Shown here piece after piece: positions 1 to 64,000 of a stretch of 64,000 nucleotides of DNA. The position numbers and the translations under genes were made by a program. Position 1 is the first letter of the stretch. Every line of letters starts with the position of its first letter. Under the pieces are notes generated by a model. The model searched no databases and had not been told where the DNA came from. It saw nothing but the letters and a program-made list of their open reading frames with translations. Source of the DNA: Tabrizicola sp. TH137 (GTDB lineage: Bacteria; Pseudomonadota; Alphaproteobacteria; Rhodobacterales; Rhodobacteraceae); NCBI RefSeq assembly GCF_002855575.1, contig NZ_PKRQ01000008.1:1-64000 (forward strand), given 5' to 3'.

Positions 1-3000
1 CGACCATGACACCCGCCGAAGACCCCGGCATCAGCACCACACCCTCGACAACCGGCGCCGTCGTCCCGCCGCCCGTGCCGGAGCCGGAGCCCGAACCCGT
101 GCCAGTGCCCGAACCCGAGCCGGTGCCCGAACCCGAACCGCTGCCCGAGCCGCTGCCGACGCTGTCGTCGTCGCCATCGTCATCGCCGGTCCCGCTGTCG
201 CCACCGCCGACCGTATCGTCGTCGCCGTCGTCATCATTGCCGCCGTTGCCGGTGTCGTCATCGCCATTGCCGTTGCCGTCGCCATTTCCGGCGCCGTCAC
301 CGTCGCCGTTCCCTGCGCCGCCGCCATTGTCTTCATCCGAGACTTCGAAGATCCGCTCGTCGAGGCCGGTGAGGCCCGTGTTGCGCATCACGATGTCGGC
401 GAAGCTCTGGCCTTCGACGAAGTTCGGGTAGAGGTCGAAGTTTTCCAGCCGGTCGATATAGTAGAAGCGGTCGCCTTCCTGGAGCCGGTCGAGCTGTTCG
501 TGGATCACCACCCAGAAGGTCGAGCCCACGATGCCGCCGTTGACCTTGGCTTCGGCCAGGCCGCCGACCCAGAGATCGACGCGGTCGATGCCTTTCACGG
601 TGAAGGTGCCGTCCCCGTTATCGACAAGGTCGATATCCGGGTTGATCGCCGCGAAGGCATCCGCCGCCGCCTGGTTTTCCAGGACGAGATCGGGGTAGGC
701 TTGGCGGAACTGGTTCAGCACTGCCGCCGACAGGTTGTTGCGGGCCCCGAAATCCTCCCAGCTGACATAGGGTTGCAGCAGGTCGGCATCGACGAAGCTG
801 AGCGCTTCTTGGATGAAGGGGCTTTGCGAGGCCAGAAGCGCCGCCTTGACCTGGTTCAGCGTGCCGATCCCCACATCGCGGCCACGGGCCACGTTGAAGG
901 AGAAGAGGTCGGCGCTGACGCGGACCAGATCGTTGCGGACGCCATCCACCACGTTCACGTCCACCTCTTCGGCGGCCTGTCCGGCGATGCCTTCGAGGAC
1001 AGCACCCGCGCCATATTGCAGGTAGCCGGGCTGCGGCACGTAGCCATATTGGGCCAGTGTCGCGAGGCTTTGCGTGAAGGCGCCTTCGGCATTGGTCGGG
1101 TTGAGGAAGGCATCGAAGAGCGACACCTGCGACACCGTTCCATCCTCGTTCGTCACCGCGATGGTCTGGCCGATCATGGTGTGGCCGAAGCGATAGACCG
1201 CCGAGGCGAATTCATGGCTGATCGCCGCATTCGCATCGGGGTTCCATTCGGTGAAGCCATGGTCGCCCTCGCCGCGGATCCCTTCGCCGCCGAGCAGTTT
1301 TTCGGCGAATTCGGTGAAGACGACGCGCTGATATTCGGCCTCGTTCACGATCTTGGCGGCCTGGAAGAGTTCTTCCGCCGTCAGGACGGTGCCGTTGTCG
1401 GCATAGACGCCTTCAAGCTGATCCACGTGGAAGTTGTGGTTGCGGGCAAAGATCGTGTGCATCGAGGTAAGGGTGATGTTCTCGTTCACACGGCCGTCGC
1501 CTGCCACGATATGGTCGAGCAGGTTGATGTAGGGGTTGGCATCAAGAAGGAGCGGCTGCCCCTCGCCCATGAAGTTGGCGGCGAGTTGCGCCACGACGGC
1601 GGCGTTGAAAGTGCCGTCGGCATTCTTGAGTGCCGGGTAGTATTCGAGCAGGGTCTGACCGCCGTTGGGCAGGTAGTCGCCCTGGAAGATCGTGCCATTC
1701 TCGATGTGGTGTTCCAGCACCTCGCGCAGTGTGGGCAGGAGTTTGTAGCCCGGTGCCGAGGGATCGTCCGCGCCCAGAAGGACGCGGGCGCCCAGACCGC
1801 CGCTGCCGTCGCCTTCGCGCAGAAGCTGGCCGATCATGCTGGTGGACCCATAGACCTGGTTCTGATCCACGAAGGGCGAGGTGATGTTGAGGTGCTGTGC
1901 GGCACCGTCTGCATCGAAACCGTCCACCGAGGCGCGGGTCAGGTCGGCCGGGTTCTGGGCGCGGGCGCCCGTGCCGGGTTCACCGATCTGGACCGTGCCG
2001 GCACCGCCTTTCGGGATGAAGCTGAGGCCGTGGTCGAAGTATTGCGCGAAGGCCATGAAGAAGATGTTGGCCTGCGAGCTGGGTGCGAGATCGGCCTCCT
2101 GCGTGCCGATGATGTTGGAGATGCTGCGCGGATCGAGCCCGTCGAAGATCGGGTTGATCTCGTTGTTGACGCCGCCTTCCTCGCGTTCGCCCGAGCGGTT
2201 GGGCGTGATGCGGATGAAGGGTTCGCCATGGGCGCCCATCGTCGGGTTGTCGGGATTGTTGCCGACACCGGTCAGGGTGCGCACGCCGAGCGCGTTGGCC
2301 GCATCGTCGTTGCCATCGGGATTGATGCCGCGGACAAGGTCGAGGAGGCCTGCCGCATCATTCGCCGTCAGTAGCGGCGCCGGGGTTTCGCCGCCACCCG
2401 AAGTGCCGGCCGGAACCAGCAGCGGCAGGGCGGAGAGCGAGCCGGTGAAGGTCACCGAATGGGTGCCGTTCGACATGGTCACGGTGCCGTTGCCATTGGC
2501 CGTGGGCGTGTAGCTGGCCGGGTTGGCGCCTGCCGGAACCTCGATCACGTCCTGCGCCCGCAGGGTGCCGACCACCATGTCGGTGCCGCCGCCGGTACGG
2601 AAGAGGATCCGGTGAGCGGATTCCAGTGTCGTGATATCGACCGTGTCATTCTCGGTCGAACCGTCGATGGTGATGGTGGAGAAGTTGAGGCTGGTCGGGT
2701 TGAAGTTGCCGATGGCAACGATGCTGTCGCCGCCGACGCCACCTTCGTTGACCACACCGTCGCCGTCATTCGCCGTCGCGTTGAAGGTGTTGATGGTGAT
2801 CTCTTCGATATTGTCGAGTTCGGCGATGAGCGTCGTCACGGTGCCAACGGTGCGCGTGATGACGATTTCGGTGCCGGTCGCCAGCGGGCCGAACTGCGAC
2901 TCGAGCAGTGCGCGGTTTGCACTGTTCGCCGCGCCGTTGCCCTGGACGGCGAAGATGCGGAAGGTTTCGGCCTGAGCGTTGCCGTTCACGACGAAAGTGT

Positions 3001-6000
3001 CGCCGATTGCCGTATTCGCGCCGCCATCGACGATGTCTCGTCCGCCGCCCGCTGCCCAGATGATGGTGTCATCACCTGCGCCGCCCGCGATGACGTCGTC
3101 ACCTGCACCGCCGTTGATCGTGTCGGCGCCGCCGTCACCGTTGAGCACATCTGCCGCCGCGCCGCCGTTGATGATGTCGGCCCCGGCCCCGCCGTTGATG
3201 AGGTCGGCATCGCCCTGACCGTTGATGACATCGGCACCGTTGCCGCCGTCGATCGTATCCGCGCCACCAGCCCCGTTGATGGTGTCGGCGCCGCCGAGAC
3301 CATTGATGAGATCATCAGCCGCGGTTCCGTTGAGGAGATCCGGTCCATTGGTGCCTTCGAAGGCGGCAATCACGCCCGTCTCGCCGGAGATGATCTGGGT
3401 GACATTGCCCTGCCCGTCGGTCGCGGTGACGACGACGCGCAGCGGTTCGCCCAGTTCATCCGCGGTCGGCACGAAGGTTGCGCCGGTTTCGCCGTCGAGA
3501 TCGGTCCAGGTGCCGTCATGCAGGTGCTGCCATTGCAGCGTGAAGGTCACCGGCAGAGCCGTGTCGATGATGTTGGCCACCGACACCGTCAACGCCTGGC
3601 CCACGACCGGGGTCAGGTCCGACAGGGTGATGTCGGCGGTCGTCGGGGTGTCGATGGGGAGGGAGCCGACCGCCACGCGCTGACCGCCGAAGAATTCCAG
3701 CGCTTCGATGTTGCGGAGCGTGTCGGTGCCTTCGTTGACGAGTTTCAGCGCCTCTGCCTCGGTGAAACCAAGGGCTTCGGGATCGCTTTCGGTGACATGG
3801 GTCACGATCACGCGGCCATCGGCCAGGCGGGTGACGGTGTAGTTCGCCCGCACGTCCCAGAACTTGGCCACGTCGGTGGCCGAGTTGGTGGTGTCGCCGT
3901 CCACGACTTCACGGACCATGACGAGCTGGCCGGGCGAGATGGAGCCGTCCAGCAGATGCGTCATGATTTCGGACAGGCTGTCGATCGATTCCGGCACGCC
4001 GTTCGGGCGCGGTCCGGTGATCTGGATGCGCACGTTGAGCCAGTGGTCACCGTCGATGAAATCATCGCCGCCGCGGCCCATGATCGTGTCGGACCCGCCG
4101 CCGCCGAGCAGGATGTTGCCCTTGGTGAAGGCGGCATCCGTGGCGTTGACATAGGCGCCGAGCAGTTCGCGCAGGCCGTCGATCCGGTCGATGCCTTCCT
4201 GGGTCAGTTCATGGCCCGCGAAGGTGGTTTCGTTCTGGCCGAGAGTCACCGCCGGGTCGAGATCGTTGCCGGCACGGTCGTCACCCCAGATCATGTCGTT
4301 CTGATCGAAGCCCGAGGCGCCTTCGACGCGGTCGAAGCGGTTGCGCAGAACGTCCTGCTGGTCGGTGGCGAAGAGCTTGCGGTTGAGGTCGAGATCGGCC
4401 TCGATTGCCACGTCCTTGTAGGTCACCCAGTCGAAGCCGAACATGCCTTCGGCGCGGATGACGCTTTCGCCCATGACCATGATGTCGTCGCCGCTTTCGG
4501 CGTCGAAGTCGGTTTCGTTGTCACCGGCGAACATGATATCATGGCCGATGATGGTGGAGTTGAAGAAAAGTTCGGAGTTGTCGCCCGAGATGACGTCGAA
4601 CCCGCCCTTGCCTTCGATCCAGTCATCGCCTTCGTTGCCGTTCAGAAGGTCTGCACCGGCGCCGCCGAGGATGAAGTCGTTGCCTTCACCCGCCGTGGCA
4701 TGCTTGGCATCGTCTTCGCCCATGATCAGCACGTCGTTGCCGTCGCCGCCGAAGATCAGTTCGGCCGCGCCTGCGCCGGAATGGAGCACGTCGTCGCCGT
4801 CATCGCCATGCAGGAAGGAGACATCGCCGCCGTCGAGGATGATGTCATTGCCCGCGCCACCATGGAGGTGGTTGACGCCTGCGCCGCCGATGATGAGGTC
4901 GTCGCCGCCGTCGCCCCAGGCGGTATCGTCGCCGACATCGCCAATCAGGATGTCGCGGCCGCCGAAGAGACCGGCAATCGCGCTGGTCCCGCCGAGCACC
5001 ACATGTTCGCCGCCGGTGAATTGCAGGCGGTTGTCATACTGGCGGGCGCCGACGGTCTGGAGGACATCTACATCCCGTTCGACCTTTTCGCGTCCCAGGC
5101 CGCCGAGGAAGGGATCGAAGGCTTCGTCGATCGGGTCATCCTCGAACTGGTAGCGGGTATCGACTTCGAGGATGTGGTCCACGTTGCCGAACACCTCGCC
5201 GGGCAGGTGGCTGCCGCCGTTGCCGAAGTCGGTGTTCTTCATGATGATCGAGGCGAAGGAGTTGTTCTCCAGCTCGTTCAGCATGTTCAGACCCTGGGTC
5301 CGGGTCAGGTAGTAGAAGCGGTCGTTGTTCTGAAGGTTCTCCATCTGCACTTCGAAGACGAAGGCGAAGGTGGAGCCGAGCATGCCGCCGAAGGGCATGA
5401 TCTTTTCGGCCAGACCGCCGATCCAGAATTCGACATTGTTCAGGCCGCCGAGATCGCCGGCATAGATGCCGGTGCCCTGAAGGAAGGCCACCCGATCCGG
5501 CGGGGCATCGGGCCCGCCGAGGACAAGGTTCATCGCGGCGATGCGCTTGGCATCCACGGTATCGGCCAGAAGAATGGTTTCATGCGTGCCATAGGCCGCG
5601 ATGAAGTTTATGATCGAAGCCGGGTTCTTCAGGTTCGAGGCGTATTCGATCCAGTTCGCATAGGGTTTCAGCCAGTCGGAACCCGAGGCTTCGTAGAAGG
5701 TCTGGCGGGCGGTCTGGAGCGAGGGGATGCCGGTGTCGCGGCCGCGTGCGATGTTGAGCGCGGCAAGGTCGAGCGGCAGGCCGACGAGGTTGTTGCGCAG
5801 GGCGCTGGTGACGAATTCGTCAATCGCATTGCCGGTTTCGCGGATCACGCCGCGGATGACGGCCCCGGCGGCTTCGGCATCGGTGACGCCCAGTTCATCG
5901 AAGGCGATGGGGTTGAGGAAGGCGTCAAGCAGCTTGGCCGAACCGGAGGTATCGGCGACCTGCTGCCCGGTCGCGGTATCGAGCACCTTGGAGAAGGCGA

Positions 6001-8005
6001 TGGTATCGACGTTCTCGGTCAGCATCGAGTGGCCGAAGCGATACACGACATGGGCGAATTCGGCGACGATGGCCGGGTCGATGTCGGTGATCGAGTTGAA
6101 GATGAAGGCGTCGATGGCCGGATGCACGCGGCGGCCGAATTCTTCGAACACCATGTGCTGATACTGCATTTCGGTGGCGAAGCGGGCCGACTGGAAGAGA
6201 CGCGCGCCGTCCCAGTCGAGTTCGGTGGTGCCGATCTGGGCGAGCGAGGTCAGATCCGTCGAGAGCCACTTGTTGATGAATTCAAGATCGTTGGTGGCAA
6301 GGATCGTGGCCTTCATCTCGGCAACCTGGCGGTTGTGTTCCGAGTGGAAGATGTGGTGGACGGCGGTCAGGCCGAAATTCTCGTTCGCGCGGCCGTCGCC
6401 GGCGATGTAATGCGCGTTCAGGAGTTCGTCATCATAGGTGGTGAAGACGCCGAATTCGTTCGGGGTCTGCGGATTGCCGGCGATGCTGTCGGCATCGGCC
6501 AGCTTTTCCTCCAGCCCGCGGGGGCCGGTGCTGCGGTCGGGGTCCACGAAGCCGGGATTGGCGTCATGGGCGATGTCTTCGAGGAAGGCATGGCCCGTCG
6601 GGATCGCGCCGATCGTGTCATGCACATCGGCATAGGAGGTGAGGACGGCGGTCGGCTGGCCGGTGACGCCATCGACCTTCATGATCTGCACCTTGCCATC
6701 CTGGAGGATGAGGTTGCCGTAAGCATCGGTGGCCAGCAGCGGCACGCGATGGACGTCGAGATCGGAGAGTTCGATCCCGAGCATTTCGAGCGCCTGACGC
6801 TTTACATCCGCCCAAGTGGCCATGCCGTCCCCTGCGCCATGCAGCAATTCCCCCGTCGGGACGGGCATGAACTGCGGGTGCAGGCCGGGATTGGCAGGGT
6901 CATAAGCCGGGTTGGCGACCATCTTGTATTCGCGCAGGAAGACCTGGTGCGAGGCGTGAGAGGAATAGGTCTGGTTCTGGTCCACCCAGGGGGTGGTCTT
7001 GTTGGAATGTTCGCGGATGTCGTCGCTGGGGATATCGTCCGCGGTGCCGAAGATGCCGTCGGCGCCCGGCAGGTTGGGGGTGCCGACGATGCCGTCGGGC
7101 CCGGCCTGATTGGTGGCGCGGGTCAGGACCATGAAATTGGAGCGGCCGCCTTCGACATAGAGCGGATCATCCTGGGCGAGGGGGATATAGACGGTGCCGG
7201 AGCCGCCCTTGCCGACGAGATCGAGCCCGTGGTCGAAGAACTGGCCGAAGAGCGTCATCCAGGTGTTGAAGGGCGCGGTCAGGCCTTCGTCCGGCGAGAC
7301 ATCGGGGATGAGGATGTTGATGTCGCCCTTGGGCGAAAGGTCGACCGGAATGGAGTACTGGAAGACCAGGGAATCCACACCGGCGCGTTCCGTGGCGACG
7401 ATTGCCTGCTGGGCGGCGATGGCTGCCGCGTCGGGGATGGGTGCGGCCTGGAGCGTTTCGAGGACCTTCAGCGCGTCGGTGTATTCCGTATAGGCGGTGA
7501 TGATGGTCTGGGCGGTGGGAACGACCTGGTTCGATGCCACGCCCGAGAAGCGGATCAGGGCGGCCGAGACGGCGGCGATGTTGGCCAGCGACTGGTCGGC
7601 CACGAGGTTGGAGATCAGGCGCGGGTCGCCGTCGATGACGTTGCCCGAGGTCTGGGTGTAGCTGTTGTTGCCTTGCGTGGGCGTCGCGAGGAAGCCGAAG
7701 CCGGGTGCGACCGGACCGGCATCCTGGAAGACCGGGTCGAGCAGGCGCGGCATGACCTGATCGGCCGAGCCCCAGAGTTCGCGGCCTTCGATCAGGTTGT
7801 TGTAGGTGCCGTCCACCGTCCGAACCCCGAAGGGCAGGTGCGGATCGGGGACCAGCGCGCGGAGCGCGTTCCCGATCTCGATCTGCTTTTGCTCCATCGT
7901 CAGGTCGGTGCGGGCCATGATCGTGGCCGTCACGGTGGCGTGGGCCTCGGAGATTTCGATCTGCTTGAGAATGAATTCGAGGTCGTGACGGTTTGCGGTG
8001 ACCAT
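1..8005 (-). CDS. Giant RTX heme peroxidase with two animal-type peroxidase domains (MopA-like), 3' end beyond window
   Basis: The frame is open for 2668 codons from ATG 8005-8003 and leaves the window without a stop, so the C-terminus is missing. Two animal heme peroxidase domains are visible. Domain 1 (about residues 150-930) has GQFFDHGLDL (distal Gln/Asp/His, about residue 257), DGRANEN followed by SEHNR (catalytic Arg, about 535) and YRFGHSM (proximal His, about 655). Domain 2 (about 1870-2545) repeats all three: AQYFDHGLSF, DGRVNEN and YRFGHTM. Between them lie RTX GGxGxDxxx repeats, an Ig-like stretch (about 1450-1545) and a second RTX block. An acidic Gly/Asp/Asn/Ser linker follows domain 2. 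There is no N-terminal signal peptide, as is usual for RTX proteins exported by type I secretion. The family includes MopA peroxidases of Mn(II)-oxidising alphaproteobacteria. The Mn or halide role is inferred; the peroxidase and RTX assignment is firm. Confidence 0.93.
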   Translation of the reverse strand, partial: MVTANRHDLEFILKQIEISEAHATVTATIMARTDLTMEQKQIEIGNALRALVPDPHLPFGVRTVDGTYNNLIEGRELWGSADQVMPRLLDPVFQDAGPVAPGFGFLATPTQGNNSYTQTSGNVIDGDPRLISNLVADQSLANIAAVSAALIRFSGVASNQVVPTAQTIITAYTEYTDALKVLETLQAAPIPDAAAIAAQQAIVATERAGVDSLVFQYSIPVDLSPKGDINILIPDVSPDEGLTAPFNTWMTLFGQFFDHGLDLVGKGGSGTVYIPLAQDDPLYVEGGRSNFMVLTRATNQAGPDGIVGTPNLPGADGIFGTADDIPSDDIREHSNKTTPWVDQNQTYSSHASHQVFLREYKMVANPAYDPANPGLHPQFMPVPTGELLHGAGDGMATWADVKRQALEMLGIELSDLDVHRVPLLATDAYGNLILQDGKVQIMKVDGVTGQPTAVLTSYADVHDTIGAIPTGHAFLEDIAHDANPGFVDPDRSTGPRGLEEKLADADSIAGNPQTPNEFGVFTTYDDELLNAHYIAGDGRANENFGLTAVHHIFHSEHNRQVAEMKATILATNDLEFINKWLSTDLTSLAQIGTTELDWDGARLFQSARFATEMQYQHMVFEEFGRRVHPAIDAFIFNSITDIDPAIVAEFAHVVYRFGHSMLTENVDTIAFSKVLDTATGQQVADTSGSAKLLDAFLNPIAFDELGVTDAEAAGAVIRGVIRETGNAIDEFVTSALRNNLVGLPLDLAALNIARGRDTGIPSLQTARQTFYEASGSDWLKPYANWIEYASNLKNPASIINFIAAYGTHETILLADTVDAKRIAAMNLVLGGPDAPPDRVAFLQGTGIYAGDLGGLNNVEFWIGGLAEKIMPFGGMLGSTFAFVFEVQMENLQNNDRFYYLTRTQGLNMLNELENNSFASIIMKNTDFGNGGSHLPGEVFGNVDHILEVDTRYQFEDDPIDEAFDPFLGGLGREKVERDVDVLQTVGARQYDNRLQFTGGEHVVLGGTSAIAGLFGGRDILIGDVGDDTAWGDGGDDLIIGGAGVNHLHGGAGNDIILDGGDVSFLHGDDGDDVLHSGAGAAELIFGGDGNDVLIMGEDDAKHATAGEGNDFILGGAGADLLNGNEGDDWIEGKGGFDVISGDNSELFFNSTIIGHDIMFAGDNETDFDAESGDDIMVMGESVIRAEGMFGFDWVTYKDVAIEADLDLNRKLFATDQQDVLRNRFDRVEGASGFDQNDMIWGDDRAGNDLDPAVTLGQNETTFAGHELTQEGIDRIDGLRELLGAYVNATDAAFTKGNILLGGGGSDTIMGRGGDDFIDGDHWLNVRIQITGPRPNGVPESIDSLSEIMTHLLDGSISPGQLVMVREVVDGDTTNSATDVAKFWDVRANYTVTRLADGRVIVTHVTESDPEALGFTEAEALKLVNEGTDTLRNIEALEFFGGQRVAVGSLPIDTPTTADITLSDLTPVVGQALTVSVANIIDTALPVTFTLQWQHLHDGTWTDLDGETGATFVPTADELGEPLRVVVTATDGQGNVTQIISGETGVIAAFEGTNGPDLLNGTAADDLINGLGGADTINGAGGADTIDGGNGADVINGQGDADLINGGAGADIINGGAAADVLNGDGGADTINGGAGDDVIAGGAGDDTIIWAAGGGRDIVDGGANTAIGDTFVVNGNAQAETFRIFAVQGNGAANSANRALLESQFGPLATGTEIVITRTVGTVTTLIAELDNIEEITINTFNATANDGDGVVNEGGVGGDSIVAIGNFNPTSLNFSTITIDGSTENDTVDITTLESAHRILFRTGGGTDMVVGTLRAQDVIEVPAGANPASYTPTANGNGTVTMSNGTHSVTFTGSLSALPLLVPAGTSGGGETPAPLLTANDAAGLLDLVRGINPDGNDDAANALGVRTLTGVGNNPDNPTMGAHGEPFIRITPNRSGEREEGGVNNEINPIFDGLDPRSISNIIGTQEADLAPSSQANIFFMAFAQYFDHGLSFIPKGGAGTVQIGEPGTGARAQNPADLTRASVDGFDADGAAQHLNITSPFVDQNQVYGSTSMIGQLLREGDGSGGLGARVLLGADDPSAPGYKLLPTLREVLEHHIENGTIFQGDYLPNGGQTLLEYYPALKNADGTFNAAVVAQLAANFMGEGQPLLLDANPYINLLDHIVAGDGRVNENITLTSMHTIFARNHNFHVDQLEGVYADNGTVLTAEELFQAAKIVNEAEYQRVVFTEFAEKLLGGEGIRGEGDHGFTEWNPDANAAISHEFASAVYRFGHTMIGQTIAVTNEDGTVSQVSLFDAFLNPTNAEGAFTQSLATLAQYGYVPQPGYLQYGAGAVLEGIAGQAAEEVDVNVVDGVRNDLVRVSADLFSFNVARGRDVGIGTLNQVKAALLASQSPFIQEALSFVDADLLQPYVSWEDFGARNNLSAAVLNQFRQAYPDLVLENQAAADAFAAINPDIDLVDNGDGTFTVKGIDRVDLWVGGLAEAKVNGGIVGSTFWVVIHEQLDRLQEGDRFYYIDRLENFDLYPNFVEGQSFADIVMRNTGLTGLDERIFEVSDEDNGGGAGNGDGDGAGNGDGNGNGDDDTGNGGNDDDGDDDTVGGGDSGTGDDDGDDDSVGSGSGSGSGSGTGSGSGTGTGSGSGSGTGGGTTAPVVEGVVLMPGSSAGVMV
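62..345 (-). repeat. Low-complexity acidic linker in the peroxidase
   Basis: This in-frame stretch codes for about 95 residues made almost only of Gly, Asp, Asn, Ser and Thr, in GNGDGDG-, DDDGDDD- and GSGSGTG-like runs. It joins the second peroxidase domain to whatever follows beyond the left edge (the next residues read TTAPVVEGVVLMPG). The codons are short tandem GC-rich units, so length variation between strains is likely. It may act as a flexible spacer or a weak Ca/Mn-binding tail. Confidence 0.85.
3020..3365 (-). repeat. Hemolysin-type calcium-binding (RTX) repeats, block 2
   Basis: About twelve consecutive nonapeptide-like units of the form (N/D)GGxGADxI(N/D) lie between the Ig-like stretch and the second peroxidase domain of the giant protein. 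The units are much more uniform than those of block 1; GADxING recurs almost exactly. Such repeats form parallel beta-rolls that bind Ca2+ outside the cell. Confidence 0.92.
4580..4975 (-). repeat. Hemolysin-type calcium-binding (RTX) repeats, block 1
   Basis: Degenerate GGxGxDxxx units (for example GGAGNDIIL, GGDGNDVLI, GGAGADLLN) directly follow the first peroxidase domain. A short satellite (GGGGSDTIMGRGGDDFIDG) occurs at about 4040-4110. They are more diverged than block 2, which suggests the two blocks arose or expanded at different times. Confidence 0.9.
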
Positions 8006-8657
8006 GTTCGTAATCCTGTGTCGAGGGTGATGCGCGTTGCGGCCGTGCGCGAATGGGAATGATTTACGTTCGCAAGTTGGGGGCGTTCCGACAAATGGCG
8101 GGGGTCCAACGATCCATCCGTCTACGGTCCAATGCGGGATGCGACCTTGGTCTGAAGAGGTCGGAGGCGGCGGTGTGCTGTTGGCGTGGCGTGGAGGCGG
8201 GGGGTGGGGGAAAGGGCATCCACCTTTCGTTTAAGGCGGGGTTTCGGGCGGGAATCCGCCGCAGGCCTTTCACGACAGGAAAGAATGCTTCGCCGCGATT
8301 GCAGGCGCCGGCCTTGCTGGACGAATCAGTTTACGTAGCGCCAATAACCGACAGTTTCCGCTGACTCCCGGCATTCAACCTATGGGAGAACCCCATCGGT
8401 GATCGCGCCCAAGTTCCGCCCCATTTCAGGCCAAGTCACGGATGGGGAAAACTTTCTCTGTTTGCAACCTGGAAACGAACACCGGGCAACTGATTGAATT
8501 ATCAAGTCCCCGGGGGGGCAATCGTGGCCAAACTATGTCCGAAAGCCGACAAGATATAAACTTTCGTTTAGACCTGAGCCCAAATTAAGGTAGGTTAACT
8601 GTGGGGGCATTGGGAAGCGACCGGGACAACCGGTCCGACTCTGCAAGTGGGACTGAC
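8006..8657. promoter_or_regulatory. Long divergent control region between peroxidase and response regulator
   Basis: About 650 bp hold no convincing gene. The short frames here (for example 8053-8364 on the plus strand) have no recognisable product. The half next to the response regulator, roughly 8440-8600, is clearly more AT-rich than the surroundings and includes GATATAAACTTTCG near 8553. It is therefore the likely place for promoters and operators. The ribosome site of the peroxidase is weak (ACAGGAT before ATG 8005). An alternative GTG start for the regulator exists at 8601. Confidence 0.5.
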
Positions 8658-9320
8658 ATGCTGAAACTCGTTCTTATCGACGACCATCCGATCGTTCTTG
8701 CCGGTCTGGTGGATATCCTGCGCAACCACGCGCAGTACCAGGTCGTGAACACCGGATCGACTGCGGAAGCTGCACTCCGCCATGTCCGTGAAGGTGAATG
8801 CGATGTGCTGATCGCGGACCTGAACCTTCCGGGGGACATGGTCGAGACGATCCGCCAGATCCGAGCCGAAAATCCGGTCGTGAAGATCCTGGTCTTCACC
8901 GCCAGCGCCAGCCCCGACTCCTGCTTGCAGGTGATGGCGGCCGGGGCGAATGGATTTGTCCTTAAGGGAAGCTCGGGCGGTGACCTGTTCTACGCGATCG
9001 AAGAGGTTGCGGCGGGCAAGGAATTCATCTCCTCCTCGATGGCGTCGAAGGTGATCCGCGAGATGCGGATGGCCGAGCAGCGGAAGCAGGAACGTGCCTC
9101 CGTCGCGCTGAATTCGCGCGAGGATCAGGTGGTTCGGGAACTGCTGAACGGCGCGTCCAACAAGGAAATCGCGAACAAGCTGAACCTGTCGGACAAGACG
9201 GTGAAGCACTACATGACGCAGATCATGCAGAAGTTCAACGCGCGCAACCGGCTGGAAGTGGTGCTGGAAGTGCAGCGGATGAACGGTTCGGCGACGACCC
9301 CGCCGCGCTATTACGCCTGA
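8658..9320 (+). CDS. Orphan LuxR/NarL-family response regulator
   Basis: A 220-residue two-domain regulator. The N-terminal receiver (1-120) has the acidic pair D8/D9, the phospho-acceptor D54 in LIADLNLPG and the conserved K103 in VLKG. The C-terminal LuxR helix-turn-helix (about 150-208) reads LNSREDQVVREL, GASNKEIANKL, SDKTVKHYMTQIMQKF. ATG 8658 was chosen because it starts directly at the receiver fold (MLKLVLIDDH); GTG 8601 would add 19 non-conserved residues. No sensor kinase is encoded nearby. Its position, divergent from the giant peroxidase across a long control region, makes the peroxidase an obvious candidate target, but that is inference. Confidence 0.93.
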   Translation: MLKLVLIDDHPIVLAGLVDILRNHAQYQVVNTGSTAEAALRHVREGECDVLIADLNLPGDMVETIRQIRAENPVVKILVFTASASPDSCLQVMAAGANGFVLKGSSGGDLFYAIEEVAAGKEFISSSMASKVIREMRMAEQRKQERASVALNSREDQVVRELLNGASNKEIANKLNLSDKTVKHYMTQIMQKFNARNRLEVVLEVQRMNGSATTPPRYYA

Positions 9321-9420
9321 TCCCCGAAGCCTTGCCGTAACCGGTGCTTGGACCGGAGGCGGCAGGCGGGGCGCAGGTCCGACGTAGGCAGAGATTCCCA
9401 TAACAATCATGCGGTTGCAG

Positions 9421-9440
9421 CCCGCCCCCTTTGGGGCGGG
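9421..9440 (+). terminator. GC-rich hairpin after the response regulator
   Basis: CCCGCCCC-CTTT-GGGGCGGG is a perfect 8-bp stem with a 4-nt loop, 100 bp past the regulator stop. No clear T-run follows, so termination is possible but not certain. Confidence 0.4.
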
Positions 9441-9549
9441 GGCGGAGCCTTGATGCCCTTTCCCGCCCGTCGGCGGCGAGATTGGCACAGAGAAATGAAC
9501 ACTTCCGCAGGGCCGGGACCGGCTGCGGACAGGATCGGAGTAAAGTGAC

Positions 9550-10068
9550 ATGACAAGCCGGGCGCAGGATGTGGCAATCTATCTTTCCCATCACTTCCAC
9601 CATGCGTGGGAAGGGTTCGGGTTCTTCGACCTTCAGCGGCTGCTGTATCTGGCGCAGGGCTGGCACCTTGCCTCGGGCCGCGGCGTGCTGTTCACCGAGA
9701 GCATCGGAGCGCACAAGGCGGCACCGCTGACCTATTCGGTGAAGGGCCTGCTGCCGATGGAAGAAATGCTTCCGCATCCGGAGCTTGCGCCGGCGGACGA
9801 GGATTTCCTCGACAGTTTCTGCCTGACCTATGGCGTGGCGGACCGGGATGCGGTGAAGCGGCAGGTGGACCGCGAGGACAGCGCCTGGAGACTGGCGCAG
9901 CTGGTGGGCGGGGAAGGGGCGACCATTCCGCCGCAGCTTATGGAAGCGACCTTCCGCCTGATGCTGCTGGATCATGCGGAGTCGAACCGGAAGATGCGGA
10001 ATACCCAGATCGGCGTGCAGATGCATCGTGCGGCGGGTGGCAATGTGGTGGCGTTCCGGGCGCGATAA
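9550..10068 (+). CDS. Panacea-domain (DUF4065, SocA-like) protein
   Basis: A 172-residue protein. The first 100 residues match the Panacea/DUF4065 pattern: AQDVAIYLSHH, FFDLQRLLYLAQGWHLA, then the conserved acidic/proline stretch ESIGAHKAAPLTYSV. In this family the domain acts in SocA of Caulobacter as a proteolytic-adaptor antitoxin, and it has been found as the antitoxin part of many toxin-antitoxin pairs. No toxin-sized partner lies beside it: the 229 bp upstream and 137 bp before the terminator downstream contain no credible small gene. It is therefore either a solitary domain protein or an orphaned antitoxin. A ribosome site GGAG precedes ATG 9550 at good distance. Family assignment is by pattern recall only. 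Confidence 0.68.
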   Translation: MTSRAQDVAIYLSHHFHHAWEGFGFFDLQRLLYLAQGWHLASGRGVLFTESIGAHKAAPLTYSVKGLLPMEEMLPHPELAPADEDFLDSFCLTYGVADRDAVKRQVDREDSAWRLAQLVGGEGATIPPQLMEATFRLMLLDHAESNRKMRNTQIGVQMHRAAGGNVVAFRAR

Positions 10069-10205
10069 GCCCGGGCGCAGAGTCTTTACGTCGATGTATT
10101 TCAACGGGTTGCCCCGTATCGGCTGTGCCGCGGACTGTGCCGTATTCTGTGCAGCAAACTGTGGCCACGCGCGGCGGGGTAGGATTTCAGCAGCTATTGG
10201 TTAAC

Positions 10206-10230
10206 GGGGGGCCTTCGTGCCCCCCTTTTT
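10206..10230 (+). terminator. Intrinsic terminator downstream of the Panacea gene
   Basis: GGGGGGC-CTTCGT-GCCCCCC is a perfect 7-bp stem followed by five T. It ends transcription from the left before the glutamine-synthetase gene. The 137 bp between the Panacea stop and this hairpin (10069-10205) contain several TGTGCCG-like repeats but no tRNA cloverleaf or gene that I can support. Confidence 0.8.
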
Positions 10231-10304
10231 GCTGCCCCTCTTTGCCCGCCGGACGCGCCATGCTAGGGCCGCGATGAGGGGCGACGGGGCGGGAGGATGC
10301 CGGA

Positions 10305-11690
10305 ATGCGCGACGATTTCACCGGGCCGGGCGGGGCCAGCCTTGCCGAGGCGCGGGCCTTTCTGGATGCCCATCCCGAGGTGCAGGGCATCGACCTTGCG
10401 CTGATCGACTGCCACGGCATCGCGCGGGGCAAGACGATCCGCCGGCACGAACTGGAAGGCCTGTTCACCCGGGGCCGGGGGATACCCGGTTCGATCTTTG
10501 CGCAGGACGTGACCGGGGACGATGTCGAGGAGACGGGTCTGGTCTGGGCGGGGGCGGGCGGGGATTGCCTGTGCTGGCCGCTGGGCGGGACGCTGGGACT
10601 GATGCCCGCCACGGGGCGGGGGCATGTGCTGATTTCCATGTGGGGGCCGGATGGCCAGCCCTTTGCGGTGGAGCCGCGCAACGCGCTGCGGGCGCAGGTG
10701 GCGCGGGCCGAGGCGATGGGCTTTGCGCCGATGGGGGCGCTGGAACTGGAATTCTACCTGATCGACCGCGAGCGGGACGGCGACGGGCGGCACCGCCCTG
10801 CGCGCTATCTGCTGAGCGGGCGGAAGACCACCGCCAACAACTGCATGTCGGTGGATGAGCTGGACGAGATGTCGCCCTTCTTCGATGCGGTCTATGCGGG
10901 CGCGAAGGCGCTGGACCTGCCGATGGAGACGCTGATTTCGGAGTATGCGGCGGGGCAGTATGAGCTGACGCTGCGCTATCGCGGGTTGATGCGGGCGGCG
11001 GATGATGCGGTGATCGGCAAGCGGCTGATCCGGGCCACGGCGCGGCGCCTCGGGATGGAGGCCTGTTTCATGGCCAAGCCATTTGGCGATCAGGCGGGAT
11101 CGGGGATGCATCTGCATCTGTCGCTGGCGGATGGGGCGGGGCGGAACCTGTTCGCCGATCCGGCCGAGGGGGGGCTGTCGCCGCTGATGTTGCAGGCGAT
11201 AGGGGGGATACGGGCGACCATCGGGGATACGATGCTGGTGCTGGCGCCGTTCCAGAATTCCTGGCGGCGGTTCGCGAGTGCCGTCTATTCCCCCGCCGAT
11301 GACACCTGGGGGGTGGAGAACCGGACGGTTGCGCTGCGCGTGCCGGGGGGCAGCGCTGCGGCCCGGCATTTCGAGCATCGGGTCGCGGGGGTGGATGCGA
11401 ACCCCTATCTGGTGGCGGCGATCACGCTGGGCGCGGCGCTGGACGGGATCGAGGCGAAGGCCGATCCTGGCCCGCCGGTGACAGGTGTGGCGGCCGAGGC
11501 GGGCCATGTGCCGGACCTGCCGCGCGGCTGGCTGGAGGCGATCGAACGGTTCGAGCGGTCGGGGTTCTGCCACCGCATCCTTGGCCCGGCGCAGCATCGC
11601 GGTTTCGCCGCCGTGAAGCGGGCGGAGTATCAACGCCTTGCCCTGACCGTGACCGAGGCGGAGTGGGAGCTTTACGGCTTTACCGTCTGA
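10305..11690 (+). CDS. Glutamine-synthetase-family ligase (gamma-glutamylputrescine synthetase type)
   Basis: A 461-residue cytosolic ATP-dependent ligase of the GS catalytic-domain family. Visible motifs are MGALELEFYLI (metal-binding Glu), a GSGMHLHLSL loop (catalytic fold, His), and ENRTVALRVPGGS with FEHRVAGVDANPYL (the NRxxxxR and E-H-R region near the C-terminus). The short N-terminus and the absence of an adenylylation-site segment separate it from housekeeping GlnA. It fits the GlnA-like/PuuA group that gamma-glutamylates amines such as putrescine, ethanolamine or isopropylamine. The substrate cannot be read from sequence. GGGAGG precedes ATG 10305. The next gene starts 60 bp downstream on the same strand. 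Confidence 0.9.
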   Translation: MRDDFTGPGGASLAEARAFLDAHPEVQGIDLALIDCHGIARGKTIRRHELEGLFTRGRGIPGSIFAQDVTGDDVEETGLVWAGAGGDCLCWPLGGTLGLMPATGRGHVLISMWGPDGQPFAVEPRNALRAQVARAEAMGFAPMGALELEFYLIDRERDGDGRHRPARYLLSGRKTTANNCMSVDELDEMSPFFDAVYAGAKALDLPMETLISEYAAGQYELTLRYRGLMRAADDAVIGKRLIRATARRLGMEACFMAKPFGDQAGSGMHLHLSLADGAGRNLFADPAEGGLSPLMLQAIGGIRATIGDTMLVLAPFQNSWRRFASAVYSPADDTWGVENRTVALRVPGGSAAARHFEHRVAGVDANPYLVAAITLGAALDGIEAKADPGPPVTGVAAEAGHVPDLPRGWLEAIERFERSGFCHRILGPAQHRGFAAVKRAEYQRLALTVTEAEWELYGFTV

Positions 11691-11750
11691 GGAGGCGACT
11701 CGGTCCTTTTGGTGTTACCCTGTCTCCGTCGGCATCGGGGAGGGTGGCGC

Positions 11751-12911
11751 ATGGACGGGGCGGTTTCCGGGGTGGTGACGGTGCTGGTCGGCACCTCGAA
11801 AGGGGCGTTCCTGCTGCGGTCGGATGTGGCGCGGCGGGAATGGGAGGTGGAGGGGCCGCATTGTGACGGCTGGCCCATCAACCATGTGATCGGCGATCCG
11901 GAGACGGGCATGCTCTGGGCCGCCGGGGGAAGCGACTGGCATGGCGCGGGCGTCTGGCGCAGCGCGGATGGCGGGGTGAGCTGGACGCTGTCGCTGCTGG
12001 CGAATGGCGGGATGGATGCGATGCTGGCCGCCGATCCGGGGATGGCGGCCTATCTGGGGCGCGGGCCCGCGCCGGATGCGCCGTTCAGGGGGAAGGTGGC
12101 GGCGCTGTGGTCGCTGGGTCTGGCGGGCGGGGTGCTCTATGCCGGGGGAAAGCCGGGGATGCTGTTTGCCAGCCGGGATGGCGGGGCAAGCTGGGAGGAG
12201 GTGACGGCGCTGACCGGGCATCCGTCGCGGGACAGCTGGGAGCCGGGTGGGGCGGGGCTGGTGGTGCATACGATCGTGGCCGATCCGGCGGATGCGGCGA
12301 AGCTGTGGGTGGGGATATCGGCGGCGGGGGTCTTTGCGACGGAGGATGGCGGCGCGACCTGGGAGCGGCGGAACCGCATGTCCAATGTGGCGGGGGAGGC
12401 ACATGGGCATGACCACGGGGCCTGCGGGCATGAGGTGGGGCATTGCGTGCACAACATGGTGCGCGCGTCGGGCGGTGGGGATCTGATGTATCAGCAGAAC
12501 CACCATGGCGTGTTCCGCAGCCCGGATGGCGGGCGAAGCTGGCAGGAGGTGACGGCGGGGTTGCCGTCCGGGTTCGGCTTTCCCATCGCGGTCGATCCGG
12601 CGGATGCGCGGCGCATCTGGACCTTTCCCCTGAACGGCGACACGCAGGGGCGGTTTCCGCCCGGCGCTGCGGCGGCGGTGTGGCGGTCGGAAGATGGGGG
12701 GGAAAGCTGGCAGGCGTTGCAGGAGGGGCTGCCGGAGCGGAACTGTTTCTTCACCGTGCTGCGGCAGGCGATGGCGGTGGACCATGGCACGCCGTCGGGC
12801 ATCTATTTCGGGACCAACAGCGGATCGGTCTTTGCCAGTGCCGACCGGGGCGATCATTGGCAGGAGATCGCGCGGCATCTGCCGACCGTTCTGAGCGTGG
12901 AGACGGTGTAA
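11751..12911 (+). CDS. BNR/Asp-box beta-propeller protein with His-rich loop
   Basis: A 386-residue protein with six evenly spaced Asp-boxes of the form S-x-D-x-G-x-x-W (SADGGVSW, SRDGGASW, TEDGGATW, SPDGGRSW, SEDGGESW, SADRGDHW), the hallmark of sialidase-like beta-propellers. No signal peptide is seen, so it looks cytoplasmic. The Arg triad of true sialidases is not evident, so glycosidase activity should not be assumed. Between boxes 3 and 4 lies a loop rich in His and Cys (AHGHDHGACGHEVGHCVH) that could bind a metal. ATG 11751 was chosen over TTG 11709 because GGGAGGG stands just before it. Function unknown. Confidence 0.85.
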   Translation: MDGAVSGVVTVLVGTSKGAFLLRSDVARREWEVEGPHCDGWPINHVIGDPETGMLWAAGGSDWHGAGVWRSADGGVSWTLSLLANGGMDAMLAADPGMAAYLGRGPAPDAPFRGKVAALWSLGLAGGVLYAGGKPGMLFASRDGGASWEEVTALTGHPSRDSWEPGGAGLVVHTIVADPADAAKLWVGISAAGVFATEDGGATWERRNRMSNVAGEAHGHDHGACGHEVGHCVHNMVRASGGGDLMYQQNHHGVFRSPDGGRSWQEVTAGLPSGFGFPIAVDPADARRIWTFPLNGDTQGRFPPGAAAAVWRSEDGGESWQALQEGLPERNCFFTVLRQAMAVDHGTPSGIYFGTNSGSVFASADRGDHWQEIARHLPTVLSVETV

Positions 12912-12913
12912 GG

Positions 12914-12933
12914 GGGGGGCCGGGCGGCCCCCC
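12914..12933. terminator. Bidirectional hairpin between convergent genes
   Basis: GGGGGGCC-GGGC-GGCCCCCC is a perfect 8-bp stem that fills the whole gap between the stop codons of the BNR gene (plus) and the SCO-cytochrome gene (minus). No long T-run flanks it, but the position argues for a shared terminator. Confidence 0.65.
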
Positions 12934-12934
12934 G

Positions 12935-13957
12935 TCATTCGGCCAGACCGTGCGCCTTTTCGAAGGCCTCGAAGGAGGCGGCGGCCTCTTCTTCCGACAT
13001 GGCGAGGCGGGCGTCGGCGGCCTTGAGGTAGCTGAGCAGGTCTTCGACATCGACCGGGTTCAGGCCGAGGTTCGGCATGACCACGCCGGGATAATCGGCG
13101 TTCAGCACCTCGGCGATGGGATCGCCGGATTTCAGTACGAGGTCGGGGTTCATGATGAAGGCCTTGAGCCAGTCTTCCTCGCGCCGGAGCGTCACGGCGG
13201 CGAGGTCGGGGGCGTAGCGTTCGCCATAGCCGATGGTGTGGCAGGAGGCGCAGGCGGACAGGAAGATCGCCTCGCCCGGATGGGCGGAGAGATCATAGAC
13301 CGTGTTGATCTTGAGCGCGGCCTGAAGCGCCTCGGCATTGGTCTGGGCGCTTTCGTTGTGGTCGGGGTCGAGTTCCAGGATGGATTGCAGGGCGATGGTC
13401 AGGCTGCCCATGACCGAGGAGCGGCGCCAGACCCCGGTCTTGGCGTTGCCGATCACCATGTCGGTGCGGTGCAGGTTCAGGGCGCGGGCCTTTTCGCCCA
13501 GCTTGAAGCGGATGGCGTCGATGTTTTCGCGCGTGCCGGTGAGGAAGGTCCAGCCCTTGTCGGCGTTGAAGCCCTGTTTGAAGGCGTGGAGTTTCTCGGG
13601 CGTGTCGCGTTCGGGATCGAGGGTGATGGAGACGAAGAAGATGTCGCGCCCCATGCGTTCGCCCAGCCATTCATAGACCTGCGCCAGCCGCGCGGTGGTG
13701 AGCGAACAGTAATCAGTGCATTCGGTGTAGAAGAAATTCACGACGACGATCTTGTCCTTCAACATGTCGTCGAAGAAGGCGACCTCTTCCCCTTCGCTGG
13801 TGACGAGGGGGAGGTTGGTGAAATACTCGGCCCCGCGCGTATCGGCGGCGCGGCTGTCGGTGGCCGCGAGGAGGACGAAGATCGCCAGGGCGAGGGCCAT
13901 GAGGGAGTGGGGAAGGAGGCGGATCGCCTCCTTCAGGATCGGGGTAAAGCGGTGCAT
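12935..13957 (-). CDS. SCO1/SenC-type copper protein fused to a c-type cytochrome domain
   Basis: A 340-residue exported protein. Residues 1-37 form a signal peptide or membrane anchor (ALALAIFVLLAATDSRA). Residues about 45-200 are a SCO/SenC thioredoxin-like domain with the copper ligands C80-T-D-Y-C84 and H163. Residues about 225-320 are a cytochrome c domain with heme motif C236-A-S-C239-H240 and likely axial M294 in VVMPNLG. SCO proteins load copper into oxidases; the fused heme domain adds electron transfer. It lies 17 bp downstream of the multicopper oxidase on the same strand, so the pair is almost surely co-transcribed and it probably matures or serves that oxidase. As far as I recall, iodide-oxidising alphaproteobacteria also pair a multicopper oxidase with SCO-type proteins. 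Confidence 0.93.
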   Translation of the reverse strand: MHRFTPILKEAIRLLPHSLMALALAIFVLLAATDSRAADTRGAEYFTNLPLVTSEGEEVAFFDDMLKDKIVVVNFFYTECTDYCSLTTARLAQVYEWLGERMGRDIFFVSITLDPERDTPEKLHAFKQGFNADKGWTFLTGTRENIDAIRFKLGEKARALNLHRTDMVIGNAKTGVWRRSSVMGSLTIALQSILELDPDHNESAQTNAEALQAALKINTVYDLSAHPGEAIFLSACASCHTIGYGERYAPDLAAVTLRREEDWLKAFIMNPDLVLKSGDPIAEVLNADYPGVVMPNLGLNPVDVEDLLSYLKAADARLAMSEEEAAASFEAFEKAHGLAE

Positions 13958-13974
13958 GTCTGGTTCCCCCGTCC

Positions 13975-16308
13975 TCAGGTGCCCATCTTGGGGAAGGGCT
14001 TGAAGCTGCGGTGGAACGGGTTCCCCTCGGGCATGATCTCGGGCATGACATAGGTCACGCCGTCGGGTGTTGCGTTCGGGGTGGGGATCACCTGCACATG
14101 CGTCTGTGACGTCTTGGGATTGTTCGGGTCCGTCAGGATGTCATAGCGCACGAGCATCGCGGCATCTTCATGCACGGTGTTGTGGCAATGGGTGACATAG
14201 GCCCCGCCATATTCGCCGAAGCGGACCTGGATCTTGACCGAGCCGCCTTCGCCGAGCCACCAGACGTCTTTCCGCGCGCCCTTTTCCGCCACGCCCAGCG
14301 GGAAGCCGGTGCGGGAGATTGTGACGCCTTCCTCGAAATGGAGGTGGGCGGGATGGTCCCAGCCGCCGCCGCCGTTGACCAGCGTCCAGTGTTCGACCTC
14401 GCCGGGGCGGGGGACGAGCATGGAGATGCGGTTGGCGTTGAGCGAATGCGTCTCTTCGCCGTTGATCCGCATGCCCCAGGGGGTTTCGCGTTCCAGCGGG
14501 CAGGAGGGGAAGCATCCGGTCGGCGTGTCGTCGCGGGCGTCATTGGCGCCGCGCTTGAACTCGATGATCCGTTCGCGCACGGGGGCGACGATCGGGATCT
14601 GTTCGGTGAGCTTGGCCTTCACCTTGCTGCGGTCGGCGTCCCTGGTGGTGCCGTGCTGATAGGTGTAACCCGGCAGGTCCACGCTGCGCATGGAGCTTTG
14701 CACCCGGAATTCGAGGATGCGGCCGACGGCGGGGTCGAGCGTCTTGCCCGCCAGCGCGTCCTTGAGCGAGAGCCGGTCCTTGGGACCGCGGCCGTTTTCG
14801 AATTCCAGCAGGTTGACGAGGTAGAGCCGTTCGCCGGGCAGGAAGCCGGAGAAATCCACGATGATGTCCTGACGTTCGCCGGTGGACAGCGTGTCGAGCA
14901 TGGTCGTGGAGACCGGCGACGGGATCAGGTTGCCGTCATTGCCGATGATCGTCATGGGCACGAGCCGGCCCGCCGAGTTGACAAGGGCCAGACGATACCA
15001 GCGCGACATCGAGGCGCAGAGGATGCGGAAGCGGAACTTGCGCGGCATCACCTCGAAGAAGGGCTTGTAGGCGAAGTTCACGAAGACCATGTCGCCAAGG
15101 AATCCTTCGGTATCGAAGATATCGAAGAAATACTGGCCGTCCGGGTCGGTCGCGCCGTCCGAGATCATCAGGTTGATGTCGAAGTCGGTATTGCCCCAGT
15201 CGAGATGCCAGCCCGAGGGCAGTTGCAGGTTGACGCCGTCATTCAGGCGTTCGTTGCCGCGATCCGGGCCGGAATAGTAGTTCATCATCCCGACATGGCC
15301 CTTGTACACGTTTTCCGCCGTGTAGAAGGAGCGGTGGTCGTGGAACCAGAGCGTGCCCTGCAATTCGCGGAAGTCGCCCGGGACCTGGATCAGGCCGCCA
15401 TTGCCATCGGGGCCTGAGGCGCGCTTGTCCAGCGCGCCGGTGTTGATCATGTCGGCGCGGGCCAGGGTGGTGGACCAGTGGTAATCATAGAACTGGCCAG
15501 GGTAAAAATGCGCGTTCGAGGCGCCGTCCGAGGTGGAGGCGTTGTGGCCGTTGTGGTTGTGCGTGGTCTGGCTGATGGAGCCGAAGCCGCCATTGACGGC
15601 CTGATCCGGCGAGACGTTGTTGTAATGGCGGAAGATGACCGGTTCGCCGTAGCGGATCTTCAGCAGCGGCGGCGGCAGAGCGCCATCGGCAAGGCGGCCC
15701 GCACCGAAGGACCAGATCTTTTCATCTTCCTGAACCGGCAGGCCGGGGTGGAAGCCGACTGTCCCTGTCGGCGGGCAGCCGAGCGACATCAGATAGCCCT
15801 TCTTGGGAAGGTATTCTTCCCAACGCTGATGGGCGAAATATTCCCCCGGCGGGCGGCCTTCCATCGGGCCGCGCCCGGTGAGCGGGTTGGTATAGAGCGG
15901 GTTGCCGCCGGAAGCCGAATATTCGGTGTGCCAGGAGGTGCGCTTGGAATAGGGTTCGTTCGGCAGGTCTTTCCATTCCAGCCAGCTTTCACCGTTCATC
16001 TCGACCCGTTTCAGATCGTGCGGCTTCACTTCGTTCAGGCGGGGCATCCTCTGGGTGAAGGGTTTGATGCCGAAGAGCGGGCTGGGCGGCGTCCCTGTCG
16101 GGATCGTCGGAAGGACCTGGCTGTGGGCATAGGGGCTGAGCCCGTTGATCATGGCGAGGGTGCCCGCCGAGGTGAAGATGCCCCATTTGAAAAGCTCGCG
16201 CCGCGTCACCTGACCCGTGGACAGCGCCTTGACAATTTCCGCCCGGTTGTTGCGGGCATTTTGTGCCTCGCGGATGCGGGCACGGGATTCATTCTTGTCG
16301 AGATACAT
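13975..16308 (-). CDS. Tat-exported multicopper oxidase
   Basis: A 777-residue multicopper oxidase. All four copper-binding segments are present: HNHNGHNAS (about residue 251), WFHDH (about 323), HPAHLHF (about 654) and HCHNTVHEDAAM (about 708), the last with the T1 Cys, His and axial Met. A twin-arginine motif T-R36-R37-E-L-F-K precedes a hydrophobic stretch, so the folded, copper-loaded enzyme should reach the periplasm by Tat. ATG 16308 was chosen because upstream codons to 16593 look non-coding and would place the Tat motif too far inside. It is longer than laccases such as CueO because of large inter-domain inserts. The group includes oxidases proposed for Mn(II) and iodide oxidation (MoxA, IoxA); which applies is open. 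Its neighbours, a SCO-cytochrome and a type II secretion system, suggest an extracellular enzyme. Confidence 0.94.
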   Translation of the reverse strand: MYLDKNESRARIREAQNARNNRAEIVKALSTGQVTRRELFKWGIFTSAGTLAMINGLSPYAHSQVLPTIPTGTPPSPLFGIKPFTQRMPRLNEVKPHDLKRVEMNGESWLEWKDLPNEPYSKRTSWHTEYSASGGNPLYTNPLTGRGPMEGRPPGEYFAHQRWEEYLPKKGYLMSLGCPPTGTVGFHPGLPVQEDEKIWSFGAGRLADGALPPPLLKIRYGEPVIFRHYNNVSPDQAVNGGFGSISQTTHNHNGHNASTSDGASNAHFYPGQFYDYHWSTTLARADMINTGALDKRASGPDGNGGLIQVPGDFRELQGTLWFHDHRSFYTAENVYKGHVGMMNYYSGPDRGNERLNDGVNLQLPSGWHLDWGNTDFDINLMISDGATDPDGQYFFDIFDTEGFLGDMVFVNFAYKPFFEVMPRKFRFRILCASMSRWYRLALVNSAGRLVPMTIIGNDGNLIPSPVSTTMLDTLSTGERQDIIVDFSGFLPGERLYLVNLLEFENGRGPKDRLSLKDALAGKTLDPAVGRILEFRVQSSMRSVDLPGYTYQHGTTRDADRSKVKAKLTEQIPIVAPVRERIIEFKRGANDARDDTPTGCFPSCPLERETPWGMRINGEETHSLNANRISMLVPRPGEVEHWTLVNGGGGWDHPAHLHFEEGVTISRTGFPLGVAEKGARKDVWWLGEGGSVKIQVRFGEYGGAYVTHCHNTVHEDAAMLVRYDILTDPNNPKTSQTHVQVIPTPNATPDGVTYVMPEIMPEGNPFHRSFKPFPKMGT

Positions 16309-16672
16309 TGCGACCCCATCTGCCTTTTGCCCACGCTCGGGCAAACCCGGCGCGGGATGAATGTTCCCCTGGATGGCGAAACGAATGAAACCGCCAACTC
16401 GTGAAAGGGCACTTGCCTTGCCCTCTCGGTTCCATGCCTGCGCGCGTGGGTGAGGAACCGGACCCGCCGCCGGGCTTCGGGAGGAACATCCGAAGGGGTT
16501 GCGGGCATCTGAAAGAATAGCACCGGGGGGGCGGTCCGACTTCTGACAGAGGTCGCACGGATGAATCAGACTAAGGTCTGATGGAACAACCACGGCGTGT
16601 GGAAGTTGGGGGAAAGGCCCCGAAAAGCGTATGAAAATTGGGCATTTCGAGGATGGAGGTGAACTGTCGAGT
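16309..16672. promoter_or_regulatory. Control region upstream of the multicopper oxidase, with inverted repeat
   Basis: A 364-bp gap separates the oxidase start from the stop of gspE (same strand). It contains a perfect inverted repeat ATCAGAC-TAAG-GTCTGAT at 16565-16582, about 257 bp ahead of the oxidase start, and no believable gene. The oxidase therefore probably has its own regulated promoter rather than reading through from gspE. Confidence 0.5.
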
Positions 16673-18073
16673 TCAGTCGAAGGTCACGAGATCGGCCTCG
16701 AGCCGGCGGGCGGCGGAGCCGGTGAAATTGCAGCTTCGGCAGCCGGCGCCGCCGCAATCGGGGCAGTCGGTGAGGGCGAGGTTCTGGGCGAGGACGCCGC
16801 GCAGGACATCGCTGACGATGTAATCGGGGACGCCCAGATCGACGAGCCGGGTGCGCGCGCCGCGGGCATCGCGGGTGTGCAGGGTGGAAAGGACGAGGCG
16901 GCCGACTTGGGCGGCACGGCAGGCGATTTCGGCGGTTTCGGGATCGCGGATCTCGCCCACCATGATGACGTTCGGGTCATGGCGGAGGATGGAGCGCAGG
17001 ACACGGGCGAAGGTGAGGCCGATCTCTTTCTGGACCTGCACCTGCTGGACGCCGGGGAGGGAGTATTCGACCGGGTCCTCGACCGTGACGATCTTGCGGC
17101 GCGGCGCGTTGAGATGGGCGAGCGCGGTGTAGAGCGTGGTGGTCTTGCCCGATCCGGTGGGACCGGTGACGAGGAAGAGGCCCGAGGGGCGTTCGATGCA
17201 GGCGGTGATGCGGGCGACCATGTCGGGGGCGAAACCGAGCCTGTCCCAGCCGAGGCGGAGCGATTGCGGATCGAGGATGCGCAGCACGATGCTTTCGCCG
17301 TGCTGGGTGGGCAGCGAGGAAAGGCGGAAGTCGATCCGGCGGCCGGAGAAGGTGGAGGAGAAGCGGGCATCCTGCGGCAGGCGGCGTTCGGCCACATTGG
17401 CGCGGGCCATGACCTTGAGCCTGGCGAAGACGGAGGGGGCCTGGATGGCCGGATCGGTGTTCATCGGCACGAGGAGGCCGTTGACGCGCATGCGGACGGC
17501 CAGGCCGGAGGGCAGGGATTCGACATGGATGTCGGAGGCGCCGGAGGCGACGGCCTCGGCCAGGGTTTCGGCGACGAAGCGGATGACGGGGCCGTCATCG
17601 GCCGCCTCGGCCGGGGCGGCATCGGGGGTGGGTGCGGGATCGGCGGGGGTTTCGGACAGGAGCGCGCGGAGGGTGCGCAGCGTGGCCACGCGGGGGGCGA
17701 CGGGGCGGTCGAGGTGAAAGGCCAGTTCCGAAAGCAGGGCGGCATCGGCGGGATCGGCCATGAGGACGGGTTGCGGGCCGGTTTCGGAGAGCAGCGGCAC
17801 GGCGGCGCGGCTGCGCAGGAAGGCCGGGGTGAGGCGGGCGATGGCGGCGCTGTCGATGCTGCCGGCCGACCAGGGATCGGCGACGAAGGGCAGGTCCAGC
17901 GCGGCGGCGAGGGCGGGGAGGACGGCCTCTTCCTCGACCAGGCCGCGGTCGATCAGCAGGCGGTGGAGGGGCAGGCCTTCGGCGGTGGCCTGCGCCTGGG
18001 CGCGGACAAGATCGGCGGTCAGGCCGGGGCGCGCGGCGAGATGGCGGGCCAGAGCGGCATCGGAGGGTGACAC
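16673..18073 (-). CDS. gspE: Type II secretion ATPase GspE
   Basis: A 466-residue cytoplasmic ATPase that powers pseudopilus assembly. An N-terminal GspE-N domain (about 1-130, LVRAQAQATAEGLPLHRLL) precedes the ATPase core with Walker A GPTGSGKTT (about 307), Asp box VTVEDPVEY, Walker B NVIMVGEIRD and His box LSTLHTRDA. Near the C-terminus a compact four-Cys zinc motif, CPDCGGAGCRSC, replaces the longer one of textbook GspE. The protein ends only about 18 residues later, so the usual C-terminal subdomain is trimmed. The start is GTG. It diverges from gspL across an 81-bp gap that must hold promoters for both directions. Confidence 0.95.
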   Translation of the reverse strand: MSPSDAALARHLAARPGLTADLVRAQAQATAEGLPLHRLLIDRGLVEEEAVLPALAAALDLPFVADPWSAGSIDSAAIARLTPAFLRSRAAVPLLSETGPQPVLMADPADAALLSELAFHLDRPVAPRVATLRTLRALLSETPADPAPTPDAAPAEAADDGPVIRFVAETLAEAVASGASDIHVESLPSGLAVRMRVNGLLVPMNTDPAIQAPSVFARLKVMARANVAERRLPQDARFSSTFSGRRIDFRLSSLPTQHGESIVLRILDPQSLRLGWDRLGFAPDMVARITACIERPSGLFLVTGPTGSGKTTTLYTALAHLNAPRRKIVTVEDPVEYSLPGVQQVQVQKEIGLTFARVLRSILRHDPNVIMVGEIRDPETAEIACRAAQVGRLVLSTLHTRDARGARTRLVDLGVPDYIVSDVLRGVLAQNLALTDCPDCGGAGCRSCNFTGSAARRLEADLVTFD

Positions 18074-18154
18074 TGGCTTGCCCCCAGGCGTTAGATTTCA
18101 TTAACGTGTCCCAAGTGACCGCAGGCGGGTGCGCCTCGTCAATGGGGGTTCTAC

Positions 18155-19096
18155 GTGATCGGACTGCGGGAGAGACTGGAGGGCGCCCTGCCGGATTGGC
18201 TGATCCGGGCGGGTCTGCCGCCGCGGGCCGTGCGGCGGGTGCGGGTGGCGGCGCTGCCTCTGGAACCTGCGGCGCGGGCGGTGCTGGCCTCGGCGGGACA
18301 GGGCGGCGCGGCGGTGGAGGTGGCGCTGGCGCCGGAACTCTTTCTGAAGCGGGCGGTTCCCCTGCCGGCAGCGGCGCGGCGCGATGCGGCAGGGGCGGTG
18401 GCCTTGCAGATGCGCCAGTCGATGCCGGGACAGGCGGAAGGGTTGATCTGGCGTCATGCGGAGGGCACGGGCGAGACGGTGGAAGTCTATGTCCTGAAGG
18501 AGGCGCGGCTGACGGAGCTGCTGCGCGAGGCGGGGGTGCGGCTGCGGCGCGTGGTGATCGACGGGGTGGCGACGGCACCGCTGCATGATGCGCGGGGCGA
18601 GACGGACCGGGCGGAGCGGTTCTGGAACTGGGCGATGCCGATGCTGGCCGGGCTGGTGCTGCTGGCGGTGTTGGGCGGGCAGGCGGTGCGGCTGTGGCAG
18701 GCGGATCAGGCCGTGGCGGCGGGCGAGGCGCGGCTGGCCGCGCTGCGCGACGAGGCGGCGGCGGCGCGGGCCACGGCGGAGGCGCGCGACGCCGAAGGGG
18801 CGGCGCGGCAGGCGGATGCGCTGCGGATGGCGCGGGATGGCCGGAGGATGGCGCTGCTGGCGGATGTGACCGGCGCGCTGGGGGACGAGGTCTGGCTGAC
18901 CTCGCTGATGGTGCAGGGCGATGTGCTGCGGCTGGGCGGGTTCGTCGCGGGGGATGTGGCGCAGGTCCTGGCGGCGGTGAAGGCGCTGCCCTGGGTGGCG
19001 GCCGCCGATCTTGACGGGGCGGTCGGGCTGGGCGAGGGGACGGGCGAGCGGCGGTTCCAGGTGATTGTCACCTTGCGGGCGGAGGACGGGACATGA
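18155..19096 (+). CDS. gspL: Type II secretion inner-membrane protein GspL
   Basis: A 313-residue protein with a reduced cytoplasmic part (1-150), one membrane segment (about 153-173, MLAGLVLLAVLGGQAV), a coiled-coil Ala/Arg-rich stretch (about 180-220) and a periplasmic ferredoxin-like PilN/GspL domain at the end. It recruits GspE to the inner-membrane platform. The start is GTG 18155. The stop overlaps the next gene by 4 bp (ATGA), the first of several such overlaps in this operon. The cytoplasmic domain is shorter and more diverged than in Vibrio or Pseudomonas, so the name rests on topology and position. Confidence 0.82.
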   Translation: MIGLRERLEGALPDWLIRAGLPPRAVRRVRVAALPLEPAARAVLASAGQGGAAVEVALAPELFLKRAVPLPAAARRDAAGAVALQMRQSMPGQAEGLIWRHAEGTGETVEVYVLKEARLTELLREAGVRLRRVVIDGVATAPLHDARGETDRAERFWNWAMPMLAGLVLLAVLGGQAVRLWQADQAVAAGEARLAALRDEAAAARATAEARDAEGAARQADALRMARDGRRMALLADVTGALGDEVWLTSLMVQGDVLRLGGFVAGDVAQVLAAVKALPWVAAADLDGAVGLGEGTGERRFQVIVTLRAEDGT

Positions 19097-19617
19097 GCCG
19101 GGCCTTGACGGGGGTGCTGGCGCTTGCCGCCGTGGGGGCGGGGGGCGCGCTGTTCTGGCTGGTGACGGAGCCGATGCAGGACGCGATTGCCGCGCGGCAG
19201 GACCGGCTGGCCGGGATCGTCAAGGAAGAGGCTGCGCTGGCGGAGCGGATTGCGGAATTCGGATCGGGGGTCGCGGTGCCGGAGTTGCCACCTGCGGTGA
19301 TGCTGCCGGGGGCGACGCGGGCCGAGGCGGAACTGGCCTTGCAGGAGCGGCTGGCGGTGCTGGCCGAGGCGGCGGGGGTGATGTTGACATCCCTGCGGGA
19401 GGGGGCGGCGCCGGAGGGCGTGACCCAGCCCACGGTTGCGGTTCTGGCCGAGGGGGAAGGCGGTTATGCCGAGGTGGCCGCGCTGATCGCGGCGCTGGAG
19501 GCGGAGACGGTGCCGCTGGGCGTGGAGGAACTGGTGCTGCGGCCGGTGGTGGAGGGACAGCAGCGGGTGACGCTGCGCCTGTCGGTCTGGGGGTTCATCG
19601 GCGGGGAGGCGGGATGA
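19093..19617 (+). CDS. gspM: Type II secretion protein GspM
   Basis: A 174-residue bitopic protein: a single N-terminal membrane anchor (about 6-26, GVLALAAVGAGGALFWLV), a short coiled coil, then a small alpha/beta domain (about 80-170). This is the GspM plan and it is in the GspM position directly after gspL. GspM pairs with GspL in the inner-membrane platform. Sequence similarity in this family is low, so the call leans on size, topology and order. Both ends overlap its neighbours by 4 bp. Confidence 0.8.
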   Translation: MSRALTGVLALAAVGAGGALFWLVTEPMQDAIAARQDRLAGIVKEEAALAERIAEFGSGVAVPELPPAVMLPGATRAEAELALQERLAVLAEAAGVMLTSLREGAAPEGVTQPTVAVLAEGEGGYAEVAALIAALEAETVPLGVEELVLRPVVEGQQRVTLRLSVWGFIGGEAG

Positions 19618-20093
19618 TGCGCTGGTGGCCGCCGCTTTTGCATCTGTCGGTTCTGGTGGTGATCCTGCCCCTGGCCTGGGAACGGATTGAGGTGCTGCGC
19701 GCCGGGCCGGAGATCGCCCCGGTGGCGGAGGGACCTGCGGGCGAGACGGCGGTGCAGGATCTTGCCGCGCTGATGCAGGCCGGGGAGGCGGTGACGCCGG
19801 CGGCGCTGCTGGCGCGGCCGCTGTTCACGCCGGGGCGGCAGGGGGATGCGGCAGAGGTGCCAGAGACCCCGGTGAATGAGGAGGCGACCGAGGCCGAGGT
19901 TCCGCGTATGGTGGGCTATGTCAATGACGGGTCCAGACCGCGCGCCATCCTGGCCTCGGAGGCAGGGGGGGAAGAGGGGATCGTGCGGGAAGGGGATGAA
20001 TTTCTTGGCTTTACGGTGTTGCAGGTGAAGCCCGATGCCGTTGTCCTGCGCGGCGACGGCGAAGAAATAACTGTTAAAATGTTCCCCCAATAG
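19614..20093 (+). CDS. gspC: Type II secretion GspC-like protein
   Basis: A 159-residue bitopic protein. A membrane segment at about 8-22 (LLHLSVLVVILPLAW) is followed by a linker and a C-terminal homology-region-like beta domain (about 95-158: RMVGYVNDGSRPRAIL, VREGDEFLGFTVLQV, DAVVLRGDGEEITV). GspC contacts the secretin and the inner-membrane platform. There is no PDZ or coiled-coil domain after the homology region, so this is a minimal form that could also be called PilP-like. The tandem ATG ATG at 19614/19617 overlaps the gspM stop. The secretin gene follows 33 bp downstream. Confidence 0.8.
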   Translation: MMRWWPPLLHLSVLVVILPLAWERIEVLRAGPEIAPVAEGPAGETAVQDLAALMQAGEAVTPAALLARPLFTPGRQGDAAEVPETPVNEEATEAEVPRMVGYVNDGSRPRAILASEAGGEEGIVREGDEFLGFTVLQVKPDAVVLRGDGEEITVKMFPQ

Positions 20094-20126
20094 CTAATCG
20101 GGATCAGGGATTCGGGGTTGTCTGTC

Positions 20127-22130
20127 ATGCCCTTCCGGGGAGTTGCCATCGTTCTTTGCGCCGGTCTGGCGTTGCTTGCGGCCTGTGTCGAGACTGACAG
20201 GGGCCGCAGTGCGGGAGCGTTTGGCCCGGACGGGGCGCGGTCTTCGGGCGGGTCATCCGGCGGGTCGAGCTTTGGTCTGGCCGAGGGTGGCGACCGGGTG
20301 GCGATGCAGCGCGGGTCGGATGTGTTCTTCGACACCGAGGCCATGGCCGACAGCGCGGCGCGGGCCGAGATCACGGCGACGGGCGGCGGCAATGTGCAGA
20401 TCAGCCTGGTGAATGCCTCTATCGCGGCGGCGGCGCAGGCGGTTCTGGCCGATACGCTGGGCCTGCGCTATGCGATCGCGGACGGGTTGCAAGGGCGGAT
20501 CACGATCCAGACCACCAGCCCGGTGCCGCGCGAGGTGCTGCTGGACCTGTTCGAGGCCGGGCTGAACGCCAATGGCGCGCGGATGCAGAAGGCTGGCGAC
20601 ACGGTGCAGATCGTGGCCGGCGTGTCGGGCAGTTCCAGCTTTCGCCTTGCCGGGCAGGGCGGGCGCGGCGGATCGTCGATCATCGTGGCCCCGCTGCAAT
20701 ATGTGTCGGCTTCGGAAATGCTGAACCTTCTGAAGCCGCAGATCGACCAGGGGCTGAATGTGGTGCCGGATTCGCGGCGCAACATCCTGCTTCTGTCCGG
20801 CCCGGCGGAGGTTACGGAAAGCGCGCTGGATGCGCTGAACATCTTTGATGTGGATGTGCTGTCGGGGAAATCGGTCGCGCTGGTGCGGCTGACCTCGGGC
20901 GAGCCGGAGGCGGTGGTGGAACAGGCGCAGGCGCTGTTCGAGACGCAGGAAGGCGGTGCGCTGCGCGGGGTGGTGGAATTCGTGCCGAATGAGCGGCTTG
21001 GGTCCGTCCTCGTGATTTCGTCGCGGGCGGCCTATCTGGACCGGGCGGTGGGCTGGATCCGCGAGCTGGACAAGCCGGGGCCGGGCGCGGGGATGTATCT
21101 GGCGACCTATAACCTGCAAAACCGCAGTGCGACGGAAGTGGCGCCGATCCTGGCCGGGTTGCTGGGCGCGGGGGATGTGGCCGAGGGCGAAGAGGCGCTG
21201 GCCGGGGCGGGCGAGGGCACGCGGGTTGCGGCGGATGATGCGCGCAACGCGCTGGTGGTGCGGGCGCCGCGGGCGCAACATGCCGAGATCGAGGGGCTTT
21301 TGCGCGAGCTGGACAGCCCGGCGCGGCAGGTGCTGCTGGAGGCGACGATTGCCGAGGTGACGCTGAACGACCGGCTGGATATCGGCACGCGCTGGTTCTT
21401 TGAGAACGGGAATTTCGACTTCCGGTCCTCGGATCAGGCGGGGGCGATTGCGGGGAACGATACGGGCTTTACCGCCGTCTTCGGATCGAACAGCGCGAAT
21501 GTCGCGCTTTCGGCGCTGGCGGCGGTGACGGATGTGAAGGTGATCTCGGCCCCGACACTGATGGTGATCGACAACAAGGAAGGCGTGTTGCAGATCGGGG
21601 ATCAGGTGCCGATCGTCACCTCGCAGTCGCAGGACCAGACGGCGGATGCGCCGATCCTGACGCAGGTGGAGTATCGTGACACGGGCATAATCCTGCGGGT
21701 GCGGCCGCGCATCGGCAATGGCGGGCGGGTGACGCTGGATATCAGCCAGGAGGTGAGCGATGTGGCCGAGACGGATACGTCCGGCATCGACAGCCCGACG
21801 ATCCGGCAGCGGAAGGTGCAGACCTCGGTTGCGCTGACGGATGGGCAGACGCTGGCGCTTGGCGGGCTGGTGCAGGAATCCGACAATGTCTCGCGGTCGG
21901 AAGTGCCCGGGCTGGGGCGCGTGCCGGTGGTGGGCAACCTGTTCCGCAGCAAGGACAGCCGCCGGGGGCGGACGGAACTCCTGATCCTGATCCGGCCGCG
22001 GGTGATCCTGAATGATGGCGATGCCAATTCGGCGACGGCCTATTGGCGGACGAAGCTTTCGGGGGCGAATTCCACGCTGGAAACCGGGCTTGGCCGTCCG
22101 CGCCACACGATCAGCGATGTGATCGAGTAA
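20127..22130 (+). CDS. gspD: Type II secretion secretin GspD (lipoprotein)
   Basis: A 667-residue outer-membrane channel. It begins with a lipoprotein signal ending LLAAC at Cys20, unusual among GspD but seen in self-piloting secretins, and no separate pilotin gene is present. N0-N3 domains follow (for example NVQISLVNASIAAAAQAVL, then SEMLNLLKPQ and NLQNRSATEVAPILAGLLG), then the secretin core with IGDQVPIVT and the signature VPGLGRVPVVGNLFRSK followed by ELLILIRPRVI. ATG 20127 was preferred to TTG 20118 because it begins the signal peptide cleanly. gspF starts 10 bp after the stop. Confidence 0.96.
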   Translation: MPFRGVAIVLCAGLALLAACVETDRGRSAGAFGPDGARSSGGSSGGSSFGLAEGGDRVAMQRGSDVFFDTEAMADSAARAEITATGGGNVQISLVNASIAAAAQAVLADTLGLRYAIADGLQGRITIQTTSPVPREVLLDLFEAGLNANGARMQKAGDTVQIVAGVSGSSSFRLAGQGGRGGSSIIVAPLQYVSASEMLNLLKPQIDQGLNVVPDSRRNILLLSGPAEVTESALDALNIFDVDVLSGKSVALVRLTSGEPEAVVEQAQALFETQEGGALRGVVEFVPNERLGSVLVISSRAAYLDRAVGWIRELDKPGPGAGMYLATYNLQNRSATEVAPILAGLLGAGDVAEGEEALAGAGEGTRVAADDARNALVVRAPRAQHAEIEGLLRELDSPARQVLLEATIAEVTLNDRLDIGTRWFFENGNFDFRSSDQAGAIAGNDTGFTAVFGSNSANVALSALAAVTDVKVISAPTLMVIDNKEGVLQIGDQVPIVTSQSQDQTADAPILTQVEYRDTGIILRVRPRIGNGGRVTLDISQEVSDVAETDTSGIDSPTIRQRKVQTSVALTDGQTLALGGLVQESDNVSRSEVPGLGRVPVVGNLFRSKDSRRGRTELLILIRPRVILNDGDANSATAYWRTKLSGANSTLETGLGRPRHTISDVIE

Positions 22131-22140
22131 CGGGCGGGCC

Positions 22141-23346
22141 ATGCCCACCTATTCCTACAGGGCCTATGGGGCGCGCGGCACGGTCGAGACCGGGTCGCTG
22201 GACAGCCCATCGGAGGCGGCGGCCTATCAGACGCTGACGGCGCTGGGTCTGACGGTGGTGGAACTGCGCGAGGGCGCGGCGGTGGCGGCGCTGCCCTGGT
22301 GGAAGCGCGACATCAGCCTTGGCGATGGCCGGTTGCCGCTGGCGGATCAGGCGGCGCTGGCGGAACAGATGGCGACGATGCTGCGGGTGCGTCTGCCGGC
22401 GCTGGAGATGCTGCGCATCCTGGTGCAGGGGGCGGGCAAGGCGGAGACGCGGGAAAGGCTGGAGCGGACGGCGCGGCTGGTGGCGGAGGGGATGCCGCTG
22501 GCGCAGGCCTTCGCACAGGCGGGGCCGAAGGTGGCCCCCGTGTTCCTGTCGCTGCTGCGGGCGGGGGCTTTGTCCGACGCGCTGCCGGAGCAGTTGACCG
22601 ACCTGGCGCGCCTGTTGCGGTTGCAGGAGCAGTTGCGCGGGCAGGTGGCGACGGCGCTGCTTTACCCTGCGATCCTTGTGGCGGCGGCGGTGGCGGTGAT
22701 GCTGATCGTGGCGCTGACGCTGGCCCCGGCGCTGGCCCCGCTGTTTCAGGGCGAGGGGCGGGACATGCCCGGATCGCTGGCTTTCTTCCTTGGGTTGGGG
22801 ACGGTGATCCGGGGCTGGTGGTGGCTGATCCTTGCCGGATTGGCCGCGCTGGTGGCGGGGGTGATGGCACAGCGGGCGCGGTGGGGGCGGGTGGCGTTCC
22901 GGCTGCCTTTGTTCGGGCCACTGATGCGGGATGCGGCGCTGCTGGCGCTGGTGCGGTCGCTGGCGCTGATGCTGAAGGCGGGGCGACCCTTGGCCGAGGC
23001 GCTGCGCGGGATGGTGGAGGCCGACCCTGCCGGGCCTTTCGCGCCGGACCTGCGGGCGGCGGTGGCGGCGCTGGAGGGCGGTGGGCGGGCGCATCTGGCG
23101 CTGGCCGAAGGCGGGCGGTTGCCGCCCCTTGTGCGCGAGCTGTTCCGGGTGGGGGAAGAGGCGAATGCGCTGGTCCCCGTGCTGGAGGCGGTGGCGCAGT
23201 CGGTGCAGGGGCAGATGGATCAGAGCACGCAGCGCCTGCTGCGGCTGCTGACGCCGATCCTGACGCTGGTGATCGGCGGGGCGGTGGGGGCGCTGGTCTA
23301 TTCCATCATGGGGGCGGTGCTGTCGATCAATGACCTTGCCTTCTGA
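22141..23346 (+). CDS. gspF: Type II secretion platform protein GspF
   Basis: A 401-residue polytopic inner-membrane protein with two GspF repeats: residues about 70-195 (LADQAALAEQMATMLR, GAGKAETRERL) and about 265-390 (LLALVRSLALMLKAGRPL, ELFRVGEEANALVPVLE). Membrane segments sit at about 177-200, 220-240 and 370-395. The start MPTYSYRAY is the typical GspF N-terminus (protein of form xYxYxA). It forms the rotor-like platform for pseudopilus assembly. Its last codons overlap the start of gspI by 17 bp. Confidence 0.95.
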   Translation: MPTYSYRAYGARGTVETGSLDSPSEAAAYQTLTALGLTVVELREGAAVAALPWWKRDISLGDGRLPLADQAALAEQMATMLRVRLPALEMLRILVQGAGKAETRERLERTARLVAEGMPLAQAFAQAGPKVAPVFLSLLRAGALSDALPEQLTDLARLLRLQEQLRGQVATALLYPAILVAAAVAVMLIVALTLAPALAPLFQGEGRDMPGSLAFFLGLGTVIRGWWWLILAGLAALVAGVMAQRARWGRVAFRLPLFGPLMRDAALLALVRSLALMLKAGRPLAEALRGMVEADPAGPFAPDLRAAVAALEGGGRAHLALAEGGRLPPLVRELFRVGEEANALVPVLEAVAQSVQGQMDQSTQRLLRLLTPILTLVIGGAVGALVYSIMGAVLSINDLAF

Positions 23347-23695
23347 CCAGCGGCGGCGGCGGCTTGGGTTCAGCCTGCTGGAGGCGATGATCGCCATGGC
23401 GATCCTTGCGCTGGTGCTGGGGGCGGCGCTGTCGGGCGTGGGGTTTACCGTGGGGCGGGTGGCAGAGCGGGCGGAGGCGGCCTGGGCCACGGAACTGGCC
23501 CGGTCGGTGCTGGACGAATATGCGGTGACGCGCGATGCCGGGCTGGCCGAAGGCGCGGTGGGGGAGTGGCGCTGGAGCCTGACCGTTGCGCCTGCGGGTG
23601 CGGGGCTGGTGGAGGCCGAGGCGGTGGCCTGGCGGGCGGGGGGGCCTGCGCGCGAGGTGCGGTTGTCGGTGCTGCTGCCGGAGATCGCGCCATGA
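23330..23695 (+). CDS. gspI: Minor pseudopilin GspI
   Basis: A 121-residue pseudopilin. The prepilin leader RRRRLG is followed by FSLLEAMIAMAILALVLGAA, with cleavage after G13 and Glu at +5. Length and order (after gspF, before gspJ) fit GspI, one of the pseudopilus-tip components. It overlaps gspF by 17 bp and gspJ by 4 bp. Confidence 0.82.
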   Translation: MTLPSDQRRRRLGFSLLEAMIAMAILALVLGAALSGVGFTVGRVAERAEAAWATELARSVLDEYAVTRDAGLAEGAVGEWRWSLTVAPAGAGLVEAEAVAWRAGGPAREVRLSVLLPEIAP

Positions 23696-24255
23696 GGCGG
23701 AATGGCCGGGCGGGCGTGACGCTGCTGGAGATGCTGATTGCGCTGTGGGTGATGGCGGCGGCGGCGGTGATCCTGTCTTCGTCGCTGGGCCTGACGGGGC
23801 GGGCCTTGCAGCGGGTGGGGGCCGAGGCGGCGGATGTGGATGCGTTGGCGGCGCGGGCGGTGCTGCGGCGCTGGCTGGAGGAGATGCCGGTCGCGGCGCG
23901 GCTGTCGGGTGATGCGCGCGGGATGGAGTTCGGGACGCTGATCGACACGCCGCCCCTGACGGCGGCGCGGGTGGAGGCGGTGCGGGTGACGGCGGAGGCG
24001 GGTGCGCTGCGCGCCGTGGCGGGCGAGGGCGCGGTGGTGGCGGAATTGTCGGCGGAGGGGGAGTTGACCGGCATCCGCTATCTTGCGGATGGAGTCTGGC
24101 GCGAGGATTGGCCTGCTGCGATGGGGCGGCTGCCCGATGCGCTGCGGATCGACTATCTGGACCGGGGGCGGGTGGTGCCGCCCTTGACCGTGATCCCGGC
24201 GCGGCGGGCGCGTCAGAGCGAGATGTCGCTATCCTCGCCCGAACCGCCCGGCTGA
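23692..24255 (+). CDS. gspJ: Minor pseudopilin GspJ
   Basis: A 187-residue pseudopilin with leader MRRNGRAG, then VTLLEMLIALWVM (cleavage after G8, Glu at +5). The large size and position fit GspJ. Its 3' end overlaps the 3' end of the oppositely transcribed gspG by 43 bp, so both proteins' C-termini are encoded by the same DNA. No terminator is visible at this convergence. Confidence 0.84.
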   Translation: MRRNGRAGVTLLEMLIALWVMAAAAVILSSSLGLTGRALQRVGAEAADVDALAARAVLRRWLEEMPVAARLSGDARGMEFGTLIDTPPLTAARVEAVRVTAEAGALRAVAGEGAVVAELSAEGELTGIRYLADGVWREDWPAAMGRLPDALRIDYLDRGRVVPPLTVIPARRARQSEMSLSSPEPPG

Positions 24256-24632
24256 CCGTCGCGGCCGAGGGTCGTCAGGCCGAAGGGGCCGGTTTCGCCC
24301 GGGGCGGTATAGGTGAAGGGGCGTCCCCAGGGATCGGCGAGGTCGGTTTCGCCGTCGAGATAGGGGCCTTTCCAGTTCGCCACGCCTTCGGGGGCGGCAA
24401 GGAGGGCGGCCAGACCTTCGCCTTCGGTCGGATAGCGGCCGGTGTCGATGTAGAAGAGTTGCACCGCGCCCTTGAGATTGGCCATCGCCACCTCGGCCGC
24501 CTGCGACTTGGCGCGACCGAAGCTTTCCATCAGCCGCGGCGCGCCGAAGCCGACGATCAGGGCGATCACGGCGAGGACGATCATCACTTCCAGAAGCGTG
24601 ACGCCGGATTGCGGATTGCGGGGGCGGGTCAT
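24213..24632 (-). CDS. gspG: Major pseudopilin GspG
   Basis: A 139-residue pseudopilin with cleavage after G10 (QSG/VTLLEVMIVLAVIAL) and Glu at +5. The conserved major-pseudopilin body is clear: TGRYPTEGEGLAALL, W-K-GPYLDGE and DPWGRPFTY, with a C-terminal Gly/Asp region (GRDGQPGGSGEDSDI) matching the calcium site of GspG. ATG 24632 is chosen over upstream frames because it gives a short basic leader. It lies 22 bp downstream of the peptidase gene, in the same operon, and is separated from the plus-strand gsp genes. Confidence 0.93.
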   Translation of the reverse strand: MTRPRNPQSGVTLLEVMIVLAVIALIVGFGAPRLMESFGRAKSQAAEVAMANLKGAVQLFYIDTGRYPTEGEGLAALLAAPEGVANWKGPYLDGETDLADPWGRPFTYTAPGETGPFGLTTLGRDGQPGGSGEDSDISL

Positions 24633-24654
24633 GGGAGGGCGGGTCCGGGTTGCG

Positions 24655-25194
24655 TCAGGTTGAGATGGGAAAGTTAACGAGTATGAACAATGCATAGGCG
24701 AGGAAGGGGCCGAAAGCGATACCCGTTGCGGCCTTTTCGCGCCGACGTGACAGGAGGAGGGCGAGGATGCCCCCGGTCGCGGCGAGGAGGAGCAGGGCCC
24801 AGACGGCGGTGACGCCAAGGCAGAGGGTGCCCGCGCCGATGAGTTTGGCATCGCCGATGCCGAGCGCCTCGGTCCCGCGACGGCGGTGGTAGAGACTGCC
24901 CATCAGCCAGAAGGCGGCGGTGAGGGCGGCGGCGCTGGCCAGGGTCAGGGCGAAGGGCGGGGTCAGGCCGTGGAGATGCCACTGGAAAACCGCCCCGGCG
25001 AGGGCGATAATCGCGGTGGCGGTGTCGGGGATTTCGTGGCGGGCGAGGTCCGTCAGTGACAGCCAGATCAGCGGCGCGGCGATGGCGGCGGCGAGGATCA
25101 GGCGGTCGGTCGGGGCGGTGGCGAGGGCAAGGCCGAAGGTCGCCAGATAGGTGGCGGCGAGGGCAGCGGGCAGGAGGAAGCGGGTGTCGGTCAT
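24655..25194 (-). CDS. gspO: Prepilin peptidase GspO (A24 family, no methylase domain)
   Basis: A 179-residue polytopic membrane aspartyl protease that should cleave the leaders of GspG, I, J and K. The two catalytic aspartates are D49 (SLTDLARHEIPD) and D115 (LGIGDAKL, the GxGDxKL motif). Five to six hydrophobic segments are visible. The N-terminal N-methyltransferase domain with its zinc cysteines, found in PilD/GspO of gammaproteobacteria, is absent, so it is like short archaeal or TadV/CpaA-type peptidases. The start codon overlaps the gspK start on the other strand (shared CATG at 25192-25195). Confidence 0.9.
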   Translation of the reverse strand: MTDTRFLLPAALAATYLATFGLALATAPTDRLILAAAIAAPLIWLSLTDLARHEIPDTATAIIALAGAVFQWHLHGLTPPFALTLASAAALTAAFWLMGSLYHRRRGTEALGIGDAKLIGAGTLCLGVTAVWALLLLAATGGILALLLSRRREKAATGIAFGPFLAYALFILVNFPIST

Positions 25195-25810
25195 GGGCGG
25201 GGATCATCGGCTGCGCCGCAACGGGCGGCAAGGGGTGGTTCTGCTGGCCGTGCTGGCGGGGGTGGTGCTGATCGCGGCGCTGGCCGGGACGTTGCGGGCG
25301 CGGGCCGGGGCGACGCAGGCGGCGTTGGCGCGGCTGGCCGAGGGGCATCGGGTGGCGCTGGCGGAGGTGTCGGTCATCAACCGGGTGCGGGCGGAATGGG
25401 CGGCGCCGGGCGTGCTGCGGCCTGTGGCGGACGGGTCGCCTGTGGTGGTGACGCGCGACGGGATGCGCTGGGAAGTGCGGGTGAGCGATGTGGAGGGGCT
25501 GGTGGACCTCTATCAGGCGCCGGGGTCGGTGCTGGCTCTGGCGGGGCTGCCAGTCGGGGCGCGGAACGGGATGCTGGCCGGGCTGACGCCGGGGGACAGG
25601 TATCTTTCCACCGTGCAGACGCTGGCGGCGATGGGGGTGGCGGCGGATGACCGGGCGCGGCTGCTGCCGCTGGTGACGCAGCGGGCGCGGACGGGGGAGA
25701 TCAATGCGGATCTCGCCCCGCCGGAATTGCGCGCGGGGGCCGCGCTGCTGCCGGAGACGGATATCGCCGGGGGCGATCTGGCGCAGATCAGCGCGCGGCG
25801 GGTGGATTAG
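25193..25810 (+). CDS. gspK: Minor pseudopilin GspK-like
   Basis: A 205-residue protein with leader MGGDHRLRRNGRQG followed by VVLLAVLAGVVLIAALAG; the +5 residue is not Glu, as is typical of GspK. The rest fits a reduced GspK: VEGLVDLYQAPGSVLALAGL and LPETDIAGGDLAQISARRVD resemble the comEA-like helical domain region. It is shorter than enteric GspK (about 320 residues). ATG 25193 overlaps the divergent gspO start; GTG 25151 is an alternative. The last 4 bp overlap the end of the opposing fuconate dehydratase gene. Confidence 0.75.
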   Translation: MGGDHRLRRNGRQGVVLLAVLAGVVLIAALAGTLRARAGATQAALARLAEGHRVALAEVSVINRVRAEWAAPGVLRPVADGSPVVVTRDGMRWEVRVSDVEGLVDLYQAPGSVLALAGLPVGARNGMLAGLTPGDRYLSTVQTLAAMGVAADDRARLLPLVTQRARTGEINADLAPPELRAGAALLPETDIAGGDLAQISARRVD

Positions 25811-27099
25811 GCCTGCCAGGCGGCCCCGCTGGGCCAGAGATGGGCGGCGATGCTGTCCGGTTTCATGGTGATGGAGTAGCCCGGTTCCTCGGGCGGGAGG
25901 TAGTGGCCGGCCTTCATCCGCACGGGCGTTTCGAAATGGTCGTGCAGGTGATCGACATATTCCAGCACGCGGTCGGTCAGGCTGGCCGAGACGCAGACAT
26001 AATCGAAGATCGACAGGTGCTGCACATATTCGCAAAGCCCCACGCCGCCCGCATGGGGGCAGACGGGGACGCCGAAGTGATCGGCCATCAGGAAGACGCC
26101 GACGATTTCATTCACGCCGCCAAGGCGGGCTGAATCCAGTTGCAGGATTTGCAGGGCATCGGCCTGAAGGAACTGCTTGAACATCACGGCATTCTGGCAG
26201 TGTTCGCCAGTTGCCACCTTGATCGGGGCAACGCCGCGGGCGATGGCGGCATGGCCGAGGATATCGTCGGGGCTGGTGGGTTCCTCGATGAACCAGGGGT
26301 CGAAGGCGGCGAGCGGTTTCATGTGGTCGATGGCCTGACGCACGCCCCAGACCTGATTGGCATCCATCATCAGGCGGCGGTGGGGACCGATCTCTTCGCG
26401 GATGATGCGGGCGCGGCGGATATCGTCATCGAGATTGCCGCCGACCTTCATCTTGAAATGGTTCCAGCCCTGCGCGATGGCGTCCTGGCACAGGCGGCGC
26501 ATCTTTTCGTCGGAATAGCCCAGCCAGCCTGCCGAGGTGGTATAGGCGGGATAGCCGGTGGCGCGCATTTCGGCGATGCGGGCGGCGCGGGTGGGGAGGT
26601 TCTCCTCCAGCCGTTCGCGGGCGCGACCGGGGTCGAGCGCATCGGAGAGATAGCGCCAATCGACGAGGGCGACCGTTTCGGCGGGGGTCATGTCGGTGAG
26701 GAGGCGCCAGACGGGTTTGCCTTCCACCTTGCCCTTCAGATCCCAGAGCGCGTTGACAAGGGCGGCGGTGGCGAGGTGGATCACCCCCTTGTCGGGGCCG
26801 ACCCAGCGGAGCTGGCTGTCGCCCGTGATGCGGCGCCAGGTGGCGCCCATGTCGGAGAGCAGGTCTTCGACCGGGATATCCTGGATCAGGGGTGCGAGGG
26901 CGGTGATGGCGGCGACGCAGAGTTCATTGCCGCGCCCGATGGTGAAGGTCAGGCCGTGGCCTTGGTGGGTGCCATCGGTTTCGAGGATGCAATAGGCGGC
27001 GGAATAGTCGGGGGCGAGGTTCATCGCATCGGAGCCATCAAGGCTGCGCGAGGTGGGGAAACGGATATCCAGCGCGCGGATGGCGGTGATGCGGGTCAT
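25807..27099 (-). CDS. L-fuconate dehydratase (enolase superfamily)
   Basis: A 430-residue cytosolic enzyme of the mandelate-racemase branch of the enolase superfamily. It should dehydrate L-fuconate to 2-keto-3-deoxy-L-fuconate in oxidative L-fucose breakdown. Visible catalytic features are the KxK motif in HFKMKVGG, Mg ligands in LMMDANQVW, FIEEPTSPDD and VATGEH, and the final base in CPHAGGVGLCEYVQHLSIFDYV. Length and motifs match bacterial FucD and human ENOSF1 closely. No other fucose gene is next to it, so it is isolated from its pathway. A palindrome 25 bp upstream of the start may be the operator. Confidence 0.92.
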   Translation of the reverse strand: MTRITAIRALDIRFPTSRSLDGSDAMNLAPDYSAAYCILETDGTHQGHGLTFTIGRGNELCVAAITALAPLIQDIPVEDLLSDMGATWRRITGDSQLRWVGPDKGVIHLATAALVNALWDLKGKVEGKPVWRLLTDMTPAETVALVDWRYLSDALDPGRARERLEENLPTRAARIAEMRATGYPAYTTSAGWLGYSDEKMRRLCQDAIAQGWNHFKMKVGGNLDDDIRRARIIREEIGPHRRLMMDANQVWGVRQAIDHMKPLAAFDPWFIEEPTSPDDILGHAAIARGVAPIKVATGEHCQNAVMFKQFLQADALQILQLDSARLGGVNEIVGVFLMADHFGVPVCPHAGGVGLCEYVQHLSIFDYVCVSASLTDRVLEYVDHLHDHFETPVRMKAGHYLPPEEPGYSITMKPDSIAAHLWPSGAAWQA

Positions 27100-27124
27100 G
27101 GCGGCCTCCCTTTGCGGGGAGTGT

Positions 27125-27134
27125 ATGCTAGCAT
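27125..27134. promoter_or_regulatory. Palindromic operator candidate for fuconate dehydratase
   Basis: ATGCTAGCAT is a perfect 10-bp palindrome, 25 bp ahead of the fuconate dehydratase start and just after the sigma-factor stop. Palindromes with a TGCTAGCA core are, to my recollection, used by GntR/FadR-type regulators of sugar-acid genes in proteobacteria. No such regulator is encoded in the window. Confidence 0.5.
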
Positions 27135-27135
27135 G

Positions 27136-28356
27136 TCAGTTGGGGGAAGCGTTGCCTTGCGCCGTGAGGAAGGCGCGGGTGGCGGGGTCTTCGGTGAGGG
27201 AGATCGCCTGTACCAGTGCTGTTTCGGCAAGGGCGGTGTCGCCGGAGAGACGTGCGATGCGGTGACGAGCGACCCACCAGGGTTGATGCGTGGTGATACG
27301 GGCGGGATCGAGCGCGTCGAGTGCGGCCAGCCCGGCGGTGGGATCGCCGCTTTCGGCAAGGATGACGGCGCGGCCGATCCTGGCACCGATCCCGTCGGTA
27401 TGGGCGACGAGCAGGTCGTAGAGCGTGCGGAGTGCCGCAAGGTTGAGCTTCCCGGTGATCGGGCGCTGAATGTGGACGGATTGGATTGCGGCTTCGCATT
27501 GATAGCGGCCAAAGCGGGCGGCGCGGGCGGCGGCAGTGAGGAGGTTTTCAGCCTCAATGATCTGGTCGCGGTTCCAGAGGCGGCTGTCCTGCGCCGCGAG
27601 CGGGATGAAGGCCCCGGTGGCGTCGCGGCGCGCGGCATGGCGGGCGGTGCAGTACAGCATCAGGGCGAGCAGACCCTTGGGTTCGGGTTCCTCGGGCAGC
27701 CAGTGGGTGAGGAGGCGGGCGAGCCAGATCGCCTCGCCCGTCAGGGCCTCGGGTGCGTCTGGGGTGTCGAGACCGTCCCAGCCTTGCGTGAAGGCGGCGT
27801 AGAGGGCATCCAGCACCTCGGCAAGGCGGTCTGGGAGGTCGGCGGGGTCGGGCAGGGCGAAGCGGAGGCCGGTATCGCGGATCCGGGCCTTGGCGCGGAC
27901 GAGGCGTTGCGAGAGGGCGGCGGGTTCGACAAGAAAGGCGCGGGCGATGCGGGCGGCGTCGAGACCGAGGATGGTTTGCAGCATCAGGGGCGCGCGGGCG
28001 GCGGGGTCGATGGCCGGGTGGGCGCAGACGAAGAGGAGGCGGAGGCGTTCATCGGGGATGGGCGCGTCGTCGGAGGGGGTGAGGGTGAGGAGGAGGTCGG
28101 GTTCGGCGTTCTGGCGGAGCGTCCGGGCGCGGGCGGCGTTGCGCTGGCGGTTGCGGGCTGCGGTCAGGAGCCAGGCATCGGGATTGGCGGGGATGCCTGT
28201 GCGCGGCCAGTGGTCCAGCGCGGCGAGGAGGGCATCGGAAAGCGCATCCTCGGCGGCGGCAATGTTGCGGTCCTGCGCAGCCAGGATCGCCACGAGGCGG
28301 CCATAGCTGGAGCGCGCCGCCTGTTCGGCGGCGCGTCGGGCGGTTTCGGTGGTCAT
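27136..28356 (-). CDS. ECF42-type RNA polymerase sigma factor with C-terminal TPR-like domain
   Basis: A 406-residue sigma factor, twice the usual ECF length. Sigma-2 and sigma-4-like regions occupy about 1-170 (YGRLVAILAAQDRNIAAAEDALSDA, PDAWLLTAARNR, LRLLFVCAHPAIDPAARAPL, AIARAFLVEPAALSQRLVRAKARIR). Then comes a helical TPR-like extension (DALYAAFTQGW, GLLALMLYCTARHAAR, RYQCEAAIQSVH). This plan and the adjacent YCII gene define group ECF42. Its start overlaps the YCII stop (ATGA). ECF42 factors lack an anti-sigma partner, and the extension is thought to control activity. Targets usually include the linked YCII genes. Confidence 0.92.
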   Translation of the reverse strand: MTTETARRAAEQAARSSYGRLVAILAAQDRNIAAAEDALSDALLAALDHWPRTGIPANPDAWLLTAARNRQRNAARARTLRQNAEPDLLLTLTPSDDAPIPDERLRLLFVCAHPAIDPAARAPLMLQTILGLDAARIARAFLVEPAALSQRLVRAKARIRDTGLRFALPDPADLPDRLAEVLDALYAAFTQGWDGLDTPDAPEALTGEAIWLARLLTHWLPEEPEPKGLLALMLYCTARHAARRDATGAFIPLAAQDSRLWNRDQIIEAENLLTAAARAARFGRYQCEAAIQSVHIQRPITGKLNLAALRTLYDLLVAHTDGIGARIGRAVILAESGDPTAGLAALDALDPARITTHQPWWVARHRIARLSGDTALAETALVQAISLTEDPATRAFLTAQGNASPN

Positions 28357-28721
28357 GCGCCGGGGGCGGGCATGGGCGGCAGCACGGGGCGCACCTCGAC
28401 CGAGGCGGAGAGCGCGGAGGGGGCGCGGGCGGCCCAGTCGAGCGCGGTATCGAGATCGGGGACGTCGATCACGAAATAGCCGCCAAGCTGTTCCTTGGTG
28501 TCGGCGAAGGGGCCGTCCTGCACGATGCGCTTGCCGTCGCGGATGCGGATGGTGGTGGCGCTGTGCGGGCCTTGCAGGCCGTCGCCTTTGACGATGACCC
28601 CGGCCTGCGCCATCGCGCCGATGAAGGCGTTCCAGCCGCCCCAGTATTCGCCGGTGGTGGCGGGGTCCATGCGGCGGGCGAAGTCTTCGGCGGTTTCGTT
28701 GAGGATGAGCATGTAGTGCAT
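28353..28721 (-). CDS. YCII/DGPF-domain protein
   Basis: A 122-residue protein with the hallmark QDGPFADTKEQLGGY, followed by the conserved helix DLDTALDWAARAP. These small alpha/beta-barrel dimers accompany ECF41/ECF42 sigma factors; their reaction is not established. The start MHYMLILNE is typical of the family. It overlaps the sigma-factor gene by 4 bp and follows the membrane-protein gene by 43 bp, forming a three-gene operon. Confidence 0.93.
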   Translation of the reverse strand: MHYMLILNETAEDFARRMDPATTGEYWGGWNAFIGAMAQAGVIVKGDGLQGPHSATTIRIRDGKRIVQDGPFADTKEQLGGYFVIDVPDLDTALDWAARAPSALSASVEVRPVLPPMPAPGA

Positions 28722-28764
28722 ATCAGTCTCCGGGTTCGGGGTGAGGGTAGCACGGGTTGTGCGG

Positions 28765-29202
28765 TCAGGCGCGGGCGGAATGGCGGGTGGCGGCAAAGAA
28801 AAGGCCTGCCGCGATGGCGACGACGAGGGTGAGGATGATGACCTGGGGCGCACCCATCGCGGCAAAGACGCCGTGGATGGCGTCGCCGATCCAGAGCGCG
28901 ACATAGGCCAGAAGCGAGGCGAGCAGGACGGGGCGGGCGAGGCCGGAGCGGAGCGCAAGGAGCAGGCTGCCGAAGAGGCCGCCCGCGACGCCGAGGAAGA
29001 AGACGGCGGTCATCCATCCGGGGTAGCCGGTCATCACGGCAGCCTGTTCGGGCGTAAGGCCGGAGGCGATGAGGCTGCTTTCGGTGGCGGTGACGGACGC
29101 GGCGAATTGCGCAAGGCCGAAGATATTCCAGCCGATGCCGCCAAGGGCAGCAAGGGTGACCCAGCGTGGGCGGGCGGAAGCGGGGGAGAAAGTGGCGGTC
29201 AT
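28765..29202 (-). CDS. Four-TM membrane protein of the ECF42 operon
   Basis: A 145-residue protein with four hydrophobic segments at about residues 15-35, 60-80, 88-108 and 118-138. It is Ala/Gly rich, without catalytic residues that I can point to. It is the first gene of the operon with the YCII and ECF42 genes, so it is probably part of that regulon, but it has no recognised function. Its upstream region carries an ECF42-like -35 element within an inverted repeat. Confidence 0.75.
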   Translation of the reverse strand: MTATFSPASARPRWVTLAALGGIGWNIFGLAQFAASVTATESSLIASGLTPEQAAVMTGYPGWMTAVFFLGVAGGLFGSLLLALRSGLARPVLLASLLAYVALWIGDAIHGVFAAMGAPQVIILTLVVAIAAGLFFAATRHSARA

Positions 29203-29256
29203 GGCGTGTTCCTTCCGGGTTCGGACAGGGCCGGGATGGCGATGTCTGACCGGATG

Positions 29257-29289
29257 ACACGCGAGGATCGGCGATTTCGACAAATCGCC
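29257..29289 (-). promoter_or_regulatory. Candidate ECF42-dependent promoter and inverted repeat
   Basis: On the minus strand, TGTCGA (29282-29277) is followed 15 nt later by CGTG. The ECF42 consensus, as I recall it, is TGTCGA at -35 and CGA/TC at -10, so the -35 fits well and the -10 only roughly. TGTCGA sits inside a perfect 8-bp inverted repeat GGCGATTT-CGAC-AAATCGCC (29270-29289). It lies about 70 bp before the membrane-protein start. Confidence 0.45.
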
Positions 29290-29299
29290 AAAAAAAGGT

Positions 29300-30172
29300 T
29301 CAGCCGCGCAGAAGGCTGGCCAGGGTGGGGTTGGGGAAGCGGCGTTCGCGGGTGATGGCGTAGAAGGTTTCGCGCATCCCTTCGATGCGCGCGACCTGAA
29401 CGAGGATGCCGCTGGCGAGTTCGTCCTGCACGACGATGGTGGGGATGACGGCCAGACCGGCATCTTCGCGCGCAAGAAGGCGGAGCATGGCCATGTCGTC
29501 TGCCTCGGCCGCGATGGTGGGGACGATGCCGAGGCGCGCGGCCAGGGCATCGAAGGCGGCGCGGAGGGCGGTGTCGGGGGCGGGCAGGATCAGGGGTTCG
29601 GCGGAGAGGAGCATGGCCAGATCGCGCGGCGGCCCGGCCAGGCGGCCCGGCGTGCCGATCAGCGAGACGGGCTGTTCGGCGATGCGATGGACAAGCCAGG
29701 GGCTGCCCGGTTCGCGCGCGGGGGCGAGGTTCGTCAGCACCACGTCGAGGGCGAGCGCGTCGAGATCGCGCAGGAGTTCGGTCTGCGACCCGGAGCGCAG
29801 CACCACTTCGACATCCGTGCGGCCGATCAGGGGGCGCAGGAACTGCATCTGGAAGTTGCGCGACAGGGTGGCCAGCGCGCCGACGCGCAGGGGGCGGCGG
29901 GCGCGGCCGGTTTCGCGCAGCGTGGCGGTCAGGTCATCGGCGGTGCGGAAGATCGCCTCGGCATGGTCGAGCGCGATGCGCCCCGCCTCGGTCAGCGTCA
30001 GGCCACGGCCCCGGCGTTCGAACAGGGCATGGCCGAGCGTGGCTTCCAGCGTCTTGATCTGGGTGGAGAGGGCAGATTGCGACAGGTTTAACCCCCGCGC
30101 CGCCCCGGTGAGGGTGCCGTCGCTGGCCACGGCGCGGAAGAGGCGGAGATGGTGGAGGTTGATCTGGGCCAT
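29300..30172 (-). CDS. LysR-family regulator divergent from dabBA
   Basis: A 290-residue regulator. The N-terminal winged helix-turn-helix (about 1-62) reads LHHLRLFRAVASDGTLTGAARGLNLSQSALSTQIKTLE. The effector-binding domain runs from about 90 (RPLRVGALATLSRNFQMQFLRPL). The N-terminus resembles the NhaR-like branch. It sits divergent from dabBA with a 100-bp shared control region holding a perfect inverted repeat. LysR regulators often flank DAB operons, so control of carbon-pump expression is the likely role. ATG 30172 was chosen because MAQINLHHLRLF is the normal LysR start. Confidence 0.92.
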   Translation of the reverse strand: MAQINLHHLRLFRAVASDGTLTGAARGLNLSQSALSTQIKTLEATLGHALFERRGRGLTLTEAGRIALDHAEAIFRTADDLTATLRETGRARRPLRVGALATLSRNFQMQFLRPLIGRTDVEVVLRSGSQTELLRDLDALALDVVLTNLAPAREPGSPWLVHRIAEQPVSLIGTPGRLAGPPRDLAMLLSAEPLILPAPDTALRAAFDALAARLGIVPTIAAEADDMAMLRLLAREDAGLAVIPTIVVQDELASGILVQVARIEGMRETFYAITRERRFPNPTLASLLRG

Positions 30173-30198
30173 GACTTCCACAAAACAGAACGATTTGG

Positions 30199-30219
30199 CA
30201 GAAAATATGTAATTTTCTG
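30199..30219. promoter_or_regulatory. LysR operator candidate in the lysR-dabB gap
   Basis: CAGAAAAT-ATGTA-ATTTTCTG is a perfect 8-bp inverted repeat with a 5-bp spacer, 54 bp before the dabB start and 27 bp before the lysR start. It contains the T-N11-A pattern of LysR boxes and sits in an unusually AT-rich patch. Confidence 0.72.
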
Positions 30220-30272
30220 GAAAATGGGCAAGGGCTATCTGCACGTCAGCACATATCTACAGGAGACGATCC

Positions 30273-31835
30273 ATGGCCTTCCTGCCGGTACTGACCTTTC
30301 TTGCCCCCCTGCCGCTGCTGCTTGTGGCGCTGTTTGCCGCGACGCGGCCCGGACGCCGACCTGCGGCCGTGCCTGTTCTGGCCGAGGGGGCGGCGGCCCT
30401 GGGGATGGTGCTGGCGCTTGGCGGGGTGGTGCAACTGATCCTGGCGGGGCCGCAGGTTGCGGGTTTCGGCGAGGGGATGGGCCTCGTGGCGCTGCGTCTG
30501 GACGCGGTGAGCGCGACGATGGCGCTGCTGGTGTCTTTCGTCGGCTGGGTGGTGGTGCGCTATTCGCGCAGCTATCTGGACGGCGAGGCGCGGGAGGGTG
30601 CCTTTCACGGGCTGATGCTGGCGGTGTTGGCGGCGGTGCTGTTGCTGGTGCAATCGGGCAGCCTTGCGGTGCTGGTGCTGGCCTTCGCGGCGGTGGGCAT
30701 GGGGCTGCGGCATCTGCTGCTGTTCTACCCGGAGCGGGCCGAGGCGCGGCGGGCGGCGGCGAAATTCGCGCTGGTCTGGGGCGCGGGGGACCTGGCGCTG
30801 ATCGGGGCGGTCGCCCTGTTGTGGATGGCCTTCGGGACGGCCGATATCGCCGTGCTGACTGAGGCGGCACAGGCCGGGTTGCCGGTCGCGGGGCAGGTGG
30901 CGGTGGCCCTTCTGGTGCTGGCGGCGCTGCTGAAGACGGCGGCCTTCCCGCTGCATGGCTGGCTGACCGAGGTGATGGAGGCGCCGACCCCGGTCTCGGC
31001 GCTGCTGCATGCGGGGATCATCAACGGGGGCGGCTTCCTGCTGGTGCGGCTGGCCGAGGTGGTGCAGGGCAGCCCCGGTGCGATGGCCGCGCTGGTGATG
31101 CTGGGCGGGTTCACGGCGCTGTTCGGGGCGGCGGTGATGTTGACGCAATCGGCGGTGAAGACGGCGCTGGCCTGGTCCACCGTGGCGCAGATGGGGTTCA
31201 TGCTGCTGCAATGCGGGCTGGGCCTCTGGGCGCTGGCGGTGCTGCATATCGTGGCCCATTCGATGTACAAGGCGCATGCCTTCCTGTCGTCGGGCGGGGC
31301 GGTACAGGCGGTGGCGGCGGTGCGGCGGCCGGGTCCGGTGGCGGTGCCGGGGCTGGCGGCGGTGCTGCGGGCCTTCGCGCTGGCCCTTGTCCTTTACGCG
31401 GTGGTGGCGGCGGTCTTCGGGCTGTTCGTCGGGCCGAAGTCGGAGCAGGCGCTGGCCCTTGGTGCGATCCTGATTTTCGGGGTGGCCTATCTGGTGGCGC
31501 AGGGGCTGGCCGATGCCGCGCCGCGCGCCCTGACGCTGCGGACGGGGGCGGCTTCGCTGGCGGCGGCGGTGGCCTATTTCGGCTTCCATGTGCTGGCCGG
31601 GGCGGTCTGGGGGCCGCATCTGCCCGCGGCACCCGAGGCGGGCGCGCTGGAATGGGCACTGATCGTGCTGGCCGTGCTGTCCTTCGGCATCGTGGCGGTG
31701 GCGCAGGCGCTGTTCCCGCTCTGGGCGCATCATCCGGCGGCGGCGGGGCTGCGGGTGCATCTGGCCAACGGGCTTTATCTGAATGCGGTGCTGGACCGGC
31801 TGATCGGCGGGTTCCGGGTTTCCAAATCCCTCTGA
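30273..31835 (+). CDS. dabB: DAB inorganic-carbon pump membrane subunit DabB
   Basis: A 520-residue polytopic protein of the NuoL/MrpA proton-transporting family with 13 or more hydrophobic segments. Conserved features of the antiporter-like core include [29 protein letters not shown] (here given as two linked motifs, about residues 215-243), [13 protein letters not shown] (about 300) and [14 protein letters not shown] (about 328). It is not part of a nuo or mrp cluster; instead dabA follows 19 bp after its stop. In DAB pumps this subunit couples cation flow to CO2 hydration by DabA. AGGAG precedes ATG 30273. Confidence 0.93.
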
Positions 31836-31854
31836 CGCACAGGAGTTGATGGCG

Positions 31855-34233
31855 ATGTTTCTGAAACATGCACAGATCGCACCGGCCCGGATCACGGGCC
31901 TTCTGACGGCGGCAGAGGCGGCGGCGCGGGCGATCCCCCCGGCCTTTCCCCTGTCGGCCACGGTGGCGGTGAACCCCTTCCTTGGCCAGACGGGCGAGGA
32001 TCTGGCCACGGCGCAGGCGCGGATGGCCCGCGTGGCGGGCGTGCGGCTGATGCGGCCGCGGGAGGAGTTTGCGGCGATGGTCCGCGACGGGCGGATCGAC
32101 GAGGATGATCTGGCGGCGGCGCTGATCGCCTGTCCTTCGGCGCTGAAGCCGGTCGATCTGGCGCTGCTGAAGGCACGGGCGGCGCAGCCTGCGCCTGCGC
32201 CCGAGGCGCTGCCTACTGTGGCGGAACTGGCGGCGAAGGCGACGGGGGTGGACTGGCCCGCCGTGATCGCGCGCTGCATCGGGCTCTGGGCGGCGGGGCG
32301 GTTCGACCGGGGGCAGGCGCTGTGGTCGCCCGCGCCGGGGCAGGGGGCCTTTGCCGCCTGGCGGGCCTGGGCGACGCATGACCTGACGCCGGAGATTGCC
32401 GGGCTGGCCGGGTTCTGCGCCCATGTGGAGGCGGCGCCGGATACGGCGGAGCGCGCCATCCTGCGGGCGGCGGAGCGGTTGGGGCTGGCCGAGGCCGCGG
32501 CGGAAACGACCTTCCATCGGCTGCTGGTCGATCTGGGCGGCTGGGCGCAGCATGCGCGCTGGCTGCTGTGGCAGGCGGAACTGGCGGGGCAGTCGGATGC
32601 GACGCTGATCGACCTGCTGGCGATCCGGCTGATCTTTGACGAGGCGCTGCTGGCGATGGTGCCGAGGATTGCCGAGGACTGGGCCGGGGTCGCGGCGGCC
32701 CATGCGGTGCCGCCGCAGCCGACCCCCGAGATGGTGGTTGATGCGATCCTGCAAGAGGCGGCAGAGCGCGCGGCGCAGCGCGGGATGGCGGCCCGGCTGA
32801 CAGGGCCGCGCATGGCAGAGGGCCGGCCCGCGTTGCAGGCGGCCTTTTGCATCGACGTGCGGTCGGAGGTGATGCGGCGGGCGCTGGAAGGCGTGAATGC
32901 GGGGATCGAGACGATCGGCTTTGCCGGGTTCTTTGGCCTGCCGCTGGCGCATAAGGCGCATGGCACGGATGAGGTGGCGGCGCATCTGCCGGTGCTTCTG
33001 AACGCCAGGATCGACTCGGCGGCCCATGCCGCGCCGGAGGTGGAGGCGCAGGCGCGGATCGCGGCACGCACGGCGCGGGCCTGGGGCCGGTTCCGGCAGG
33101 CGGCGGTTTCGTCCTTTGCCTTTGTCGAGGCGGCGGGGCCGGCCTATGGCTGGAAGCTGGTGAAGGACTCGTTGCATCTGGGTGCGGGTGTGAAGCCGCA
33201 GGAGCCCGCGCCGCGGTTCGAGACCGCCCTGGATGCGGCGGCGAAGGCCGCGACGGCGGCGGCGGTGCTGCGGGCGATGAGCATGACGACGGGCCATGCG
33301 CGGTTGATCCTGCTGCTGGGTCATGGTGCGCAGGTGACCAACAACCCGCATGAAAGCGCCTATCATTGCGGCGCCTGTGGCGGGCAGACGGGCGAGGTTT
33401 CGGCACGTCTTCTGGCCGATCTGCTGAACGATCCCGAGGCACGGGCGGGCCTGCCGGAGCAGGGGATCGACCTGCCGGAGGACACGATCTTTGTTGCCGG
33501 GCTGCATGACACGACGACGGACAAGGTGACGCTTTATGCCGAGCGGCTGGCGATCAGCCATATGGCCGATCTGGCGCAGGCGAAGGGGTGGCTGGAGACA
33601 GCGGGGAGGCTTGCGCGTGCGGAACGGGCGATGCGCCTGCCCGGGGCCACGGGTGACGGGCTGTTGCAGCGGGCGGTGAACTGGTCGGAAGTGCGCCCGG
33701 AATGGGGTCTGGCGGGCTGTGCCGCCTTCATTGCCGCACCGCGCGCGGTGACGGCGGGGAGGGATCTGGGGGGCCGGGCCTTTTTGCACAGCTATGACTG
33801 GCAGGCGGATCAGGGTTTCGGCACGCTGGAACTGATCCTCACCGCGCCGGTGGTGGTGGCGAGCTGGATCAGCCTGCAATATTACGGGTCATCCGTCGCG
33901 CCGGGGCTGTTTGGTGGCGGCAACAAGCTGATCCACAATGTCGTGGGCGGGATCGGTGTGGTCGAGGGGAATGGCGGAATGCTGCGCCCCGGTCTGCCCT
34001 TGCAGGCGGTGCATGACGGCGCGGCGCTGGCGCATGATCCGCTGCGCCTGTCGGTGATGATCGAGGCCCCGGTGGAGGCGATGACGGCGGTGCTGGAGGC
34101 GCATCCGGGGGTGCGGGCGCTGTTCGACAATGGCTGGTTGCATCTTTTCGCGCTGGAGGGCGGGCTGGTTGCTGCGCGCTATCGCCCCGGCCTGCGCTGG
34201 GAGGGTGAGGCGGTGGAACGGCGCGCGGCATGA
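31855..34233 (+). CDS. dabA: DAB inorganic-carbon pump cytoplasmic subunit DabA (DUF2309)
   Basis: A 792-residue protein of the DUF2309/UPF0753 family. It binds zinc like a beta-carbonic anhydrase and turns CO2 into bicarbonate one-way when bound to DabB. The expected zinc and catalytic residues are present: C332 and D334 in FCIDVRSE, H490 in LLLGHGAQ and C505 in AYHCGACGG. The 15-residue spacing between His and the second Cys equals that of the characterised Halothiobacillus protein (H524, C539). ATG 31855 is 9 nt after AGGAG; ATG 31849 and TTG 31846 are in frame but too close. It overlaps the next gene by 4 bp. Confidence 0.94.
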
Positions 34234-35066
34234 GCCTGCCCAAGCGGGTGGCGCTTGGCACGATGCATGGGAAGGCGGCGGTGATTGCACCGCCGCTTTC
34301 GGCCTTGGGGATTGCGGTCGAGGTGCCTGCTGGGCTGGACACCGACCGGTTCGGCACCTTTTCGGGCGAGGTGGCGCGGGTCGGGACGATGCTGGATGCC
34401 GCGCGGGCCAAGGCGAAGGCGGCAGTGGAGGCGACCGGGCTGCCGGTGGGGATGGCGAGCGAAGGGGCCTATGGGCCGCATCCCGTGGTGCCGTTTCTTG
34501 CGCTGGGGCAGGAGTTGATCCTGTGGCACGAGGCGGCGACCGGGCGCGAGATCGTGGAATGGCAGCGCGACGACCAGCCTGCCCATGACCAGGCGTGGGT
34601 GACCTCGGTCGCCGAGGTGGAGGGGTTTCTGTTCCGCATCGCCTTTCCGGATGTGGCCGTTGTGGTGGCGGGCGAGGGGGTGACGCGGCCGGTGGCCAAG
34701 GGATTGCGCGACCCGCGCGCCGTGGAGCGGGCGGTTGCGGAGGCGCTGGCGCTTTCGGAGAGCGGGCGGGCGCTGCTGATGACGGACATGCGGGCGCATG
34801 TGAACCCGCGCCGGATGGCGGTGATCGGCGCCTTGGCGCAGCGGCTGGCGGCGCGGCTGGCCAGGCCTTGCCCGGCCTGCGCGGCCCCCGGATGGGGGCG
34901 GCTGCGGCTGGAGGCAGGGCTGCCCTGCGGCGATTGCGGCACGCCGACCGGATTGATCCGCAGCGAAATCCTTGGCTGCACGGCCTGTGGTGCCGAAGCG
35001 GAGCAGCCCGTCCCGGGCGCGCCGGACTTTGCGGAACCCGGACAGTGCCCTATGTGCAATCCCTGA
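34230..35066 (+). CDS. DUF6671-like protein with C-terminal zinc-ribbon cysteines
   Basis: A 278-residue cytosolic protein, translationally coupled to dabA (ATGA overlap). The N-terminal 200 residues ([40 protein letters not shown]) match the pattern I know as DUF6671; no function is known to me. The last 75 residues carry four CxxC pairs (CPAC, CGDC, CTAC, CPMC), as in two zinc ribbons. Its place in the DAB operon suggests a link to the carbon pump or its zinc supply, but that is inference. ilvD follows after 22 bp. Confidence 0.8.
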
Positions 35067-35088
35067 CCCGAACGAAGAAGGACAGACC

Positions 35089-36819
35089 ATGACCCAGCGT
35101 TTCGACAAGGCCCGCCTGCCCAGCCGTCATGTGACGGAAGGACCGGCCCGCGCCCCCCATCGCAGCTATTTCTACGCGATGGGCCTGACGGAGGAGGAAA
35201 TCCACCGCCCGTGGATCGGTGTGGCGACCTGCTGGAACGAGGCAGCGCCTTGCAACATCGCGCTGAACCGGCAGGCGCAGGCGGTAAAGCTGGGCGTGAA
35301 GTCGGGGGGTGGGACACCGCGCGAATTCACCACGATCACCGTCACCGACGGGATTGCCATGGGGCATGAGGGGATGCGGTCCTCGCTCGCCTCGCGCGAT
35401 GCCATTGCGGATACGGTCGAGTTGACGATGCGCGGGCATTGCTATGACGCGCTGGTGGGGCTTGCGGGCTGCGACAAGAGCCTGCCGGGGATGATGATGG
35501 CGATGGTGCGGCTGAATGTGCCGTCGGTCTTCATCTATGGCGGGTCGATCCTGCCGGGCCGCCTGAACGGGCAGGACGTGACGGTGCAGGATGTGTTCGA
35601 GGCGGTGGGCAAGCATCAGGCGGGCAGCCTGAGCGATGCGGAACTTGCCATTCTGGAGCGGGTGGCCTGCCCGAGTGCCGGGGCCTGCGGCGCGCAATAT
35701 ACGGCGAATACGATGGCCTGCGTTTCCGAGGCGCTGGGGCTGGCGTTGCTGAATTCGTCCGGCGCGCCTGCGCCTTATGAAAGCCGGGATCAGTATGGGA
35801 TGGCCAGCGGCGAGGCCGTGATGAAGCTGATCGAGAAGAACATCCGCGCGCGGGATGTGGTGACGCGGAAGAGCCTTGAGAATGCGGCGCGGGTGGTGGC
35901 CTGCACGGGGGGCAGCACCAATGCCGCGCTGCATCTGCCTGCCATCGCGCATGAGGCGGGGATCGCGTTCGATCTGTTCGACGTGACCGACATCATGCGC
36001 GACACGCCCTATTTCGTGAACCTGCGCCCCGGCGGGGATTATGTTGCCAAGGACATGTACGAGGCGGGCGGCGTGCCGGTGGTGATGAAGGAACTGGCGA
36101 AGGCCGGGCTTCTGCATCTGGACTGCATGACGGCGAGCGGCCGCACGCTTGGCGAGGAGCTGGAGGAGATCCGGGGCGAGGCGGATGGGCGCGTGATCCA
36201 TCCGATCGCTGCGCCGATCACGGCGACGGGCGGCGTGGTGGGGCTGCGCGGCAATCTTGCGCCCGACGGGGCCATCGTGAAGGTGGCGGGGATGAAGCCG
36301 GAGGAGCAGGTGTTCACCGGCCCCGCCCGTGTGTTCGAATGCGAGGAAGAGGCCTTCGAGGCGGTGCGGAAGCGCGCCTACAAGGCGGGCGAGGTGATCG
36401 TGATCCGCAATGAAGGCCCGGCAGGCGGGCCCGGGATGCGCGAGATGCTGGCCACTACGGCCGCGATTTCCGGGCAGGGGATGGGGAAGAAGGTGGCGCT
36501 GATCACCGATGGCCGTTTCTCGGGCGCGACGCGGGGCTTTTGCGTGGGCCATGTGGGGCCTGAGGCCGCGCATGGCGGGCCGATCGCGCTGATCCGGGAT
36601 GGTGACATGATCACCATCAATGCGATCACGGGCGAGTTGTCGGTTGCGGTGGATGAGGCGGAACTGGCCCGGCGCAAGACCGAATGGAAGGGCCCGCGCC
36701 AGACGATCTATGCCACGGGCGCGGTGTGGAAGTTCGCCAAGCTGGTGGGGGGCGCGCGCTGGGGTGCCGTCACCCATCCGGGGGCGGCGGCCGAGCGGCA
36801 TATCTACATGGATCTGTAA
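35089..36819 (+). CDS. ilvD: Dihydroxy-acid dehydratase
   Basis: A 576-residue IlvD/Edd-family dehydratase for branched-chain amino acid synthesis (2,3-dihydroxy-isovalerate and -methylvalerate to 2-keto acids). The three Fe-S cysteines are seen in GVATCWNEAAPCN, GLAGCDKSLPGM and CPSAGACGAQYTANTMA. Other signatures are ACTGGSTNAALHLPA and TDGRFSGATRGFCVGHV. ATG 35089 is preceded by GAAGAAGGACAG and aligns with the usual N-terminus. It is 22 bp after the DUF6671 gene and may be co-transcribed with the DAB operon, which would tie an amino acid enzyme to carbon-pump control. Its relative, sugar-acid dehydratase, is possible but less likely. Confidence 0.93.
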   Translation: MTQRFDKARLPSRHVTEGPARAPHRSYFYAMGLTEEEIHRPWIGVATCWNEAAPCNIALNRQAQAVKLGVKSGGGTPREFTTITVTDGIAMGHEGMRSSLASRDAIADTVELTMRGHCYDALVGLAGCDKSLPGMMMAMVRLNVPSVFIYGGSILPGRLNGQDVTVQDVFEAVGKHQAGSLSDAELAILERVACPSAGACGAQYTANTMACVSEALGLALLNSSGAPAPYESRDQYGMASGEAVMKLIEKNIRARDVVTRKSLENAARVVACTGGSTNAALHLPAIAHEAGIAFDLFDVTDIMRDTPYFVNLRPGGDYVAKDMYEAGGVPVVMKELAKAGLLHLDCMTASGRTLGEELEEIRGEADGRVIHPIAAPITATGGVVGLRGNLAPDGAIVKVAGMKPEEQVFTGPARVFECEEEAFEAVRKRAYKAGEVIVIRNEGPAGGPGMREMLATTAAISGQGMGKKVALITDGRFSGATRGFCVGHVGPEAAHGGPIALIRDGDMITINAITGELSVAVDEAELARRKTEWKGPRQTIYATGAVWKFAKLVGGARWGAVTHPGAAAERHIYMDL

Positions 36820-36821
36820 GC

Positions 36822-37598
36822 CTAGCCCGGTTTTCGGGCCGCCAGATGCGTGGGGCAGTGTTCGCCGCTGTCCAGCACCGGGATCATCCGCGACCAGATG
36901 CCGATGTTCTGGTCCACGAAATCCTGCCCCACGATCCGCGCGGCGGCGGCCCCCACATCCCCCTTCAGGCGCGCGAGTTCCTCGCGCGCCTTTTCCCTGT
37001 ACCATGCGTTGCGCGAGGTGGCGCCGGTCTCGGTGAAACCGGCCTTCGCCATTGCGTCGAGATAGCGGGGGGCGGTGGCCATGCCGAAATCCAGCCCCTC
37101 GGCGGCGATGTAATCGGCCATGAGGGGGCTGATCTCTTCCGTCCCGATCAGCCAGTCGGAGGCAAGGAACCACCCGCCCGGTTTCAGGACGCGGAACACT
37201 TCGGCCATCAGGGTGTGCTTGTCGGGGATGTGGATGATGGAGTCCTTTGAGAAGACCACATCAAAGGTTCCCGGCGGAAAGGGCAGGGGGCCGGGGGCGA
37301 CCTTTACAAGGCCGATACGGGGGGTCAGTCCCGCCGCTTCGACCAGCCCGCGCGCATGGGTCAGGACCGGGTCTTCGACATCGAGACCGGTCACGTAACC
37401 CGCGCCATGCGTCTGGACGAGGGCGATGTCGATGCCGCCCGCGCCGCAGCCGATATCCAGCACGGATTTGCCGGTCAGGTCATGCGATCCGATGACGCGC
37501 GCCACCTCTTCCGGGCCACCGGGGGAGAGGAAGCCCTGTCCCCAGATCGCCTCGAGCATCGCGATCAGGCGGGGCGGGTAGTGGTCATGCTCGCTCAT
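36822..37598 (-). CDS. SAM-dependent class I methyltransferase
   Basis: A 258-residue Rossmann-type methyltransferase with motif I VLDIGCGAGGIDIAL (about residue 45), the acidic end of beta-2 in VTGLDVED, and FDVVFSKDSIIHIPDK plus VLKPGGWFLASDW, which resemble phosphoethanolamine and glycine/sarcosine N-methyltransferases. Substrate not readable. GGAG stands 7 nt before ATG 37598, and the gap to the amidohydrolase gene upstream is only 25 bp, so it is probably the last gene of the large catabolic operon. Its stop lies 2 bp from the stop of ilvD on the other strand. Confidence 0.85.
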   Translation of the reverse strand: MSEHDHYPPRLIAMLEAIWGQGFLSPGGPEEVARVIGSHDLTGKSVLDIGCGAGGIDIALVQTHGAGYVTGLDVEDPVLTHARGLVEAAGLTPRIGLVKVAPGPLPFPPGTFDVVFSKDSIIHIPDKHTLMAEVFRVLKPGGWFLASDWLIGTEEISPLMADYIAAEGLDFGMATAPRYLDAMAKAGFTETGATSRNAWYREKAREELARLKGDVGAAAARIVGQDFVDQNIGIWSRMIPVLDSGEHCPTHLAARKPG

Positions 37599-37623
37599 CT
37601 TTCGGCTCCGGTCAGGGGGTGGG

Positions 37624-39231
37624 TCAGAGGGTGGGGGCCTGCCAGACGGGGCGGCCCTTGAAGAGGGTGAGGAGGACGGTGGTGTCGGAAACCTCATCCG
37701 CCGGGCAGGTGAAGATGTCGCGGTCCAGCAGGATCAGATCGGCGGAGAAGCCGGGGCGCAGGATGCCGGTGAACCCGTCGCGCCAGCAGGCGCGGGCGGC
37801 ATGGGCGGTGTAGCCGAGGACGGCTTCTTCGATGGTGAGGGCCTGTTCGGGGAAGAACGGCGCTTCCGGTGCATCCCCCCGCCGCTTCTGCCGGGTGAGG
37901 GCGGTTTCGATGATCTCGAACGGGTTCAGCGTGCTGACCGGCCAGTCGGAGGAGAGGCACCAGTCGGCCCCGTGATCGAGGAGGGTGCGGAAGGCATAGG
38001 TGTCGCGCCAGCGGGACTTGCCGATCATGGCCAGCGAAGGGTCGGAAAACGGCGGTTCCAGCCGTGCCCAGAGCGGCTGGATATTGGCGGTGGCGAGGCC
38101 AGGAAGGCGGGCGGCATCGTCGGGGTCAACGAGTTGCAGGTGGGTGAGTTGATGCTGCGCGGGCCAGGGCCCGTTGGCGGCGCGGGCAGCGGCGAGGCCG
38201 TCCAGCGCGCGGCGGGTGGCGGCATCGCCGATGACATGGACATGGATCGCGAAACGGGCGGCATCCAGCGCGGTGAAGAGGGCATCCGTTTCCGCCGCGC
38301 CGAACATGCAGGGGGCGTTGCCGCCGGGGCCATCGGCATAGGGGGCGAGGCAGGCGGCGGTGCGGTTTTCGAACACCCCATCCATGAAGAACTTGGCGGA
38401 ATGGATGTGGTACTCCGGCCCCGGATGGGCGGCGCGCAGGGCGGTCAGGCGGGCGGTGGCGGTTTCGGGCGTGTCCGCCTCGGTCACCAGCGCCGCGCCG
38501 CAGATGCGGAGCGTCAGGTCACCTTCGGCCAGCGCGGCGGCGTAGATGCGGTTTTCCTTTTCGGTCACGCAGGGATCGAGGACGCCGGTGATGCCGTGGC
38601 GGTTGGCATGGGCCATGGCAGCGGTCAGGCCCTGGCGCAGATGGGCATCGGTGAGGTGGGGCAGGCGCTTGAGGGCCCAGGCGATGACCTCTTCATGCAG
38701 CATGCCCGTCGCGCGGCCCTGCGCATCGCGGACGATATGGCCATTGGGCGGATCAGGCGTGTCATCGGTGATGCCGGCCATGTTCAGCGCGCGGCTGTTG
38801 AGGCAGGCGTTGTGGAAGGAACTGTCATAGATCAGCGCGGGCCTGTCGGGCAGCACGCGGTCAAGCAGTGCGGCCGTCAGGTTGTGATCGCCGAAGATCC
38901 CCGGTTGCCAGCCGCTGCCCAGCACGAGGGGCAGGTCGGGATGGGTGTCCGCATGGGCCTTCAGCGTGGCGAGAAGGTTGTCCTCTGTCGTCGCGTCATA
39001 GAGCATGGCCGAGGTGGCGAGATCGGTGCCGCCGGAGAGGAGGTGGATATGGGGGTCCTGAAAGGCGGGCAGGATCAGGCGGCCTTTGGCATCCATCCTG
39101 TCGGGTGCCTCGGGCGGGGTGCCTTGGCCGAGGGCGATGATGCGGCCGTCGCGGATCAGGATCCAATCGGCGCTGGGGCGGGCGGCATCCATCGTGCGGA
39201 TGCGGGCGTTGTGGATCACGAGGTCAGGCAT
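37624..39231 (-). CDS. YtcJ-like metal-dependent amidohydrolase
   Basis: A 535-residue amidohydrolase-superfamily protein. The N-terminal metal motif is FQDPHIHLLSGG. Further metal or catalytic residues are in FHNACLNSR, HVHVIGDAATRRALD, QLTHLQL and LSSDWPVSTLNPF. The C-terminus (GFSADLILLDRDIF) is the family's beta-sandwich part. YtcJ-like enzymes hydrolyse amide or formamide-type bonds of varied substrates. It overlaps the cupin gene upstream by 8 bp, so it belongs to the same operon and may split an amide or N-formyl intermediate. Confidence 0.9.
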   Translation of the reverse strand: MPDLVIHNARIRTMDAARPSADWILIRDGRIIALGQGTPPEAPDRMDAKGRLILPAFQDPHIHLLSGGTDLATSAMLYDATTEDNLLATLKAHADTHPDLPLVLGSGWQPGIFGDHNLTAALLDRVLPDRPALIYDSSFHNACLNSRALNMAGITDDTPDPPNGHIVRDAQGRATGMLHEEVIAWALKRLPHLTDAHLRQGLTAAMAHANRHGITGVLDPCVTEKENRIYAAALAEGDLTLRICGAALVTEADTPETATARLTALRAAHPGPEYHIHSAKFFMDGVFENRTAACLAPYADGPGGNAPCMFGAAETDALFTALDAARFAIHVHVIGDAATRRALDGLAAARAANGPWPAQHQLTHLQLVDPDDAARLPGLATANIQPLWARLEPPFSDPSLAMIGKSRWRDTYAFRTLLDHGADWCLSSDWPVSTLNPFEIIETALTRQKRRGDAPEAPFFPEQALTIEEAVLGYTAHAARACWRDGFTGILRPGFSADLILLDRDIFTCPADEVSDTTVLLTLFKGRPVWQAPTL

Positions 39232-40075
39232 GGGCGGCGGACTCCAGTTCCGGCCAATCGTCGGCGGGGATGACTTCGGCGGTCTGGTTCACGTCCTGCG
39301 TCCAGACGAAGAAGGCGAGGAACGGGGTGGGGCCGGTCCGCGTCAGATGCGGGCGGTGGGGCGGGTTCCAGACCGGGTCATGGGCGGGTTTCGCCTGCAG
39401 GCTTTGCCCCGGGCCGAAGCGCCAGTCATGCGGGCCGGTGAGCGGGGCGTAGAGTTCGGGCGCGGCGTGGCGGTGATCGCGGTAGAGCGTCCTCGGGGCG
39501 ATGAGGAAGAGGCCGAGGTCGAAATCGGTGGCGGTGAAGGGGGCATCCTCGCCCCGGATCGAGGCGAAGGCATGGCCTGTGGCGAAGGCGTCGCCGATCA
39601 GGGCGCGGGGATAGGCGTCATAGGTGACCCAGTGCAGATGCGGCGCGGCGGCGCGGATGGCCTGTGCCAGCAGGGGATGGGTGGGCGCGAGGGCGTGGAG
39701 TGCCGGGTCAAGCCATGTGGTGGCGACCGGATTGGGCTGGGCTGTGACGGCGGTTTCGGGCCCCGGATCGGCGGGCAGGCCCGCGCGGACATCCGCCGCG
39801 CCGGGATGGTGCAGCGTGAGCAGGTAATCGCGCGCGGCGTGGTAGAGGGTGCGGAGGGGGCTGGCTGCCGCTGCCCCCGGCACGGGCGGCAGGCCACGTT
39901 CGGCAAGGATGGGTGCAGGGTCGCGGCCGTCATGGGCGGAGGCTTCGCGATAGACCTCCAACTGTGCCTCGGTGATCTGTCCCTCGCGATAGAGCGCCAT
40001 CGCCGCGCCATAGCGGACGCGCCCCGATCCGGGCACGCCCAAGGGCGCATGCAGCAGGGCGCGGGCGTCAGTCAT
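39224..40075 (-). CDS. DMSP-lyase-like cupin protein
   Basis: A 283-residue protein with a C-terminal cupin. The metal-binding stretch YRDHRHAAPELYAPLTG holds two His, Glu and Tyr in the spacing used by DddQ/DddL-type dimethylsulfoniopropionate lyases (HxxxE-LYxxLxG). A later His lies in NPPHRPHLT before FLAFFVWTQD. The N-terminal 120 residues are helical and Ala rich. A lyase acting on a betaine or sulfonium compound is plausible; DMSP itself is not proven. It overlaps genes on both sides (8 bp each), firmly within the operon. Confidence 0.65.
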   Translation of the reverse strand: MTDARALLHAPLGVPGSGRVRYGAAMALYREGQITEAQLEVYREASAHDGRDPAPILAERGLPPVPGAAAASPLRTLYHAARDYLLTLHHPGAADVRAGLPADPGPETAVTAQPNPVATTWLDPALHALAPTHPLLAQAIRAAAPHLHWVTYDAYPRALIGDAFATGHAFASIRGEDAPFTATDFDLGLFLIAPRTLYRDHRHAAPELYAPLTGPHDWRFGPGQSLQAKPAHDPVWNPPHRPHLTRTGPTPFLAFFVWTQDVNQTAEVIPADDWPELESAAHA

Positions 40076-40907
40076 TGCTGCGATAGGCCATCCGTTCATC
40101 GGCCAGACGCCGCGCCTCGGCCCGGTTCAGGATGATGCCTGCGAGGATGACGCCAAGACCCACAGTCACCACCATCAGCGTGGCCAGCGCGTTGATGTCG
40201 GGGGTGACGCCCAGCTTGACCTTGGACCAGATCAAGAGCGGAAGGGTCGTGGCCCCCGGCCCGGTGGTAAAGGTGGTGATGACGACATCGTCGAGCGAGA
40301 TGGTGAAGGCCAAGAGCCAGCCGGACAGGATCGCCGGGCTGATGACCGGAAGGGTGACGTCGAAGAGCACCTGCCAGGGGCGCGAGCCGAGGTCCATCGC
40401 CGCCTCTTCGATCGCGCGGTCGGCCTGCACCATGCGGGCCTGCACGATGGTGGTGACGAAGACCATCGAAAAGGTGATATGCGCCAGCGTGATGGTGGTG
40501 AAGCCGCGCTGGCCGGGCCAGCCGATCCATTCCGCCATCAGGATGAAGAAGATCAGGCTGGAAATGCCGGTGATGACCTCGGGCATGATGAGTGGCGCGG
40601 TGACGAGGCCGGAGAACATCACGCGGCCCTTGAACTTGCGGAACCGCGCCAGCGCGATGCCCGCCATGGTGCCGAGGATCGTGGCGAAGGTGGCCGAGAC
40701 GAGGGCGATCTTGAGGGACAGGATCAGCGCATCCATCACCTGCTTGTTCGACAAAAGCGAGACATACCATTTCGTCGAAAAGCCGCCCCAGACCGTGGCA
40801 AGGCGCGAGGCGTTGAAGCTGTAGACGATCATCGACAGGATCGGGATGTAGAGAAAGGCAAAGCCGAAGCAGAGGACGGTGATCAGGAAGACGGGGCTGC
40901 GCTTCAT
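40068..40907 (-). CDS. Polyamine-type ABC transporter permease (PotC/PotI-like)
   Basis: A 279-residue inner-membrane permease with six hydrophobic segments. The coupling motif EEAAMDLGSRPWQVLFDVTLP (about residues 167-187) is the EAA loop that docks on the ATPase. N-terminus and order match the second permease of spermidine/putrescine importers. Its start overlaps the first permease by 4 bp. It belongs to the importer encoded at 40068-44044. Confidence 0.93.
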   Translation of the reverse strand: MKRSPVFLITVLCFGFAFLYIPILSMIVYSFNASRLATVWGGFSTKWYVSLLSNKQVMDALILSLKIALVSATFATILGTMAGIALARFRKFKGRVMFSGLVTAPLIMPEVITGISSLIFFILMAEWIGWPGQRGFTTITLAHITFSMVFVTTIVQARMVQADRAIEEAAMDLGSRPWQVLFDVTLPVISPAILSGWLLAFTISLDDVVITTFTTGPGATTLPLLIWSKVKLGVTPDINALATLMVVTVGLGVILAGIILNRAEARRLADERMAYRSND

Positions 40908-41818
40908 TTCGACCCCTCCGCCCTGCCCTGGAAATGGGTGTAGATCATTGTCGGGATCACCATGAGCACCAAGAGCGCGACCGCGACGGCCGAAGCCATG
41001 GGCCAATCCCGCGCGGTGGCGAATTCGTCCGAGATGACGCGCCCGATCATCGGATCGGCGGCGTTGCCGACAAGGGTGGGGATCACCAGTTCGCCCGCCG
41101 CCGGGATGAAGACCAGCATCCCGCCAGCCACGATGCCGGGAACGGATTGCGGCAGGGTCACATCGCGGAAGACCTGCGAGGGTCTGGACCCAAGGTCCAT
41201 CGCCGCCTCGTCCAGCGTGGGGTCCAGCCTTTCGAGGCTGGCGTAAAGCGGCAGGATCATGAAGGGCAGGTAGGTATAGACCATCACGAGGATGACCGCG
41301 AAATTCGTGTTCATCATCGGGATGGAGCGCACCGCCCAATCGACCGGGACGAGGAAGTTCCACGCGTCGGTGAGCATTCCGTTGAACCAGCTGTTGCGGC
41401 CCATCAGCCCCATCCAAGCATAGACGCGCAGAAGGAAGGAGGTCCAGAAGGGCAGGATCACCAGCATCAGCAGGATGTTGCGCCAGCCCCGCGACACGCG
41501 CGTCAGCGCCAGCGCCATGGGATAGCCCAGAAGCAGGCAAAGGATCATCGCCACGGCGGCATTGGCGAGCGAGGTGAGGAAGGCCCGCAGGTAGAGGTCA
41601 TCGGTGAAGATGCGCTGATAGGCCTGAAGGTTGATCAGCGGGTGTTCCCCCCCGAAGGAGAAGGGGGGGGCTGTCGCCGTCTTGGTGGCCACGCTCATCG
41701 CCACGACGATGAGGAAGGGCAGCAGGAAGAAGATCACCAGCCAGACATAGGGCGCGCCGATGATGATGTCCGACCAGCCCCGGCGATCCATGTATTTCGT
41801 GCGGGGGCTGTCGGTCAT
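40904..41818 (-). CDS. Polyamine-type ABC transporter permease (PotB/PotH-like)
   Basis: A 304-residue permease. After MTDSPRTKYMDRRGW there are six hydrophobic segments. The EAA loop reads DEAAMDLGSRPSQVFRDVTLP. ATG 41818 was chosen, because earlier starts (to 41908) would run into the ATPase stop region and lack conservation. It lies 4 bp after the ATPase gene. Confidence 0.93.
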   Translation of the reverse strand: MTDSPRTKYMDRRGWSDIIIGAPYVWLVIFFLLPFLIVVAMSVATKTATAPPFSFGGEHPLINLQAYQRIFTDDLYLRAFLTSLANAAVAMILCLLLGYPMALALTRVSRGWRNILLMLVILPFWTSFLLRVYAWMGLMGRNSWFNGMLTDAWNFLVPVDWAVRSIPMMNTNFAVILVMVYTYLPFMILPLYASLERLDPTLDEAAMDLGSRPSQVFRDVTLPQSVPGIVAGGMLVFIPAAGELVIPTLVGNAADPMIGRVISDEFATARDWPMASAVAVALLVLMVIPTMIYTHFQGRAEGSK

Positions 41819-41822
41819 GCCG

Positions 41823-42938
41823 CTACTCCGCCAGAACGATGGCCGCGGCGGGATCGAAGGAGAGCCAGACGGCATCGTCCCAGTCCGCCACCCTTGCGCC
41901 TTCATCACCGCGGCGGGCGTTCACCGCATGGGCCTGAACGAGGGCACCGGAGGGAAGGGTGATGCGATAGAGGCTGTCCTTGCCGAAGTAGGCGAGATCC
42001 TTGACCGATCCGCGCAGGGCGTTCGGGCCTTCGGGCGTGTCGCGGCTGATGCGGATCTTTTCGGGGCGGATGGCCAGCGTGACGGATTGCCCCGGCGTGA
42101 CGTGGGGCACGTCGCGCGCCGTCACCTCGGCCCCCAAGGCGGGCAGGGTCAGGCGCAACTGGCCTGCGTCGCGGGCCGCCACCCTGGCCTCGAAGGTATT
42201 GATCGACCCGATGAAGCCCGCAACGAAGCGGCTGTTGGGGAATTCGTAGATCTCTGTCGGGCTGCCGATCTGGCGCACCTCGCCCTTGTCCATCACGGCG
42301 ATGCGGTCGGAGAGGGTCATCGCCTCTTCCTGGTCATGGGTCACGACGATGAAGGTGACGCCCGTACGTTGCTGGATCGACATGAGTTCGAATTGCGTGT
42401 GTTCGCGCAGTTTCTTGTCCAGCGCGGCGAGGGGTTCATCGAGGAGCAGAAGCTTCGGCTGCCGTGCCAGCGCGCGGGCCAGCGCCACGCGCTGCCTTTG
42501 GCCGCCGGAAATCTGATGCGGCTTGCGGGTAGCGAAGGGGGTGAGTTGCACCAGTTCCAGCATCTCGCGCACGCGGTCGGCGCGATCCTTGGCCGACATG
42601 TCTTCGTGCTTGAGCCCGTAGGCGACGTTCTTCTCCACCGTCATGTGGGGAAAGAGGGCATAGCTTTGGAACATCATGTGGACGGGGCGCGACCAGGGGG
42701 GAACCCCCGCCATGTCGCGCCCGTCAAGGAAGATGCGGCCTGCCGTGGGTTCTTCGAACCCGGCCAGCATCCGCAGGAGGGTGGTCTTGCCACAGCCGGA
42801 GCCGCCGAGAAGCGAGAAAATCTCGCCCTTCTGGACGGTGAGGGAGACGTTCTTCACCGCCTGAAAGGTACCGAAGACCTTGGATACTCCTTCGATCCGA
42901 AGGAAGGGTTCGCCCGCGCCGGGCGCGTCGGCGGGCAT
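41823..42938 (-). CDS. Polyamine-type ABC transporter ATPase (PotA/PotG-like)
   Basis: A 371-residue ATPase: Walker A GGSGCGKTT, Q-loop MMFQSYALFPHMTV, signature ISGGQRQRVALARAL, Walker B LLLLDEPLAALD and H-loop THDQEEAM. The C-terminal TOBE domain (about 290-370, RPEKIRI) is typical of PotA/PotG. It is 2 bp from the binding-protein gene. Confidence 0.94.
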   Translation of the reverse strand: MPADAPGAGEPFLRIEGVSKVFGTFQAVKNVSLTVQKGEIFSLLGGSGCGKTTLLRMLAGFEEPTAGRIFLDGRDMAGVPPWSRPVHMMFQSYALFPHMTVEKNVAYGLKHEDMSAKDRADRVREMLELVQLTPFATRKPHQISGGQRQRVALARALARQPKLLLLDEPLAALDKKLREHTQFELMSIQQRTGVTFIVVTHDQEEAMTLSDRIAVMDKGEVRQIGSPTEIYEFPNSRFVAGFIGSINTFEARVAARDAGQLRLTLPALGAEVTARDVPHVTPGQSVTLAIRPEKIRISRDTPEGPNALRGSVKDLAYFGKDSLYRITLPSGALVQAHAVNARRGDEGARVADWDDAVWLSFDPAAAIVLAE

Positions 42939-42940
42939 GA

Positions 42941-44044
42941 TCAGCCACCCGTCTTGATTTCGGTCCAGGCGCGGTTCAGATCCGTTTCCTGCTGTTCGGT
43001 CTGCGGCAGGGGCGTGTACATGCGCGCCAGCGCCTCGCTATCGGGATAGACGGCGGGATCGGCGGCGATGGCCGGATCGACGAAGGGCAGCGCCGCCTTG
43101 TTCGCGCTGCCATAGCCGGTGAAGTTGGTGCAAGCGGCGATCACTTCGGGGCGCAGCAGGTAATCCATGAAGAGATGCGCGTTTTCGACATTGGCCGAAT
43201 CCGACGGCACCGCCCAGACATCGAACCATGCGGGCGCGCCGGTCTTGGGGATGAAATAGCCCAGATTGAGTTCGATCCCCACTTCGGCCCCGCGGGCCTT
43301 GGCCACGCCATAATCGCCCGACCATGTGTTGATGGCGCAAAGCTCGCCATTCGGGATGCCACTGAGATAGTTCGAATTGTCGAAGGTCGCGATGTAGTCG
43401 CGGACCGGTCGCACCGCCTCGACCAGTTTGGCCCATTCTTCGGGGCCGGCGGTGTTGGGGTCGATCCCCAGATGGCTGAGGATCATGAAGCCGATATCGT
43501 TCGGGCTGTCGAGCAGCGAGATACCGCAATCGGCCAGCGCCGCCGCGTTTTCGGGGTTCAGGATCGTGTCGAGCGAATGGAGATCGGCATTGGGAAGGCG
43601 TTCCTTCACCATGTCGAGGTTATAGGTCATGCCGACCGACCCCCACATGTAGGGAACGCAGTATTCGTAGCCCGGATCGTAGGTTTCGCCGATGCGGAGG
43701 ATTTCCGGGTCGAGATTGCCCCAGCCGGTGAGTTTCGACTTGTCGATCTTTTGCAGGACACCCGCCTGGATGGACCGGGGCAGGCCCTGCCCGGAATGCA
43801 GCACCACGTCATAGCCGGTGGAGCCGGCCAGAAGCTTTGCCTGCATTTCCTCGGCGCTGGAATAGAGGTCATAGACCACTTCGATGCCGGTTTCGGCGGT
43901 GAAATCGGCCAGAGTGGTTTCGCCGATATAGTCGGACCAGTTGTAGACATTCACGACCCCGGCCTGCGCCCAGGAGGGGCGAACAAAGGGGGCCGAGAGC
44001 GTTGCACCCATCCCGAGAAGGGTGCTGCGGCGGGTGAGTTTCAT
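42941..44044 (-). CDS. PotD/PotF-type periplasmic substrate-binding protein
   Basis: A 367-residue binding protein. MKLTRRSTLLGMGATLSAP is a Tat-like signal with R-R at 5-6, cleaved near SWAQA. The mature start VVNVYNWSDYIGETTLADF is the PotD/PotF hallmark. The family binds polyamines and, in its many paralogues, other cationic amines, so in this operon a methylated or quaternary amine is a fair guess. ATG 44044 follows GGGAGAATGCC; ATG 44074 is possible but would bury the Tat motif. Confidence 0.93.
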   Translation of the reverse strand: MKLTRRSTLLGMGATLSAPFVRPSWAQAGVVNVYNWSDYIGETTLADFTAETGIEVVYDLYSSAEEMQAKLLAGSTGYDVVLHSGQGLPRSIQAGVLQKIDKSKLTGWGNLDPEILRIGETYDPGYEYCVPYMWGSVGMTYNLDMVKERLPNADLHSLDTILNPENAAALADCGISLLDSPNDIGFMILSHLGIDPNTAGPEEWAKLVEAVRPVRDYIATFDNSNYLSGIPNGELCAINTWSGDYGVAKARGAEVGIELNLGYFIPKTGAPAWFDVWAVPSDSANVENAHLFMDYLLRPEVIAACTNFTGYGSANKAALPFVDPAIAADPAVYPDSEALARMYTPLPQTEQQETDLNRAWTEIKTGG

Positions 44045-44085
44045 GGCATTCTCCCTGTTGTTCATTTGTATCATTGGGGTTCAGC

Positions 44086-45303
44086 TTACGCCGGGGGGTG
44101 ATTCCGGCAAGCCATTTGTGCGTTCAGGGCCGGGATTTGCGCCTCGTCCGGGGGATCGGCCAGCGAGAGCACCGGCAGGAGCGCGCGTAGGCCGTCATGG
44201 TGGCGACGCAGGCCATATTCCAGATCGGAGAGATGGAAGCCTTCGAAGGATTGCGACTTCATCGACTCGTTGGACCAGATCGACAACTGCTGATCTTCGG
44301 CCGAAGTGGCGCGGTCGATCCGCATGGCAAGGTAGCGCGCAAGTCGGGTTTCGCGGCTTTCGTTGGCCCAGCGATAGGTGCGGCCCGTGAGGCGGGTGTT
44401 GCCGACGGAAAGAGGAATGTCCTGGTAGAACTGCACCCCTTCCGGCGTCATCGCAAAGACGGTGCTGGGGAAGATGCCGTAATAGGTCCAGGCCTTTTGC
44501 AGATGGGGCGGCAGGTCCGGGCGGTCGGGCGAGTGCTTTACATATTCCCGGACCGACCAGCCCCGCCCCGGCGCATCGCCATACCATCCGATGGACATGG
44601 AGAGGCCGTTTTCCAGTTGGTGATCCCGATAGGTGCGGCCGTAGAGTTCCTGAAGCGCGGGATGGGCGAGGGCGACGTGATAGCCTTCATTGTCCACATC
44701 GCGGACGGATTTCCAGTTCACGGGCAGTTCGGTGGACCAGTCGGGGGTCTGCACGGGCAGAAGCTCGGTCATCCGATAGGCGGCGAAATCGGCGGCGAAG
44801 GGGGCCAGAAGGTCCGCCATGGGCGGCTGCGGGCCCGGCTTGAAGCGGATGAAAAGAAAGCCGTGGGCGATGGACAGCTCGATGGGCTTGAGGCCGAAAT
44901 CCTCGCGCTTCATCTCGCCGAAGGTGGAGGGGCGGGCGGCGCCGCGCAGGGTGCCGTCGAGGTTGTAGACCCAGCCGTGGAAGGGGCAGACGATGGAGCC
45001 CTTGCAGGTGCCTTCGGCCCCGTCCACCACCCGCGCGCCGCGATGGCGGCAGAGGTTGTGGAAGGCGCGAACGACGCCATCCGCGCCGCGCATGACGACG
45101 GCGCGTTCGCCCAGCAGATCGAAGGACAGCCAGTCGCCCGCATCGGGGATGTCGCATTCATGGCCGACGAGTTGCCAGTGGGTCAGGAAGACATGGTCAC
45201 GTTCGAGATCGAACAGGGCCTGCGAGTGATAGGCCCAGGCGGGCAGGCCGCGACGATCCCAGTCATTCGGGACGGGCAGGGTGGCATAGGGCAGATCGGT
45301 CAT
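44086..45303 (-). CDS. Rieske-type oxygenase alpha subunit (first)
   Basis: A 405-residue oxygenase. The Rieske [2Fe-2S] cluster ligands are C84-x-H86 and C106-x2-H109 (NLCRHRGA, VCPFHGW). The mononuclear iron site is in VRDVDNEGYHVALAHP, with the bridging Asp conserved. Such enzymes hydroxylate or oxidatively demethylate their substrates with electrons from a reductase, but no reductase or ferredoxin gene is in the operon. It overlaps the second Rieske gene by 4 bp. The two are only distantly alike, so they should act on different steps. Confidence 0.93.
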   Translation of the reverse strand: MTDLPYATLPVPNDWDRRGLPAWAYHSQALFDLERDHVFLTHWQLVGHECDIPDAGDWLSFDLLGERAVVMRGADGVVRAFHNLCRHRGARVVDGAEGTCKGSIVCPFHGWVYNLDGTLRGAARPSTFGEMKREDFGLKPIELSIAHGFLFIRFKPGPQPPMADLLAPFAADFAAYRMTELLPVQTPDWSTELPVNWKSVRDVDNEGYHVALAHPALQELYGRTYRDHQLENGLSMSIGWYGDAPGRGWSVREYVKHSPDRPDLPPHLQKAWTYYGIFPSTVFAMTPEGVQFYQDIPLSVGNTRLTGRTYRWANESRETRLARYLAMRIDRATSAEDQQLSIWSNESMKSQSFEGFHLSDLEYGLRRHHDGLRALLPVLSLADPPDEAQIPALNAQMACRNHPPA

Positions 45304-46436
45304 GGGCGATCCTCCATTTCGGACAGAATCCAGCGGTGGAAATTGTGAATCTCGTATTCCTCGGGCATCAGCCGCGCAGCGGTGAAGGCGGGGGAACGGA
45401 TGCCGCGCTGGTTCATCTCGGCCGCCGTGCCGTCCTGTTCCAGCACGGTGATGGCGAAGGCCGCGACGGCGGCGGGGTCGAGGGCTGGCAGCGTCTCGGG
45501 CGCGAAGTGCCATTCGGCGGTGAGGCGGGTGCGTTCCGGGCCGAGCGGTTCGATGCGGACGGAACGGACGTAATCGGCATGGGCCACGACATAGGCCGTG
45601 GGCCAGAGCGTGACGAAGGTATAGCCCGCCGCGCGTTCCTGGTCTGTCAGGTCGGGGAAGGGGGGGGCGCAGAGGGCGCCGTCAGGCGTCCAGCTTGCCG
45701 CGCCTGGGCGGAGATTGGGCTGGGCGGGCTGGCCGGGCTGCCAGTCATGCGCCTCGGTCGCGCCCATGATGCCGCGCCCGTAAACGGGGACCATGTCGCA
45801 GAGTTCGGGATGGATGCCGGGGCAGTGCAGGCATTCGGAGTAATTTTCCCAGAAGGTCTTCCAGTTGCAGGCAAGCTCTGCCTGCCAGCGATGGCCGGTG
45901 ACGAGGTCTGCCATCGGCCAGTTGTCCAGCGTGGAGAGCGGGACATCGGCATGAAGGGGCGGGGGATCCTTGGCCAGCGACAGGAAGAGGAAGCCGTTCC
46001 AGACCTTGTGCGCGACGGGGCGCAGGCCGTGGGCGGCGCGGTCGAAATCCTGTGTCGGGCGGGCATGGCCGGTGGCGACGAGGCGGCCATCCTCGGCCGC
46101 ATAGGCGAAGGCGTGATAGGGGCAGCGGATGAGGCGGCCGATCTCTTCCACCTCGGTGCGGCAGAGTTCGGAGCCGCGATGGGGGCAGGAATTGTGATAG
46201 GCGGAGAGGGCGCCTACCGTTGTTCGCGCCACGATCACCGGGGCGGTTCCTACGGTGACGCGCCGCATCGTGCCGGGGGTGAAGTCGGCCAGCCGCCCGA
46301 CCATGATCCAGTGCCGGGCGAAGATCGTGGCCATCTCGCGCGCCTGCCAATCGGCGTCCAGATAGGCCGAGCGGGGCAGGCCTTCGGGGCAGTGCCCAAG
46401 GCGGGGGGAAAGCGGGTGGCGGTCTTCCTGTCCCAT
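45300..46436 (-). CDS. Rieske-type oxygenase alpha subunit (second, glycine-betaine-monooxygenase-like)
   Basis: A 378-residue oxygenase with Rieske ligands C84-x-H86 and C105-x2-H108 (NSCPHRGSE, RCPYHAF). The iron-site segment WENYSECLHCPGIHPEL has the NxxECxHCPxxHPEL form found in demethylating Rieske enzymes of quaternary amines such as GbcA and stachydrine demethylase. Oxidative removal of an N-methyl group as formaldehyde is therefore the likely reaction. Its stop shares one base with the next gene's start (TGATG). Confidence 0.93.
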   Translation of the reverse strand: MGQEDRHPLSPRLGHCPEGLPRSAYLDADWQAREMATIFARHWIMVGRLADFTPGTMRRVTVGTAPVIVARTTVGALSAYHNSCPHRGSELCRTEVEEIGRLIRCPYHAFAYAAEDGRLVATGHARPTQDFDRAAHGLRPVAHKVWNGFLFLSLAKDPPPLHADVPLSTLDNWPMADLVTGHRWQAELACNWKTFWENYSECLHCPGIHPELCDMVPVYGRGIMGATEAHDWQPGQPAQPNLRPGAASWTPDGALCAPPFPDLTDQERAAGYTFVTLWPTAYVVAHADYVRSVRIEPLGPERTRLTAEWHFAPETLPALDPAAVAAFAITVLEQDGTAAEMNQRGIRSPAFTAARLMPEEYEIHNFHRWILSEMEDRP

Positions 46437-47620
46437 CAGAACCTCGCCGCTGGGGTCAGCGTGCGGCGGGCGGGGGTGTAGAAGGGACGGTCCACCACCC
46501 GGGCGCGCATCATCATCTTGGCATAATGCAGCTCGCGGAGCGCATAGATTTCCGCCCAGAGATCGGGGCTTTTCACCAGATCGGCGCGAAGTTGCGCCAG
46601 CGCGATGTTGCGTTTCAGGGTGGGCGACCAGCAGGCCCCCGTCACCACGCCGGCCTCGTGCTTTTGCGCGCGGTAGAGGATTGCGCCATCGGCGGGGATG
46701 TTGCCGTCAATCTCCAGCCCCACGAAGGCCCATTCGGGGCCCTTCGCGCGCTGCTTCAGCAGGGCGTTGCGCCCGGTGAAATGGCCCTTCTCCCAGTCGA
46801 TCAGCCAGCCGAGGCCCATGTCGAGCGGGGTGCGGAGGCGGTCTTCGCGCAGGCAGACATGGGCGGGGGTGAAGTCGTAGCCGGTGATGATGAAGCCCGC
46901 CTCCAGCCGCGCGATATTGAGCGCGTCGGAACCGATGGGGCGCAGGCCGTGGAGATGGCCCGCCTCCATCAGCCGATCCCAGAGCGGGAGGGCGAGGTCA
47001 GGCGTCGTCCAGAGTTCGTAGCCCAGATCGCCGGTGAAACCGGTGCGCGAGATCATCAGGCGACCGGTGGCGAAGGGCACGTCCATCATGCGGAAGGGTT
47101 TCAGGGCGTCGATGTCGATGCCCGCGCGGCGCAGGATTTCGGCGGAGGTCGGGCCTTGCAGGGAGAGGGCGGCGATATCTTCCGTCTCTTCCGTTACGGT
47201 GACGTCGAAGCCGTGGGCGCTGTCGAGAAGCCAGGGCAGGTGACGTTCCTGGCAGCAGAGGCGGAAGCGCGTGTCGGTCAGGCGGAAGAGGGTGCCGTCA
47301 TCCAGAAGGTGCCCGGCATCATCGCACCAGATGGTGTAATGCACCGATCCGGTGCGGAGTTTGGCCACGTTGCGCGGGGTGAGACGGTCGAGGAAGGCCA
47401 CCGCATCGGGCCCTTCGATCCGGTATTTGATCATCGGGCAGAGGTCATAGACCGAAGCGCTGTTGCGGATGGCGGAATGTTCCATCGCAAGGTCTTCGAA
47501 CGTCGTGACGGTGCGATAGCCGCCCCAGTTTGCCCAGGCGTGGGTCTTGCAGGCGGCCGCGGTGCGCGCGTCGAAGGGCGTGGGCAGCAGGGGCGTTTCG
47601 TAGTGGCGCAGGTCGTTCAT
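46436..47620 (-). CDS. GcvT-like aminomethyltransferase / THF-dependent demethylase
   Basis: A 394-residue protein of the glycine-cleavage T family. Motifs: DDAGHLLDDGTLFRL (catalytic Asp region), SLQGPTSAEILRRAG, SRTGFTGDLGYELW and PLDMGLGWLIDWEKGHFTGRNALL. These are the folate-binding fold and C-terminal barrel. The family moves one-carbon units from amines or sulfonium compounds to tetrahydrofolate (GcvT, DmdA, dimethylglycine demethylases). Beside two Rieske enzymes it probably captures a methyl or formaldehyde unit. The start 47620 overlaps the FAD gene upstream by 4 bp. Confidence 0.9.
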   Translation of the reverse strand: MNDLRHYETPLLPTPFDARTAAACKTHAWANWGGYRTVTTFEDLAMEHSAIRNSASVYDLCPMIKYRIEGPDAVAFLDRLTPRNVAKLRTGSVHYTIWCDDAGHLLDDGTLFRLTDTRFRLCCQERHLPWLLDSAHGFDVTVTEETEDIAALSLQGPTSAEILRRAGIDIDALKPFRMMDVPFATGRLMISRTGFTGDLGYELWTTPDLALPLWDRLMEAGHLHGLRPIGSDALNIARLEAGFIITGYDFTPAHVCLREDRLRTPLDMGLGWLIDWEKGHFTGRNALLKQRAKGPEWAFVGLEIDGNIPADGAILYRAQKHEAGVVTGACWSPTLKRNIALAQLRADLVKSPDLWAEIYALRELHYAKMMMRARVVDRPFYTPARRTLTPAARF

Positions 47621-49128
47621 CTCTCGGCCTCCATCGCAAGGGCCGCGTTCCAGCCGGGGGTGCCCGAGACGCCGCCGCCGGGATGGCATCCCGCAGAGGC
47701 GAGCCAGAGGCCGGTGATCGGTGTGCGATACTGGGCGATGCCGGGGAGGGGGCGGAGGAAGAGCATCTGTTCCACGCTGAGTTCGCCCGCATGCCAGTTG
47801 CCGCCGGGAAGGCCGGTTTCGGCTTCGATGTCATAGGGCATGCGGAGGCGGGTCTCGGTCACGCTCGCGGTCAGGCCGGGGGCGTGGCGTTCCAGTTGCA
47901 GCAGGCAGGCGGCCAGCATTGCGGCGCGTGCGGCATCGCGGTCGGCTGGTGCATGGGGGGCGTATTGCACGATGGCCGACAGGCGGTGCTGGCCGTCTGG
48001 CGCGGGGGTGCGGGCGGTGGGGATCAGGAGTTCCATCACCGGTTCCTCCGGCACCTCGCCGTATTTCACCGGGTTGAAGGCGCGTTCGACATGCTGGTCC
48101 GACGGGGCGATCAGCAGGCGATGTGTCGGATCGGCCCCGCGGAAATCGGGCAGGGACGATAGGGTGAGGTCCAGCCGCGCCGCGCCACCGCGCGCCTTCT
48201 GGTGGCGGGCACGGGTGTAGAGGCCGTTGTCGAGATGGCGGGGGCCGATCAGGGCAGTGAGCGTTGTCTTGGGTGCCAGGGCCGAGACGATGCGTTTCGC
48301 GGTGATCTCTTCGCCCGACGTCAGGGTGACGCCGGTGGCGGTGCCGTCGGTCACCTCGATCCGGGCGACGCGGGCATTGCAGCGGATCGTGACGCCCGCC
48401 GCGACGGCCGCCTTGGCCATGGCGGTGGCAAGGGCGGGCATGCCGCCTTCGGGCAGGCCGAGGGCGCCTTGCTGGCCTTGGGTTGCGCCGGACAGGCGGT
48501 AGAGCCAGGGAAGGACGGAATTGGGAGAGCGCGGTCCGAGCCAGGAGCCGAGCGTGGCGTCGAAGGCGAGCGCGCCTTTCAGGAGGGGCGAGCGGAGTTC
48601 GTCATCCAGCAGGTCGAAGACATTGGTCAGGAAGATGCGGCCCAGTTCGCGGAACTCTGCCGCGCCCATCATCCGCGCCTTCAGCCCGATCATGGCAAGT
48701 TTCAGGAGCGGGTTCTTCGCATCGGCGGCGGGGCGGGGCGGCGTCATCGTATTGAGCGGCGCGAGGATCGCGGCGAAGCGCAAAAGGCGGGCGCGGAGGT
48801 CCGCCCATGCCTTGGCATCGGCGGGGTCGATGTTGCCCGAAAGGCGGGCGCCCAGAACCCCGTCCATCCGCAGATGGTTGCCATCGGCGGCCAGCGCCGT
48901 GGTGGGCAGCGCTGTGGTTGCCCATGTCAGGCCGTGGCGGGCGAGGTCCATCCCCTGCTCTACCCGCGGGTCGAGATTGTAGGACAGATGGGCCAGTGCC
49001 GCCGCGCCGCCCCCCGGTGCGGCCCCGGCCTCCAGCACCAGGACGGAGGCCCCGCCCTTGGCCAGCCGGTGCGCAGCGGCAAGGCCGTTGGGGCCTGCGC
49101 CGATGACGATGGTGTCAAACGATGGCAT
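47617..49128 (-). CDS. FAD-dependent oxidoreductase of the phytoene-desaturase/amine-oxidase type (downstream copy)
   Basis: A 503-residue flavoprotein with an N-terminal dinucleotide fold DTIVIGAGPNGLAAAHRLAKGG and E at the end of beta-2 (VLVLEAGAAPGG). A C-terminal FAD stretch GLWLASAGCHPGGGVSGTPG closes the fold. It is related to carotenoid desaturase-like oxidoreductases, but no carotenoid genes are present, so an amine or amino acid oxidation is more likely here. It is a diverged paralogue of the gene before it and overlaps that gene by 14 bp. Confidence 0.88.
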   Translation of the reverse strand: MPSFDTIVIGAGPNGLAAAHRLAKGGASVLVLEAGAAPGGGAAALAHLSYNLDPRVEQGMDLARHGLTWATTALPTTALAADGNHLRMDGVLGARLSGNIDPADAKAWADLRARLLRFAAILAPLNTMTPPRPAADAKNPLLKLAMIGLKARMMGAAEFRELGRIFLTNVFDLLDDELRSPLLKGALAFDATLGSWLGPRSPNSVLPWLYRLSGATQGQQGALGLPEGGMPALATAMAKAAVAAGVTIRCNARVARIEVTDGTATGVTLTSGEEITAKRIVSALAPKTTLTALIGPRHLDNGLYTRARHQKARGGAARLDLTLSSLPDFRGADPTHRLLIAPSDQHVERAFNPVKYGEVPEEPVMELLIPTARTPAPDGQHRLSAIVQYAPHAPADRDAARAAMLAACLLQLERHAPGLTASVTETRLRMPYDIEAETGLPGGNWHAGELSVEQMLFLRPLPGIAQYRTPITGLWLASAGCHPGGGVSGTPGWNAALAMEAER

Positions 49129-50728
49129 AGGCGTCGCTCATGTGGGAAACGGGTTGGCGCAGGTCGCGCAGCACTTCGCGGGCGGCGTTGCGGCCCGGCG
49201 CGCCCATGACGCCACCGCCCGGATGGGTGGAGGAGCCGCATATCCAGAGGTCCTTCACCGGCGAGCGGTAGTTGGCGTAGCCCGGAACGGGGCGGTTGAA
49301 GAACATCTGGTCGAAGGTCAGTTCGCCCTGGAAGATGTTGCCTTCGGTCAGGCCCACTTCTGCCTCCAGCTCGCGCGGGGTGCGCACCTCGACATGCAGG
49401 ATCAGGTCGCGGAAGCCGGGGGCATGGGCCTCGATCTGGTCGATGCAGGTCTTGGCAAAGGCGTCGCGGTCGGCATCGCTCCAGGCCTTTCCTTCGATCT
49501 GGGGCGGGGCGTATTGCACGAAGCAGGACATGAAATGCTTGCCCGGGGGGGTCATCGTCGGGTCGATCATCGTGGGGATCATCACGTCCTGGAACGGGTG
49601 GCGGCTGAAGCGGCCCGCCTTCCAGTCGTCATAGGCGCGTTCCATCTGGTCGATCGTGTCGGTGAAATGCAGATCGCCCTTGATGTTGGGCGCCCCCTCG
49701 GGGAGCGCGGTGAAGCGCGGCAGGCCGTCGAGCGCGATGTTGAGCTTGCCGGAGGAACCGCGGGTCTTGAACCGTTCCACCCGTTTCACGAAATCGGGCG
49801 GCAGTTCCTTGCGGTCAACATGGCCAAGGAAGGTGCGGCGAACATCCATGTTGGACAGGACGCGGCGGGCGGCGATTTCATCGCCATTGGCCAGCACGAC
49901 ACCAGTGGCGCGGCCATTGGAAATGCGCACCTCCTGCACGCCTATCCCTGCGCGGATTTCCCCCCCCGCAGCGCGGAAGCTTTCGGCCAGGGCGCGGGTG
50001 ATCGACCCCATGCCACCCCGTGCGTAGCCCCATGCGCCCACATTCCCATCCACGTCGCCCATGGCGTGATGGAGAAGGACATAGGCGGTGCCGGGCGACA
50101 TCGGGCCGAGTGCGGTGCCGATGATCGAGCCCACGGCCTGATAGGCCTTTACTGCGGGGTTTTCGAAGTATTCGTCGAGGAAGTCGCTGATCGACATGGT
50201 CCAGAAGCGCAGCATGTCGCAGAGAGCGGCTTCGGACTGCCCGGTGATCTGGCGGCCGAGCCAGAGCAGTTCGGATAGGTCGCGGGGATGGAAACTGGCG
50301 AGGTCCGGCGGGCGGCGCATCAGCATGGGCCGGATCAGGCGGCAGTTGCGCAGGATATCGCGGGCGTAGCGGTCATAGGCTTCGGCATCGCGGCGGGAAT
50401 GGCGGGCGATTTCGCGGCGGTTCGATTCATGGTCGCGGAACATGCCCAGATAGCCGCCGTCGCGCGTCATCAGCGCGCCGCCCTCATAGGGCAGGATTTG
50501 CAAGCCGTGGCGCGACAGGTCCAGATCGCGCATGATCTCGGGCCGGAAGAGGCTGCTGACATAGGAGCAGTTGGAATAGGTGAACCCAGGATAGAGTTCG
50601 CGGCTGACTGCGGCGCCACCGATCCAGTCGTTCTTTTCGACGATGACGGTCTTCAGCCCGGCGCGCGCCAGATAGCAGGCCGCGACAAGGCCATTATGTC
50701 CTGCCCCGATAACGACGGCATCATACAT
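49115..50728 (-). CDS. FAD-dependent oxidoreductase of the phytoene-desaturase/amine-oxidase type (upstream copy)
   Basis: A 537-residue flavoprotein: DAVVIGAGHNGLVAACYLARAG, then VIVEKNDWIGGAAVS, and a C-terminal DLWICGSSTHPGGGVMG motif like that of the downstream copy. Conserved central features include DISDFLDEYFENPAVKAY and GGMGSITRALAESF. The tandem pair may form a heterodimer or catalyse successive oxidations. Overlaps of 8 bp upstream and 14 bp downstream tie it to the operon. Confidence 0.88.
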   Translation of the reverse strand: MYDAVVIGAGHNGLVAACYLARAGLKTVIVEKNDWIGGAAVSRELYPGFTYSNCSYVSSLFRPEIMRDLDLSRHGLQILPYEGGALMTRDGGYLGMFRDHESNRREIARHSRRDAEAYDRYARDILRNCRLIRPMLMRRPPDLASFHPRDLSELLWLGRQITGQSEAALCDMLRFWTMSISDFLDEYFENPAVKAYQAVGSIIGTALGPMSPGTAYVLLHHAMGDVDGNVGAWGYARGGMGSITRALAESFRAAGGEIRAGIGVQEVRISNGRATGVVLANGDEIAARRVLSNMDVRRTFLGHVDRKELPPDFVKRVERFKTRGSSGKLNIALDGLPRFTALPEGAPNIKGDLHFTDTIDQMERAYDDWKAGRFSRHPFQDVMIPTMIDPTMTPPGKHFMSCFVQYAPPQIEGKAWSDADRDAFAKTCIDQIEAHAPGFRDLILHVEVRTPRELEAEVGLTEGNIFQGELTFDQMFFNRPVPGYANYRSPVKDLWICGSSTHPGGGVMGAPGRNAAREVLRDLRQPVSHMSDAYAIV

Positions 50729-52085
50729 GGGCGGGTTCCCTGGCCGCCTCAGACTCCAGATCCTCCAGCGTCAGGTCCACGGCGGTTTCGACGGCGCGCA
50801 GCGTGTCGGTCAGGCAGGTCGGATCAAGACCATGGGCCTCGCACATGAACCAGGGTTCGCGGCTGTCGGGTTCGCAGATGATGCCCAGATCGTGCAGGTA
50901 ATACGCCATGCGGTCGTAGAAGCTGTAATCCGACGTCTTCCAGGCGCGATAGTTGTCGGGCGGTTCGGGCGCGAAGAAGAGGCCGAACATCGAGGGATGG
51001 CCGGAAAAGGAATGGACGATCCCGCGCGCGTTCAGGATGGCCGAGATGCCCGCCTTCAGGCGTTCGCCATAGTTGGCCAGGGTTTCCAGTGCCGGGGTTT
51101 CGTCCAGGATGCGCAGACATTCCTCGGCGGCGGCAAGGCTGACGGAATGGGCGGTATAGGTGCCGCCATGGCTTGCCCCGCCATAGCGGAAGGAGCGCAT
51201 CACCTCTTCCCGCCCGGCGACGACGGCGATTGGATAGCCGTTCGCCACGGCCTTGGCGAAGGTGGTGATGTCGGGGGTGACGCCAAGGATGCCCTGGATG
51301 CCGCCCTTGCCGACGCGGAAGCCCGATTTCACCTCGTCGATGATGAGCATGACGCCGTAGCGGGTGCAGAGTTCGCGGGCGAGGCGGACATATTCGGCGC
51401 TGGCCATGATCGAGCAGCAATTGCCCTGGATCGGTTCGATCAGCATGGCGGCGAACTGGTTGCCATGGCGGCGGAACACATCTTCCAGCCGTTGCAGATC
51501 GTTCATCGGTGTCAGGTGGGCGAGGCTGCGGACGGTGGGTGGGATGCCCTTGCCATAGGGCACAACTTCGGGGTCGGCATTGCCGCCCTGCTGCCAGCCC
51601 TCGACATCGGCCTGCCACATCGCGGCATCGAACAGGCCGTGATAGCCGCCTTCCACGAGCAGATAGGATTCCCGTCCCGTATGGGCGCGGGCAAGGCGCA
51701 GCGCGGCCATGACCGCCTCGGTCCCCGAATTGGAGAAGCGGACGAGTTCGGCGGCGGGGACCATCTTGGCGATGCGGTCGGCGACGATGAGTTCGCGTTC
51801 GGTCGAGAGGGCGAAGACGCCGCCAACCTCCATCCCCTTGCGGGCGGCGGCATCGACGCGGTCATCGGCATAGCCGAGGATCGCGGGGCCATAGCCGAGG
51901 CGGTAATCGACATAGCAATTGTCGTCGATATCCCATGTCCGCCCGCCCTTGCCGCGCGCAACATAGATCGTGCGATCCTCGCCCCAGTAGCGGAAGGTGG
52001 AGGAAACGCCCAAGGGCAGCCGCTTCACGGCGCGTTGGAACTGGGCGTTCGATTTCGTGAGGGTGCGATGGGGCGGGAGGGTCAT
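50721..52085 (-). CDS. Class III PLP aminotransferase (glutamate-1-semialdehyde aminomutase-like)
   Basis: A 454-residue fold-type I PLP enzyme. Visible motifs: FSNSGTEAVMAALRLARAHTG (phosphate-binding), EGGYHG, LIIDEVKSGFRVGKGG (PLP-pyridine Asp) and TTFAKAVANGYP with the Schiff-base Lys. It aligns with HemL-like transaminases rather than GABA or ornithine types; since no heme genes are near, it is a catabolic enzyme. ATG 52085 gives MTLPPHRTL; ATG 52142 is possible but would reach into the operator. It is the first gene of the thirteen-gene operon. Confidence 0.92.
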   Translation of the reverse strand: MTLPPHRTLTKSNAQFQRAVKRLPLGVSSTFRYWGEDRTIYVARGKGGRTWDIDDNCYVDYRLGYGPAILGYADDRVDAAARKGMEVGGVFALSTERELIVADRIAKMVPAAELVRFSNSGTEAVMAALRLARAHTGRESYLLVEGGYHGLFDAAMWQADVEGWQQGGNADPEVVPYGKGIPPTVRSLAHLTPMNDLQRLEDVFRRHGNQFAAMLIEPIQGNCCSIMASAEYVRLARELCTRYGVMLIIDEVKSGFRVGKGGIQGILGVTPDITTFAKAVANGYPIAVVAGREEVMRSFRYGGASHGGTYTAHSVSLAAAEECLRILDETPALETLANYGERLKAGISAILNARGIVHSFSGHPSMFGLFFAPEPPDNYRAWKTSDYSFYDRMAYYLHDLGIICEPDSREPWFMCEAHGLDPTCLTDTLRAVETAVDLTLEDLESEAAREPAHV

Positions 52086-52124
52086 GCAGGACTCGCGCAG
52101 TTGTGATGACCAAGGCTGGCATTC

Positions 52125-52144
52125 GATTGACTGGGTTGTCAATC
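52125..52144. promoter_or_regulatory. TetR/BetI-type operator between the catabolic operon and its regulator
   Basis: GATTGAC-TGGGTT-GTCAATC is a perfect 7-bp inverted repeat with a 6-bp spacer, 40 bp before the aminotransferase start and 92 bp before the TetR start. The half-site resembles the ATTGA-rich elements bound by BetI. TTGACT inside it could double as a -35 element. It would let one repressor control both directions. Confidence 0.75.
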
Positions 52145-52235
52145 AATTCTTTTCCCGTGCAGGTTTTCGCGCTAGTCTGCCTTTGTCTGGCGCGGCTTTG
52201 CCGCTACATGGGCATCAGTTTCCGAAAGGTGAGCC

Positions 52236-52880
52236 GTGACACGACCTGCGCTTCAGACCGACCCGCGCCCGCCCCGCACCCTGAGCAAGGATGCGCGCCG
52301 GGCGCAGCTGATCGAAGCGACGATCAGCACGATGGCGGAATTCGGCTATTCCCGCACCACGCTGACGGCGGTGGCGAAGCGGGCGGGCCTGTCGCATGGG
52401 CTGGTGCTGTTCCATTTCGACACGAAGGAGAACCTTCTGTCCGAGACGCTGGATTTCCTGTCGGAGGAATATCGGGCGAACTGGCAGGCGGCGCTGGCCG
52501 CGGCGGGGGATCGCCCCGAGGCGCAGCTTGAGGCGCTGGTGCGGGCGGATTTCAACCCGGTGATCTGCACGCGCGACCGGTTGGCGGCCTGGTGCGCCTT
52601 CTGGGGGGAAAGCCAGAGCCGGCCGATCTATCAGGCGCGCTGCGGATCGAATGACGAGCATTACAATCGCGTGCTGGAGGGCATCTGTGCCGAGATGAAC
52701 CTTCGGCATGGCTATTCGCACGATCCAGCACGGGTGTCGCGGCTGATCCGCATTTCCATCGAAGGGGTCTGGCTGGACCTGATGACGATGGCGGCGCCCT
52801 ATGCGACGGAAGAGGCGATGGCGACGGTCTGGCTGGGGCTGTCGGCCTTGTATCCCCGGCAGTTTCAGCCCCTGACCTGA
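52236..52880 (+). CDS. BetI-like TetR-family regulator
   Basis: A 214-residue repressor. The TetR DNA-binding domain (about 20-70) reads RRAQLIEATISTMAEFGYSRTTLTAVAKRAGLSHGLVLFHFDTKENLL, given here as a single region ending in the usual FxxKE. The ligand domain has the BetI-like line RLAAWCAFWGESQSRP, which in BetI senses choline-like compounds. The GTG start at 52236 follows AAAGGTGAG. It diverges from the catabolic operon and likely represses it until the methylated substrate is present. Its end overlaps the end of the opposing LysR gene by 16 bp. Confidence 0.93.
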   Translation: MTRPALQTDPRPPRTLSKDARRAQLIEATISTMAEFGYSRTTLTAVAKRAGLSHGLVLFHFDTKENLLSETLDFLSEEYRANWQAALAAAGDRPEAQLEALVRADFNPVICTRDRLAAWCAFWGESQSRPIYQARCGSNDEHYNRVLEGICAEMNLRHGYSHDPARVSRLIRISIEGVWLDLMTMAAPYATEEAMATVWLGLSALYPRQFQPLT

Positions 52881-53755
52881 TCCGCCCTGAGCCAGCGCAG
52901 GAACAGCGCCAGCGGGCGGCTGGCCGGGCGCATCTGCGGCCAGACGAGGGCGTAGCGCCCGTCGAGCGTGAGATAGTCCGACGCGGCCGGGACGAGGCGG
53001 CCACGGGTGAATTCCACCTCGGCGAGGAAGGACGGGAGCAGCGCCACGCCGAAGCCGAGTGCGGCCGCCTCGGCCATATGGGCGAACTGGTCGAAGAGCA
53101 TGCCGCGCAGCCGGTCGGCCGCCAGACCCTGGCGGCGGAACCAGTCTTCCCAGGCGCCGGGGCGGCTTTCGAGATGGAGGAGGGGGAGCGACAGCAGCGC
53201 CTCGGGGGCGGGCGGGCCGTCGGGGCAGAGGGAGGGGGCGCAGGCGGGGATGATGCGGTCCTGCATGAGGTCGAGGTAATCCACGCCGAGCCAGTCGCGC
53301 GCGCCGAAATGGAGCGCGGCATCGAAGCTTTCGCGGGCGAAGTCGAAGGGGGCGAGGCGGGTGGAGAGGTTCACGGTGATGTCGGGGTGATCCTCGGCGA
53401 AGCGGCGAAGGCGCGGCATCAGCCAGTGGGTGCCGAAGGCGGGCAGGACGGCGAGGTTGAGGCTTTGCCGCGTGCCGGCCGCGCGGATCTTGAGCGAGGC
53501 GCGGGCGAGATCCTGAAGGTAGTCGCGGATGGAGGCGGCATAGTCGGCCCCGGCAGGGGTGAGAGCGAGCCCCTTGCCCTGGCGGTGGAAGAGGGTGACG
53601 CCGATCTGTTCTTCCAGATGCTTCAACTGCCGGCTGACGGCGGAATGGGTCAGGGACAGTTCCTCGGCCGCCGCCGTGGCGGAGCCGAGGCGTTCTACCG
53701 CCTCGAGAGCGAGGAGGGAACTGACCGAGGGAAGCAGGCGGCGCGGGGCGATCAT
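52865..53755 (-). CDS. LysR-family regulator (GcvA-like) of the E1/aldehyde-dehydrogenase operon
   Basis: A 296-residue regulator with winged helix-turn-helix LLALEAVERLGSATAAAEELSLTHSAVSRQLKHLE (residues about 14-48, quoted as one region) and an effector domain of the GcvA/AmpR type (FGTHWLMPRLRRFAEDHPDI). ATG 53755 is preferred since GGAGGA lies 8 nt before it; ATG 53788 would add eleven residues. It diverges from the operon at 53852 with a 96-bp gap that contains two CATATG elements. Confidence 0.9.
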   Translation of the reverse strand: MIAPRRLLPSVSSLLALEAVERLGSATAAAEELSLTHSAVSRQLKHLEEQIGVTLFHRQGKGLALTPAGADYAASIRDYLQDLARASLKIRAAGTRQSLNLAVLPAFGTHWLMPRLRRFAEDHPDITVNLSTRLAPFDFARESFDAALHFGARDWLGVDYLDLMQDRIIPACAPSLCPDGPPAPEALLSLPLLHLESRPGAWEDWFRRQGLAADRLRGMLFDQFAHMAEAAALGFGVALLPSFLAEVEFTRGRLVPAASDYLTLDGRYALVWPQMRPASRPLALFLRWLRADQVRG

Positions 53756-53771
53756 GTGCGGTTTCCTCCAG

Positions 53772-53798
53772 CCATATGGAGAAAACATCGCTCATATG
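53772..53798. promoter_or_regulatory. Paired CATATG sites in the lysR-E1 gap
   Basis: CCATATGG (53772-53779) and CATATG (53793-53798) have centres 20 bp apart, two helical turns, in the gap between the divergent genes. Side-by-side sites are expected for LysR tetramers, but the sites are short. Confidence 0.4.
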
Positions 53799-53851
53799 TG
53801 CGAAACATTCCAGATAGTATGGCGCGCGACGGGGCGAAAGCGCCCTGAAGG

Positions 53852-56050
53852 ATGGGTTGGATGGATCGCTGCGAGATCGTGCATGAGAATTTCCTGCGCC
53901 GGGTGGCCGCGCGGGATTTCCCCGAGGGCCGGGCGCCGGGCGGGCCGATGACGGCGGAACAGGCAGTGGCGGCCTATCGCGCGGCCTGCCTCACGCGGGC
54001 GCTGGACCGGCAGAGCCGGGCGATGCAGAGGGCGGGGCAGGGGTTCTATACTATCGGGTCATCAGGGCATGAGGCGATGGCGGCGGTGGCGCTGGCGCTG
54101 CGACCCGACGACATGGCCTTCCTGCATTACCGCGATGCGGCCTTCCAGATCGCCCGCGCGGGGCAGGTGCCGGGACAGAACCCGACATGGGATATCCTGC
54201 TGTCCTTTGCCTCTTCGTCCGAAGACCCGATCTCGGGCGGGCGGCACAAGGTTCTGGGGTCGCGTGCGTTGATGATACCGCCGCAGACATCGACCATCGC
54301 GAGCCATCTGCCGAAGGCGGTGGGGGCGGCCTATTCCGTGGGGGCGGCACGGCGGCACCGGCCGGAACATGCCATCCTGCCGGAGGATGCGGTGGTGATG
54401 TGCAGCTTCGGCGATGCATCGGCGAACCATTCCACGGCGCAGGGCGCCTTTAACGCGGCGCAATGGACCGCCTATCAATCGGTTCCTCTGCCGCTGATGT
54501 TCGTCTGCGAGGATAACGGGATCGGGATTTCGACGCGGACGCCGGCGGGATGGATCGAGGCGACCTTCGGCGGGCGTCCGGGGTTGCGCTATTTCAAGGC
54601 GGATGGGCTGGACCTGTTCGACGCCTATCGCGTGGCGCGCGAGGCGGCGGATTGGGTGCGGGCGCGGCGGAAGCCCGCCTTCCTGCATCTGCGGACGATC
54701 CGGCTGTTCGGCCATGCCGGGGCGGATGTGCCGACGACCTATCTGCCGCGCGAGATGGTGGAGGCGGAGGAGGCGCAGGACCCGCTGCTGCATGCAGTGC
54801 GGCTGCTGGATCAGGCGGGGGTGATGGCGCCGGAGGCAGCACTTGCGCTGTATGAGGAGAGCTGCGCGCGGGTGGCGCGGGTGGCAGGCGAGGCGGTGAC
54901 GCGGCCCCGGTTGAAGACGGCGGCGGATGTGATGGCGAGCCTGATCCCGCCGCGCCGGGAGAACCGGCCGACGAACGGCCCGACGCCCGAGGCGCGGGCG
55001 GCGGCTTTCGGGGCCGATCTGAAGGCCATGGAGGAGCCGCAGATCCTGTCGCGGCTGGTGAACTGGGCGCTGACGGACCTGATGCTGGCGCATCCCGAGA
55101 TCGTCATGATGGGCGAGGATGTGGGGAGGAAGGGCGGCGTCTATGGCGTGACGCAGAAGTTGCAGGCGCGGTTTGGGGCGGATCGCGTGATCGACACGTT
55201 GCTGGATGAACAGTCGATCCTTGGCCTTGCCATTGGCATGGCGCAGAACGGGTTCGTGCCGCTGCCGGAGATCCAGTTCCTCGCCTATCTGCACAATGCC
55301 GAGGATCAGATACGGGGCGAGGCGGCGACGCTGCCCTTCTTTTCCAACGGGCAGTTCAGCAACCCGATGGTGCTGCGGATCGCGGGGCTGGGCTATCAGA
55401 AGGGCTTTGGCGGGCATTTCCACAATGACAATTCGCTGGCCGTGCTGCGCGACATTCCGGGGGTCATCCTTGCGGTGCCGTCGAACGGGGCGGATGCGGC
55501 GATGATGCTGCGCGAATGCGTGCGGCTGGCGCGCGAGGAGCAGCGGGTCGTGGTGTTTCTGGAGCCCATCGCGCTTTATCCGATGCGGGACCTGCATGCG
55601 GAGAAGGACGGCGGCTGGATGCGGACCTATCCCGATCCGTCGCGGCGCATCGCCTTTGGCGAGGTGGGCGTAACGGGGGAGGGGACGGAGCTTGCCATCG
55701 TGACCTTCGGGAATGGTGTGTATTTCTCCAATCAGGCCTTGCCCGCGCTGGAGGCGGCGGGGATCGGGGCGCGGATCGTGGACCTGCGCTGGATTTCACC
55801 CTTGCCGAAGGCGGGCATCACGGCGGCGGTGGAAGGCTGCGCGCATGTTCTGGTGGTGGATGAGACACGGCATTCGGGCGGTGTGGCCGAAGCGGTGATG
55901 GCGCATCTGGCGGAGGTGTCGGCGGCGCGGGTCGCACGGATCACGGCAGAGGACAGCTTCATTGCGACCGGGCCTGCCTATGCGGCGACGATGCCGTCGA
56001 AGGAGGGGATCGTCGCGGCGGCGCTGCGGTTGACGGGGCGGGTGGCATGA
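53852..56050 (+). CDS. Fused E1 alpha/beta thiamine-diphosphate dehydrogenase
   Basis: A 732-residue protein joining both E1 subunits of a 2-oxoacid dehydrogenase. The alpha part (1-370) holds GSSGHEAMAAVALALRPDD, the ThDP motif CSFGDASANHSTAQGA through CEDNGIGIST (GDA/DN instead of GDG/NN), and the HxGADVPTTY loop. The beta part (about 395-730) has MGEDVGRKGGVYGVTQ, LPEIQFLAYLHNAEDQIRGE and FLEPIALYP. The style is that of branched-chain or 2-oxoadipate-like E1 enzymes; no E2 or E3 gene is near, so it must borrow them or act differently. ATG 53861 is an alternative start with a better-spaced GAAGG. It overlaps the next gene by 4 bp. Confidence 0.9.
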   Translation: MGWMDRCEIVHENFLRRVAARDFPEGRAPGGPMTAEQAVAAYRAACLTRALDRQSRAMQRAGQGFYTIGSSGHEAMAAVALALRPDDMAFLHYRDAAFQIARAGQVPGQNPTWDILLSFASSSEDPISGGRHKVLGSRALMIPPQTSTIASHLPKAVGAAYSVGAARRHRPEHAILPEDAVVMCSFGDASANHSTAQGAFNAAQWTAYQSVPLPLMFVCEDNGIGISTRTPAGWIEATFGGRPGLRYFKADGLDLFDAYRVAREAADWVRARRKPAFLHLRTIRLFGHAGADVPTTYLPREMVEAEEAQDPLLHAVRLLDQAGVMAPEAALALYEESCARVARVAGEAVTRPRLKTAADVMASLIPPRRENRPTNGPTPEARAAAFGADLKAMEEPQILSRLVNWALTDLMLAHPEIVMMGEDVGRKGGVYGVTQKLQARFGADRVIDTLLDEQSILGLAIGMAQNGFVPLPEIQFLAYLHNAEDQIRGEAATLPFFSNGQFSNPMVLRIAGLGYQKGFGGHFHNDNSLAVLRDIPGVILAVPSNGADAAMMLRECVRLAREEQRVVVFLEPIALYPMRDLHAEKDGGWMRTYPDPSRRIAFGEVGVTGEGTELAIVTFGNGVYFSNQALPALEAAGIGARIVDLRWISPLPKAGITAAVEGCAHVLVVDETRHSGGVAEAVMAHLAEVSAARVARITAEDSFIATGPAYAATMPSKEGIVAAALRLTGRVA

Positions 56051-57087
56051 CGACGGCGGTGGTGATCTGTCCCGGACGCGGCAGCTATAACGCGGCGGAG
56101 CTGGGTTATCTGGGGCGGTGTTTCCCGGATACGGGTCTGCTGGCGCGGTTCGATGCGATCCGGGCGGAGGCGGGGCAGGAGCCGGTTTCGGCGCTGGACG
56201 GGGCGGCGGGTTTTTCGATGGCGCGGCACGGGCGCGGGGATCAGGCGAGTGCCTTGATCTATGCGGCGAGCCTTGGGGATTTCCTGTCGATCTGGCCGGA
56301 AATCGACGTGGTGGCGGTCACCGGCAATTCGATGGGCTGGTACACGGCGCTGGCCTGTGCCGGGGCGGTGACGCCGGAGGACGGGTTCCGCATCGCCAAT
56401 GGGATGGGCCGCCTGATGCAGGAGGCGATGATCGGCGGGCAGAGCCTTTATCCCTGGATGGGCGAGGATTGGGTGGCCGATCCGGCGCGCAAGGCGGCGC
56501 TGCTGGCGCTGATTGCTGAGATTGACGGGCGGCCGGGGCATCGGCTGGCGCTGTCCATCGACCTTGGCGGGATGCTGGTCGTGGCCGGGAATACCGAGGG
56601 ACTGCGCGCCTTCGAGGCGGCGGTGGAGCCGGTGGGCGGGCGGTTCCCGATGCGGCTGGCCAATCATGCGGCCTTTCACTGCGATCTTCAGACGCCGGTG
56701 GCGGCGGCGGGGCGGGCGGCGCTGCCCGAAACCCTTTTCGGCCGGAACCGGGTGCCGATGATCGACGGGCGCGGGCATGTCTGGTGGCCGGGGGCGGCCA
56801 CGCCGGGGGCCATCCACGACTATACGCTGGGGCATCAGGTGGTGGAGCCTTACGATTTCACCGCGGCGATCCGCAGCGCGGCGCGCGAGTTTGCGCCGGA
56901 CCTCTTCATCCTTGCCGGGCCGGGCAATGCGCTGGGGGGTGCGGTGGCGCAATCCCTGATCCTTTCGGGATGGCGCGGCATGCGGGCCAAGGCCGATTTC
57001 CAGGCGCGTCAGGAGACGCGCCCCCTTCTCATCTCGATGGGCCTGCCGGAACAGCGCGGGACCGTGACCACAGGAGCCGACACATGA
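56047..57087 (+). CDS. FabD-like acyltransferase
   Basis: A 346-residue protein with the malonyl-CoA:ACP transacylase fold: opening ICPGRGSYN, nucleophile elbow VTGNSMGWYTAL with S95, and a downstream His in RLANHAAFH. The GQGSQ of FabD reads GRGSY, and the normal Arg-binding region is not obvious, so substrate choice has probably changed. It sits between a dehydrogenase E1 and an aldehyde dehydrogenase, outside any fatty acid cluster, overlapping both neighbours by 4 bp. It may transfer an acyl group produced by the E1 step; this is speculation. Confidence 0.8.
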   Translation: MTTAVVICPGRGSYNAAELGYLGRCFPDTGLLARFDAIRAEAGQEPVSALDGAAGFSMARHGRGDQASALIYAASLGDFLSIWPEIDVVAVTGNSMGWYTALACAGAVTPEDGFRIANGMGRLMQEAMIGGQSLYPWMGEDWVADPARKAALLALIAEIDGRPGHRLALSIDLGGMLVVAGNTEGLRAFEAAVEPVGGRFPMRLANHAAFHCDLQTPVAAAGRAALPETLFGRNRVPMIDGRGHVWWPGAATPGAIHDYTLGHQVVEPYDFTAAIRSAAREFAPDLFILAGPGNALGGAVAQSLILSGWRGMRAKADFQARQETRPLLISMGLPEQRGTVTTGADT

Positions 57088-58586
57088 CCAGCCATGCCAC
57101 CACGCTTGCCGCAGCCGGGCTGACGCAGGCCGATCTGACGGGGGGAAGCCTTGTCGTGCGGTCCCCCATCGACGGGGCGGAACTGGGACGTATCCGCGAG
57201 ACGGACCCGGCGGAGATGCCGGCGGTGATCGCCCGTGCGCAGGCGGCCTTTCGTGCCTGGCGCGAAGTGCCTGCGCCGCGGCGGGGGGAGCTGGTCCGGC
57301 TTCTGGGCGAGGAGTTGCGGGCGGCCAAGGCGGAACTTGGCGCGCTGGTGACGCTGGAGGTGGGGAAGATCACCTCGGAGGGTCTGGGCGAAGTGCAGGA
57401 GATGATCGACATCTGCGACTTTGCCACGGGGCTGTCGCGTCAGCTTTACGGGCTGACCATCGCGAGCGAGCGGCCGGGACACCGGATGGCGGAGACCTGG
57501 CATCCGATGGGGCCGGTTGGGGTGATCAGCGCCTTCAACTTCCCCGTGGCGGTGTGGTCCTGGAACGCGGCGCTGGCGTTGGTATGCGGCAATCCGGTGA
57601 TCTGGAAGCCGTCGGAAAAGACGCCGCTGACGGCGCTGGCCACGCATCGGATCCTCGAGCGGGCGCTGGCGCGGTTCGGGGATGCGCCGGAGGGGCTGTG
57701 CCAGCTGGTGATCGGCGGGCCGGAGATCGGAGCGGCGCTGGTCGCATCGCGCGAGGTGCCGATCCTTTCGGCGACCGGGTCCACGCGGATGGGCGGGATC
57801 GTGGGGCCGCAGGTCATGGCGCGCTGGGGGCGGCCGATCCTGGAACTGGGGGGCAACAATGCAATGATCGTCGCGCCTTCGGCCGATCTCGACATGGCGG
57901 TGCGGGCCATCGTCTTTGGCGCGGTGGGAACGGCGGGGCAGCGCTGCACGTCGCTGCGGCGGCTGATCGTGCATCGGTCGGTTCGGGAGAAGCTGCTGGA
58001 GCGGCTGACACGGGCCTATGCGAGCCTGTCCATCGGCGATCCGCGCAAGGAGGGGACGCTGATCGGCCCATTGGTGGATCATGCCGCACGCGACCGGATG
58101 CTGGCGCAGCTGGACCGCGCCCGAGCGGAGGGTGGCATTGTGCATGGCGGGCGGGCAGTGACGGAGGGCGTGCCTGCGGGCGGGGCCTATGTGGAACCGG
58201 CACTGGTGGAGATGCCGGGACAGACGGAGTGCGTGCGAGAGGAGACCTTTGCGCCGATCCTTTACATGATGGGCTATGACCGGTTGGAAGAGGCCATCGC
58301 GATTCAGAACGATGTGCCGCAGGGGCTGTCTTCCTGCATCTTCACGCTGGACCTGCGCGAGGCGGAAACCTTCCTGTCGGCGGCCGGTTCCGATTGCGGG
58401 ATCGCCAATGTGAATATCGGGCCTTCGGGGGCCGAAATCGGCGGGGCCTTCGGAGGCGAGAAGGAAACCGGGGGCGGGCGCGAGAGCGGATCGGATGCCT
58501 GGAAGGGCTATATGCGGCGGCAGACAAGCACGGTGAACTATTCCAACCGCCTGCCTCTGGCGCAGGGCGTGCGCTTTGACCTCTGA
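57084..58586 (+). CDS. ALDH7-type aldehyde dehydrogenase (aminoadipate-semialdehyde / piperideine-6-carboxylate dehydrogenase)
   Basis: A 500-residue NAD(P)-dependent aldehyde dehydrogenase. The catalytic Cys is in GQRCTSLRR and the general base Glu in LELGGNNAMI; the active-site Asn is in AFNFPVAVWSWN. The line WHPMGPVGVISAFNFPVAVW and the C-terminal SGAEIGGAFGGEKETGGGRESGSD are hallmarks of the ALDH7/AmaB group that oxidises alpha-aminoadipate semialdehyde in lysine breakdown. With the FAD oxidase gene next to it, it mirrors the amaB-amaA pair of Pseudomonas pipecolate catabolism. Confidence 0.92.
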   Translation: MTSHATTLAAAGLTQADLTGGSLVVRSPIDGAELGRIRETDPAEMPAVIARAQAAFRAWREVPAPRRGELVRLLGEELRAAKAELGALVTLEVGKITSEGLGEVQEMIDICDFATGLSRQLYGLTIASERPGHRMAETWHPMGPVGVISAFNFPVAVWSWNAALALVCGNPVIWKPSEKTPLTALATHRILERALARFGDAPEGLCQLVIGGPEIGAALVASREVPILSATGSTRMGGIVGPQVMARWGRPILELGGNNAMIVAPSADLDMAVRAIVFGAVGTAGQRCTSLRRLIVHRSVREKLLERLTRAYASLSIGDPRKEGTLIGPLVDHAARDRMLAQLDRARAEGGIVHGGRAVTEGVPAGGAYVEPALVEMPGQTECVREETFAPILYMMGYDRLEEAIAIQNDVPQGLSSCIFTLDLREAETFLSAAGSDCGIANVNIGPSGAEIGGAFGGEKETGGGRESGSDAWKGYMRRQTSTVNYSNRLPLAQGVRFDL

Positions 58587-59865
58587 GACGATCCTGTGGA
58601 GGGCGACTGGCGGGGAGCCCATTGGTGCGGCCCCCCTGCGTGGGCGGGTCGTCGTCGATCTGGCCGTCATCGGGGGCGGTTTCACCGGCTGCGCAGCGGC
58701 ATTGGAAGCGGCACGGATGGGTGCCTCTGTCATCCTGCTGGAGGCAGAGACGATTGGCCATGGCGGATCGGGGCGCAATGTCGGGCTGGTGAATGCCGGG
58801 TTGTGGTTGCCGCCCGACGAGGTGATCGCACGGCTGGGAGAGGAGGCAGGGGCGCGGCTGGTGGCGGAGCTGGCGGCTGCCCCCGACCGGGTTTTCGACC
58901 TTATCGCGCGGGAGGGGATCGACTGCGAGGCGCGGCGGGCGGGCACGCTGCATCTGGCCCATGCGCCTTCGGGGTTGCGCGATCTGAAAGGGCGGCTGGC
59001 ACAAGGTAGGTGGCGAGGCGCGCCGCTGGTGCTGCTGGATGCGGCGGAGACGGAGCGGCGGACCGGAACGGCGGCCTATCAGGGTGCGTTGTTCGATCCG
59101 CGCGCAGGGACGATCCAGCCGCTTGGCTATGTGCGGGGGCTGGCGCGGACGGCGGTCCGGGCGGGGGCGGCGCTGCATGAGGGGACCCCGGTGCGGGCCT
59201 TGGATCGGCTGGCAGAGGCATGGAGCCTGACGACGCCGGAGGGCGAGGTGCGGGCAAGATCGGTGCTGGTGGCGACGAATGCCTATCACCTTGGGCCGCT
59301 TGCCGCGGTGCGGCCGGAATTCGTGACCGTCAGCTATGGGCAGGTGGCGACCGATCCCCTGCCGCAGCGGATGCGTTCCAGGCTGCTGCCAGGGGGCGAA
59401 GGGTGCTGGGACACGGCGCTGGTGATGTCGTCCTTCCGCATGGATGCCGACGGGCGGCTGATCCTTGGCGCGATCGGCGATTTCAGCGGGCCGGGGCGCG
59501 CCATCCATCAGGACTGGGCCGCGCGGAAGATGGCCGCGCTTTTCCCCGATCTGGCCGGTATGCCCTTCCGGTACTGCTGGAGCGGACGCATTGCAATGAC
59601 CTCGGACCATGTTCCGAAGATCCTCGGCTTCGGCCCGTCGGCGCTGGCCTGTTTCGGCTATTCGGGGCGGGGGATCGGCCCGGGCACCGTCTTCGGGACA
59701 GAGGCGGCGCGGGCGCTGTTGACCGGCGCGGCGGATGGGCTGCCGCTGCCCATGGTGACGATGCATCGGGAGAAGGCGGCCGCCCTGCGCGGAACGGGCG
59801 TGGAGGCCGGGGCCTGTATCGCCCATCTGGCGGGTGCGCGGCAAGGATCGACGGGGGGAAGGTGA
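58576..59865 (+). CDS. DAO-family FAD oxidoreductase (pipecolate oxidase AmaA-like)
   Basis: A 429-residue flavoprotein with FAD fold VVDLAVIGGGFTGCAAALEAARMGA, the ETIGHGGSGRNVGLVNAGLW loop, and the C-terminal GYSGRGIGPGTVFG motif of DAO-family amine oxidases (near AmaA, OrdL/PuuB). The only usable start is TTG 58576, which lies inside the end of the aldehyde dehydrogenase gene (11-bp overlap). With ALDH7 it would convert pipecolate, or a related secondary amine, to the semialdehyde and on to aminoadipate. The gamma-glutamylputrescine oxidase function is the main alternative. Confidence 0.88.
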   Translation: MTSETILWRATGGEPIGAAPLRGRVVVDLAVIGGGFTGCAAALEAARMGASVILLEAETIGHGGSGRNVGLVNAGLWLPPDEVIARLGEEAGARLVAELAAAPDRVFDLIAREGIDCEARRAGTLHLAHAPSGLRDLKGRLAQGRWRGAPLVLLDAAETERRTGTAAYQGALFDPRAGTIQPLGYVRGLARTAVRAGAALHEGTPVRALDRLAEAWSLTTPEGEVRARSVLVATNAYHLGPLAAVRPEFVTVSYGQVATDPLPQRMRSRLLPGGEGCWDTALVMSSFRMDADGRLILGAIGDFSGPGRAIHQDWAARKMAALFPDLAGMPFRYCWSGRIAMTSDHVPKILGFGPSALACFGYSGRGIGPGTVFGTEAARALLTGAADGLPLPMVTMHREKAAALRGTGVEAGACIAHLAGARQGSTGGR

Positions 59866-60188
59866 CGGATCGCCCTTGTCCGAGCATCAACCGAGGATCG
59901 AGAGCGTGCCTGGCCGCAAGGCGCAAAATCCGGCAGGCGGCAAAGCGCGCAGGGGTCGAGGCCCCTGAGCTTTCTGCAAGTATATGAATGTATTGGGTTA
60001 TTTCATAAACTTCGGTTTGTGCGCCTCATCCGAAGGCTGATCGGGCATGCCCAAACCTATGGCCTATGGCGAAGCGCAACGGAGGTGACCATCCCTTGTT
60101 GCGTCACGGGAGGAACCCGTCGGCAAACCTGTCGAGAGGGCAGGGGCAACACGGCCCCGCCCGGCCATAACAGAAAAGGACCAAGAGC
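59866..60188. other. Intergenic region with terminator-like hairpin and possible 5' leader
   Basis: A hairpin CAGGGG-TCGAGG-CCCCTG (59950-59967) followed by AGCTTTCTG may end the operon to its left. An AT-rich patch at 59978-60020 (TATATGAATGTATTGGGTTATTTC) could carry the promoter of the small secreted protein gene, leaving a leader of about 150 nt rich in G/C palindromes. No gene seen. Confidence 0.45.
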
Positions 60189-60668
60189 ATGAAGAAGACA
60201 CATCGCATCCTCGCCATGACCGCCGCCGCTGTGGTCGCCGCTCAGGCGGGCTTTGCCCAGACGACGACGACACCGACCGCGCCGACGGTGCCGAGTCAGG
60301 CGCCGATCAATCTGGATTTCCTCGGCACGCTGTTCCGGGGCGACACCCCGCCGACCGAGGAAAGCGTCCGTTCGGCCTTTTCGACGGCCGGACTGACGGT
60401 TGACCGGTATCGCACCGGTTGGGACGGGGAAATCCGTGTCCGCGCGACCACTGCCGACGGGCAGGAAGTGCGTGTCCGCGTCGAAGAGGGTGAAGTGCGT
60501 TACTCGCTGCGGTCGGGTGGCGACAGCACCGACGACAACGGTGCTGCGGACACGTCGGATGACAACGGCCCCAGCTCGGATTCGAACGGGTCGGATACCA
60601 GCGACAATACCCGCGACGGCAACGGCAATGGCGGCGGTTCGGGTGGTGGCAACGGCGGCAAGAGCTGA
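60189..60668 (+). CDS. Small secreted protein with Asp/Asn/Ser/Gly-rich tail
   Basis: A 159-residue protein of unknown function. Signal peptide 1-23 (AMTAAAVVAAQAGFAQ). Residues about 50-110 form a small alpha/beta unit (VRSAFSTAGLTVDRYRTGWDGEIRVRATT, then EVRVRVEEGEVRYSLRS) that could be PepSY-like, judged only by pattern. The last 48 residues are an unordered run of D, N, S and G (DSTDDNGAADTSDDNG and similar), like the acidic linker of the giant peroxidase at the other end of the window. GAAAAGGA precedes ATG 60189. It has its own gap on both sides, so it is monocistronic. Confidence 0.8.
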   Translation: MKKTHRILAMTAAAVVAAQAGFAQTTTTPTAPTVPSQAPINLDFLGTLFRGDTPPTEESVRSAFSTAGLTVDRYRTGWDGEIRVRATTADGQEVRVRVEEGEVRYSLRSGGDSTDDNGAADTSDDNGPSSDSNGSDTSDNTRDGNGNGGGSGGGNGGKS

Positions 60669-60688
60669 GCCGTCACCGGCATGACCCT

Positions 60689-60719
60689 TGCGGCACCGCC
60701 TAGCCCGGGCGGTGCCGCA
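60689..60719. terminator. Bidirectional hairpin between the secreted-protein gene and the ABC transporter
   Basis: TGCGGCACCGCC and its exact complement GGCGGTGCCGCA flank a 7-nt loop: a perfect 12-bp stem, the strongest in the window. It covers the last codons and stop (60700-60702) of the permease gene on the minus strand and lies 20 bp past the plus-strand stop. No long T-run, but the convergent place supports termination both ways. Confidence 0.72.
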
Positions 60720-61476
60720 CCGGGCCGCGGTTTTCGAACCAGCGGAAGGCAAGCACGATGAGCCCTGCAAGCGCCAGATAGGCCAGGGCGAGCAGCAGGA
60801 GCGGTTCGTAGATGATGAACGTATCCTGCCGGACGCGGCTGGCCACGGCGTAGATTTCGACGACGGTGATCGTTGCGACGAGGGGGGTGGCCTTCATCTG
60901 GAGCACGGTCTCTCCGCCCAGAGTGGGCAGGACGGCGCGCAGGGCCTGCGGCAGCCAGATGCGCCAGAGGATCAGGTGGCGGGGCATGCCCATGGCGCGC
61001 GCCGCCTCCAACTGCCCGCGGGGAACGGAGCGGAAGGCACCGCGCATCACCTCTCCCTCATAGCCCGCGAAGGAGAGGGTGAGGGCAAGCAGCGCATAGG
61101 GCCAGGCCTGCCGGAGGATCGGCCAGAGATCGCTTTCGCGGATCCAGGGGAATTGCGGGAACAGCGAGCCGAGGCCGTAATAGAGCAGCCAAATTTGCAG
61201 CAGCAGGGGTGTCCCCCGGATCACGGTGCAGAATATCCTGGCGGGCGTGGCCAGGAACCACGGTCCCGCCGCCTGTGCCAATCCCAGAGGGATGGCGAGG
61301 GCCATGCCGAAAATCGAGGAGAGGACAAGCAGCCAGATCGTGCGCCACAGGCCTTCGGCCATCATGGGCGCGTATTTGGGCAGCCAGTCCCAGCGCATCT
61401 GGGTGACGCAGAGCCAGACCAGAGCAAGCCCGATCAGGATCAGGACGATGCGATGAGGTTGCAGCCAGCCGCGCAT
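60700..61476 (-). CDS. Polar amino acid ABC transporter permease (HisM-like)
   Basis: A 258-residue permease with five to six hydrophobic segments. The His/Glu/Gln/Arg-type permease signature is GMALAIPLGLAQ, then VIRGTPLLLQIWLLYYG, and the EAA loop QLEAARAMGMPRHLILWRIWLPQALR. ATG 61476 is chosen because GGGGGCTAGGGG stands just before it; ATG 61494 would overlap the preceding gene by 14 bp. Last gene of the transporter operon. Confidence 0.92.
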   Translation of the reverse strand: MRGWLQPHRIVLILIGLALVWLCVTQMRWDWLPKYAPMMAEGLWRTIWLLVLSSIFGMALAIPLGLAQAAGPWFLATPARIFCTVIRGTPLLLQIWLLYYGLGSLFPQFPWIRESDLWPILRQAWPYALLALTLSFAGYEGEVMRGAFRSVPRGQLEAARAMGMPRHLILWRIWLPQALRAVLPTLGGETVLQMKATPLVATITVVEIYAVASRVRQDTFIIYEPLLLLALAYLALAGLIVLAFRWFENRGPVRHRPG

Positions 61477-61480
61477 GCCC

Positions 61481-62197
61481 CTAGCCCCCCGCATTGCGCG
61501 GCTCGCCCCGCCGCGCCCAGCGTTCGATGCGCGCGAAGGCCCAGCCGGAGAGGAGGGTGACGATCAGGTAGATCGCCCCTGCCGCCATGAAGAAGGTGAA
61601 GAAGGCCTTGGTCGTGCTGGCGGCCTGACGCGTGGCGAAGGTGAGTTCGGAGAAGCCGACGACGGCAAGGAGGGCGGTGTCCTTGGTGGCGATCAGCCAG
61701 AGGTTGGCAAGTCCCGGCATGGCAAGACCGAGCATGCAGGGAAAGATGATCCGCCGCGCCATGAGGAGGGGCGGCATTCCCATGGCCTTTGCGGCCTCTA
61801 CCTGCCCTTGCGGGACGGCGAGCAGGGCGCCGCGCAGCACTTCGGTCGCATAGGCGCCCTGAACGATGCCGAGGACGGTGATCCCCGCCGCGACGCCGGA
61901 AATCTGAACGCGTTCATGGCCGAAGGCGATGAGGATCTGGTTCACCAGATCGGTCACGCCGAAATAGAGGATCAGGATCAGGATCAGTTCCGGCACGGCG
62001 CGGACGATGGTCGTGTACATCGACAGCAGATCACGGGTGATGGGGCCGCCATGCAGCTTGCCCCATGCCCCCAAGGTGCCGAGGATCAGGCCGAGGCCGA
62101 AGGCCCCGACCGCGATCAGCAAGGAGTTCCAGAGCCCGGCCAGAAGGGTTGCCCCCCAGCCGGGTGGAGAGAAGGAGAGAAGGCCGAGGGTTTCCAC
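61481..62197 (-). CDS. Polar amino acid ABC transporter permease (HisQ-like)
   Basis: A 238-residue permease; signature LILGTLGAWGKL, then VRAVPELILILILYFG and EAA loop QVEAAKAMGMPPLLMARRIIFP. Hydrophobic segments at about 20-40, 75-90, 100-120, 155-175 and 205-225. It pairs with the HisM-like subunit in the inner membrane. Lysine/arginine/ornithine/histidine-type importers have exactly this two-permease plan. It follows the binding-protein gene by 26 bp. Confidence 0.92.
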   Translation of the reverse strand: METLGLLSFSPPGWGATLLAGLWNSLLIAVGAFGLGLILGTLGAWGKLHGGPITRDLLSMYTTIVRAVPELILILILYFGVTDLVNQILIAFGHERVQISGVAAGITVLGIVQGAYATEVLRGALLAVPQGQVEAAKAMGMPPLLMARRIIFPCMLGLAMPGLANLWLIATKDTALLAVVGFSELTFATRQAASTTKAFFTFFMAAGAIYLIVTLLSGWAFARIERWARRGEPRNAGG

Positions 62198-62223
62198 GCC
62201 CCTCTGTCCGCCGGGCCTGCGCC

Positions 62224-63000
62224 TCAGTTCCCGTAGATCGAGGAGGCGAAGTAGCCTGCCGTGATCTTGTCATAGGTGCCATCGGCCAAAACCCCGGCGA
62301 TGCCCTTGTTGAAGGCGGCCTTCAGCTCTTCCTCGCCCTTGCGCAGGCCTACGCCCACGCCAAGGCCCAGAACCGAAGGATCATCGGCCACGGTTCCCTT
62401 CACTTCGCAGCAGGCCTGGCCTTCGGGCGTGGCGAGGAAGGCATCCAGAGCGATGCTGTCTGCCTGAATCGCGTCGATCCGGCCTGCGACAAGGTCCTGG
62501 TTCGCCTCATCCTGCGTCTGATAGGTCTTCACCTCGGCGGCGACGGGGGCGAAATACTTCTCGACATAGGCCTGATGAACGGTGGAGACCTGAACCCCGA
62601 TGATCTTGCCGGTCAGGCCTTCGGGCGTGGCGTCCATCTCCATCCCCTTGGTGCCGACGACGACGGTGGGGGTGTTGTAATACTTGTCCGAGAAGTCGAT
62701 GGTCTTCATCCGCTCTTCGGTGATCGACATCGACGCCATGATCGCGTCGATCTGGCCAGCCGTCAGCGCCGGGATGATGCCGTCCCAGGCCACCGGCACG
62801 ATTTCGCAGGTCAGGCCGCCGGCCGCGCAGATCGCGCCGATCATCTCCACCTCCCAGCCGACCCAGGCGCCGCTGGCATCCTGGCTGGCGAAGGGAGGAT
62901 AGGCTTCGGCGGCGATGCCCACCTTGACGTTCTGCGCGCTGGCGGCGCCGGCCATCAGGCCGAGGGTCAGCGCAAGGGCGGCGGTCATGTTCTTTTTCAT
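62224..63000 (-). CDS. Polar amino acid ABC transporter substrate-binding protein (HisJ/ArgT-like)
   Basis: A 258-residue periplasmic protein. Signal peptide 1-22 (MTAALALTLGLMAGAASAQ). Mature part starts VKVGIAAEAYPPFASQDASG with the family lines VGWEVEMIGAICAAGG, IMASMSITEERMKTIDFSDKYY and GVQVSTVHQAY. These match basic amino acid binders. A lysine-type substrate would fit the catabolic genes next door. A paired-Cys stretch (QACCEV) is unusual for the group. Confidence 0.92.
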   Translation of the reverse strand: MKKNMTAALALTLGLMAGAASAQNVKVGIAAEAYPPFASQDASGAWVGWEVEMIGAICAAGGLTCEIVPVAWDGIIPALTAGQIDAIMASMSITEERMKTIDFSDKYYNTPTVVVGTKGMEMDATPEGLTGKIIGVQVSTVHQAYVEKYFAPVAAEVKTYQTQDEANQDLVAGRIDAIQADSIALDAFLATPEGQACCEVKGTVADDPSVLGLGVGVGLRKGEEELKAAFNKGIAGVLADGTYDKITAGYFASSIYGN

Positions 63001-63034
63001 CGGTCAGACTCCCTGATTTGGTTTTTTCCCCCTC

Positions 63035-63847
63035 TCAGCCCACGGACCGGAGGAATTGCTGAAGGCGCGGCGATTGCGGTGCGCCGAAGACCTGATCGGG
63101 CGGGCCCTGTTCTTCGACCTGCCCATTGGCGAGGAAGATGACATGGCTTGCCACTTCCCGCGCGAATTTCATCTCATGCGTGACGAGGATCATGGTGCGG
63201 CCCTCTGCGGCGAGGCCGCGGATGACTGCGAGCACCTCGCCGACCAGTTCGGGGTCGAGCGCGGAGGTGGGTTCGTCAAAGAGCATCGCCCGGGGTTCGA
63301 TGCAGAGGGCGCGGGCAATGGCGGCGCGTTGCTGCTGGCCACCGGAAAGGAAAGCGGGGTAGCTGTCGGCCTTTTCGGCCAGGCCGACGCGGGCGAGCAG
63401 GCTGCGGGCGCGGTCGGTCGCCTCGGCCCTGGAGACGCCGAGGACGTGGACGGGCACTTCGATCAGGTTGTCGAGCACTGTCTTATGGGTCCAGAGATTG
63501 AAGCTCTGGAACACCATGCCCAGACTGCGGCGGATGCGTTCGATCTGGCGACGATCGGCCGGCCCGCCACCATCGGGACGCTGGCGGACCTCTTCCCCGG
63601 CGATGACGATGCGGCCCGCGCTGGGGGTTTCAAGGAAGTTGATGCAGCGCAGCATGGTGGATTTGCCGGACCCGGAGCCCCCGATGACGGCGATGACATC
63701 GCCTTCATGGGCGGTCAGATCGACGCCTTTCAGAACCTCATGCGGGCCGAAGGACTTGCGCAGGCCTTCCACCCGGATCGCCTCGGTGGCGCTCTTGTCC
63801 GTCAGGGGAACCGTAACGCCCAAACCCGCGCCCACCTTGTTGTTCAT
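63035..63847 (-). CDS. Polar amino acid ABC transporter ATPase (HisP-like)
   Basis: A 270-residue ATPase: Walker A GGSGSGKST, Q-loop GMVFQSFNLWTHKTVLDN, signature LSGGQQQRAAIARAL, Walker B AMLFDEPTSALD and H-loop LVTHEM. Inserts RQRPDGGGPADRR are typical of HisP-type subunits. It is the first gene of the four-gene importer operon, so its promoter should lie in the last 150 bp of the window. N-terminal 22 residues are not conserved; a later start is possible. Confidence 0.93.
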   Translation of the reverse strand: MNNKVGAGLGVTVPLTDKSATEAIRVEGLRKSFGPHEVLKGVDLTAHEGDVIAVIGGSGSGKSTMLRCINFLETPSAGRIVIAGEEVRQRPDGGGPADRRQIERIRRSLGMVFQSFNLWTHKTVLDNLIEVPVHVLGVSRAEATDRARSLLARVGLAEKADSYPAFLSGGQQQRAAIARALCIEPRAMLFDEPTSALDPELVGEVLAVIRGLAAEGRTMILVTHEMKFAREVASHVIFLANGQVEEQGPPDQVFGAPQSPRLQQFLRSVG

Positions 63848-64000
63848 CCGGAGAACAGGTTAGCCGCGCCAAGCCCCGGTCTGGCAAGAGAAATCGTTTT
63901 GTGCCCGAAAGGCCCGCCCGGAACGGCCTCACCCCGGATGACGTCTGGGTGAGAAAGCGGCCCTCAGAGGCCTTCGCGCCGCCCTGGAGCGGCAATAATC
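63848..64000. other. Upstream region of the ABC transporter operon
   Basis: The region has CTCCGG just ahead of the ATPase start as a ribosome site and an AT-richer segment (AGAAATCGTTTTGTG near 63888) that may hold the promoter. No gene is supported before the right edge. Confidence 0.4.

What the first reader, a model, noticed from the sequence alone, without database searches (positions are those of the whole stretch)
36822..52085. Thirteen-gene operon for uptake and demethylation of an unidentified methylated amine or sulfonium compound
Transporter (polyamine-type), two unlike Rieske oxygenases, a GcvT-like folate enzyme, two tandem FAD oxidoreductases, a HemL-like aminotransferase, a DMSP-lyase-like cupin, an amidohydrolase and a methyltransferase are all on one strand with overlaps or gaps up to 41 bp. 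The mix points to stepwise N-demethylation (Rieske, GcvT), dehydrogenation (FAD), transamination and hydrolysis. It does not match any standard betaine, carnitine, stachydrine or choline operon that I know. This is the best candidate here for an undescribed pathway.
Basis: inference. Interest (0 to 1): 0.85.

Follow-up and report, generated by a model that had tools for sequence, protein, structure and literature searches.

The report
Operon stripping methyl groups from amines
A conserved thirteen-gene bacterial operon looks built to import a nitrogen-methylated amine, strip off its methyl groups and break down the rest, with an enzyme combination I could not match to a described pathway; its exact substrate is still unknown.

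Summary
Of 35 related loci spanning the block, 30 keep the order aminotransferase-FAD-FAD-GcvT-Rieske-Rieske-transporter. A BetI-like TetR gene faces it, and a palindrome in the gap has one site in the whole genome, so it looks like one dedicated regulon. Presence is patchy: 3 of 19 genomes of its genus.

The core is wider than the operon: a tandem CrtO-type FAD pair has GcvT beside it in 22 of 23 loci, a single FAD gene in 1 of 24. Rhizobiales keep TetR, both FADs, GcvT and one Rieske but swap aminotransferase and binding protein.

Best reading: uptake of an N-methylated, probably quaternary amine, Rieske and FAD/GcvT N-demethylation, then transamination. RIE1 carries quaternary-amine residues; the binding protein keeps a polyamine-type acidic pocket. 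A methylated lysine or diamine is the leading guess, unproven; the Rhizobiales binding protein, lacking those acids, argues against it. A sulfonium substrate rests only on the DMSP-lyase-like cupin. No reaction is shown. New variant of a known kind.

The parts
52236..52880 (+). TetR regulator with BetI-type C-terminal domain, divergent
   Evidence: TetR_N and TetR_C_6; BetI models 98 and 93.9 bits, below cut-offs 201.3 and 118
52128..52145 (-). probable TetR operator TGATTGACANNNCAGTCA
   Evidence: only site in the own genome at up to 1 mismatch; one exact site in each of 14 searched genomes
50721..52085 (-). class III aminotransferase (AT), HemL/GntE-like
   Evidence: PF00202; GntE model 414.7 bits, cut-off 525 not met
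49115..50728 (-). FADA, CrtO-type FAD oxidoreductase
   Evidence: fold nearest carotenoid desaturase, then nicotine and amine oxidases (model pLDDT 75)
47617..49128 (-). FADB, second CrtO-type FAD oxidoreductase
   Evidence: 34% identical to FADA
46436..47620 (-). GcvT-family folate protein
   Evidence: PF01571 and PF08669; DDGTLF and SRTGFTGDLGYEL kept in at least 95% of 70 sequences
45300..46436 (-). RIE1, Rieske oxygenase with Tyr/Glu/Cys/Cys signature
   Evidence: 29 of 30 copies, one unread
44086..45303 (-). RIE2, Rieske oxygenase with Asp/Glu/Gly/Val at the same places
   Evidence: 48 of 54 copies, six unread
42941..44044 (-). PotF-type solute-binding protein
41823..42938 (-). ABC transporter ATPase
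40904..41818 (-). ABC permease 1
40068..40907 (-). ABC permease 2
39224..40075 (-). small helical domain fused to a DddQ-like cupin
   Evidence: PF16867 75.2 bits, cut-off 27; N-terminal domain matches a stand-alone protein of Rhizobiales; fold
37624..39231 (-). Amidohydro_3 family hydrolase
   Evidence: a relative at the cupin end in 17 of 29 genomes searched, the window's near-twin among them
36822..37598 (-). methyltransferase related to phosphoethanolamine N-methyltransferases

Best explanation
A TetR-controlled catabolic operon imports an N-methylated, probably quaternary, aliphatic amine through a polyamine-type ABC transporter. Rieske oxygenases attack the quaternary end; the two CrtO-type flavoproteins oxidise remaining N-methyl groups and the stand-alone GcvT traps the one-carbon unit on tetrahydrofolate, as the FAD and folate domains of dimethylglycine dehydrogenase do (recalled mechanism). 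The freed primary amine goes to the class III aminotransferase, and the aldehyde is oxidised further, partly by genes elsewhere. Shown here: gene content, conservation, operator, FAD-pair/GcvT linkage, conserved residues. Inferred: every reaction and the order. Substrate guess: methylated lysine or methylated short diamine (together about 0.4), carnitine/gamma-butyrobetaine-type amine (0.2), choline/ethanolamine type (0.1), other (0.3).
For: Order kept in 30 of 35 spanning loci. One operator site in the own genome. Tandem FAD pair next to GcvT in 22 of 23 loci, single FAD in 1 of 24. RIE1 keeps the bridging Glu, the Tyr seen in carnitine/choline enzymes and the Cys pair in 29 of 30 copies (PMC7948474 and PMC10952381, passages). 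The binding protein keeps four acidic positions of the putrescine pocket (roles recalled). Two different class III aminotransferase subfamilies occupy the operon in different lineages, so transamination seems required. Carnitine-type genes lie within the flank in 4 of 80 loci and beside a FAD+gcvT pair in Shinella.
Against: No reaction shown. The Rhizobiales binding protein has lost Asp257 and Asp168, so a shared dicationic substrate is doubtful. No Rieske reductase lies in the operon: the three PF00175 matches of the genome are on other contigs. A conserved methyltransferase fits poorly in a demethylation route. RIE2 matches neither described subgroup at the Tyr/Asn position. The FAD family's named relatives act on carotenoids. 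One tandem locus, L184, has no GcvT.
Confidence: 0.66

Rival explanations
1. The substrate is a methylated lysine: demethylation gives lysine, the aminotransferase removes the epsilon amine, and the neighbouring lysine/pipecolate operon finishes the route.
For: The neighbouring operon has an AmaB-type dehydrogenase over cut-off (804.9 bits, cut-off 730), an AmaA-like oxidase (418 bits, cut-off 600 not met) and a 2-oxoacid dehydrogenase E1; E1, the 346-aa gene and AmaB also flank the operon in L047 and L074, and E1 in L025. Lysine is a dication, as the binding pocket suggests.
Against: The lysine genes were found next to the operon in the window, its close relative L025 and two Defluviimonas only, and the copy on the F. 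ytuae plasmid has other neighbours. The conserved acidic pocket shows no sign of a carboxylate site, though none was sought.
Confidence: 0.2
2. The substrate is an N-methylated short diamine or polyamine, turned after demethylation and transamination into an amino or trimethylammonio acid.
For: PotF-type binding protein with D39, D (at E185), D247, D278 kept in 35 of 35, 37 of 37, 36 of 37 and 37 of 37 readable sequences; PuuC/betaine-aldehyde-like dehydrogenase between GcvT and the aminotransferase in L168 (557.5 bits, PuuC cut-off 850 not met).
Against: Rhizobiales binding protein lacks two acids. No natural abundant methylated diamine is known to me for these habitats; a search found no paper on their bacterial breakdown.
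Confidence: 0.2
3. It belongs to carnitine/gamma-butyrobetaine breakdown or feeds it.
For: Carnitine 3-dehydrogenase over cut-off in L066 (753.6 bits, cut-off 592) with CoA-ester genes, and similar sets in L078, L081 and L092; gamma-butyrobetaine/TmpA-like dioxygenase in L166 and a relative in L088, below both cut-offs.
Against: Seen in 4 of 80 loci; many loci are too short to show it. None was seen beside the window's operon.
Confidence: 0.2
4. It handles DMSP or a like sulfonium compound.
For: Cupin over the PF16867 cut-off, nearest fold DddQ (E 1.2e-13), His/His/Glu/Tyr/His motif kept.
Against: Sequence similarity to the solved DMSP lyase is weak (36 bits). In Rhizobiales only the small domain is present. 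Rieske, GcvT pair and aminotransferase are not needed for DMSP cleavage (established knowledge, recalled).
Confidence: 0.05
5. FADA and FADB are not demethylases but desaturate or oxidise the carbon skeleton; GcvT serves only the formaldehyde from the Rieske enzymes.
For: Closest named families and nearest fold are carotenoid enzymes.
Against: Tandem pairs stand with GcvT without any Rieske gene, as in L174, L175 and L178; nicotine and amine oxidases rank next by fold, at 13-18% identity and from a moderate model.
Confidence: 0.25

Closest known systems
Group V Rieske oxygenases: glycine betaine (GbcA), stachydrine (Stc2), carnitine (CntA)
   Same: Nearest solved relatives of RIE1 (3n0q, Stc2) and RIE2 (CntA); GbcA model is the top NCBIfam hit for both; bridging Glu kept
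   Different: GbcA cut-off 670 not met (128.6 and 153.6 bits); no reductase gene in the operon; RIE2 has Asp where the described subgroups have Tyr/Phe or Asn
Dimethylglycine/sarcosine dehydrogenases and TMAO demethylase
   Same: A folate-binding GcvT domain acting with an oxidative part; the GcvT part of TMAO demethylase is the top NCBIfam hit of GCVT (253 bits, cut-off 1100 not met)
   Different: Here GcvT is a separate protein and the linked flavoproteins are CrtO-type, not the DAO-type of dimethylglycine dehydrogenase (recalled)
PotFGHI polyamine transporter
   Same: Binding protein, permeases and ATPase of that type; acidic pocket kept
   Different: PotF and PotI cut-offs not met (317 of 636, 323 of 476 bits); E185 replaced by Asp throughout
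Guanitoxin transaminase GntE / HemL group
   Same: Nearest named models for the aminotransferase (414.7 and 334 bits)
   Different: Both cut-offs missed (525 and 398); no other operon protein scanned matched a guanitoxin model
DMSP lyases DddQ/DddL
   Same: PF16867, nearest fold
   Different: Fused to a small domain that stands alone in Rhizobiales

Membership tests
Group V (quaternary-amine) Rieske oxygenases, RIE1 | bridging Glu, Tyr/Phe (Va) or Asn (Vb) two before it, Cys-X-X-Cys in some members | tested here: met
   Tyr, Glu, Cys, Cys in 29 of 30 copies, one unread (features from passages); no tree was made
Group V (quaternary-amine) Rieske oxygenases, RIE2 | same positions | tested here: inconclusive
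   Glu kept, but Asp in place of Tyr/Phe/Asn and no Cys pair in 48 of 54 copies, six unread
Glycine betaine monooxygenase GbcA | NCBIfam cut-off 670 bits | tested here: not met
   128.6 and 153.6 bits
Dimethylglycine/sarcosine dehydrogenase type | folate-binding GcvT part | tested here: met
   PF01571 and PF08669 over cut-off, motifs kept
Dimethylglycine/sarcosine dehydrogenase type | DAO-type flavin part fused to GcvT | tested here: not met
   GcvT is separate and the neighbouring flavoproteins are CrtO-type, although PF01266 (DAO) also matches their FAD region
Dimethylglycine/sarcosine dehydrogenase type | N-demethylation with folate | not testable with these tools
   needs an enzyme assay
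PotF putrescine-binding proteins | acidic residues D39, E185, D247, D278 (recalled) | tested here: met
   kept with E185 as Asp; NCBIfam PotF cut-off missed
DMSP lyase family PF16867 | Pfam gathering score 27 | tested here: met
   75.2 bits; activity not testable here
Guanitoxin transaminase GntE | NCBIfam cut-off 525 bits | tested here: not met
   414.7 bits
BetI choline repressor | NCBIfam cut-offs 201.3 and 118 bits | tested here: not met
   98 and 93.9 bits
Phosphoethanolamine N-methyltransferases | amine-binding Asp and catalytic His (recalled) | tested here: met
   SKD...H kept in at least 95% of 25 sequences; nearest solved chain 5wp5, 1e-32; no NCBIfam hit at 1e-30

The most novel reading that the evidence does not exclude
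The tandem CrtO-type flavoproteins and the stand-alone GcvT form a new kind of split N-demethylase: two flavoproteins take N-methyl groups and hand the one-carbon unit to a shared folate protein. The trio exists on its own in some Alphaproteobacteria and has been built into several amine-catabolic operons, of which this is one.
Probability: 0.42. Interest if true: 0.72.

Novelty: new variant of a known kind. Interest (0 to 1): 0.56.

Why it matters
Methylated amines are important nitrogen and carbon sources in water and soil, and genes for many of them are unknown. If the reading is right, this gives a marker set for an unassigned methyl-amine pathway found in lake, reactor, soil and root-nodule bacteria (record titles), and adds a flavoprotein family not known to me for demethylation to one-carbon metabolism. 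The three-gene FAD-FAD-GcvT unit makes the idea testable with three purified proteins.

Tried and rejected
Known pathways. Homarine: a search gave 100 papers with either term; none of the 20 listed holds 'homABCDER', so that operon was not compared. Searches for a matching gene set, for methylated polyamines (69) and for methyl-lysine (76) showed no title or abstract start describing this set. Only listings were seen, except passages of PMC10952381 and PMC7948474. The library lacks most subscription papers, so this does not show that it is unpublished.

Guanitoxin-related metabolism, suggested by the GntE model, was set low: score below cut-off. A DMSP pathway was set low because Rhizobiales carry only the small domain. 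A roughly 985-aa neighbour of FAD-FAD-GcvT (7 loci) is glnE in the one copy scanned. The operator was sought in 26 Rhizobiales loci and not found (best 9-12 of 18 positions). A fold search of FADA gave no function.

Weak points. The 47 loci (L161-L207) were picked by me from the hits: best orthologues first, some because they were visibly tandem, then 38-47% relatives. They include close relatives (several from one genus), two loci of one genome (L161, L162) and L166, the organism of L078; so Fisher p 4e-11 overstates independence. L167, the one single with GcvT, and L181, counted as single without, both show a weak second FAD gene and GcvT; L188 has a GcvT gene next to its single FAD but beyond the 400-base limit. 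The first count (22 of 46) missed genes because my gene caller is crude; counts from ORF families and tblastn differ for that reason. The residue sets contain some sequences twice, from overlapping stretches of one genome. In one search a reference labelled SpuE is chain 3ttm_A.
Full report
What is there. Thirteen minus-strand genes run from 52085 to 36822 with overlaps or gaps of at most 41 bp (starts set by the annotated copy): class III aminotransferase (AT), two CrtO-type FAD oxidoreductases (FADA, FADB), GcvT, two Rieske oxygenases (RIE1, RIE2), a PotF-type binding protein, ATPase, two permeases, a PF16867 cupin, an amidohydrolase and a methyltransferase. Of these, eleven proteins were scanned against NCBIfam and none reaches a cut-off among the models listed (at most 25 each). 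Facing the operon is a TetR gene with a BetI-type C-terminal domain, then a LysR gene.

Conservation. A scan with FADA kept the best 80 of 537 relatives. Among 35 of the loci L025-L078 (mostly labelled Rhodobacterales or Rhodobacteraceae) that are long enough to span the block, 30 keep AT-FADA-FADB-GCVT-RIE1-RIE2-SBP-ATP-PER1-PER2 in order, and 27 of these have the cupin next. The five others: L034 lacks AT, L056 lacks AT and RIE1, L063 lacks RIE2 and the transporter, L072 has FADB in pieces, L078 lacks AT. In 29 genomes searched for the amidohydrolase, 17 have it at the cupin end (with the methyltransferase between in two), 7 have a relative beside another polyamine-type binding protein or transporter, and 5 have only distant relatives or none. 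The operon is patchy: 3 of 19 genomes of the window's genus have FADA. A 96.5% identical FADA in the same gene set lies on a 169-kb plasmid of Fuscovulum ytuae, with IlvD and the DUF6671 gene behind it as in the window.

Rhizobiales variant. In 30 loci (L079-L104, L106, L138, L160, and L107, a marine Rhodobacterales plasmid that shares the variant) my ORF families found GcvT in 27, a different PotD-like binding protein in 26, a different class III aminotransferase in 20, a small 80-88 aa protein in 15, RIE2 in 14 and a flavin amine oxidase in 9. The aminotransferase passes the PRK07036 cut-off in both copies scanned. These are lower bounds, because loci are cut and the gene caller is crude. 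By tblastn a methyltransferase homologue lies in 17 of the 26 loci L079-L104.

Regulation. The TetR-AT gap holds a palindrome; an 8-mer of it occurs in 40 of 43 gaps (42 loci and the window). TGATTGACANNNCAGTCA with at most one mismatch has one site in the 4.66-Mb genome, at 52128-52145, and 17 sites in 14 searched genomes, one exact site in each, against one site for the reversed control. By my arithmetic from the contig ranges and, the exact sites lie just upstream of the operon. G010 and G089 give the same coordinates and are probably one genome, so 13 are distinct. In the window alone a match with up to 3 mismatches is expected 0.58 times, so the weight lies on exactness and conservation. 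The Rhizobiales loci lack it.

The FAD-FAD-GcvT unit. In 385 genomes of the class, 78 have a FADA relative at E 1e-60 or better. Around 47 such genes, picked as told under Tried and rejected, 22 of 23 loci with a tandem FAD pair have GcvT adjacent, and 1 of 24 with a single FAD. In L174, L175 and L178, among others, the trio stands without the operon's transporter, Rieske or aminotransferase families, beside a gene that is glnE where scanned. In L161, L168, L169 and L172 it comes with TetR and an aminotransferase of one or the other subfamily. This linkage is the main new finding. It suggests that the flavoproteins oxidise N-methyl groups and GcvT takes the one-carbon unit, as in dimethylglycine dehydrogenase (recalled).

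Residue tests. RIE1 shows Tyr, Glu, Cys, Cys at the places of CntA Y203, E205, C206 and C209 in 29 of 30 copies, one unread. PMC7948474 ties the Tyr to carnitine and choline enzymes and gives Asn for the betaine demethylases; PMC10952381 describes the Cys pair (passages). So RIE1 resembles the first subgroup at this place although a betaine demethylase, Stc2, is among its nearest solved relatives. RIE2 has Asp, Glu, Gly, Val in 48 of 54, six unread, fitting neither. The binding protein keeps the four acidic positions of the putrescine pocket (numbering and roles recalled), with E185 as Asp, and Trp244 in 35 to 37 of 37 sequences, the rest being gaps apart from one Glu. The Rhizobiales binding protein keeps the aromatic residues but has Cys for Asp257 in 32 of 32 and Asn for Asp168 in 31 of 32. 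Either the lineages take different substrates, or an aromatic cage holds the ligand.

Cupin. It is a fusion: its first 75 or so residues match the small protein that follows GcvT in Rhizobiales (a profile of the small proteins hits 34 of 35 cupins, the window copy with 47.7 bits; eleven invariant columns over 20 sequences). Pfam shows only sub-threshold TPR matches for that domain. The model is good (pLDDT 90.7), and the cupin part is nearest to DMSP lyase DddQ (best E 1.2e-13; cupins outside the Ddd lyases from 2e-7), with the motif H.H.APELY and PH.T kept (ligand roles recalled). It may be a lyase or isomerase of an intermediate.

Neighbours as clues. In 4 of 80 loci (L066, L078, L081, L092), from two orders, carnitine-type genes lie within the flank: carnitine 3-dehydrogenase over cut-off in L066, and hydratase, acyl-CoA dehydrogenase, ligase and cleavage-enzyme relatives below their cut-offs or not scanned. 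A gamma-butyrobetaine/TmpA-like dioxygenase (below both cut-offs) lies in L166, the organism of L078, with a 75% relative in L088. In L168 an aldehyde dehydrogenase sits between GcvT and the aminotransferase. In the window the other neighbour is a lysine/pipecolate operon with AmaB over cut-off, partly shared by L047 and L074. These fit trimethylammonium C4-C6 compounds, but each occurs in few loci.

The methyltransferase. Its nearest solved relatives are phospho(methyl)ethanolamine N-methyltransferases (5wp5, 1e-32). A methylating enzyme in a demethylating operon is the strangest part. One untested idea is that it completes a quaternary group so that a Rieske enzyme can act.

Missing part. 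Rieske oxygenases need a reductase; none is in the operon, and the three PF00175 matches of the genome lie on other contigs.

Verdict. An ordered, probably regulated, widespread but patchy catabolic operon for an N-methylated amine, of new composition. The chemistry is inferred from families, residues and linkage; the substrate is open. New variant of a known kind, with a possibly new demethylase type inside it.

Noticed in passing
window 53852-59865 (+): Neighbouring operon: fused 2-oxoacid dehydrogenase E1, a 346-aa protein without Pfam match, L-piperidine-6-carboxylate dehydrogenase (AmaB, over cut-off) and an L-pipecolate-oxidase-like protein; a GcvA-like LysR gene is divergent to it.
   Followed up: partly
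window 30273-34233 (+): A DabA inorganic carbon transporter subunit next to a proton-antiporter-family membrane protein, a probable dab-type system, followed by a DUF6671 gene and IlvD.
   Followed up: no
L105 (NZ_CP124537.1): The operon is plasmid-borne in Fuscovulum ytuae, and related sets lie on large plasmids of Rhizobium, Shinella and Parasedimentitalea.
   Followed up: partly
L072 (CP059262.1): A record titled Exiguobacterium profundum MAG carries the Rhodobacterales-type operon with FADB in pieces; the title is probably wrong.
   Followed up: no
G000, whole genome: 17 matches to the GcvT family in one genome, 14 of them with E below 1e-50: much folate-linked one-carbon chemistry.
   Followed up: no
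L144, L145, L146, L147, L148: A relative of the amidohydrolase sits beside a binding protein of the Rhizobiales type, a possible second uptake system for a related compound.
   Followed up: partly
L107, L138, L168, L172: Large NADH:flavin oxidoreductases of the OYE type lie in or beside the variant clusters, perhaps an alternative demethylase.
   Followed up: partly
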